From the NCBI GenBank assembly GCA_001312645.1, contig BBEG01000020.1, positions 1-33,523 of the forward strand: a stretch of DNA of 33,523 nucleotides, in the 5' to 3' direction. The position numbers and the translations under genes are program-made. The notes beneath the pieces are model-generated. The model saw only the letters and a list, made by a program, of their open reading frames with translations, searched no databases and was not told the DNA's origin. Every line of letters starts with the position of its first letter. Within the stretch, counting starts at the first letter, position 1. This DNA is from Rhodococcus sp. JCM 9791. Its GTDB lineage: Bacteria > Actinomycetota > Actinomycetes > Mycobacteriales > Mycobacteriaceae. This document shows positions 1 to 33,523 of the stretch, piece by piece.

Positions 1-377
1 CCGTATCCGGGTGGGGGTGGGCCGGGTGGCTGATACCCACCGCCCGGGTGACCGGCCGGTGGGTATTGCCCCTGCTGGTACTGGGCCTGCGAGTACTGGG
101 CGGTCGGATACTGGGCCGTCGGATACTGCGCGGTCGGCTGCTGACCCTGCGGATACTGCCCCAGCGGTTCACCGAGCTGCTGGGTGGGGTTCGGGGGTGG
201 TGCCGCCGAATCGAAGCGCGGATCGTACTGCGGGTACGCCAAGGTCGGGTTCGTCACCGGCTGCCCGTACGCCTCCGTCGGGTCGTCGGTGTGCAGTACG
301 CGCGTCTCGTCGTCACCCGGCTCGTCGTGCGGATAGGCACGTTCCTGCGGTGTGCGCGGATCGTTCGGATTCGTCAT
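1..377 (-). CDS. Pro/Gln/Tyr-rich N-terminal part of an unknown protein (partial)
   Basis: The reading frame opens with ATG at 377 and runs off the left edge of the window, giving about 125 residues. The first 50 residues are polar and acidic (MTNPNDPRTPQERAYPHDEP). From about residue 70 they become a run of Gln-Tyr-Pro pentads, then Gly/Pro-rich sequence. This is the kind of disordered cytoplasmic tail that in actinomycetes often precedes a membrane or secreted domain, but that domain lies outside the window. The gene follows clpB on the same strand; the 73-bp gap holds a strong hairpin, so it is probably a separate transcript. Function is unknown. That it is coding rests on the ordered repeat, a clean start and the absence of stops. 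Confidence 0.7.
   Translation of the reverse strand, partial: MTNPNDPRTPQERAYPHDEPGDDETRVLHTDDPTEAYGQPVTNPTLAYPQYDPRFDSAAPPPNPTQQLGEPLGQYPQGQQPTAQYPTAQYPTAQYSQAQYQQGQYPPAGHPGGGYQPPGPPPPGY
63..167 (-). repeat. 15-bp tandem repeat coding for Q/T-A/G-Q-Y-P pentads
   Basis: Seven imperfect copies of a 15-bp unit lie head to tail (63-167), all in the frame of the partial CDS. They encode PTAQY, SQAQY, QQGQY and PQGQQ-like pentads. Period 15 keeps the frame, so copy-number change would lengthen or shorten the tail without breaking it. Confidence 0.85.
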
Positions 378-401
378 GGCTCTTCCCAAGGTACCGACAC
401 A

Positions 402-439
402 GGAATGGTCCCGGTGGCTGTTGCCACCGGGACCATTCC
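402..439 (-). terminator. Hairpin terminator after clpB
   Basis: A perfect 17-bp stem (402-418 with 423-439) around the 4-nt loop tgtt begins 12 bp past the clpB stop at 451. There is no U-tract, which is common for actinobacterial terminators. It separates clpB from the next same-strand gene. Confidence 0.8.
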
Positions 440-450
440 CGCTACTGGTG

Positions 451-3004
451 TCAGACGCCGATGACCAGGCTTTCGGCGTTGTCGGTGACACCGACCTTCA
501 CGGTGTCGCCGTCGCGGATCTCCCCTGCCAGCAGCTTCTTGGCGAGCTGGTCGCCGATCGACTGCTGGATGAGCCGGCGCAGCGGACGCGCACCGTATTG
601 CGGGTCGTAGCCGCGCACCGCGAGCCACATCCGTGCCGCTCCGTCGACGTCGAGCGTGAGCCGTCGTGCCTCGAGACGTTTCGCCAGCTGGTCGACCTGG
701 ATGTCGACGATCTTCTCGAGCTGCTCTTCGGACAGCGGGTCGAAGATCACGACGTCGTCGAGCCGGTTGATGAACTCCGGCTTGAACGCCATGCGCACCG
801 CCGCCATCACCTGGTCCTTGTCGCCACCCGCACCGAGGTTCGAGGTGAGGATCAGGATCGTGTTGCGGAAATCGACCGTGCGGCCCTGGCCGTCGGTGAG
901 ACGCCCGTCGTCGAGCACCTGCAGCAGCGTGTCGAACACGTCGGGGTGTGCCTTTTCGACCTCGTCGAACAGCACCACCGTGTACGGGCGACGACGCACC
1001 GCTTCGGTGAGCTGACCGCCGGCGTCGTAACCGACGTAGCCGGGAGGCGCACCGACGAGCCGCGCGACGCTGTGTTTCTCGCTGTACTCCGACATGTCGA
1101 TCCGCACCATGGCGCGTTCGTCGTCGAACAGGAAGTCCGCGAGTGCTTGGCGAGTTCGGTCTTGCCGACCCCGGTGGGACCGAGGAACAGGAACGATCCG
1201 GTGGGGCGGTTCGGGTCGGCGACACCGGCACGGGCACGGCGGACCGCATCCGAGACGGCCTGCACGGCCTCGGCCTGACCGACCACACGGTTGCCGATCT
1301 CGTCTTCCATCCGCAGGAGCTTCTCGGTTTCACCTTCGAGCATGCGGCCGGCGGGGATGCCCGTCCATGCTGCGACGACCTCTGCGACGTCGTCCGGGCC
1401 GACTTCCTCCTTGAGCATCACATCGCCATCGGATGCGGCGCCCGACGCCTTCGCTGCGGCCTCGAGCTCCTTCTCCAGTTCGGGGATGCGGCCGTAGCGC
1501 AGCTCCGCGGCCTTACCGAGGTCGCCGTCGCGTTCGGCGCGTTCCTCTTCACCGCGCAGCGCTTCGAGTTGTTCCTTGACCTCTCGGACGGAGTCGATCG
1601 CGGTCTTCTCGTTCTGCCAACGCGCGGTGAGCTGGTTGAGCTTCTCGCGTTCGTCGGCAAGTTCGCTGCGCAGTTTCTCGAGCCGTTCCTTCGACGCAGC
1701 GTCGGTTTCCTTCTGCAATGCCATCTCCTCGATTTCGAGGCGACGGACGATGCGTTCGACGGTGTCGATCTCCTCGGGTCGCGAGTCGATCTCCATCCGC
1801 AACCGCGACGCGGCCTCGTCGACGAGGTCGATGGCCTTGTCGGGGAGGAACCGTGACGTGATGTAGCGGTCGGACAGGGTCGCGGCGGACACCAGCGCGG
1901 AGTCGGTGATGCGCACGCCGTGGTGCACCTCGTAGCGCTCCTTGAGCCCACGCAGGATGCCGACGGTGTCCTCGACGCTCGGCTCACCGACGAGCACCTG
2001 CTGGAACCGGCGTTCGAGGGCGGCATCCTTCTCGATGTACTTGCGGTATTCGTCGAGGGTCGTGGCGCCGACGAGTCGGAGTTCACCGCGCGCGAGCATC
2101 GGCTTGATCATGTTGCCCGCGTCCATCGCGGACTCGCCGGTCGCGCCGGCACCGACGATGGTGTGCAGTTCGTCGATGAAGGTGATGATCTGCCCGGCCG
2201 ACGCTTGATCTCGTCGAGCACGGCCTTGAGGCGTTCCTCGAATTCACCGCGGTATTTCGCGCCCGCGACCATGGAGCCGAGGTCGAGCGAGATGACGGTC
2301 TTGCCGCGCAACGATTCGGGGACATCGCCCGCGATGACGCGCTGCGCGAGCCCCTCGACGATGGCGGTCTTGCCGACGCCGGGTTCACCGATGAGTACGG
2401 GGTTGTTCTTGGTGCGACGCGACAGAACCTGCACGACACGCCGGATCTCGTTGTCGCGGCCGATGACCGGGTCGAGTTTGCCTTCGCGGGCAAGTCCGGT
2501 CAGGTCGGTCGAGTACTTCTCGAGTGCCTGGAAGGTGCCTTCCGGGTCGGCGCTGGTGACGCGGCCGGTGCCACGCACTGTCGTGAACGCCTCGCGCAGA
2601 GCCTCGGGGGTGGCACCCTTTCCTGCGAGGAGCTTCGCTACGTCGGAGTCCCCGCTCGCAAGTCCGACGAGGACGTGTTCTGTCGAAACGAATTCGTCGG
2701 TGAGTTCGGTGGCGAGCTTCTGCGCCGCGGACAGCGCGGCAATGGCCTCGCGGCCGAGCTGCGGTGTGGTGGTCGCTCCGGTCGCGGTGGGCAACTTGTC
2801 GACGAGGCCGTGGGCCTCACCCCTGATCTGGGCAGGGTCGACGCCGGCTGCTTTGAGCAGCGGGCCGGCGATGCCGTCGGTCTGGTCGAGCAGTGCGACG
2901 AGCAGGTGTGCGGGACGGATGTCCGGGTTGCCCGCAGCGGATGCCGACTGCAGTGCGGCTGTCAATGCCGCCTGGGTTTTCGTCGTGGGGTTGAACGAGT
3001 CCAC
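451..3004 (-). CDS. clpB: ATP-dependent disaggregase ClpB (two apparent frameshifts)
   Basis: ClpB is the hexameric AAA+ chaperone that, with DnaK, pulls polypeptides out of aggregates. The GTG start at 3004 follows AAGGAG. In order the protein shows a Clp N domain (residues 1-145), a first AAA module with GEPGVGKTA, the long coiled-coil middle domain ([17 protein letters not shown] region), a second AAA module with [12 protein letters not shown], and a C-terminal domain ending SLVIGV. The frame breaks near 2204 and near 1146; at both a GG is read as one G (expected EIKASAGQ and ELAKALADF). Adding one base at each gives 851 residues, the usual length. Since clpB is a core stress gene, I read the breaks as sequence error. 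Its promoter region carries HAIR and SigH-like motifs. Confidence 0.93.
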
Positions 3005-3084
3005 TACGGGCTCCTTCCGTTCTCGAGTGAGTCTGTATCAATTCTGTACCCGCAAACTCTGGTCCGCGGGCACTCGATCGATTC

Positions 3085-3110
3085 AACCAGTTCAAGGTTG
3101 AGCTTGTTCC
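3085..3110 (-). promoter_or_regulatory. SigH-like promoter for clpB
   Basis: On the minus strand GGAACA (3110-3105) is followed by a 17-nt spacer and GTT (3087-3085). This agrees with the mycobacterial SigH pattern GGAAYA-N16-20-GTT and lies about 80 bp upstream of the clpB start. Known clpB genes of this group are heat/oxidative-stress induced, which fits. Confidence 0.55.
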
Positions 3111-3116
3111 ACTCAA
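3098..3116. promoter_or_regulatory. HAIR element (HspR operator)
   Basis: TTGAG-N9-CTCAA, the core of the HspR-associated inverted repeat CTTGAGT-N7-ACTCAAG, lies upstream of clpB and overlaps the -35 of the SigH-like promoter. This is the standard position for HspR repression of heat-shock genes in actinobacteria. Confidence 0.7.
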
Positions 3117-3130
3117 CTTTCCAACAATAC

Positions 3131-3144
3131 GTGATTTGCATCAC
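3131..3144. promoter_or_regulatory. CRP/GlxR-type palindrome
   Basis: GTGA-N6-TCAC lies in the clpB / globin-reductase divergent region, about 105 bp upstream of the latter's GTG. It matches the cAMP-receptor-type half-sites used by actinobacterial Crp/GlxR proteins. Binding is inferred from sequence only. Confidence 0.45.
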
Positions 3145-3248
3145 ATCCCATCGTCGAGGGTGCGTGCCCACATCGCGCATGTAGCCGACCCACGAGGAAA
3201 CGACTACAGTGGCGGCGTCCGAATTGACGCAGTACGTGGGAGGATGGC

Positions 3249-4407
3249 GTGGAGGCGTTCGCCATCGCCCGAGTGCAACTCAGCTTCGCATCGATCACCG
3301 CGACCCCGACCGGGCCCGAGCGGTTCGCAACGGCGTTCTACACCGCACTCTGGAGCGAGACGTCAGGAACCCGCGAGCTGTTCCCCGCCGGCATGGAGAA
3401 CATGCGGCATCGGTTCACGACCGCTGTCGGATGGGCGGTCGACAAGCTCACCGACGTCGACGGCCTGGACGCCTTCCTCGGCCAATTGGCACGCGATCAC
3501 CGCAAGTACGGAGTCCGCCCCGAGCACTTCCGCGCCGCCGGATACGCGCTGCTCGTCGCGGTGCGCGACTGCACGCCGCTGATCCTGTGGACCGCAGCGC
3601 TCGAACGCACGTGGGCCGAAGTGATCTCGCACTTCACCGAGACGATGGCCGTCGCCGCCGCGGAGGACGACCTGCCCGCAGCATGGGGCGCCACCGTCGT
3701 CGGCCACGAACGTGTGCTCGCCGATCTCGCGATCATCCGACTCGAAACCGATACGCCCATCCCGTATCACGCGGGCCAGTACATGAGCGTCCAGATCCCG
3801 CAGCGTCCCCAGATGTGGCGGTATCTGTCTGCGGCGATCCCCCGAACCCCCGGGGCAGATCGAATTCCACGTCCGACGCGTCTCGACGGGATGGGTCAGC
3901 GGAGGTCTCGTCAGCGAGGTCGCGGTCGGTGATCGGTGGGCGATCGGTCCGCCGCTCGGGGGGCTGCAGGTCCACCGCGACAGCGGCCAGGACGTGCTCA
4001 TGATCGCGTCGGGTACCGGTCTGGCGCCCCTGCGCGCCCAGATCATGGAGATGGCGATGCGCGGCACGAATCCGCGCACCCATCTGTTCTACGGTGGAAA
4101 CTACCCGTGCGATCTCTACGATCTGGAAACGTTGTGGCACATCGCCATGACGAATCCGTGGCTCACGATCACCCCCGTCACCGAAGAGCTGGAGAACCCG
4201 TACTGGCATCCGGTCCCCGTACGCGACACACCCCCGGGTCTACCGGAACCGATCCAGGGGAAGCTGGGTAAGGTCGTCGCAAGTTTCGGGTCGTGGTCCG
4301 ATCACCAGATCCAGATCTCCGGTTCGCCCTCGATGATCCGCACTACCCTGTACGCCTTGTCTGCCGGGGGCACGCCCCGGCAGAACATCAGCTTCGACCC
4401 GCTCTGA
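3249..4407 (+). CDS. Globin-FNR fusion oxidoreductase (flavohemoprotein-like; frameshift near 3840-3860)
   Basis: The first ~135 residues are a globin domain: FYTALW carries the B10-type Tyr, and DHRKYGV followed by PEHF is the usual proximal-His region of flavohemoglobins. An FAD-binding FNR domain follows (HAGQYMSVQIPQRP), then an NAD(P)-binding domain (ASGTGLAPLRAQ), ending NISFDPL. Such proteins transfer electrons from NAD(P)H through FAD to haem, often for NO dioxygenation; the substrate here is unproven. The start is GTG at 3249. The frame breaks in a C/G-run stretch (CCCCGAACCCCCGGGG region). Two missing bases would restore IPPNPRGQIEF and give 386 residues, close to mycobacterial Rv0385, which as I recall also neighbours clpB. 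Its stop codon directly abuts that of the convergent gene. Confidence 0.8.
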
Positions 4408-4974
4408 TCACGCCCGCGAGGTGACGGCCCGCGCGAAGTGAGGGTGCGCGTCGTGCACCACGAGTGCCGAACCATCCTCCGCGAGAGTCACCCCCACACC
4501 TGCCCGTCGATGCTCGATCATCCGCAGCGCGACATAGAGGGGGATGAAGGACACCGCGAACACCGCGAGCAGCGCGATCCCGTAGACGGGCGCACCCTGC
4601 AGCAGCGCGAACACCAACCCGAGGAACAGAACCGCGAGCGCGGTGAACAACGCTGCCGCAGCGATCTGCCAGCGCAGACGCGCCGTGACACACCGCGCGC
4701 AGACGGGCCACTCCACCGCCGCCACCTGCACGGTGTAGGCCGCGGCGAGCGCCGAGCCGAGCTTGCTCTCACCCGGCTCCGGCCGAGACCGATCCGACTT
4801 GATCGTCACCCGCACCCGGTCGGTTTCAGGGTCTCCGTGTCGCGAGCAGATCGGCGGCACGGGCTCCGCCGGCCGCAGTGCGCCTTCTCCACCGTGGGCC
4901 GATCCGTAGAGCGCCTCGTCCACTCGCTCGACCGCCAACCTCGCCTCGACCCGCTGGGGTTCCCCGTTCGCCAT
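4408..4974 (-). CDS. Two-helix membrane protein with Cys motifs, unknown function
   Basis: 188 residues from ATG 4974 (MANGEPQRVE); an upstream in-frame ATG at 5037 would give 209 but adds an unconvincing basic leader. The soluble N-terminal half holds CSRHGDPE (about residue 66) and WPVCARC just before the first membrane segment; together these Cys/His residues could bind zinc. Two hydrophobic helices follow (about residues 115-136 and 142-162). The C-terminal tail is short and soluble. I do not recognise a named family. It lies downstream of the SurE-like gene on the same strand but behind a hairpin, and is tail-to-tail with the globin-FNR gene. Confidence 0.7.
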   Translation of the reverse strand: MANGEPQRVEARLAVERVDEALYGSAHGGEGALRPAEPVPPICSRHGDPETDRVRVTIKSDRSRPEPGESKLGSALAAAYTVQVAAVEWPVCARCVTARLRWQIAAAALFTALAVLFLGLVFALLQGAPVYGIALLAVFAVSFIPLYVALRMIEHRRAGVGVTLAEDGSALVVHDAHPHFARAVTSRA

Positions 4975-5067
4975 GCGAGGGAGTATGTCAGGAGAGGATC
5001 CCCGGCGGAAGATCGGGCATATCGGGCGCGTTGCCATCCCCGTCGCAGCTTTCCACCAGTCACGCGG

Positions 5068-5096
5068 GTTTCCGTGGGTCGTGAACCAACGGAAAC
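5068..5096 (-). terminator. Hairpin after the SurE-like gene
   Basis: GTTTCCGT (5068-5075) pairs with ACGGAAAC (5089-5096), extended inwards by GGT/ACC with one mismatch around a small loop. It lies 23 bp past the SurE-like stop (5119) and before the next minus-strand gene. Confidence 0.6.
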
Positions 5097-5118
5097 TCGC
5101 ACGACCGGCGGAAACCTA

Positions 5119-6051
5119 TCAGCCCAGCGACGCGATGAGGTCTTCGACGACCGACGTGTCCGACTCCGGAACCGAACGGTCGGCGTTCAAGAGAGTGAAC
5201 GTGACGTACCCGGCGTCCAACTCGGCGGAGTCGGTGCCGGATTCGGGCTGCTCCTCCGCGCGTCCGGGCACGATCTCGAAGGTGGTGTCGTCGATCTGCC
5301 GGTACGCGAAGGCCGCGGCCGACGCCGACGACATCGGTGCGTACTTCAGCCCCTTCGCTTCGGCTTCTCCGTCCTTCAGCAACGGATAGTTGATATTGAG
5401 GATCGTTCCTTCGTCCATCGACGGGATGCCTCTGTCGAGGATCTCCACCAGCAGTTCTGCTGTCTGCGCGTAGGCCGGCACGACCTCGGACTCACGATAA
5501 CTGGTGTCGGTGCTGATCGCGATCGCCGGGACGCCATAGGCACCGCTCGCCACGATCGCCGCTCCGACCGTGCCCGAGTAGTTCGTGTCGAATCCGACGT
5601 TGGATCCGACATTGGTGCCGGAGACCACGAGATCCGGCTTCTCCCCCTTGAACACTTCGTTGAGGCCGAACATCACCGAACCTACCGGTGTGGAATCGAC
5701 CGAGTAGATCTTCGGATCGCCGTTGGGATGGACAACCTCGAGTTTGCCCGTGAAATCGAACGCGGCGGATTGTCCGCTCTGATTGTGGGCGGGGGCCACC
5801 ATCGTCACGTCATGCCCCGCAGCGGTCAGAGCGTGGTACGTGGCGGTGATTCCCGCCGCGTCCCAGCCGTCGTCGTCGGTCAGCAGAATCCGCAGCGGCT
5901 CTCCTGGATCCGACGTCACAGGGGACGCGGTCGCGGAAACGGCGGATTCCGAAGTCGTGCCCACGCTCTCGTCGGGACTGCTGCCACATCCTGCGACGAG
6001 GGTGGTCGTGACAGCGACCGCGGCGATGACTGTGGGGCGGGTGAGGTGCAT
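5119..6051 (-). CDS. surE: SurE-fold phosphatase/nucleotidase, predicted lipoprotein
   Basis: 310 residues from ATG 6051. Residues 1-22 form a lipoprotein signal peptide (MHLTRP, hydrophobic VIAAVAVTTTL, lipobox LVAGC with Cys22). A Ser/Thr-rich linker follows to about residue 50. The SurE domain then begins with ILLTDDDGWDAAGI, whose Asp pair is the metal-binding DD of the family. NQSGQSAAF, SGTNVGSNVG and YSGTVGAAIVAS are the other conserved SurE blocks. SurE proteins are metal-dependent 5'/3'-nucleotidases, usually cytoplasmic; here the enzyme should be anchored outside the membrane, where it could dephosphorylate nucleotides or other phosphoesters. It is intact and monocistronic, with a Crp-like site upstream. 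Confidence 0.85.
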   Translation of the reverse strand: MHLTRPTVIAAVAVTTTLVAGCGSSPDESVGTTSESAVSATASPVTSDPGEPLRILLTDDDGWDAAGITATYHALTAAGHDVTMVAPAHNQSGQSAAFDFTGKLEVVHPNGDPKIYSVDSTPVGSVMFGLNEVFKGEKPDLVVSGTNVGSNVGFDTNYSGTVGAAIVASGAYGVPAIAISTDTSYRESEVVPAYAQTAELLVEILDRGIPSMDEGTILNINYPLLKDGEAEAKGLKYAPMSSASAAAFAYRQIDDTTFEIVPGRAEEQPESGTDSAELDAGYVTFTLLNADRSVPESDTSVVEDLIASLG

Positions 6052-6116
6052 TGAGGAACGGTTCCCTTCTCGGGGTCGATAGGACCTGCGAGAGTAGGGC
6101 AGCACTTCCCGACCTT

Positions 6117-6132
6117 TGTGACCCGTATCACT
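6117..6132. promoter_or_regulatory. CRP-like site upstream of the SurE-like gene
   Basis: TGTGA-N6-TCACT (9 of 10 positions of TGTGA-N6-TCACA) is centred about 75 bp upstream of the lipoprotein start at 6051. A Crp/GlxR-family protein is the natural candidate binder. Confidence 0.45.
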
Positions 6133-6189
6133 CACCGGGACTTGATCTTGCAACTCACTGAAACATCAACTGGGCAACCACTTATCGGT

Positions 6190-6231
6190 GGTTCTCGGCG
6201 ACCGGCCGTGCGGGCGTGGCCACCGAGAACC
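6190..6231 (-). terminator. Hairpin, possible terminator for the 6.3-8.2 kb minus-strand genes
   Basis: GGTTCTCGG (6190-6198) pairs with CCGAGAACC (6223-6231), with further partial pairing inside. It lies 100 bp after the small peptide ORF. Apart from this and that ORF, I see nothing coding between 6052 and 6598. Confidence 0.45.
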
Positions 6232-6330
6232 GTCCGGGGATCTCCGGCGCTACTACCTACCTACCGATGTCGGCGGTCCACCCATCACGCCGCCGACGAG
6301 ATCTCCATTCGAACAAGCCTCGCGCAGGCC

Positions 6331-6411
6331 CTACTCAGCCGATCCCGACGAGATCAACTCCAGAATGGCACCCACGAGCACGTCGGTGAGCAGCGATGCG
6401 ATAGAGCCCAT
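6331..6411 (-). CDS. Small hydrophobic peptide, 26 residues
   Basis: ATG (6411) follows GAAGGGGGA at a good distance, and the frame closes with TAG at 6331. The peptide begins MGSIASLLTDVLVGAILELI and ends SSGSAE. It is a short amphipathic or membrane-inserting helix with a polar tail. It lies about 190 bp downstream of the acyl-CoA ligase stop in an otherwise empty intergenic region. No family is recognised. The strong ribosome binding site and clear hydrophobic pattern argue for a real small protein; such a short ORF can also arise by chance. Confidence 0.4.
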   Translation of the reverse strand: MGSIASLLTDVLVGAILELISSGSAE

Positions 6412-6598
6412 TTCGATCCCCCTTCGATGGTTGAAGCTGTGCACCGGTGGTCGATGTACAGCGGTGAGTCGGCGATTCGAAATCCCCGACCACCGGAACT
6501 ATGGTCACTCGAGTCGACGGACTCCGCTTGCCACGTGACCGATGTCACTCCACGCACCGAGGGAAAGCTGTTTCCTTGCACAACCTTTCGTGTGTGAA

Positions 6599-8165
6599 CT
6601 ATCGATACGACGCCCGCAGGGTCTTCTTGTCCAGCTTGCCCAGCTGCGTCAACGGCAGCGCATCGAGGAAATCCACTGACTTCGGTGCGTGCACAGAACC
6701 TTTCGCCGCGCGCACCTTCTCGATGAGCTCGTCGGCCGGCACGTCCTGACCACCGCGCAGCACGACACACGCTTTCACGGCCTCACCCCACTTCTGGTCG
6801 GGAACTCCGACAACCGCGACCGACGCGACCGCGGGATGCGCCGAGATGACATCCTCGATCTCGCGGGGGAACACATTGAATCCGCCCGTGACGATCATGT
6901 CCTTCTTGCGGTCGACGATGGTGAGGAATCCATGCTTGTCGGCGCGAGCGACATCACCGGTGTGCAGCCATCCCCCGCGCAGCGCCTCCGCGGTCTCCTC
7001 GGGCTTGTTCCAATAGCCTTCATCACCAGCGGTCCCCGCACGCAGATCTCGCCGAGTTCGCCCTGCGGCACTTCTTGCAGGTCGTCGTCGAGCAGGCGCA
7101 CGTCGAGCCACGGCACCGGGCGGCCGCACGAGGCGAGGCGTTCGGGATCGTCGGCGAGGTGCTCTTCCTTGCGCAGCACCGCGATGCTCATGCCGCATTC
7201 CGACTGACCGTAGAACTGGAAGAAGACCTGGCCGAGACGCTCGATGCCTTCGCGCAGCCGTGCCGGAGACATGGCGGAGGCGCCGTAGAAGAGGGTCTGC
7301 AGGCTCGACAGGTCGCGCGTGTCGAAGTCAGGGTGGTCGAGCAGCATGTAGATCATCGTCGGGACGAGCATCGTGGCGTCGATGCGGTGCTTCTCGATCG
7401 CCTCGAGGACGAGTCCCGGTTCGAAGTAGGGCAACACGTAGAGGCAGCGCCGCGCAGCAGCGTGGGAATGAAGAATGCGGCACCCGCGTGGGAGAGAGGC
7501 GTGCAGATCAGGAATCGGGCTGGTCCGGCCACTGCCACTCGGACATCTGAATCTGTGGAAGCGCGACACCGGATCGGAACGAGCCCATCACGCCCTTGGG
7601 CTTTCCGGTGGTGCCACCGGTGTAGACCATCGACGAGGTGTCCTCGGCGTCGACATGGGCCGCGACGAGTCGCTGCTCGGTGAAGGTGTCGGCGAGGGCG
7701 AGGATGTCGGTGGCGATCTTCGAGGGGCCGAGCGAGAACAGATTCTTCAGCGTCGGCACCTGCGCTTTCAGTTCCGCAGCGCGCTCCTCGAAGTGCACGG
7801 GATCGAATACGAGGGTCTCGATCTCGGCATCGGCGGTGATGTACAGGTGGTCGTCGAGCGACCCCATCGGGTTGAGTGCGCTGTTGCGGCACCCGGCGAT
7901 CATGGTCGCGCCCATGTTGATGAGGACCTCGGGACGGTTCTTCGACAGCACAGCGACCGACGACCCCTGCCCGACCCCGACCGACGCAAGTGCCTGCTGG
8001 TAGCGGCTGATGGCCGCGCGCATCTCGCGCCCGTGAGGACGACGTCGCCAGGTGCAGCGCGGGGCGGTCGGCGCTGCGGTCGAGTGCGGTGATGAGCAGA
8101 TCCGGGTTGTAGACGGGGCGATGCAGCTCTGCGTACTCCCCGGGCTTCACGGAGTTCTCGGTCAT
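6599..8165 (-). CDS. FadD8-like acyl-CoA ligase (five apparent frameshifts)
   Basis: An ANL-superfamily enzyme that activates a carboxylic acid to its acyl-AMP and then acyl-CoA. The start is ATG 8165 (MTENSVKPGEYAE) behind GGAAGG. Pieces in three frames line up in order: SSMVYTGGTTGKPKG (P-loop), LICTPLSHAGAAFF, YGQSECG, GELGEICVRGP, GWLHTGDVA, DRKKDMIVTGGFNVFPRE and a C-terminal GSVHAPKSVDF...LGKLDKKTLR with the late catalytic Lys. Breaks near 8051, 8029, 7520, 7443 and 7017 each look like one G/C lost from a run; with five bases added the protein is 523 residues, normal for the family. The order of motifs resembles mycobacterial FadD8. It is divergent from the FNR-type reductase with a KstR-type box between, suggesting a steroid-derived or fatty acid substrate. 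Confidence 0.82.
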
Positions 8166-8271
8166 CGGCATCCTTCCGATCGTGGTGGCGGCGACGGTGC
8201 GATGGCCGGGACAGGCCGTTATGGCGACCATCACATGCTGACCGTCACGATAACTGCTCGGGGCCCAAAAC

Positions 8272-8285
8272 TGAAACATGTTCCA
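8272..8285. promoter_or_regulatory. KstR-type box
   Basis: The 14-mer starting at 8272 fits TnnAACnnGTTnnA at every fixed position and is centred on the palindrome AACATGTT. KstR is the TetR-family repressor of steroid catabolism in mycobacteria and rhodococci. The site lies between the divergent FadD8-like and reductase genes, just upstream of the reductase promoter. A second ACATGT palindrome (8292-8299) follows 17 bp on. Confidence 0.65.
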
Positions 8286-8289
8286 TTCT

Positions 8290-8317
8290 GTGACATGTCC
8301 GAATTCTCGCCTAGAGT
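8290..8317 (+). promoter_or_regulatory. Candidate promoter of the FNR-type reductase
   Basis: GTGACA (8290-8295), a 16-bp spacer and TAGAGT (8312-8317) form a plausible -35/-10 pair 60 bp ahead of the ATG at 8377. The KstR-type box lies immediately upstream. Confidence 0.45.
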
Positions 8318-8376
8318 TCATGGCAGCACCGAGCCCTCAGCACCATCGCGCGCCCACCACCCAAGAGGATTCCTAC

Positions 8377-9168
8377 ATGCAGTCGGCCACGTCGCCAGCG
8401 TCCGAGACCGAGATCGCCGTGTCGGCGACCGTCGTCGAGCACCACCGCCTCCGCCATGACCTCGCTGTCATCCGCCTCGAATGCACCGAAGACATCGTTC
8501 CGTTCCGTGCGGGTCAGTACGTAGACGTGACGGTTCCCCAACGCCCGAATCTGCCGCGACGCCTCTCCCCCGCGTTGCCACCGTCGATGGACGGCAAGCT
8601 CGAATTCCACGTGCGCACGGTCCCCGGCGGCTGGGTCAGCGGCGCCATCGTCTCCGACACCCAACCGGGCGACGTATGGACCATCACCTCACCCCGCGGC
8701 GGCGATCTCCACCTCGACGACACCGGCCGCATCGCCATCATGGTCGCCGCCGGCACCGGCCTCGCGCCGATGCGCGCACTCATCCTCGACGCCGCACGCC
8801 GCGAGAATCCCCCTCGCGCATTCCTGTTCATCGGGGCCAGGACACCGCGCGATCTGTACGCGGCAGACATGCTTACGTTGCTGGACGAGGCGTTGCCGTG
8901 GCTCACCGTGGTCCCCGTCGTCGAATCGGTGGAAGACCCCTCGGTACCCGACCCGTGGCACCAGCGGATCCTCTCGCGCATCGGCGATATCGGCGCCGAC
9001 CCCGACGAGCTCCTCGAAGGCAGCCTCGACGAGATCGTCACGTCCTATGGGGCATTCGGCGATCACCAGGTTCTGGTGTGCGGGCCGGGCGCGATGGTGC
9101 AGACGACCGTGCAGCGTCTCACCGAGTCGGGTACCCCGATGGAGAACATCCGCTTCGATCCGTACTGA
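8377..9168 (+). CDS. Stand-alone FNR-type flavin reductase
   Basis: 263 residues from ATG 8377 (MQSATSPASE), preceded by GAGG; an upstream in-frame ATG at 8278 lies inside the KstR-type box and is unlikely. The FAD-binding domain shows FRAGQYVDVTVPQRP and RRLSPA. The NAD(P) domain shows MVAAGTGLAPMRAL and VCGPGAM, and the C-terminus is NIRFDPY. This is the reductase half of the globin-FNR protein at 3249, without globin and without any 2Fe-2S motif. It should pass electrons from NAD(P)H through FAD to a separate partner, which is not identifiable here. It lacks the ferredoxin domain expected of KshB. The gene is intact and ends just before the IS element. Confidence 0.8.
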   Translation: MQSATSPASETEIAVSATVVEHHRLRHDLAVIRLECTEDIVPFRAGQYVDVTVPQRPNLPRRLSPALPPSMDGKLEFHVRTVPGGWVSGAIVSDTQPGDVWTITSPRGGDLHLDDTGRIAIMVAAGTGLAPMRALILDAARRENPPRAFLFIGARTPRDLYAADMLTLLDEALPWLTVVPVVESVEDPSVPDPWHQRILSRIGDIGADPDELLEGSLDEIVTSYGAFGDHQVLVCGPGAMVQTTVQRLTESGTPMENIRFDPY

Positions 9169-9190
9169 CGGACCGATCGGCTACCAGAAT

Positions 9191-9232
9191 GTGCGCCAGT
9201 GCTCCGCCGTTCACGGCGGGGTGAAGGCGCAC
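9191..9232. other. Left-end hairpin of the IS element
   Basis: An outer stem GTGCGCC/GGCGCAC (9191-9197, 9226-9232) encloses an inner stem CCGCCG-ttca-CGGCGG (9204-9219). Such imperfect hairpins are the recognition structures bound by Y1 transposases. Confidence 0.65.
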
Positions 9233-9263
9233 GCGGGAGGGCCTCCAGGCCCGAGCGTGCCTA

Positions 9264-9600
9264 GGCGGGACGATCCTGCTGCTCGATGTACTGCCGCAGC
9301 ACCGAGATCGGGGCACCGCCGACCGAACCAGCGAAGTACGACCCGGACCACAATCGCTGTGCCCGCCAGTAGTGCCGCGCCAGTTCAGGGAACTTCTGCC
9401 GCAATCGGCGCGACGACACGCCCTCGAGGGAGTTCACCAGCTTTTCGACACGGCAACCGTCGGTGGGAGGTTCACCAGCAGGTGCACGTGGTTCGACTCA
9501 CCGTGGAACTCGACGAGTTCGCACTCGACGTCGACGCACACGTTCCGCATGATCGCCTCCCTCCGTTCGATGGTGGCATCACCGAAATCTGTCGTAGCCC
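9264..9600 (-). pseudogene. tnpA: Remnant of IS200/IS605 TnpA (Y1 transposase)
   Basis: Reading down from about 9600 the frame gives FGDATIERREAIMRNVC, then ELVEFHGESNHVHLLVNLPP, then after one frame break near 9450 VNSLEGVSSRRLRQKFPEL and RLWSGSYFAGSVGG, ending SVLRQYIEQQDRPA with a stop at 9264. HVH is the metal-binding HUH motif, and the Tyr of RQYIEQQ is the catalytic nucleophile that makes the 5'-phosphotyrosine bond. The N-terminal ~40 residues of the family (the first beta strands) are missing, because tnpB starts where they would be encoded. With truncation and a frame break it is most likely inactive. Confidence 0.75.
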
Positions 9601-9617
9601 GATGACACGATGGCGTG

Positions 9618-10764
9618 GTGCAGTTGCGATACCGGTACCGCGTCTATCCGACGCCCGGCCAGCAGAACACGCTGGCCCGGGCGTCGGATGTGCCCGGGTG
9701 GTATTCAACGACGCGGTCGCGGCACGGGATGCAGCACGCAAGGACGTACAGCCGTACCCGACGGATGCGGAACTGTCGAAGGCGTTGACTGCGGCGAAGA
9801 CCACACCGGAGCGTGCCTGGCTGTCGGACGTGTCGGCGGTGGTGTTGCAGCAGGCACTCGCGGACACGAACACCGCCTACCGCAACTTCTTCGCCTCGAT
9901 CACGGGGGCACACAGGGGCCGCAAGGTCGGTGCGCCCCGGTTCCGGTCCCGCCGGGACCATCGGCAGTCGATCCGGTTCACCCGCAACGCGCGTTTCGCG
10001 ATCACCGAAGGCCGGAAGCTGCGGCTGCCGAAGATCGGCGAGGTAAAGGTCGCGTGGTCGCGGGAGCTGCCCGCCGATCCGTCGTCGGTGACGATCATCA
10101 TGGACGCGGCGGGCCGGTACTTCGCGAGTTTCGTCGTCGACACTACCGACGAGCCGCTGCCGGAACTCGACACCGAGATCGGTATCGATCTGGGGTTGTC
10201 CACATTCGCGGTCTGCTCGGACGGGGCGATCATCGCATCCCCGAAGTTCTTCCGCAGCGCCGAACGACGGTTGAGGACGGCGCAGCAAAACCTGTCCCGC
10301 AAGCAGAAAGGCAGCAAGAATCGGGCGAAGGCCCGCCGGAAGGTCGCCCGAGCACACGCGAGGGTCGCCGACACCCGCAGAGACTGCGCGCACCAGCACT
10401 CCACGACACTGATTCGCGAGAACCAAGCGATCTTCGTCGAGGACCTGTGTGTCACCGGGTTGGCGCGAACACGGTTGACGAAGTCGGTGCACGATGCCGG
10501 GTGGGGCATGTTCACCCGCATGTTGGAGGAGATGCCGCCCGGTACGGGCGGACGTTCCACAAGATCGACCGGTGGTTCCCGTCGTCGCAGATGTGCTCGA
10601 CCTGTGGACGTATCGACGGGAAGAAACCGTTGTCGGTGCGGGAATGGTCGTGTCCGTGCGGGGCCGTGCACGATCGGGATGTCAATACCGCGAAGAATAT
10701 TCTCGCCGCCGGACGGGCGGAGAGGTTAAATGCCTGCGGAGGGGCTGTGAGTCTTCCCGCCTAG
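9618..10764 (+). CDS. tnpB: TnpB, RNA-guided nuclease of the IS605 family (two apparent frameshifts)
   Basis: TnpB proteins are the ancestors of Cas12 and cut DNA under the direction of an omega-RNA made from the transposon right end. The start is GTG 9618 (or 9615), giving [16 protein letters not shown]. After breaks near 9684 (T lost from TT) and 10534 (G lost from GG) the protein is 382 residues. RuvC residues are present: Asp in [10 protein letters not shown] (about residue 190), Glu in IFVEDLC (about 275) and Asp in [11 protein letters not shown] (about 355). A zinc ribbon is formed by CSTCG and CPCG; the second pair has one residue less than the usual CxxC, as I recall in other actinobacterial copies. 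If the breaks are sequence error it could be active. Confidence 0.85.
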
Positions 10765-10854
10765 CGGGAAGCGAGCCCCAGTGAAACAGGAACCCACCGA
10801 GAGCGCCACCGGCGCTGGTAGGAATCCTCGGCCTTCAGGCGGGGAGGATGTCAA
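10741..10854 (+). ncRNA. Probable omega-RNA 3' region / IS right end
   Basis: Three hairpins follow one another: GGGGCT/AGCCCC enclosing CTTCCCGC-cta-GCGGGAAG (10741-10779, overlapping the tnpB stop), GCGCC-acc-GGCGC (10803-10815), and ATCCTC...GAGGAT with inner GCCT-tc-AGGC (10824-10849). The region ends with TCAA. In TnpB systems the omega-RNA scaffold ends at the transposon edge and the guide is the flanking DNA, here from 10855 onward. Location follows the family rule; transcription was not shown. Confidence 0.6.
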
Positions 10855-11261
10855 AGACCGATGATGGCGCGGTCGCCGACTTCGGCGCGGATCCGAACGG
10901 TCCGCGCCGCCAGGCGCCATCCGTCGGAGGTGCGGCGCCAGCGGTCGTCGTAGTCGCCCATGCATTCGTAGGTGACGCCGGCGAGGTCGCCGATCCCGAC
11001 GTGGAACGCCCGGAAGCTGCTGCGTACCGCGGCGTCGTGACCGTCGTGCTCGATCCGGACGTTGCCGATCAGATGCTGGGTGGCACCGCATCGCTCGAGG
11101 CAATACCGAACGCGCGCAACGGTGTCCGCAACACCGACAGCACTGTACGAATGGGTGTCGTCGGTGAGCGACGCGGCCAGCGCGACCCAGTCCTTGTCGT
11201 CGAGGCAGGCCGCCATCGCGAACAGACTGTCCGCGATGGCGACCCGCTCCGTATTCGACAT
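10851..11261 (-). CDS. NTF2/SnoaL-like protein 1, 3' end trimmed by the IS
   Basis: 136 residues from ATG 11261 (MSNTERVAIADSLF). The preceding flavoprotein's TGA (11265-11263) is separated from this ATG by one base, so translation is probably coupled. CGATQHLIGNVRI and WRRTSDGWRLAARTVR are typical of the SnoaL_4 group of the NTF2-like fold, a small cone-shaped barrel used by ketosteroid isomerases, hydratases, cyclases and some ring-hydroxylating dioxygenase beta subunits. No catalytic role can be fixed from sequence. The protein is a paralogue of the one at 20101 (CGPTQHMIGNV) but ends about three residues earlier. Its TGA lies in the TCAA right end of the IS. Confidence 0.75.
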   Translation of the reverse strand: MSNTERVAIADSLFAMAACLDDKDWVALAASLTDDTHSYSAVGVADTVARVRYCLERCGATQHLIGNVRIEHDGHDAAVRSSFRAFHVGIGDLAGVTYECMGDYDDRWRRTSDGWRLAARTVRIRAEVGDRAIIGL

Positions 11262-11262
11262 G

Positions 11263-12974
11263 TCAGGAAGCCGAGATCTTCTTGTCTGCGGCGTCGTGAG
11301 CGGCGATGTAGCCGTACACGAGTCCCTGGCCGATCGTTGCACCCGCACCCGGGTAACGGTTTCCGAACGCGTTGGCGGCGGTGTTGCCGATCGCGTACAG
11401 ACCGTCGATGACGGCGCCGTCCTCACTCAGTACCCGGCCACGCTCATCCGCGCGCAGGCCACCGCAAGTGCCGAGATCGCTGAGCGTCATCTTCACCGCG
11501 AAGTACGGGCCATGGTCGAGCGGGCGCAGGTTCGGGTTCGGCTCCACGGTCGGGTCACCGTAGTACCGGTCATATGCGCTTGCACCGCGGGCGAACTCCG
11601 AATCCGTACCGGCCGCGGCGTCATCGTTGAACCGGCGGAACTGGTCGGTGAACGAATCGACGGGCACGCCCATCGATTCCGCGAGTTCGGTTGCCGACGC
11701 ACCGCTGTGCGCGATACCGGCCTTGTACCAGGATCCCGGAATCGGCTGCCGCGGGAACAGTCCCGCCGCGAACATGTAGCTGTTGCGGTACTTCTGGTCG
11801 AACACGATCCACATCGACTCGACCGGGTCACCGGACTTCTCGCGTTCGAGGATCAGCTGACCGAACGACATGTAATCGGACGACTCGTTGGTGAAGCGGC
11901 GCCCGGTCTGGTCGACGATGAACGAACCCGGCAGCGACCGCTCGGCGAGCATCACCAGAGGTGCCTTGCCTGCCTTGGTCGGCGCGACGGCGGGGAACCA
12001 CCAGGCCTGATCCATCAGTCGACGCCCGCACCGATCTCCTGCCCGATCTTGATGGCATCACCGGTGTTGCCTTCGGCTCCGAGGCTTTCACCGTCGGCGA
12101 GCGACTCGGACTGGAACTTGTGGCGCCACTCCATGTCGTGATCGAAACCACCGGCGGCGAGCACGACACCGCGGCGGGCGGTCACGGTCACCTCGCGGCC
12201 GTTCTGCTCGAGAACCGCACCGGTCACCCGGTCGCCGTCCTTGACGAGCCGGACGAGCGACGTCTCCGTCCACACCGGGATGTTCGCGTTCAGCACGCCT
12301 GCGAACAGGCCTGCTGCGATCGCCTGACCACCGGCAGCGTACTCACGCTTGACGGCGAGTCCGGCCACACCCTGCGCGAGGCGACGGAAGATCCGCGAGA
12401 AACCCTTGACGGGAGTCCGCACCATGAGGTTCATCCACTTGTAGTCGGCGCCTGTGGTGGGCATCGGGAGTCCGGCGTCCATCAGACCTGGGCGCAGCCG
12501 GCCACGTTCTTCACCCAGCTGGGAGAGGTTGAACGGACGGCACTCACAGGTGCGGCCGACCGCGGCACCACCGGGGCGCTCCGGGTGGTAGTCCGAGTAG
12601 CCCTTCGCCCAGAAGAACTTCATCGGCGTGGTGCGCTGCAGCATCGCGACGGTCTCGGCACCGTTGTCCACGAACGCGTCACCACGCTCGACGGGCGCGG
12701 TTCCGTCGACCACCGACCGCACGTAAGTACGGCCGCGCTCGACGGTGTCGCCGGTGCGGGCTTCCGTCAGCACGGGGTTCGCGGGCATCCAGAATGCACC
12801 ACCCGACCGTGCCGTGGAGCCGCCCACGTACTTCGTCTTCTCGACGATGAGCGACGAGAGGCCGCGCTCGTTCGCCGCGAGGGCCGCGGCCATGCCCGTG
12901 CCCGCCCCGATCACGAGCAGGTCCACGGTCGTGTCACGGGCGGGGGTAAGGGGCGGTACGGCGCGTTTCGCCAT
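11263..12974 (-). CDS. KstD-type FAD-binding dehydrogenase (one apparent frameshift)
   Basis: Members of this flavoprotein family include 3-ketosteroid delta1-dehydrogenase and related fumarate-reductase-like enzymes. ATG 12974 follows AAGGAGAA. The FAD-binding motif LLVIGAGTGMAAALAA (about residues 19-34) is followed by YVGGSTARSGGAFWMP, GYSDYHPERPGG, VVLAAGGFDHD (about 290) and a C-terminal GNRYPGAGATIG (about 540). The Tyr and the Gly four residues later in YPGAG correspond to the C-terminal catalytic Tyr/Gly pair of KstD. A break near 12018 (GACCTG read as GACTG) splits the frame; one base restores 570 residues. I favour a steroid 1-dehydrogenase-like role because kshA, hsaA- and hsaC-like genes are nearby. 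4-ene dehydrogenation or another enone substrate is possible. Confidence 0.8.
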
Positions 12975-13051
12975 CGAGAGTTCTCCTTGTACCTGAGTGT
13001 CACATGCTGGTAGGAGACGCTAGGCGAGCCACTTCACCGTAGGAACGGGTG

Positions 13052-13121
13052 ATCCCGGCCACCGGGATATCACACGTGGCCGTGGTCTCCGGTGTTCACG
13101 GCGACACCCACGTCACCGTGG
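13052..13121. promoter_or_regulatory. Upstream region of the KstD-like gene with several candidate operator repeats
   Basis: The 213-bp gap between BVMO 1 and the KstD-like gene (12975-13187) has no ORF. It contains ATCCCGG-cca-CCGGGAT (13052-13068), then ATATCACAC (13067-13075) followed by CCGTGG, and ACACCCAC (13104-13111) with CACCGTGG close by. ATATCACAC...CCGTGG and ACACCCAC also occur immediately ahead of the IclR gene. This may be an internal promoter under the same regulator. Confidence 0.4.
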
Positions 13122-13187
13122 CGTGCCTACGCGTCGGGCGCGACCCGCGGTGGCATGTGGCGCCCGAGAAGCTCGGCGAACCGCCGG

Positions 13188-15182
13188 CTAGACAGAATGC
13201 CGTGTGAACTGGAAATGGTCGGGTGATGGCTCGCGCAGCATGGTCCAATAGTCGACCAGGCGCCACGGGCACGGCCCGACCGGGCGGCCCGCGCTGTTTC
13301 GGTAGTAGCCGCTCACCTCGGCACCGGGGTGCGCCCAGACCGTCCGGTCCAGCGCCTCGTCGACCTCACGGTTGTACTCGGCCTGGACCTCCGGATCGAC
13401 ATCCATGGACGCGTAGTCGTGCTCGACGAGGTACTGCAGGCACTCCACGACGTAGTGCACATGTTCTTCGCTTGTGATGTTGTGCCCTGCACCGTGGTTG
13501 GGAGCCGCATTCGGGCCCGCCGTGACGAAGAGGTTGGGAAAGCCGGACACCTGAATCCCGAGGTACGCCCGTGGGTCGTCGCCGTTCTTCCACAGATCGG
13601 CGAGCTTCGTACCGTTCCGTCCGATGATGTCGATGGACGTGGTGAACTCGAGATGGAAACCGGTGGCCAGGATGATGACGTCGGCCTCGATGTACACGCC
13701 CTCCGTTGTCGTGACACCCCCTGCATCGATCCGCGCGGGGGCTGCCCGATGCAGCGTGGCGTTCTCCCGGTTCAGAGTGGCAAAGAATCCCGGGTCCTTG
13801 ACGATGCGCTTGGCGTAGGGCCGGAAGTCGGGCGTCAACTTCTTCCGAAGGTCTGGGCGGTCAGGGAAGGATCGTTCGAGATACTGCAACGCCGTCTGCA
13901 TGACCAGGTCGCTCGCGGGTGAGGCCGAAAGATGGGTAGCGGCCCACTCCGGATCGATTCGCGGAACCGGGTACAGGTTGTCGGACGCGAGCCAGTACGC
14001 GTTGAGCCGGAACCAGTTCTGGAAGAACGGCAGATGCCGCATCGCCCACCGCTCACCTTCGGGAACGTCGTTGACCACAGCTTTCTCCGGCACGATCCAA
14101 TGAGGACTGCGGACGAGCGCATCAAGACTGGCGACCTCGTCGATGATGTTCGGAGCCACCTGCACCGCAGTACATCCCGTGCCGACCACGACGACCCGCT
14201 TGTCCACCAAGTCGAGATCCGAAGCCCACTCCGCCGTGTGCACGATCTGTCCTTCGAAAGTGTCCATACCTTCGATATCGGGAATGTTGGGAGAGTTGAG
14301 CATTCCCAGGGCCGTGACCACGCACTCGCGGTGTACGGAACGACACTGCCGTCCTGCGCCGGTCTCCACGACCCACTTCTGCTCTTCCTCGATCCATTCG
14401 GCGGAGATCACCGAGGTCGAGAACTCGATGTTCCGGTACAGGTCGTACTTCTCGGCTACACCCTGCATGTAGGTGAGATATTCGGGTCCCGTCGGGTAGT
14501 AACGCGTCCAGTCGGGATTGAGTTCGAAGGAATACGAGTAGTAGTGACTCGGGGTATCTACCGCCGCACCGGGATACGTATTGCGCGACCACGTCCCTCC
14601 CAGCTCATCCCGCTCCTCGAACACCGTGTAGCGAAAACCCGCCTCTCCCAGCTTGATCGCCGCGTTGAGCCCGACCATGCCCGCACCGATCACGATCACG
14701 TCGAAATCCGGCGCGGGTGTTCTCGTCACCGGAATTCGCCGTTGTGCCTTTTGGAACCCTGCCTGCTCGAGCAGAAGCGGCACGAATTCGTCGTCCACTG
14801 TGCCGACGGTGCACAACGAGGCCATCCGGCGGAACAACTCGGGTTCGGGCAGGTCCAATTGCACAGACAATTCGGACGTGAGCACCTCCGCTGCCCGCTC
14901 ACGGATGGCGGCGGCGACATCGGCGGGGAACTGGCCGGGTGGAGTTGCTACGGCGCCGCTCTGCGCACCGTAGTGTGTCTGCGTCGCAGTCCCGCCCCCA
15001 GCCTGTGCACTTTTGGCCTGTGCAACCTGTTCCTCGAACTCGTCGAGCAACGTCAGGTCGCCGGAGACATGCACCATGGACATCAACAGTGCACCCGGAT
15101 CCGCAACGGCGATAGCCGACCGAAGAGCCTCGGGGGTGATCGAGTCTCGGGCGGGTCCACTCGGGGTGAATGTGGAGGTCAT
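13188..15182 (-). CDS. Baeyer-Villiger monooxygenase 1, HAPMO-like with N-terminal extension
   Basis: 664 residues from ATG 15182, behind GGAAGGAAATCC. BVMOs use NADPH, FAD and O2 to insert oxygen next to a ketone, giving an ester or lactone. Residues 1-165 form an extra N-terminal domain, as in 4-hydroxyacetophenone monooxygenase. VIVIGAGMVGLNAAIKL starts the FAD Rossmann fold and GTWSRNTYPGAAVDTPSHYY follows. The fingerprint FEGQIVHTAEW is present, but followed by Ala instead of the usual Pro/Asp. VVVVGTGCTAVQV is the NADPH motif. The gene is intact and lies between the SDR at 15327 and the KstD-like gene. It shares long identical stretches with BVMO 2 (23574). The substrate could be an aryl ketone or a steroid ketone. 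Confidence 0.88.
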   Translation of the reverse strand: MTSTFTPSGPARDSITPEALRSAIAVADPGALLMSMVHVSGDLTLLDEFEEQVAQAKSAQAGGGTATQTHYGAQSGAVATPPGQFPADVAAAIRERAAEVLTSELSVQLDLPEPELFRRMASLCTVGTVDDEFVPLLLEQAGFQKAQRRIPVTRTPAPDFDVIVIGAGMVGLNAAIKLGEAGFRYTVFEERDELGGTWSRNTYPGAAVDTPSHYYSYSFELNPDWTRYYPTGPEYLTYMQGVAEKYDLYRNIEFSTSVISAEWIEEEQKWVVETGAGRQCRSVHRECVVTALGMLNSPNIPDIEGMDTFEGQIVHTAEWASDLDLVDKRVVVVGTGCTAVQVAPNIIDEVASLDALVRSPHWIVPEKAVVNDVPEGERWAMRHLPFFQNWFRLNAYWLASDNLYPVPRIDPEWAATHLSASPASDLVMQTALQYLERSFPDRPDLRKKLTPDFRPYAKRIVKDPGFFATLNRENATLHRAAPARIDAGGVTTTEGVYIEADVIILATGFHLEFTTSIDIIGRNGTKLADLWKNGDDPRAYLGIQVSGFPNLFVTAGPNAAPNHGAGHNITSEEHVHYVVECLQYLVEHDYASMDVDPEVQAEYNREVDEALDRTVWAHPGAEVSGYYRNSAGRPVGPCPWRLVDYWTMLREPSPDHFQFTRHSV

Positions 15183-15326
15183 GGATTTCCTTCCGGTCGG
15201 GATCGAGATCGTGCTGTAGCGCCCCCGGCCTGCGGCCCAGGCATTGCACACTCTTCTGAGCCAATCGCATTGACGTCCAAGGGAACAGCCCACCGCCCGT
15301 TCAGCGGTCAGCCGATATCGAACGGT

Positions 15327-16199
15327 TCACACCGGAGTGGACACGCCCATTCTGTTCAGCATCACACGAGGGTCCGCCGGCGGTGCCAGCTCGAGCAGTT
15401 GCCGGCCGCGGGTAGCCGCCATCTGTGTGCACACTTCGTCGTTGGAGAACACCCAGAAGTCGCCGCGTGCGACGGCTTCGGTCATGTGTTCGGCAGCAAC
15501 GACGGGGTCGAGACCCGATTCGACGTTGGCACGTTGCATTGCGGCAAAGACCGCATTGGCAGTCTCGTTCTGGGTGGGTGCATCCCGTTCGGCAGCCAGG
15601 AAGATCTGACTGCGAATGGAATGCGGAAGGACGGCCGACACCTGAATCGGTGCGTTCACCAGGGACAATTCTTGATGCAGACACTCCGTCAACGCCAGCA
15701 CAGCATGCTTGCTGACGATGTAGGGAGCTTGGACCGCCACACTGTTGAGACCACCGACCGACGACAGATTCGCAATGCACGCAGGTGTACCGGTCTCGAT
15801 CATCCGCGGTACGAACGACCGAAGACAGTGGAAGACCCCGTCGACGTTGATGTCCATGACCTTGCGCCACCGGTCGATGCTCACCTCCCACAACAGACCT
15901 GCATTCTCGACACCCGCGTTGTTCACCAGGAGTTCGACGCTGCTGTACCGGTCGAAGACATACCGGGCCATCTCATCCACCGCATCGGCGTCGGTGACGT
16001 CGATCCGATACGCTTCGGCGGCTCCCCCTTCCCGGATGACCGCGTCGGCGACCTCGACCGCTTTCTGCTCGTCGATATCGGCCACTACGACCGCCATACC
16101 GAGTACGGCCAGGTGGCGTACGAAGCCCTCTCCGATCCCTGCTGCTCCGCCGGTCACCAATGCGGTTCCGGTGGAAAACCTCTGCTGCGCTGTGGACAT
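15327..16199 (-). CDS. Short-chain dehydrogenase/reductase 1
   Basis: 290 residues from ATG 16199, preceded by GAGGAGAG. An alternative ATG at 16223 overlaps the esterase stop as ATGA but has no ribosome binding site. TALVTGGAAGIGEG is the NAD(P)-binding glycine motif, VVVADIDEQ suggests NAD preference through the acidic residue at the end of beta 2, LLVNNAGVENAG follows, and the active site is Ser in NLSSVGG with YIVSK. These classical SDRs interconvert secondary alcohols and ketones. Lying between an esterase and a BVMO, it could oxidise the alcohol released by ester hydrolysis; this is inference. Confidence 0.82.
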   Translation of the reverse strand: MSTAQQRFSTGTALVTGGAAGIGEGFVRHLAVLGMAVVVADIDEQKAVEVADAVIREGGAAEAYRIDVTDADAVDEMARYVFDRYSSVELLVNNAGVENAGLLWEVSIDRWRKVMDINVDGVFHCLRSFVPRMIETGTPACIANLSSVGGLNSVAVQAPYIVSKHAVLALTECLHQELSLVNAPIQVSAVLPHSIRSQIFLAAERDAPTQNETANAVFAAMQRANVESGLDPVVAAEHMTEAVARGDFWVFSNDEVCTQMAATRGRQLLELAPPADPRVMLNRMGVSTPV

Positions 16200-16219
16200 G
16201 TCTTTCTCTCCTCTTCGAC

Positions 16220-17156
16220 TCATCGGCGATCCGCGGCAGGGTCGGATGCCGGAATACGGTTCAAGTACGCGACGAGGTGTTCGAACAGCTGCCGTGCCGG
16301 TGGCAGGGCAGTGGTCATCGTCGCGAAGCCGTGCATCATGCCGTCGTAGCGGCGCAGTTCCACCTCGACACCGGAAGCCTGCAGTTTCCGCGCGTATTCC
16401 TCGGTGCCGTCTCGCGTGGGGTCGATCTCGGCGGTGACGACGAACGCCGGGGGCAGTCCGCTCAGATCGGCCGCAGCAGCCGGGTTGACGTACGGTGAGT
16501 CGCGCTGGGCAGAATCGGCACGTGCAGATCCCAGAACCGGTGACAGTCGGCAGGTGACAGGAGAACGGTCTCGAATTCGGGATTGGTGACCTGCATCGTC
16601 GCGGTGCCGTACATGCTGATCTGCGCGGCCGGCACAAGCAGGCCCCTGTCCCGACACTGTTGGGCGAGTGCGAAAGTCAGGGTGCCGCCCGCGCTTTCCC
16701 CTGCCAGGACCGCGCGACGGACGTCCGCCGACGCAAGGGCATCGGGGACCGTCATCATCCACTCCCATACCGCGCGGCAGTCGTCGAGCGCCGCGGGATA
16801 TCGATGTTCCGGCGCCAATCGGTAGTCGACGGAGACGACGATGACGCCGGCAGCGTTGCTGAGCCTGCGGAGGTACTCCTCGTTCTGGTCGAGACTCCGA
16901 CGGCGAACCCCCCGCTGTGCATCCACTGCACCACCGGTAGACCTTCGTCGTCGGAGGGTCGGTAGATCCGTATCGGTACCCCGCCGGCAGCGGACGGCAC
17001 GAGGAGGTCTTCACTGTGGTGGATCGGCGTGGTCGCCGGGATCGCGCCGGCTGCCAGCACTGCGCGCAACTCCGGCACAGGTATCTCGTACATCGGTCTG
17101 CCCATGCGCCGAGCCGACGCGTCGACGATCTGCTGGGCCTCCGGCGAAAGTGGCAT
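16220..17156 (-). CDS. Esterase of the hormone-sensitive-lipase family (two apparent frameshifts)
   Basis: An alpha/beta-hydrolase that cleaves carboxylic esters. ATG 17156 begins MPLSPEAQQIVDASARRMGR. The oxyanion-hole motif is MHSGGF (about residue 80; HGGG in most relatives), followed by SVDYRLAPEHRYPAALDD. The nucleophile is the Ser of AGESAGG, and the acid and base are Asp in EIDPTRD (about 246) and His in GMMHGF (about 276). Frame breaks near 16898 and 16517 each look like one lost base; repaired length is 312 residues. It precedes SDR 1 and BVMO 1 on the same strand. A BVMO next to an esterase is the known two-step way of removing an acyl side chain (ketone to ester to alcohol), so an ester made by the BVMOs is the likely substrate. 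Confidence 0.8.
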
Positions 17157-17230
17157 CTTCGGTCGTCCATTTCATGGCGGGACCGGGACGCGTGAAACGC
17201 CCCGGTCGGATGGATCGATGCTGAACTCGG

Positions 17231-17710
17231 TCAGGCCACGGTTGCAGTATGACCCGGGTGGTCGGCGAAGCGGACGGACTCCTGTGTGTCCAGCACGACT
17301 TCAACACTGCTGAACGCGAGACGTCCGTCCACGGCACGGACAGTGCCGCGAACGATACCGCTCGAGACGTTGTGGGGCTTTCCGTCGACGATCTTGGTGA
17401 CGAAGAGGTACGACGTGAACGATGCCTCCTCGTTCCGGTTCTCGGTGAGGAAAACGTTCGTCCCGTTGTGTCGCAACGGATACGGACTGTTTCGGCGGTG
17501 GTCGTCCTTCCACGCCATCACTGCGTCGGCACCGCGTAGGTCGACTCGAATGAAGTCCTCGTAGTCCGTGGCTCCGGTGTCGCTGGCACATCGGAACGCG
17601 ATGTCGTCGGTCATCAGTGCGCGCAGCGAATCGGTATCCCATTCGTCGTAGTGGTACCACCACGCCCCGACAAGTGCTGCGACATCTCCCGCCGCGAGTG
17701 AAATCTGCAT
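17231..17710 (-). CDS. NTF2/SnoaL-like protein 2
   Basis: 159 residues from ATG 17710, behind AGGAGAG. The pattern is that of a ring-hydroxylating-dioxygenase-beta or SnoaL_4-type NTF2 fold: an N-terminal helix pair (VAALVGAWWYHYDEWD), LRALMTDDIAFRC, then alternating strands (NVFLTENRNEEASFTSYLFV, GIVRGTVRAVDGRLAFSSVE). No catalytic residue can be assigned with confidence. It lies between the esterase and NTF2-like protein 3 and is presumably co-transcribed with them. Possible roles are isomerisation or hydration of a catabolic intermediate, or a structural subunit. Confidence 0.75.
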   Translation of the reverse strand: MQISLAAGDVAALVGAWWYHYDEWDTDSLRALMTDDIAFRCASDTGATDYEDFIRVDLRGADAVMAWKDDHRRNSPYPLRHNGTNVFLTENRNEEASFTSYLFVTKIVDGKPHNVSSGIVRGTVRAVDGRLAFSSVEVVLDTQESVRFADHPGHTATVA

Positions 17711-17759
17711 GATGTGCTCTCCTGTCGTGGTGAATGCTGCCCCGAACTCAATCGGGGAA

Positions 17760-18272
17760 TCACTTGGTGTAATCGAAGAATCCAGGCGTCTGGTCCACTC
17801 GCAAGCGAGTCAGGTTGCGGTACGCGATCAACCACCGACCGTCGACCTTGCGATATTTCTCGTGGTAGTGGCCGTACCCGTGCAAATGTTCCTCGCCGGA
17901 CCCGTGGGACCACCAGAGCATGTCCTCCATGGCCCACACGCCGGTCGCGGTGGTGTCCGACGTCAAAGTGATCTCGGGAGTGTGTCCGTGATGAACGCTG
18001 GTCACCGAGACCGCTCCGTCGAGGACTCGCACGATCGCCTTCGTCAGCGCCTCCTGCCCGACGACAGACCCTGGGCGCTGTGACGCATCGTCACCGGCTC
18101 TGGCGCCGAATGTGTCGCTCACGACGTCCTCGGTATGCACGCTGCCGTACAGGTCCCATTGCTTGGTGTCCATGATCCGCAGCCGGGCGGCGAACACCTT
18201 CTCGATCTCGTGGATCGCGAGGGCACGCTCTGCGGCGGCGAGTGTGATCTCCTGCGTTGTCGTGTCGGTCAT
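17760..18272 (-). CDS. NTF2/SnoaL-like protein 3
   Basis: 170 residues from ATG 18272 (MTDTTTQEITLAAAERALAI). The ribosome binding site is poor: AGG directly abuts the ATG, so the start is uncertain. IHEIEKVFAARLRIMDTKQWDLYGSVHTEDVVSD is the usual SnoaL_4 opening, and YHEKYRKVDGRWLIAYRNLTRLRVD the closing strands. Several His residues (SVHHGHTPE, EEHLHGYGHYHEKY) cluster near the predicted cavity. Function is unknown within the family; its position is 50 bp upstream of NTF2-like protein 2. Confidence 0.78.
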   Translation of the reverse strand: MTDTTTQEITLAAAERALAIHEIEKVFAARLRIMDTKQWDLYGSVHTEDVVSDTFGARAGDDASQRPGSVVGQEALTKAIVRVLDGAVSVTSVHHGHTPEITLTSDTTATGVWAMEDMLWWSHGSGEEHLHGYGHYHEKYRKVDGRWLIAYRNLTRLRVDQTPGFFDYTK

Positions 18273-18357
18273 CCTGGTGCGGCGCGGACATTCCCGATGA
18301 GGAAAGTCGGGCGCCGGCCTCCTTTCACTCAGTGGATGGTGGACGCGTACTCGGCCG

Positions 18358-19244
18358 CTACAGTCCGGACGGCGCGATGTTGGGATTAGCCCACGACGGG
18401 GGCTCGAGAGGCGGCAGCGTCTCGCGCCCGTCGAGGCTCTTGACTTCCAGCTTCTCGTGCCACGGAAAGTGCAGACTGAACGCCACATGCCCAGTGCGCT
18501 CCTCGGCCGGCAGTGTGCACATGGCCAGTACCGTCTCGACGAGGTACTCGACCGGTTCCGTGTCGTAACCCTCGGGCAGCAACGCGGCTGCTCCCGGCGT
18601 CATGATGGCGGTGGAAGGCCCGACCACGTTGACAGCAATGTTGTCGTCGACCACCTCTGCCGCCAAACCCTGGGTGAAGCGGTGCAGCGCCGCCTTGGCC
18701 GACGCGTAGATCACGTCACCCGAAGTCTTGTTGTAGTCACGGAAGGGCCGGATCGGGCTCAAGCCCGTCGAGGAGCCGATATTGACGATCCAGCCGCCTC
18801 CCCGCTTACGCATATGCGGAATCGCCGCTTGCGACAACAGGAACGGAACACGAAGATAGTGCGCCATCGTGCGATCGAACGTCGCAGGCTCATCTTCTCG
18901 ATCGACGCGTAGTCTGCGAAACCGGCGTTGTTGACGAGAATGTCGATGCCTCCGGCCTCCTCGACCACACGGTCGACGAGTGTGTCCAGCGCCTCGGCGT
19001 CCTCCAGATCTGCGGGAATGGTCAGCGCCTTCCCGCCCGCTGCCTCGATCAGCTCGACGGTTTCCTCGAGCGAACCGGGGACCGTCGTGGCTTTCCCCTC
19101 GCGAATGGACACCGAGGGTGCGGTGCCGCGCGCAGTGACCACGACGGTAGCGCCCTCCGATGCCAGGCGCTGCGCGATGGCACGACCGATGCCCCGGCTG
19201 CTGCCGGTCACCAGCGCAGTTCTCCCTGCCAACACTCCACTCAT
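18358..19244 (-). CDS. Short-chain dehydrogenase/reductase 2 (one apparent frameshift)
   Basis: ATG 19244 follows GAGGAAACGC. TALVTGSSRGIGRAIA binds the cofactor, ILVNNAGFADYASIEKM is the central block, and the active site is formed by IGSSTGLSP and YASAKAALHRF. The break near 18885 (CTGGCG read as CTGCG) interrupts KMSLATFDRTMAHYLRVPF; adding one base gives 295 residues. A longer than usual substrate loop (RPFRDYNKTSGDV) separates the catalytic Ser from the Tyr. The C-terminal 40 residues (SLDGRETLPPLEPPSW) extend past the classical SDR core. It is followed 85 bp later by NTF2-like protein 3. It probably oxidises or reduces a cyclic alcohol/ketone in the same pathway. Confidence 0.8.
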
Positions 19245-19389
19245 GCGTTTCCTCGACTCTCCGAAAGGCTACTGTTGACAGCCTGATCCAGTAACGTGCC
19301 GCCCGCAGCGTCTGAGCCCGCTCAGTGGAACAGCAATCCGGTGCGGAATCCCGGCGAAGCAGACACGCGTCCTCTCGGCATCTCTCATA

Positions 19390-19920
19390 TCAGTCGGGAA
19401 CGGATTGCGGGACCGTCTCGGGGTAGACCTGAGCGAACCAGCCGCGTTGAGTCGAATCGAAGGTGCCCAGCTCCATGGCGCGTCGCCCCCAGTTCTTGAT
19501 CAGGTCGAGGAAGCTGGTGACGTCGTAGACGTCCTCCTGCCTCGAGAACTTGCCCTCGCCGGCGTAGGTCAGGATGCTCACGTGGGGTGCTCCCCACTCC
19601 GACCCGTCGCCCGGGTCGCTCATGACGTTGTCGAGTTTGGCGACGATGGTGCCGTTCGTTTCGTCGATGATGTGGAAGTGCTCAGGAAACGCGACGGTAT
19701 GTGAGCCCGGAAACTGGTCCAGACTGGGTTCGGCCCATCCCCAGATGCCTTCCTTCCCTTCGAGTACGCCCGCCATCTGCTCGTGATAGACGACGTCGTC
19801 GGTGAACAGTTCGAGGAAGTCGCGCCAGCTTCCTTCACCCGATCCGGCGCGATTCACCGTAGCGTGCCAATTCTGGTATGCCTTCTCGAGTTCATCTCTG
19901 CTCCAGGTATTTTCGTTCAT
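19390..19920 (-). CDS. NTF2/SnoaL-like protein 4
   Basis: 176 residues from ATG 19920 (MNENTWSRDELEKAYQNWH); an upstream ATG at 19947 is in frame, and neither has a clear ribosome binding site. FLELFTDDVVYHEQMAGVLEGKEGIWGW is typical of SnoaL-type NTF2 proteins. The fold ends with strands HVSILTYAGEGKFSRQEDVYD, then an unusual helical tail (FLDLIKNWGRRAMELGTF). It is the first minus-strand gene of this half of the cluster and faces the divergent gene at 20101 across a palindrome-rich 180 bp. Function is unknown. Confidence 0.75.
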   Translation of the reverse strand: MNENTWSRDELEKAYQNWHATVNRAGSGEGSWRDFLELFTDDVVYHEQMAGVLEGKEGIWGWAEPSLDQFPGSHTVAFPEHFHIIDETNGTIVAKLDNVMSDPGDGSEWGAPHVSILTYAGEGKFSRQEDVYDVTSFLDLIKNWGRRAMELGTFDSTQRGWFAQVYPETVPQSVPD

Positions 19921-19961
19921 GCGGTATGCTAGGCACCCGTTGCGCACCGCATACGCACGCC

Positions 19962-19980
19962 CTCCCGTTCAACGGGAGGC
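19962..19980. promoter_or_regulatory. Palindrome shared with the kshA/iclR intergenic region
   Basis: CTCCCGTTCAACGGGAGGC lies between the divergent starts at 19920 and 20101. A copy differing at only two central bases lies at 30713-30731, also between divergent starts. A common operator for the two catabolic units is the simplest reading; an RNA hairpin in a leader is an alternative. Confidence 0.5.
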
Positions 19981-20007
19981 TCTGCGTTCGTGGCGGTGCA
20001 GGCCCCG

Positions 20008-20025
20008 TTGCAAGGAAGCTTGCAA
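20008..20025. promoter_or_regulatory. Second palindrome in the divergent region
   Basis: TTGCAAG-gaag-CTTGCAA has two perfect 7-bp arms about 75 bp upstream of the gene at 20101. It resembles a TetR-type operator with CAAG/CTTG half-sites, although the spacing is four rather than the two described for KstR2. Confidence 0.35.
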
Positions 20026-20100
20026 TTCGTTGTGCACGCCGGCCGAACCTCATTCACGATCCACATACCGATGATGCCCACACCTATTCTGAGGAGTGCT

Positions 20101-20537
20101 ATGTACACGAACAGTGACGACGAGCGCGAGGTCTACCGCAGCATCGTCGGCATCGCGCGAGCCATGGACGAACGGAACTGGGTCCTCATCGAAGATTGAT
20201 GATCCCTGATGCGACCGGCGATTTCGGTACCGGCCCGCTGTCTTCGGCGGTAGAGATCGTCGCGCTGCTCCGCGCGCATCTCGACGACTGCGGTCCGACA
20301 CAGCACATGATCGGGAACGTACTGATCGACGTTTCCGGTGACACTGCCACGAGCCGAGCTTATGTGGCCGATATGCACCTCGGAACCGGTGCACTCGAGG
20401 GTCGATACTTCAGGACATTGGGCGACTATCACGATTCGTGGATCCGAACTCCTGCAGGTTGGCGACTCAGCCACCGCACCAAACTGCACAACGGCCTTCT
20501 CGGCGATATCGTCGTACTGGGCATGCCCGGACTGTGA
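20101..20537 (+). CDS. NTF2/SnoaL-like protein 5 (one apparent frameshift)
   Basis: ATG 20101 follows GAGGAGTGCT. The first 32 codons read MYTNSDDEREVYRSIVGIAR...WVLIED and then meet TGA. Adding one base near 20197 continues as LMIPDATGDFGTGP and gives 145 residues ending VLGMPGL. CGPTQHMIGNVLIDVSGD and WIRTPAGWRLSHRTKLHNG match NTF2-like protein 1 closely, so the two are paralogues. The stop overlaps the GTG start of the transporter (GTGA), indicating translational coupling. It is presumably an isomerase or hydratase of the NTF2 fold; no specific reaction can be assigned. Confidence 0.75.
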
Positions 20538-21753
20538 CCTCCACGGACACCACAGCCGGCCCCGAATACGGCCACCCCGCCGGCAGCCGAGGTTACCGGG
20601 AGGCCACAGCAGCGCTCTTCGCCGCCGGGATGGCGACGTTCATGACCTTGTACTACACGCAAGGTTTGCTACCCGTACTGTCCGCGGAGTATTCGGTGTC
20701 TCCGGCAGTTTCCGCACTGACCGTGTCTGCTACCACCGCGTTGCTGGCACTGGCGATCGTGCCGGCGAGTGCCTTGTCGGAGCGTTTCGGTCGCGTTCGC
20801 GTCATGATCGTCTCCGCCGTCGCGGCCACCATCGTGGGACTGCTACTGCCGTGGAGTCCGTCGTTCGAGGTACTACTTGCCGGCAGAGCCCTGCAGGGGG
20901 TGCTGTGCGCCGGAGTACCTGCTGTGGCGATGGCGTATCTGGCCGAGGAGATCGATGGGCGCTCGGTGGGCAGAGCAATGGGCGTGTACGTAGCGGGGAC
21001 CTCGTTCGGTGGACTCACCGGCCGACTCATGCCCACACTCTCCCTGGACATCACCACCTGGACCTGGGCTTTTCAGGCCGTTACAGTCGTGGCCGCCGTC
21101 TTTGCCGCGGTGTTCGCCTGGAAGATTCCGCCCTCCGTCAACTTCACGCCGCATCGCATCGCGTTTCGCCTGCAGCTTCGCCAGTTGCGAATGCATCTCC
21201 GCGACCGCACACTTCTCGCCCTGTTCGCCGTCGGGTTCCTGTTGATGGGTTCCTTCATCACGATCTACAACTTTCTCGGCTACCGGTTGCTGTCCGCGCC
21301 CTTCTCCCTGCCACCTTCCCTTGTCGCGCTGGTCTTCTTGCTGTACCTGGGAGGCACAGCGTCTTCCGTTCTCGCCGGACGATGCGGCGACCGTTTCGGT
21401 CGCGGCCGAGTTCTGCTGGTATCGATCTTCATCATGGGCGCGGGACTCCCGGTCACCGTCTCCGACTCACTGGTTTCCGTACTCATCGGCGTCGCACTCT
21501 GCACCGTCGGGTTCTTCGCAGCGCACTCGATCGCAAGCGGCTGGGTAAGTGCACGGCCCGTACGAAACCGATCCGGCGCATCGGCCTCTACCTTCTTGCG
21601 TACTACCTCGGTAGCTCGGTCCTGGGCGGACTCGGTGGACTGTTCTTCGCCATGCACGGCTGGAATGGTCTCGTCCTGTACGTATCGGCATTTCTCACTG
21701 TCGCTGTGGTTCTCGCAGGAGCGCTACTGTGCGCCGGATCTCGTCGAGCCTGA
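20534..21753 (+). CDS. MFS transporter, YnfM/AraJ-like (one apparent frameshift)
   Basis: GTG 20534 overlaps the preceding stop. After a polar leader of about 25 residues, membrane helices begin with AALFAAGMATFMTLYYTQG. ALSERFGRVRVM between helices 2 and 3 is the MFS motif A region, repeated in the second half as LAGRCGDRFGRGRVLL. About 12 helices are visible. The frame breaks near 21586, where CCC seems read as CC; one base joins ASGWVSARPVRNRSGASA to LYLLAYYLGSSVLGGLGG and gives 406 residues. It probably moves a pathway substrate or product by proton antiport or symport; direction is not deducible. Confidence 0.83.
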
Positions 21754-21884
21754 CCGGACGAATCGAACTCGTTCTTCCGCAATTCCGATGAACGAAGCAC
21801 CCGGTGAACGGGATGCATTGGCCCGACTGCTATTCCTGCCGCCTACCGTCCAGGAACGAATACCGTCGTACCGGGAGGAAATCC

Positions 21885-22328
21885 GTGTCCATCACAGGTG
21901 TGTACGAGCCGAGTCCGAGCGACTGGATCAACGGCCACGTAGCAGCATACGAGGCGAGCAACGGCGCTGAGGCGAACGAATTCCAAGGAAAACCCGTCGT
22001 CATCCTGACGTCGGTCGGGAGGAAGTCCGGCAAGCTGAGGAAGACTCCGTTGATGCGTGTCGAGCATGACGGCGTGTACGCCGTCGTCGCATCCCAGGGA
22101 GGCCTACCGACCCACCCGGCGTGGTACTTCAATCTCGCTGCGAACCCCCGCGTCGAGCTCCGCGACAGGGACCGTGTCGGAACCTACGTGGCGCGCGAGG
22201 CGACAGGAGAAGAACGCCGCCTGTGGTGGGCGCGCGCTGCCGCAGCCTTCCCTCCTTACGACGAGTACCAGCAGAAGGCAGGACGCACGATTCCGATCTT
22301 CGTCCTCGAACCATCCGACAGCGCATAG
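21885..22328 (+). CDS. Ddn-family deazaflavin (F420)-dependent nitroreductase-like protein
   Basis: GTG 21885 lies behind GGGAGGAAATCC, the best ribosome binding site in the area, giving 147 residues (family about 150). [19 protein letters not shown] and [20 protein letters not shown] are the hallmark blocks of the Ddn split-barrel family, and the C-terminus PIFVLEPSD also fits. Members use F420H2 to reduce quinones, enones or nitro groups. In this context reduction of an alpha,beta-unsaturated ketone of a cyclic intermediate is conceivable. It lies 131 bp after the MFS gene and ends at a bidirectional hairpin. Confidence 0.85.
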
Positions 22329-22342
22329 CGGTCACGGACAGC

Positions 22343-22394
22343 ACGCATCCTCCGGGTTCTTCATGCCGAACGGCATTCGAAGGAACCGGAGGAT
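22343..22394. terminator. Bidirectional terminator
   Basis: GCATCCTCCGG (22343-22353) pairs with CCGGAGGATGC (22384-22394), and inside it ATGCCG-aa-CGGCAT forms a second perfect hairpin. It lies between the convergent stops of the Ddn-like gene (22328) and the SDR (22425). Confidence 0.8.
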
Positions 22395-22424
22395 GCGCCT
22401 ACCGTCTCGATCGACATATCTTGG

Positions 22425-23273
22425 TCAACGACCGAACTTCATGAACCGATAGAGATAGGGCACGATCCGGCGGACCGGGACGGAGCGCGGCCAGTCACCG
22501 GCGCGGAAGTACGCATCGGAACCGCCGTCGACGAAAATCACACTTCCGCAGAGGAAGTCCGCGTTGTCCGACAGCATGAACACCACCCACGCACCGAGTT
22601 TTTCTGCGTCACCGAAACCTCCGACGGGAACCGGGAACGAGCGGACGGCCTTCGCCTCGGAGGGAGTGGCCAGTTGCTTCTCGAGCAGCGGGGTCATGAT
22701 CGCCCCCGGTGCGAGAGCGTTGAGCCGGATGTCGGAACCCGCCCATTCCGGCCGAACAGCAGTGCGACGTACCCACCTGCTGACCGCGATCTTCGAGCCC
22801 GCGTAGATGATCGACGGAGCAACCTTCCCGAACAGACGAACCGACTTCACAGCCCGGTCCGCGTCGCCAGCGAGGAATGCGTTGATCGTGCGACGAGGCA
22901 CAGCCGGCGTTGTCGTGGTCGAGTTGCTGGAGAATACGACGACCTTCGCATCACCCGCTGCTGCGAGCGCATCTCGCCACCCTTCCAGGAGATCGACGAC
23001 GCCGAAATAGTTGACTTCGGCAATCAGCCGCGGACGATCCGGGCCAGGGGTGGGACCGAGGCCGGCCGCGAGCACAGCACCGTCCAGCCGACCGCCCGCC
23101 GACTCGAGAACCGCTCGTACCGCCTGTGTTCTACCCTGAACTGTCGACAGATCGGCGACGACGTCGGCGTCCTCGATATCGACGCCGATGACGGTGTGCC
23201 CGGCTTCCCGGAGTTGCTCCGTCACAGCGCGACCCATACCCGACGCGGACCCCGTTATCACATAAACGCCCAC
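22425..23273 (-). CDS. 3-alpha-hydroxysteroid-dehydrogenase-like SDR
   Basis: 282 residues from GTG 23273, behind AAAGGG; intact. VYVITGSASGMGRAVTEQL is the cofactor loop and IGVDIEDADVVADLST suggests NAD binding. GAVLAAGLGPTPG replaces the usual NNAG block, EVNYFGVVDLLEGW follows, and the active site is VVFSSNS with IIYAGSKIAVSRWVRR. The spacing, AGLGP, NYFG and ADLST-x-x-GR blocks agree with Comamonas-type 3-alpha-HSD/carbonyl reductase as I remember it, including the long insertion before YAGSK. Oxidation of a 3-alpha-hydroxysteroid to the 3-ketone would feed KstD and KshA. It lies 40 bp after the Cys-rich gene and is the last gene of the kshA-side operon. Confidence 0.82.
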   Translation of the reverse strand: MGVYVITGSASGMGRAVTEQLREAGHTVIGVDIEDADVVADLSTVQGRTQAVRAVLESAGGRLDGAVLAAGLGPTPGPDRPRLIAEVNYFGVVDLLEGWRDALAAAGDAKVVVFSSNSTTTTPAVPRRTINAFLAGDADRAVKSVRLFGKVAPSIIYAGSKIAVSRWVRRTAVRPEWAGSDIRLNALAPGAIMTPLLEKQLATPSEAKAVRSFPVPVGGFGDAEKLGAWVVFMLSDNADFLCGSVIFVDGGSDAYFRAGDWPRSVPVRRIVPYLYRFMKFGR

Positions 23274-23313
23274 AGTACCCTTTCACAACGCTGAATTCCA
23301 CCGTCCGGCAGCA

Positions 23314-23577
23314 CTATTCGTCAGTGCAGCGCGGCAGATCCGGGCCGGCAGGCAACTCGATACAGGTCTCGCCCAGTTCGTGAGACGCCACCGCACGGTC
23401 GATGGTGCTGCGCAGTGCGGCGCATTCTCGACGATGGTCACCGAGCGACAACTCCTCCGGCATCAACGGACACCACGACGTGTCCGATTCCCATTGGATC
23501 GACGTGTGTGCGGGGCTGAACTTCTCGACGAGGACGCCGATCCCACATTCCTCGCACGTCAGAGGCTGCATCGTCAT
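23314..23577 (-). CDS. Cys-rich 87-residue protein coupled to BVMO 2
   Basis: The ATG at 23577 overlaps the BVMO 2 stop as ATGA. The protein opens MTMQPLTCEECGIGVLVEKF, continues SPAHTSIQWESDTSWCP, and has further Cys at about 53, 73 and 84 (RRECAALR, GETCIEL, PRCTDE). CxxCG followed by a conserved-looking VEKFSPAHTSIQW block suggests a zinc ribbon or small iron-sulphur protein. I recall similar short proteins beside monooxygenases and acyl-CoA dehydrogenases in mycobacteria, without a known function. The tight coupling suggests it acts with the BVMO or KshA, perhaps as a metal-binding or electron-transfer partner. Confidence 0.7.
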   Translation of the reverse strand: MTMQPLTCEECGIGVLVEKFSPAHTSIQWESDTSWCPLMPEELSLGDHRRECAALRSTIDRAVASHELGETCIELPAGPDLPRCTDE

Positions 23578-25574
23578 TTCGAGGCATCTCCGTTTCTCTC
23601 GTCACTCGGTGTGGCCGGGTCGATGAAGTCGAAGTCCTTCGGATTCGGCTCCCGCAGCAGTGTCCAGTAGTCGACCAGACGCCAGGGGCACGGCACGACA
23701 GCACGTCCTTCGCTGTTCCGGTAGTAACCGTTGATCTCGGCGCCGGGATGTACCCATACCGTCTTGTCCAGGGCTTCGTCGACCTTGCGATTGTATTCGT
23801 CGAGCACGTCCTGCCGCACATCCAGTGCGTCGTGCCCGTTCTCCACGAGGTACTGCAGGCATTCGATGATGTAGTGGACGTGCTCTTCGCTCAGAATATT
23901 GTGTCCTGCACCGTGGTTCGGCGCCGAGTTCGGTCCGGCAGTGACGAAGAGATTCGGAAAGCCGGACACCTGGATACCCAGATAGGCACGGGGGTCGTTG
24001 CCGTCGTTCCACTGGCCGGCGAGCGTGCGTCCGTCCCGTCCTGCAATATCGATCGACGTGGTGAACTCGAGCGCAAAACCTGTTGCCAGGATGATGACGT
24101 CGGCGGGTATGAACTCGCCCTCGGTGGTGACAACACCGTCGGGTGTCACCCGCTGAAAGGAGGCCCGGTGCAGGGCCACGTGCTCACGGGTGAGGGCGCG
24201 GAAGAATCCGGGGTCCTTGACGATTCGTTTGCTGTACGGCCTGAAATCCGGTGTCAGCTTCTCCACGAGATCCGGTCGGTCGGCGAAGCTCGACCGGAGA
24301 TGGTTCAGCGCTGTCTCGAGCACCATCTCGTTGGCAGGCGACGCCGAGAAGTGCGTCCGTGCCCATTCAGGATCGATCCGCGGCATAGCGTACAGATTGT
24401 CGGACGCGAACCAGTACGACCGCAACCGGAACCACTCGTGATACCGCGGGATATGAGCGAGCGCCCACTTCTCGCCCTCGGGAACATCGTTCACGACGCT
24501 CTTCTCCGGAACGATCCAGTGCGGCGACCGGACCACGACGTCGAGCGACTTCACCCGATCGACGATGCTGGCCACCACCTGGACGGAGGTGCAACCGGTA
24601 CCGAGCACGACGACCCGTTTGCCGGTCAGATCGAGGTCTTCGTTCCACTCCGCGGTGTGGACGACGGTACCGGCGAACGAGTCCATTCCCTCGACATCCG
24701 GAATATTCGGTGAGTTGAGCATGCCGAGGGCGGTCACCACCGCGCTCGCACGGTGCACCTCTCGAGTCCCGTCGGTGGATTCGACGGTCACCTCCCACAC
24801 GTGTTCGTCGTCGATCCAGTGTGCGGACAGCACCCGGGTGCTCAACGAAATGTTCTCCGCGATCCCGTAGGTGTCGACGACTCCCTTCAAGTACTTCTGA
24901 TACTCCGTACCCGACGGGTAGTACTTCGACCAACCTGGATTCAGCTCGAAGGAGTACGAGTAGTAATGACTCGGTGTATCGACCGCGGCACCCGGATAGG
25001 TGTTGCGGGACCATGTTCCGCCGATCTCGTGGCGCGTCTCGAATACCTTGTAGCGGAACCCTGCGTCCTGCAGCTTGATCGCGGCGTTGATCCCGACGAT
25101 CCCCGCACCGATGATGATGACGGAGAAGTCGGCGGGCGGTGTCGCGGTGACGGGCACCCGGCGTTCGCTGATCACGAATCCTGCCTGTTCGCGCAGGATC
25201 GGCACGAATTCCCCGTCGACGCGCTCGGACGTCGCCACGTGCGCCATGCGGCCGAACAACTCCGGATCGGGAACCCCGAGTCGATCGTCCATTTCTGGAG
25301 TGAGCAGTTCGTGCGCACGTGCCCGGATATCGGCGACCACGTCGTCCGGGTACTGCCCCGGAGGGGTGGTCGGCCGGGTACCGGTTCGGTAGTGGTTGCC
25401 GGGTTCGCCGATCGTCAGGCGCGACCCGAACTCGTCGAGCAATCCGGTGTCGCCTGTGACGTGCACCAGAGACATGAGCAGCGGCGCAGGATCGCAGATG
25501 TCGATCGCTGCGTGCAGTTGTGATTCACGGTCGTCGGCGACTCGGGATCCGACCACCGAAGGTGAGGCGGTCAT
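23574..25574 (-). CDS. Baeyer-Villiger monooxygenase 2, HAPMO-like with N-terminal extension
   Basis: 666 residues from ATG 25574; the BVMO 3 stop is one base away (TGAgATG), so the pair is coupled. The ~160-residue N-terminal domain is followed by VIIIGAGIVGINAAIKLQ and GGTWSRNTYPGAAVDTPSHYY. The fingerprint is FAGTVVHTAEWNEDLD, with Asn in place of the canonical Pro/Asp after Trp. VVVLGTGCTSVQVV is the NADPH motif. It is intact and strongly similar to BVMO 1 throughout (GPNxAPNHGAGHNI, YYRNSEGRAVVPCPWRLVDYW). The two probably diverged after duplication and may act on different ketones of the same pathway. Confidence 0.88.
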   Translation of the reverse strand: MTASPSVVGSRVADDRESQLHAAIDICDPAPLLMSLVHVTGDTGLLDEFGSRLTIGEPGNHYRTGTRPTTPPGQYPDDVVADIRARAHELLTPEMDDRLGVPDPELFGRMAHVATSERVDGEFVPILREQAGFVISERRVPVTATPPADFSVIIIGAGIVGINAAIKLQDAGFRYKVFETRHEIGGTWSRNTYPGAAVDTPSHYYSYSFELNPGWSKYYPSGTEYQKYLKGVVDTYGIAENISLSTRVLSAHWIDDEHVWEVTVESTDGTREVHRASAVVTALGMLNSPNIPDVEGMDSFAGTVVHTAEWNEDLDLTGKRVVVLGTGCTSVQVVASIVDRVKSLDVVVRSPHWIVPEKSVVNDVPEGEKWALAHIPRYHEWFRLRSYWFASDNLYAMPRIDPEWARTHFSASPANEMVLETALNHLRSSFADRPDLVEKLTPDFRPYSKRIVKDPGFFRALTREHVALHRASFQRVTPDGVVTTEGEFIPADVIILATGFALEFTTSIDIAGRDGRTLAGQWNDGNDPRAYLGIQVSGFPNLFVTAGPNSAPNHGAGHNILSEEHVHYIIECLQYLVENGHDALDVRQDVLDEYNRKVDEALDKTVWVHPGAEINGYYRNSEGRAVVPCPWRLVDYWTLLREPNPKDFDFIDPATPSDERNGDASK

Positions 25575-25575
25575 C

Positions 25576-27262
25576 TCAGGCACCCTCGACCCCCACTATG
25601 TCGAACCCCTTGTAGCCGGCTGCGGCGACCTCTGCACAGATGTTGCCGTAGTTCGCGAAGCCCCCGATGTACGGCATGAAGACCCGTGGTTTGCCGGGGA
25701 TGTTTGCGCCCATGTACCAGGAGTTGGCGGACGGGAACAAGGTGCCCGCTGCCTTCTCGTTGCATTCGGCACCCCACTCGTCGACGGCCTGTTCGCCGGC
25801 CTCGATCGAGCGGGCGTTGTGTTCGTCGAGGTGATCGAGACAGTCGGAGATCCAGTCCACCTGCTGTTCCGCCATCAGCACCATGTTCGCCAGCACGCTC
25901 GGGCTGCCCGCACCGACCATGAAGAACATGTTCGGAAAACCGTGGGACGCTAGTCCCAGGTATGTGCGTGGTCCCGCGGCCCACTCCTCGCGCAGGGTTC
26001 GGCCATTGCGCCCACGGATGTCGATCCGCGACAAGGCGCCGGTCATCGCGTCGAAGCCGGTGGCGAAGATGAGCATGTCGAGCGGGTAGTGACTGTCGCT
26101 GGTACGGACACCGTCTGCGGTGATCTCCGCGATCGGTGTCCTGCGAAGGTTCACCAGCGCCACGTTGTCCCGGTTGAACGCCTCGAAATAGCCGTCGTCC
26201 GTGACGATCCGCTTCGTCCCGATGGGGTGGTCGGTGGGAATCAGCTGGTCCGCGATCTTTGGATCGTTCACCATGTCGCGGATCTTCGATTCGACGTACT
26301 CGCGTGCGCTGTCGTTCGCCTCGATGCTTGCGGTCTGGTCCGGAAAAGCCTTGGCGAACAGGTAGCCACCGCGCTGCCACCATTCGTCGTACACCCGGCG
26401 GCGCTCCGCCTCGTCGACCTCCATCGCCCCCTTCGGTACGGGGTGAACGGGGTGCCGCCACCGCTCAGTCGCGCGAGACGTCGCCGCTCCGGGTACGTCG
26501 CCTTCACCTCGGCGATCTGCTCGTCGCTCAGCGGGCGATTCCCCGCGGGGATCGAATAGTTGGGGCTGCGCTGGAAGACGACGACCTGCTCGGCTTCCTG
26601 TGCAATCACCGGAATCGACTGGATACCCGACGATCCCGTTCCGATGACGCCGACGCGCTTGCCTGCGAAGTCGACGGGATCGTGCGGCCATTCGCCTGTG
26701 TGATACGACTCGCCGGTGAACGAATCACGCCCGGGATGTCGGGGCGATTCGTCGCCGACAACACGCCGGTGGCCATGATGCAGAACCTCGCGGTCACCGA
26801 TCTCCCGGTGTCCGTCGTGACCGTCCAGAGTCCGGAATCCTCGTCGTACACGGTGGAGACGACGCGGGTGAGGAATTCGAAGGCGCTGCGCAGGTCGTGC
26901 CGATCTGCCACATGCTCGAGGTACGCCAGGATTTCCTCTTGGGTCGCGAACCGCTCCGACCACGTCCACTCCTGCTGAAGGTCTTCGTCGAACGAGTACG
27001 AGTAGTCGATGCTCTCGACGTCACAGCGCGCACCCGGGTAGCGGTTGTGGAACCACGTACCACCGACTCCTGCCGCAGATTCGAAGCCGTGCACACTCAT
27101 TCCGCGTGCGCGAAGCTTGTACACCGCGTACAGACCGGAGATGCCGGCACCGATCACGACCGCATCGACATCACGTGTGTGCGTGTCCACGGTGTTCACA
27201 TCCTTGTCGGGGCGGGCCCCCGGTCCCGAATCGGTCGGCCCTGAATCTGTCGGCGGAGTCAT
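25576..27262 (-). CDS. Baeyer-Villiger monooxygenase 3, steroid/phenylacetone-monooxygenase-like (two apparent frameshifts)
   Basis: ATG 27262 overlaps the dioxygenase stop (ATGA). The first 30 residues are a Pro/Ser/Asp-rich leader. The FAD motif VVIGAGISGLYAVYKL, WFHNRYPGARCDVESIDYSY, the canonical fingerprint FTGESYHTGEWPHD and the NADPH motif VGVIGTGSSGIQSIP follow. The C-terminal half (FATGFDAMTGAL, SANSWYMGANIPGKPRVFMP) closely resembles R. rhodochrous steroid monooxygenase as I remember it, which turns progesterone into testosterone acetate. Breaks near 26731 and 26443 (CCCCC read as CCCC) split it; two added bases give 562 residues. Unlike BVMOs 1 and 2 it lacks the long N-terminal domain. 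Confidence 0.87.
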
Positions 27263-28170
27263 GCTGTTGCGTCCTTCATCTGCTTGGCCCACAACCATTC
27301 GTGGCCCCAATAGCTGTCCGCGGTGATCTCTTCCGCCGTGTAGTACGTCTCGTCGACGAGCTTTCCCTCGGTGCCGTATTCGATGTCCCAGCCGCCCGGG
27401 ACTCCGACGTAGAACGAGACCATCTTGTCGTTGGTGTGCCGGCCCAGTGTCGAGGACACCGGAAAGTCCCGCGCCTGAACCTGGTCGAGTGCCCTGCCCA
27501 CTGCGTCGAGGGAGTCGACCTCCACCATGACGTGGATCAACCCGGGACCACGATCCTCGGGGCTCGGCATGATCGCAAGGCTGTGATGACGCTGGTTGAC
27601 GCCGAGGAATCGGATTCGCAAGGGATCCACATCGGGGGGCGTCGGCAGCCTGAATGCACCGCGCGGGAGAAACTCCAGTACTTCGGTGTAGAAGCGGAAC
27701 GACTCGTCGAATGCGCTGGTCGGCATGACCACATGTCCGAGTCCTTGTGCCCCGGTCACGAACTTCTGTCCGTAGCGCGTGACGACGGGGCTGTGGTCGA
27801 GTGCGGGGCCGAAGAAGAACTCGAGCGGCGTGCCGCCGGGGTCCGTCATCGTGAGCCCGCCCTCGACTCTGCGCCGCTCGCACATCTCGAACGGCATGGG
27901 TGCGTAGTCGCATCCCGCAGAATCGAGGCGATCGGCAAGTGCTCGCAACGCAGTACCGTCGCGGACCTCCCAGCCGACCGCGGTGACACGGTCGGTGTCG
28001 CCGGGCTCGACGGTGATACGGGCCAGGCGCTCGTCCATGCGGAAGTGCAGTGCGTCGTCCTCCGGCCCGGAGCCGGGGGCGAACCCGAGCACCTCGAATC
28101 CGAGCTCACGCCAGCGCGTCATGTCCGTCGCCTGGACTCGAACGTATCCGAGGCTCTTGATCTCAGTCAC
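27259..28170 (-). CDS. hsaC: Extradiol ring-cleavage dioxygenase, HsaC/BphC type
   Basis: 303 residues from GTG 28170, behind AAAGGAACACT; intact. This is a two-domain vicinal-oxygen-chelate dioxygenase. The N-terminal domain opens SLGYVRVQATDMTRWRELG. The catalytic domain carries the Fe(II) ligands: His in GLGHVVM, His in LIHVMVEV and Glu in WDIEYG. The second-shell pair HHSLAI is also present. HsaC cleaves 3,4-dihydroxy-9,10-seconandrost-1,3,5(10)-triene-9,17-dione in steroid degradation, and BphC cleaves dihydroxybiphenyl. Position between an HsaA-like hydroxylase and a steroid-type BVMO favours HsaC. The downstream BVMO overlaps its stop by four bases. Confidence 0.82.
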   Translation of the reverse strand: MTEIKSLGYVRVQATDMTRWRELGFEVLGFAPGSGPEDDALHFRMDERLARITVEPGDTDRVTAVGWEVRDGTALRALADRLDSAGCDYAPMPFEMCERRRVEGGLTMTDPGGTPLEFFFGPALDHSPVVTRYGQKFVTGAQGLGHVVMPTSAFDESFRFYTEVLEFLPRGAFRLPTPPDVDPLRIRFLGVNQRHHSLAIMPSPEDRGPGLIHVMVEVDSLDAVGRALDQVQARDFPVSSTLGRHTNDKMVSFYVGVPGGWDIEYGTEGKLVDETYYTAEEITADSYWGHEWLWAKQMKDATA

Positions 28171-28199
28171 AGTGTTCCTTTCGAAGCAGCCGGAAAGCG

Positions 28200-29381
28200 T
28201 CAGATCATCACGTGCAGAGGACCGTTCGGGACATCTACCCGAGCGAGGCCATGGCGGACGCGTGATACGGCGTGCTGCTCACGTGGATCGCGTGGTGCAG
28301 GCCGGCGTGTGCGTCGCGCCAGAACCGCTGCAGCGGGTTGTCGACGCGAAGGGCGTTGCCGCCGGATCGGTCGAAGATGTCGTCCGCGGCACGCACTGCC
28401 CGCCATGCGGAGCGCACCTGATTGCGTCGCGATGTGGCGCGGGTTTCGAAGTCGACCTCCTTGCCTGCGTCGACGAGGTCCCAGATGCGGTCGACGTTGG
28501 CGAGCAGCTGCTGGCGGGCCGCATCGATTTCCGATGCCGCTTCACCAAGTGCGTGCAGCACATACGGGTCGTCCTTGATGGCGGTGCCTGCAGCGCCGAC
28601 CCTGCTGCGCTGGTACTCGATGCCGGCGGCAAGCACACCTTCGCAGATGCCGATGGTCGCGGAAGTGATGCCGAGCGGGAACATCGTCGACCACGCATCC
28701 GGTAGAGGGTCTCCGTGACGCCGTAAACTTTCGCCGCGGTGCCGTCGATTACATCCTGGCCTTTCATCACCCGGTAGTCCGGGATGAAGGCATCCTTGAC
28801 GACGATGTCCTTGCTCCCCGTACACGCAGACCGACGACGTCCCACGAGTCCTCGATGATCTCGTAGTCGGCACGCGGGAGGATCACGTGGAGCCCGACGG
28901 GCGGCATGAGCGGCCTGCCGTCCTCGCCTCCGACCATCGCTCCGAGGAAGATCCAGTCGCAATGATCGGTTCCGGACGAGAACTGCCACCTTCCCGACAT
29001 CCGGTATCCGCCGTCGACGGGAACGGCGACACCGCCCGGCATGTACGGCGATGCCTGCCAGGTATCGGTGTCCGAGCCGAGCACCTCGTCCTGCACCTTG
29101 GGGTCCGCGAACGCCAGCTGCCATGGATGCACGCCGACGATTCCGCCGACCCATCCCGCGGATCCGTAGATGCTCGCGGTCTTCATGATGGTTTCGGCGA
29201 ACTCGCGGGGGTGCGCCTCGTAGCCGTCGTACTTCTTACGCTGCAGCAATCGGATGATGCCGGTATTGCGGAGGTTCTTGGCCATGTCGTCGGTCAGTCG
29301 GCCGAGCGAGTCGGATTCCTCGGATCCCGCTCGGAGGTCGTCGGCGATCGCAACAATTCGGTCGAGCACTTCGTAACTCAT
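28200..29381 (-). CDS. hsaA: Flavin-dependent hydroxylase, HsaA-like (three apparent frameshifts)
   Basis: This belongs to the acyl-CoA-dehydrogenase fold of two-component monooxygenases; HsaA hydroxylates the phenolic A ring of 3-HSA using reduced flavin from HsaB. ATG 29381 follows AGGAGAATTCC. IYGSAGWVGGIVGVHPWQLAF, SGRWQFSSGTDHCDWIFLG, WDVVGLRGTGSKDIVV, RMPWSTMFPL and RFWRDAHAGLHHAIHV are all characteristic. Breaks near 28823, 28694 and 28240 each fit one lost base. The third shows a false stop at 28235; the frame after it continues VDVPNGPLHVMI to a stop at 28200. Repaired length is 394, exactly that of the Mycobacterium enzyme as I recall it. No reductase gene (hsaB) is in the window. 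Confidence 0.8.
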
Positions 29382-29475
29382 GGAATTCTCCTGGGAAAGG
29401 TCGAATGGGGGTCGCGCCGCGCGTCGGGTCGCGGTCCGTATTGCTCGGCGAACGACTCGTGAGCAGTGGTCAGTG

Positions 29476-30627
29476 CTACGCGAAGGCGCTGCGTCCGGCA
29501 GCGAGGTTCTCGTCCACTTCCGCCTGCCAGCTCGTCAGTGCCCGCTCGGTGTCGAGCTCGTACTCGAACCGGTTGATCATCTCCGGCCGGATGTCTTCGA
29601 CGTCCACGTAGAACTGCTCGTACCAGCGACGAAGCTGGTATACGGGGCCGTCTTCTTCGCAGAGCAGCGGGTTGTCGATCCGGGATTTGTTCTTCCAGAT
29701 CTCCACGTCCTGTTCGAACCCGATCGCGACGCCGTCGGCGACGGCCCGAGCAATCTGGTCGGCCTGCTCTCCGGGGGCTCCCTCCGGCTTCTCCACGATC
29801 ACGCCGTATTGGAGCCGGAACGACGTCGGCGTGATCGGGTAGTGGCAGTTGATCAGGTAGATGTTCGGCGCTGCGTCGGGGTCGCTGCCACCGCTCCACA
29901 GCTTGTCGATCATGTATGACGGTCCGTAATACGACGCGTCCGAACGACTTTCCACGCTGTAGTTCGTGGACGTACTCACGCCGACGGCGTCGGCTCGTGG
30001 CCGCGACCTCATCACCTGCGTCGCGGTGTGGCCCTCGAAGACATTGCGGAAGTAGGTCGGCATTCCGTAATGCACGTAGAAGAAGTGCGCCATGTCGACG
30101 ACGTTGTCCACGATCTCACGACAATTCGATCCGGTGACGTCGACAGAGTTCCACACCCAGTCGGTCCAGCCGGAATCGCCGTAGGTGGGGATCTCGGGAA
30201 TCGCGAGTTCCGCGGGCGGCTTGCCGCCCTGAGGGTCGTGCCAGACGAAGAGCTGGCCGCTCACTTCCGCCACCTGCCACGCCCGGGTCCTGGCAATCGG
30301 CGGCACCCGGCGTGCATAGGGAATCGCGGCACATTTTCCGTCACCGCGCCAACGCCAGTCATGGAACGGGCACGCTATGGCGTTGCCCTTGACTGTCCCC
30401 TGCGCCAGATTTCCGCCCATGTGCCGGCAGTATGCGTCGAGAACGTTGATTCGCCCGTCCTCCCCTGCGAACACGACGAGAGCGGTACCGAATGCATCGA
30501 CCTGGTGCGGCTTTCCGTCGGCGAAATCGCGTATCAGTCCGAGGCAATGCCAACCGCGGGCGTAGCGTTCCGGCGGTGTGCCGGTGTCGATGACGCGAAC
30601 CTGATCGTCGGTGTCGGTAGAACTCAC
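29476..30627 (-). CDS. kshA: Rieske oxygenase, 3-ketosteroid 9-alpha-hydroxylase oxygenase subunit (KshA)
   Basis: 383 residues from GTG 30627, behind AGGAGGCATC; intact. KshA with the reductase KshB hydroxylates C9 of 3-ketosteroids, which with KstD opens ring B. The Rieske cluster is CRHMGGNLAQG with CPFHDWRW (CxH...CxxH, about residues 67-92). The mononuclear iron site is in REIVDNVVDMAHFFYVHY, with the distal acid in GFEQDVEIW. ERYARGWHCLGLIRDFADG, KCAAIPYARRVP and EEDGPVYQLRRWYEQFYVD are signature KshA segments. It is the promoter-proximal gene of the minus-strand operon and divergent from iclR. KshB must be encoded elsewhere. Confidence 0.9.
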   Translation of the reverse strand: MSSTDTDDQVRVIDTGTPPERYARGWHCLGLIRDFADGKPHQVDAFGTALVVFAGEDGRINVLDAYCRHMGGNLAQGTVKGNAIACPFHDWRWRGDGKCAAIPYARRVPPIARTRAWQVAEVSGQLFVWHDPQGGKPPAELAIPEIPTYGDSGWTDWVWNSVDVTGSNCREIVDNVVDMAHFFYVHYGMPTYFRNVFEGHTATQVMRSRPRADAVGVSTSTNYSVESRSDASYYGPSYMIDKLWSGGSDPDAAPNIYLINCHYPITPTSFRLQYGVIVEKPEGAPGEQADQIARAVADGVAIGFEQDVEIWKNKSRIDNPLLCEEDGPVYQLRRWYEQFYVDVEDIRPEMINRFEYELDTERALTSWQAEVDENLAAGRSAFA

Positions 30628-30712
30628 GATGCCTCCTGATCGACTGATCGCGACAACTCACCCGCCGCGTGATGATCAGCTTGGCAAGCCGAAAAGGCCC
30701 TGTGACGTCGGT

Positions 30713-30731
30713 CTCCCGCACAACGGGAGGC
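30713..30731. promoter_or_regulatory. Palindrome shared with 19962-19980
   Basis: CTCCCGCACAACGGGAGGC lies 86 bp upstream of the kshA start, in the kshA/iclR divergent region. It differs from the 19962 copy only at the two central positions. Confidence 0.5.
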
Positions 30732-30802
30732 CAGTTTCGACGAAGGCCCCGACAGCTGGCACGGTCATCACACGATTGATGCGCTGCACGCACCACAGGT
30801 AC

Positions 30803-30818
30803 TGTGAGGCATATCACA
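30803..30818. promoter_or_regulatory. Perfect CRP-type site
   Basis: TGTGA-GGCATA-TCACA matches the full Crp consensus TGTGA-N6-TCACA. It overlaps by three bases the inverted repeat just ahead of iclR. It could link the catabolic operon to carbon status. Confidence 0.55.
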
Positions 30819-30832
30819 CCCACCGTGGGTGT
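30816..30832. promoter_or_regulatory. Inverted repeat upstream of iclR, candidate autoregulatory operator
   Basis: ACACCCAC-c-GTGGGTGT has perfect 8-bp arms and ends one base before the AGGAGGA ribosome binding site of the IclR gene. IclR proteins bind such short palindromes at their own promoters. Confidence 0.6.
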
Positions 30833-30844
30833 CAGGAGGATGAG

Positions 30845-31622
30845 TTGAGTACATCACGCACCGATGGGCTGCCAGTTTCCGTCGTGGACCGGATGTCGCT
30901 GGTTCTGGAGGCCTTGAGCACGGGCCCGATGACCCTGGCCAAGGTCACGGCGCGAACAGGCTTCCGAGGTCGTCGGCGCACCGCCTGCTCGAACAGCTCG
31001 CCAATGCCGGGTGGCTCGCCCGATCGCCCGAACAGACCTACGAGCTGGGTGTGAAAGCGTACGAAATGGGGCAGGCCGCACTCAACCAGAATCGGCTCCT
31101 GCATCACGCGCGCCCTGTGATGCAGGGATTCGCGCAGCGGACCGGGTACACCATCCAGCTCGGGGTCGTCGACCGCGACGACACCGTCTATCTCGCCAAG
31201 GTGAACGGGCGCACATCGGGTTCGACACCGACTGCCGTCGGCCAACGAGTACCAGCCCACCTGACGGCGGTCGGCAAGGTCATCATGGCCTATGCGGCAC
31301 CTGCACAGCCCCCGTCACCACGCGACACCGCCGGCGCATCCGAAGACCTGGCCGTCACCCGTTCCGGGGCTGTCAGATTCGACAAGGAGATGGCACAGAT
31401 TCGCGACCACGGCGCTGCCTTCGACCGCGGTGAAGCGTTCCCCGGCATTGCTTGCGTCGGGGTCTCGATCGGACCTCCCGACACATGTACGGCAACCTGG
31501 CAGGGCTCTCGGTCTGCGCGCCGATCGGTGCGTTGGAGCTCCAGAAGATGGTTGCTCCGCTGCGCGTGGTCGCAGGCGAGATCTGGCAACGGTGTGTGGC
31601 AACGGACCTCGCGCGCCACTGA
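30845..31622 (+). CDS. IclR-family transcriptional regulator (two apparent frameshifts)
   Basis: TTG 30845 follows AGGAGGA; the ATG at 30840 is followed at once by TGA. The N-terminal winged helix-turn-helix reads VVDRMSLVLEALSTGPMTLAKVTARTG, then after a break at 30961 LPRSSAHRLLEQLANAGWLAR. The effector domain includes YELGVKAYEMGQAA, YTIQLGVVDRDDTVYLAKV, HLTAVGKVIMAY and IACVGVSIGPP. A second break near 31483 separates it from MYGNLAGLSVCAPIGALELQ. Two added bases give 259 residues, normal for IclR. These regulators sense small aromatic or carboxylic metabolites and control adjacent catabolic genes. Divergence from kshA makes that operon the likely target. Confidence 0.83.
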
Positions 31623-31650
31623 CCGGGTAATCAGCGTCGGCCCTTCCGAT

Positions 31651-31693
31651 GACGGCGGTGGTGGTGGTGGGCATGCCCACCACCACCGCCGTC
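31651..31693. terminator. Bidirectional terminator
   Basis: A GGT-rich arm (31651-31672) pairs with an ACC-rich arm (31675-31693), forming a stem of about 19 bp around a 2-nt centre plus one extra GGT. It lies between the convergent stops of iclR (31622) and the VOC gene (31735). Confidence 0.8.
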
Positions 31694-31734
31694 GCAGTAC
31701 CTGGAGTCGGAGCCTTCCGGCTCAGTTACGCGAC

Positions 31735-32136
31735 TCAGTTGCGCTGCACGAATTCCACCAGGTAACCATCGGGGTCGCGCACCGTTCCGATCGTCATGTC
31801 GTAGCCGTCGAGCGTCGTCGCCGGGGTCACCTCCACGCCTCCGTGCGCACAGGCCCTGGCCATCTGCTCCCGGATGTCGGTGGTGTTGACGACGACCTTG
31901 ACGAGCATGTTGCCGTGATCTGTCGCGGCGTCAGCGTCGCCGTTGGTCGGCAGTACGAGTTCGAGTCCGGCGACACCGGCCCGGACGATCACTGCCCGGA
32001 ACGTGGAGGTGGTGAGGTTCTTGTCGTGTACGAAACCGCATCCTCGAACATAGAATTCGACCGCGCGATCGAGTTCGGTCACGCGCAGTGCGCTGAGCGA
32101 CATCGTGGTCTGCGGATGCGATCCTGGTGCCGTCAT
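31735..32136 (-). CDS. VOC/glyoxalase-fold protein
   Basis: 133 residues from ATG 32136, which overlaps the preceding SDR stop as ATGA. The sequence shows LSALRVTELDRAVEFYVRGCGF, then two betaalphabetabetabeta units ending IGTVRDPDGYLVEFVQRN, the standard closing of glyoxalase/bleomycin-resistance/dioxygenase-fold proteins. The final Glu of DPDGYLVEF is a usual metal ligand; the partner His positions are not obvious in the first half. It may be a lyase, epimerase or small dioxygenase acting with the SDR. No specific reaction is assigned. Confidence 0.78.
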   Translation of the reverse strand: MTAPGSHPQTTMSLSALRVTELDRAVEFYVRGCGFVHDKNLTTSTFRAVIVRAGVAGLELVLPTNGDADAATDHGNMLVKVVVNTTDIREQMARACAHGGVEVTPATTLDGYDMTIGTVRDPDGYLVEFVQRN

Positions 32137-32891
32137 CGCGTCTGGGACCCGCCGTTGAAGTCCATCGTCTGCCCCGTGACGCCACCGGCCTCGTTCGACG
32201 CCAGGTAGGCACAGAATGCGCCGACCTCGAGCGGGTCGCCCAGGCGGCCGATCGGGATGGTCTGCAGAATCTGCTCGATCATCTCGGGGCTCATCTTGTC
32301 CTCGAGGTTCTTCTGGTGTCCGAGCGCCACGATGTTCGCGGTGACGCCGTACCGGCCGGTTTCGGCTGCCAGGTGACGGATGAAGCCCTCGATGCCGCTC
32401 TTGCCCGTTGCGTACATCGTCTGGTTGATGTTCTGGCCGGTCCGGGCGGAGCCCGACGAAATCTGGACGACTCGTCCCCAGCCCGCATCGCACATCCCGT
32501 CGAGGGCGACCTTGATGCAGTTCATCGCGCCGAAGATGTTGAGATCGATGGGGGCCCGCCACTCCTCGGGAGAGAGTTCCCGGAATGGTTTGATGACACG
32601 GCCTTCTGCGACGCCGGCATTGTTGACCACGATGTCGACGTGCCCGCCGAGTTCCTTTTCCGCGGCTCGCACGTGTTCGAGTGTGGAATCGAAGTCGGTG
32701 ACATCGAAGGCCGAGGCCACGGCCACGTTCCCCTCCTCGACGATCGCGGCCGCGACCTTTTCGGCACGTTCTGCGAACAGGTCGTTGACGATCACCGCTG
32801 CGCCCTGCCGTGCAAGAACTTTCGCGATTCCTTCACCGACACTCTGGCCGCCTCCGCTGACAAGTGCGATATGTCCCGTCAAGCTGAACAC
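32133..32891 (-). CDS. Short-chain dehydrogenase/reductase 4
   Basis: 252 residues from GTG 32891, behind GGAAGGAGCACCT; an in-frame ATG at 32966 would add an unlikely basic leader that overlaps the operator region. HIALVSGGGQSVGEGIAKVL is a variant cofactor loop (SGGGxSVGxG instead of TGxxxGIG). VNDLFAERAEKV follows, then DIVVNNAGVAEG, and the active site QISSGSARTG with YATGKSGIEGF. FNGGSQTR closes the protein. NAD-dependent alcohol oxidation or a 3-hydroxyacyl-CoA step is likely, since an enoyl-CoA hydratase gene is divergent to it. It is coupled to the VOC gene. Confidence 0.82.
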   Translation of the reverse strand: MFSLTGHIALVSGGGQSVGEGIAKVLARQGAAVIVNDLFAERAEKVAAAIVEEGNVAVASAFDVTDFDSTLEHVRAAEKELGGHVDIVVNNAGVAEGRVIKPFRELSPEEWRAPIDLNIFGAMNCIKVALDGMCDAGWGRVVQISSGSARTGQNINQTMYATGKSGIEGFIRHLAAETGRYGVTANIVALGHQKNLEDKMSPEMIEQILQTIPIGRLGDPLEVGAFCAYLASNEAGGVTGQTMDFNGGSQTR

Positions 32892-32955
32892 AGGTGCTCC
32901 TTCCCGCCGGCAGTGCGGCGACTTGTGGTGTGGGCCAGTGCACAACAACCGACCG

Positions 32956-32990
32956 AATTTTGTCAACCAATATTGGATCCAAAATAGTCT
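32956..32990. promoter_or_regulatory. AT-rich divergent promoter/operator region
   Basis: The stretch is strikingly AT-rich for this genome. It holds TTGTCA (32960-32965, possible -35), CCAATATTGG (32967-32976, perfect palindrome), TTGGATCCAA (32973-32982, perfect palindrome) and TAGTCT (32985-32990, possible -10). It lies between the SDR (32891) and the enoyl-CoA hydratase (33013). Overlapping palindromes on a promoter suggest repressor control. Confidence 0.5.
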
Positions 32991-33012
32991 CCAGATCTGC
33001 TAACGTCGCCGC

Positions 33013-33523
33013 ATGACTTCGACTTCTCCCGCCGCCGCAAGCGAAAGCGCCACGGAGCCACCGATCCTCACCACTTTCGCGGACGGCGTCGCGCGCATCA
33101 CCCTGAACAACCCTCGCCGTAAGAATGCGATCACCCTGGCGATGGCCGCCGACATCGCCGCCTTCTGCGACCGAGTCGAAGCAGACCCGGCGATCGGCGC
33201 CGTCGTGGTCGATGCCAATGGCAGCTATTTCTGCAGCGGTGCCGACACCCGCGACCTTGCATCCTCGTCCGCCGATCCGGCATCTCCCGAGGCGGTGCAA
33301 CGCACATCGGCCGTCTACGGCGCATTCGTGCGTGTCGGATCACTGCCCGTACCGACCATCGCCATCGTGACCGGCGGAGCCGTCGGCGCCGGACTCAACC
33401 TCGCAATGGCCGCCGACATCATGGTGGTCACACCGGACACAGTCCTCGACAGCGGCTTCTCCGCCCGCGGCATCCACCCCGGCGGCGGACACATCTCCCT
33501 GCTCGGCCGCGCCCTGGCTGGTC
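33013..33523 (+). CDS. Enoyl-CoA hydratase/isomerase family protein (partial, runs off the window)
   Basis: ATG 33013 opens 170 visible residues. VARITLNNPRRKNAITLAM and VVVDANGSYFCSGADTRDLA are the CoA-binding and first oxyanion-hole blocks of the crotonase fold. VPTIAIVTGGAVGAGLNLAMAAD holds the second oxyanion-hole glycine. FSARGIHPGGGHISLLGR is the region where hydratases carry their second catalytic Glu; here it is Gly/His, so hydratase activity is uncertain and isomerase, hydrolase or C-C cleaving roles remain open. It is expressed away from the SDR/VOC pair from a shared promoter region, suggesting a beta-oxidation branch. Confidence 0.83.
   Translation, partial: MTSTSPAAASESATEPPILTTFADGVARITLNNPRRKNAITLAMAADIAAFCDRVEADPAIGAVVVDANGSYFCSGADTRDLASSSADPASPEAVQRTSAVYGAFVRVGSLPVPTIAIVTGGAVGAGLNLAMAADIMVVTPDTVLDSGFSARGIHPGGGHISLLGRALAG

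Follow-up and report, generated by a model that had tools for sequence, protein, structure and literature searches.

The window, a 33,523-nt stretch of contig BBEG01000020.1 from the draft genome of Rhodococcus sp. JCM 9791, carries a steroid-type gene set at 11.3–33.0 kb, on the minus strand except for one divergent regulator. KstD (3-ketosteroid delta-1-dehydrogenase; 11266..12983), with FAD_binding_2 in two halves split near 12022, is followed by BVMO1 (13188..15293), an N-terminally extended type I Baeyer–Villiger monooxygenase (BVMO) with Pfam FMO-like and Pyr_redox domains and both BVMO fingerprints, by SDR a (15336..16241; adh_short, 63–69% identical to relatives) and by an indel-split HSL-type alpha/beta-hydrolase (esterase; ~16229..17165; Abhydrolase_3, GxSxG). 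SnoaL-like proteins are encoded at 17231..17710 (SnoaL_4; 74% to a G004 protein), 17760..18251 (SnoaL_4; weakly like BaiE, 4l8o, E 1.4e-13) and 19390..19947 (SnoaL_2; 85–89% to CH91 and G012 proteins), the last two separated by SDR b (18361..19244; adh_short halves split near 18885, 77–83% to relatives over 18361–18891). Further along lie a 3alpha-hydroxysteroid dehydrogenase (3alpha-HSD)-type SDR (22425..23273; 80–83% to G004, CH91 and G012) and a conserved ~86-residue protein (23314..23577; 63% to the G012 copy, which has no Pfam match and is 52–60% identical to four other copies). These are followed by BVMO2 (23574..25583), again N-terminally extended and of type I by Pfam and fingerprints, with 84–88% identical orthologues, and by the indel-split, steroid-monooxygenase-type BVMO3 (25579..27199; pieces 85–88% to HM1). 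An HsaC-like extradiol dioxygenase (27259..28170; 84% to G012), an HsaA-like flavin-dependent monooxygenase (28235..29381; split near 28694–28824, two pieces 85–91% to G012) and the oxygenase of 3-ketosteroid 9alpha-hydroxylase (KshA, 29476..30627) complete this run. We thereby recovered every gene that an initial annotation had listed here (kshA, hsaA-, hsaC-, KstD- and 3-alpha-HSD-like genes, three BVMOs, HSL esterase and SDRs). That annotation had missed the three SnoaL-type proteins and had ended the cluster at 30627, beyond which we place a divergent, indel-split IclR-family regulator (30773..31619, plus strand; IclR_C, 69–80% to relatives in pieces), a glyoxalase-like protein (31741..32136; 65–74% to three relatives, orthologue L041:6443-6844 matching Glyoxalase) and an SDR conserved with the cluster (32133..32966; 82–95% in relatives).

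Indels interrupt several of these genes (KstD, BVMO3, HsaA, one SDR, the esterase and IclR) and also the flanking genes for clpB, a flavohaemoprotein and an AMP-ligase. Of 21 frameshift junctions listed in the window, 15 show a net -1 shift, and 15 are backed by two to six proteins of relatives. As eight junctions lack any stretch of four identical bases within 40 bp, homopolymers cannot account for all indels. The small indels that split cluster genes are probably assembly errors.

The ring-opening enzymes belong with those of steroid clusters. Window KshA (KshA_C, 286 bits; 4qdc, 562 bits) has both the Rieske and the non-haem iron-binding motifs and falls in a window-type clade (class V) with support of 100; the HsaC-like protein lies in the class V clade of its own tree. 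A grouping of KshA and HsaC with non-steroid enzymes, named in the initial annotation as evidence against a steroid locus, was absent from the trees: each protein forms one distinct clade within the steroid-cluster paralogues. Window KstD is 82–89% identical to KstD of HM1, R. coprophilus, G004, CH91 and G012, and the intact G012 orthologue of this frameshifted copy scored 1058.6 bits on the 3-ketosteroid delta-1-dehydrogenase model NF009479 (cut-off 793). The G012 HsaA and HsaC orthologues matched solved relatives but scored below the NCBIfam equivalog cut-offs (386 and 322 vs 450), which is why we call the window proteins HsaA-like and HsaC-like; when one representative per class was scored (G004 for classes I–IV, RHA1 for class V), class I alone passed. 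The best solved matches of the 3alpha-HSD protein are the 3alpha-HSDs 2dkn (186 bits) and 1fjh (151 bits). It is an accessory gene: we detected none in the stretches retrieved for R138, RHA1 and N. aobensis, nor in any class IV stretch. The R138 stretch also lacks KstD of the window type. A pathway for a non-steroid polycycle or an aryl ketone, equipped with borrowed ring-cleavage genes, would fit the nearly equal score of the G012 HsaC orthologue on a biphenyl-diol dioxygenase model (323.9 vs 322.0) and the layout of the N-extended BVMOs, which we take to resemble that of 4-hydroxyacetophenone monooxygenase. The KshA and HsaC clades, a KstD type above its equivalog cut-off, the 3alpha-HSD and the kinship of BVMO3 described below make such a pathway very improbable.

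BVMO1 and BVMO2 are paralogues with 65% identity, and BVMO1 is 81% identical to its G012 orthologue. The predicted structure of BVMO2, a low-confidence model, matched the BVMO fold. BVMO3 is of another kind, as the two BVMO types of the core share just 31–36% identity. The window copy is split, and the G012 BVMO3 orthologue shows type I fingerprints with R. rhodochrous steroid monooxygenase (STMO) as nearest solved BVMO; orthologue L042:8192-9958 scored 753 bits against 4aos, this enzyme, and 611 against phenylacetone monooxygenase. STMO converts progesterone to testosterone acetate (PMC12239570). A gene product that is itself 98% identical to STMO shares 62% identity with BVMO3, turning a connection that the initial annotation had drawn into a measured sequence relation. 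The near-copy of the STMO gene, in G004 (11 differences over 529 aligned positions, counted by eye), lies 2 kb from a KshA differing from 4qdc at 5 of 376 positions, so that the classic STMO gene is seen to sit near ring-degradation genes. Six related loci (R138, RHA1, N. aobensis, N. farcinica, G027 and G026) have an HSL esterase gene directly after BVMO3, with no more than 115 bp between aligned parts or annotated ends, and an intact esterase orthologue, L043:7466-8446, matched Abhydrolase_3 with 203 bits. This arrangement strengthens the earlier idea that an ester made by a BVMO may be opened by the esterase.

The linkage of the cluster genes is conserved. Of 17 other genomes of the genus, five have the core KshA-HsaA-HsaC-BVMO3-BVMO2 with this gene order over 7.0–7.1 kb; orthologues of its five proteins were not detected in the remaining 12 at the thresholds used, indicating linkage beyond chance. 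R. erythropolis pLRE138 and Nocardia aobensis also carry the core, with extra genes; on pRHL1 of R. jostii RHA1 its genes are dispersed over ~44 kb. An STMO-type BVMO is linked to KshA, HsaA and HsaC (within ~22 kb) in 7 of the 17 genomes. Three BVMOs per locus are not the rule: the window, G012 (on two contigs) and RHA1 pRHL1 have three, eight other loci two, and the N. farcinica stretch one.

Together, these data suggest that the locus is probably a cluster devoted to the catabolism of C21 steroids with a 20-ketone, such as progesterone, pregnanolone or corticosteroid-like compounds; the KshA and HsaC clades, the STMO relation and the esterase after BVMO3 lend support to the original proposal of a ketone-bearing steroid or related polycycle as substrate. 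From gene content we infer this order of steps: where present, 3alpha-HSD would oxidize the 3-hydroxyl and KstD would introduce the 1(2) double bond; BVMO3 would insert oxygen between C17 and C20 to give a 17-acetate ester, from which the HSL esterase would take off acetate, and an SDR would turn the 17-hydroxyl into a ketone by oxidation. Together with a reductase KshB presumably encoded elsewhere, KshA would 9alpha-hydroxylate and open ring B, and the HsaA-like and HsaC-like proteins would hydroxylate and cleave ring A, leading into the 9,10-seco pathway. Any SnoaL roles are likewise putative. Counting against this reading, BVMO3 and STMO share just 62% identity, and BVMOs are a promiscuous family; both HsaA and HsaC fall under their cut-offs, though so do representatives of the other non-cholesterol classes; 3alpha-HSD and KstD are missing from the copies named above; class IV KshA is not a single clade; and in the 24 kb seen of N. 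farcinica BVMO2, KshA and HsaA are absent. HsaD had no match in the window either; HsaD-like genes are present elsewhere in the same genome, and the G012, RHA1 and N. farcinica loci include an HsaD-type gene.

The N-extended pair leaves room for further chemistry. BVMO2 and its paralogue BVMO1 may possibly act on a 17-ketone to give a ring-D lactone of the testololactone type, opened by a hydrolase, as a branch beside side-chain removal. The two dissimilar BVMOs are kept together in all five core-bearing members of the genus and also in R138, RHA1, N. aobensis and G027, and two consecutive Baeyer–Villiger steps have been postulated in fungi (PMC12239570). We nonetheless hold this only tentatively: the literature passages covered contain no bacterial precedent, the N. 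farcinica stretch lacks BVMO2, BVMO2-type genes in Nonomuraea and Streptomyces have neither BVMO3 nor KshA within 22 kb, and the product would lie outside the known ring C/D route. A full two-stage scheme, in which the STMO-type enzyme takes off C20-21 as acetate, the N-extended BVMOs lactonize ring D at the 17-ketone and the rings are opened from both ends, with this as the function of the RHA1 pRHL1 cluster, is an unlikely extension.

Other steroids could also be considered. Degradation of a plant C21–27 steroid (saponin or alkaloid aglycone, cardenolide) via a 20-ketopregnane is suggested by full-length BVMO2-type homologues (41–43%) on plasmids of Sphingobium Tom* strains, accompanied in TomTYG74 by nearby genes for two KshA-like oxygenases and a steroid delta-isomerase. 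Steroidal glycoalkaloids are degraded by Sphingobium from tomato roots (PMC10653915), and, judging from their names, the Tom* strains would belong to that group. As the word 'monooxygenase' does not occur in the main text of PMC10653915, the connection between BVMOs and glycoalkaloids is our own, and with no glycosidase domain among the ORFs scanned we regard such a substrate as improbable. A bile-acid-type substrate with a 3alpha-hydroxyl and 7- or 12-hydroxyls, making the cluster a second cholate-like set, would account for the 3alpha-HSD and the BaiE-like SnoaL protein, and PMC4810484 likens the pRHL1 genes most to the cholate pathway, which also weighs against the C21 reading. This seems quite improbable, as a separate class III set matches the RHA1 cholate genes in KshA-HsaA-HsaC spacing, its KshA in G017 equals 4qdf_B, and window KshA is ~60% identical to class III KshA. 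Moreover, no CoA-ligase domain was found among the ORFs scanned at 11.3–33.0 kb, the AMP-ligase gene lying outside (6.6–8.0 kb), and it is not evident what BVMO3 and the esterase would do with a C5 carboxylate side chain.

On the preferred C21 reading, a cluster that several Rhodococcus and Nocardia carry, in part on plasmids, gains a concrete class of substrate, and both this class and the STMO linkage are testable in laboratory strains. Progesterone is one of the most ubiquitous hormone pollutants, and pathways to its complete oxic mineralization remain unknown, according to a 2025 account (PMC12239570).

Among known systems, the pRHL1 cluster (kshA4, ro09003) is like the window in KshA (76%), BVMO2 (75%), BVMO1 (46–70% by segment, read in three segments) and SDR u (82%), and like G012 in HsaA (80%), HsaC (71%), BVMO3 (80%), KstD (69%) and IclR (65%); esterases and SDRs are also present. 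Unlike the window, it is spread across ~44 kb on a linear plasmid, where 27 kb separate KshA-HsaA-HsaC from BVMO3-BVMO2; it includes HsaD-type and Oxidored_FMN genes and has no detected 3alpha-HSD. Its A/B-ring genes are given as 'function unknown' in PMC4810484, and our reading would assign them a role in this model strain. In the Caenibius tardaugens pdc cluster, Baeyer–Villiger chemistry on the 20-ketone, proposed here for the window, has been shown (PMC12239570). As described there, that cluster combines a BVMO with a luciferase-like monooxygenase, TetR and LuxR; none of the latter three domains was found among 30 window ORFs scanned, and we rejected the window as a pdc-type cluster. A likely pdc-type BVMO on pNL2 (494 aa) is 29–32% identical to BVMO1, BVMO2, BVMO3 and STMO alike. 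The R. rhodochrous STMO locus (class IV) likewise has an STMO-type BVMO near KshA, HsaA, HsaC and IclR, but its proteins are 61–67% identical to those of the window, and in G004 two luciferase-like monooxygenases, a flavin reductase and Hsp70 and DnaJ genes adjoin it. With KshA and HsaC outside the class IV rows of the trees, the window cluster is a parallel to this locus, not a member. The Rhodococcus cholesterol (class I) and probable cholate (class III) clusters, finally, share with the window homologues of KshA, HsaA and HsaC for opening rings A and B; G012 class V HsaC is 42–44% identical to class I and 59–61% to class III, and window KshA ~58–63% to both.

The window (bases 1-33523 of contig C20) comes from a draft assembly of 947 contigs that totals 6.34 Mb and is 76% complete. 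Read from 33.0 to 11.3 kb, its cluster lies mainly on the minus strand and comprises genes for a short-chain dehydrogenase (SDR), a glyoxalase-like protein, a divergent IclR regulator, KshA, HsaA-like and HsaC-like enzymes and the Baeyer-Villiger monooxygenases BVMO3 (25579-27199) and BVMO2 (23574-25583), then a small protein, a 3α-HSD-type SDR, an MFS transporter/F420H2-quinone reductase pair, a SnoaL protein, SDR b (18361-19244), two further SnoaL proteins, an HSL esterase (∼16229-17165), SDR a (15336-16241), BVMO1 (13188-15293) and KstD. By BVMO2 identity (84-88%), the closest named relatives are Rhodococcus sp. HM1, R. coprophilus NBRC 100603 and Rhodococcus sp. CH91. The MFS/reductase pair (20438-22328, plus strand), between the SnoaL and 3α-HSD genes, had no matching ORF in eight relative loci compared. 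Conversely, genome G012 of the genus set and, judging by size and place, genome G004 and CH91 carry TetR and Oxidored_FMN genes between 3α-HSD and BVMO2 that are missing from the window. A conserved protein of ∼86 residues (23314-23577) travels with the cluster in R. jostii RHA1, R. erythropolis R138, N. aobensis and genomes G027 and G012, and its G012 copy had no Pfam match. An IS605-type transposase gene (OrfB, 9047-10729) adjoins the kstD end, and a 77%-identical stretch, annotated as transposase, occurs on two Rhodococcus plasmids. Plasmid megablast gave short matches only.

Many reading frames of the window are broken. Alignment to proteins of relatives placed 21 frame junctions, with a net shift of -1 in 15 of them; support came from two to six proteins for 15 of the 21 and from one protein only for six. 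Breaks occur throughout 457-8032 and 11266-31619, in flanking genes as well as cluster genes. Decay of the genes is the less likely cause, because clpB (near 1147 and 2195), a flavohaemoprotein gene (3846) and an AMP-ligase gene (7010-7517) in the flank are likewise broken, the genes of relatives are intact, and two further kshA copies of the same genome (contigs C44 and C64) are also split. A simple homopolymer effect is disfavoured as well, since at 8/21 junctions the 40 bp around the break contain no stretch of four identical bases. Judged from these alignments, the broken frames probably stem from errors in the assembly or consensus of this draft genome. For KshA, the AlphaFold model reached a pLDDT of 31, too low to be of use. 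On plasmid pRHL1 of RHA1, the BVMO1 homologue (L050, 5148-7200) was read in three segments, which may mean that the gene is disrupted or the sequence faulty.

To follow the core across the genus, we searched 18 genomes (the window's own and 17 others) with the window proteins for KshA and BVMO2 and the G012 proteins for HsaA, HsaC and BVMO3. Orthologues of all five were found in the same 5/17 genomes, G012 included, at 87-90% (KshA) and 85-88% (BVMO2) identity to the window and at 88-90% (HsaA), 83-86% (HsaC) and 84-89% (BVMO3) to G012. The other 12 held no match of this grade (best KshA 64%, HsaA 67%, HsaC 64%, BVMO3 65%; no BVMO2 at E 1e-200). We attach no p value to this count because related species are not independent. 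In all five genomes the core genes form one block of 7.0-7.1 kb in identical order. Plasmid pLRE138 of R138 and N. aobensis share the order KshA-HsaA-HsaC-BVMO3-HSL-SDRb-SDRa-BVMO2, with several genes on pLRE138 overlapping or a few bases apart, whereas on pRHL1 the set is dispersed over about 44 kb; N. farcinica has HsaC-BVMO3-HSL-HsaD type-KstD. No KstD of the window type was present in the 45 kb examined in R138. The 3α-HSD is 80-83% identical in G004, CH91 and G012 and 74% in G027, and appears to be accessory, as the R138, RHA1 and N. aobensis stretches had no match at E 1e-10. Three BVMOs occur in the window, G012 (on two contigs) and RHA1, two in HM1, R. coprophilus, CH91, G004, R138, N. 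aobensis, G027 and genome G026, and one in the N. farcinica stretch. This is a real, conserved steroid cluster: the initial annotation's reading of a steroid-like catabolic locus is upheld by the conserved core, the KshA and HsaC clades and the relation of BVMO3 to R. rhodochrous steroid monooxygenase (STMO).

These rhodococci carry up to five sets of KshA, HsaA and HsaC (classes I-V) and some extra KshA copies. Class I is the cholesterol type, class IV the STMO-linked set and class V the window type. When one representative per class was tested (on stretches L052, L064, L065, L066 and L050), only HsaA and HsaC of class I passed the NCBIfam cut-offs; class II and class IV HsaC, one representative each, instead passed the model for biphenyl-diol dioxygenase, which could lead to misannotation. 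The KshA and HsaC homologues did not fall among non-steroid enzymes. Class V formed one clade for KshA (SH-aLRT 100; 10 of 35 rows) and one for HsaC (SH-aLRT 99; 95 in the tree with outgroups). Of eight other extradiol dioxygenases, seven were separate from the steroid HsaC group and the eighth (L100, on a long branch) diverged at its base, and holding the 35 steroid-cluster HsaC rows together was not rejected (AU p 0.341). Class IV KshA was not one clade (two changes needed); class IV HsaC required two changes without outgroups and one in the outgroup tree (support 74; two rows relabelled there from unclassed to IV). Branching order among classes III, IV and V was not settled by these trees. 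The class III KshA of genome G017 is identical across 368 positions to 4qdf_B, a chain of solved structure; we take 4qdf_B to be KshA1 and 4qdc to be KshA5. Class III probably corresponds to the cholate set, as its spacing resembles that of ro05802, ro05803 and ro05811 in the accessible part of PMC4810484, and as its KshA equals 4qdf_B.

BVMO1 and BVMO2 share 65% identity, and their identity to BVMO3 and STMO is about 31-36%. Both show the two type I BVMO fingerprints searched and carry ∼140-190 extra N-terminal residues ahead of the first Rossmann motif. In a PDB search, a weak structure model of BVMO2 (58.7) returned the expected BVMO fold and no identification for the ∼135 helical residues at its N-terminus. 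Homologues with 38-42% identity are encoded on pNL2 of Novosphingobium and on a plasmid of Sphingobium; among the neighbours of the Sphingobium TomTYG74 homologue are a steroid delta-isomerase and two oxygenases with 32-33% identity to KshA. We dropped the identification of the 643-aa BVMO2-type pNL2 homologue SARO_RS19385 with Saro_3708, the pdc progesterone BVMO, because SARO_RS19410 (494 aa) is the better match to gene order, distance and the 4.6-kb length of pdc. Nonomuraea and Streptomyces stretches (L012, L014) have a BVMO2-type gene (59%) with SDR, HSL and IclR homologues, and no BVMO3 or KshA match within 22 kb, so the BVMO2 and BVMO3 modules are separable. BVMO1 and BVMO2 may act on a 20-ketone, a 17-ketone or another ketone.

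In R138, RHA1, N. aobensis, N. farcinica, G027 and G026, an HSL esterase gene directly follows BVMO3 (gap of ≤115 bp, taken from annotated ends or aligned parts). An esterase-type gene lies elsewhere in the locus in the window, HM1, R. coprophilus, CH91, G004 and G012 (on its second contig). As the available text of PMC12239570 leaves the C. tardaugens hydrolase for testosterone acetate unknown, this esterase is a useful candidate for that activity. We infer a route in which 3α-HSD, where present, and KstD would prepare ring A, BVMO3 would form a 17-acetate, the esterase would free the 17-hydroxyl and an SDR would yield the 17-ketone; KshA would then open ring B and the HsaA-like and HsaC-like enzymes ring A. 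HsaD and later steps would be supplied from elsewhere, and HsaD-type matches occur on six contigs of the same genome. A BaiE-like SnoaL protein (54 bits) may eliminate a hydroxyl group, a step that would fit hydroxylated steroids.

For the pRHL1 A/B-ring genes, the accessible part of PMC4810484 reports closest similarity to the cholate pathway and unknown function. The pRHL1 KshA found here would be ro09003, listed as kshA4 in the portion of PMC4064121 available, as it is the sole pRHL1 place matched, in a sequence record without annotation. Among the papers listed, in the parts of them accessible, no report connected the cluster with C21 steroids or with BVMOs or placed STMO near kshA-hsaA-hsaC, and an earlier description is possible in the subscription literature, where the original report on the STMO gene lies; PMC8228715, PMC6678751, PMC6498646, PMC5962712 and PMC7807495 held, in the parts available, nothing further on this cluster.

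Among solved enzymes, the BVMO3 orthologue is closest to STMO (753 bits; phenylacetone monooxygenase 611), which converts progesterone to testosterone acetate according to the accessible part of PMC12239570. The class IV BVMO of G004 differs from STMO at 11 of 529 aligned positions (counted by eye), a KshA 2 kb away differs from solved KshA 4qdc at 5/376 positions, and HsaA and HsaC come next. Since this near-copy of STMO is close to KshA, HsaA and HsaC, a progesterone-converting enzyme lies near ring A/B genes. In the same G004 locus (L052, 1642-11264), the near-copy also has beside it a pair of luciferase-like monooxygenase genes, a flavin reductase gene and genes for Hsp70 and DnaJ; a luciferase-like monooxygenase also produces testosterone acetate in C. 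tardaugens (PMC12239570, accessible part). Class IV BVMO, KshA, HsaA and HsaC share one contig within about 22 kb in seven of the 17 genomes, and genome G003 has a similar KshA-HsaA-HsaC trio with no BVMO match at E 1e-200. R. rhodochrous KshA5 is active on progesterone and androstenedione, and KshA1 favours carboxylated side chains (PMC6153880, in the part available). With moderate confidence, the steroid reading narrows to 20-ketosteroids. The BVMO3 orthologue is 62% identical to the STMO-type enzyme, and the window cluster is a parallel to the STMO-linked class IV cluster.
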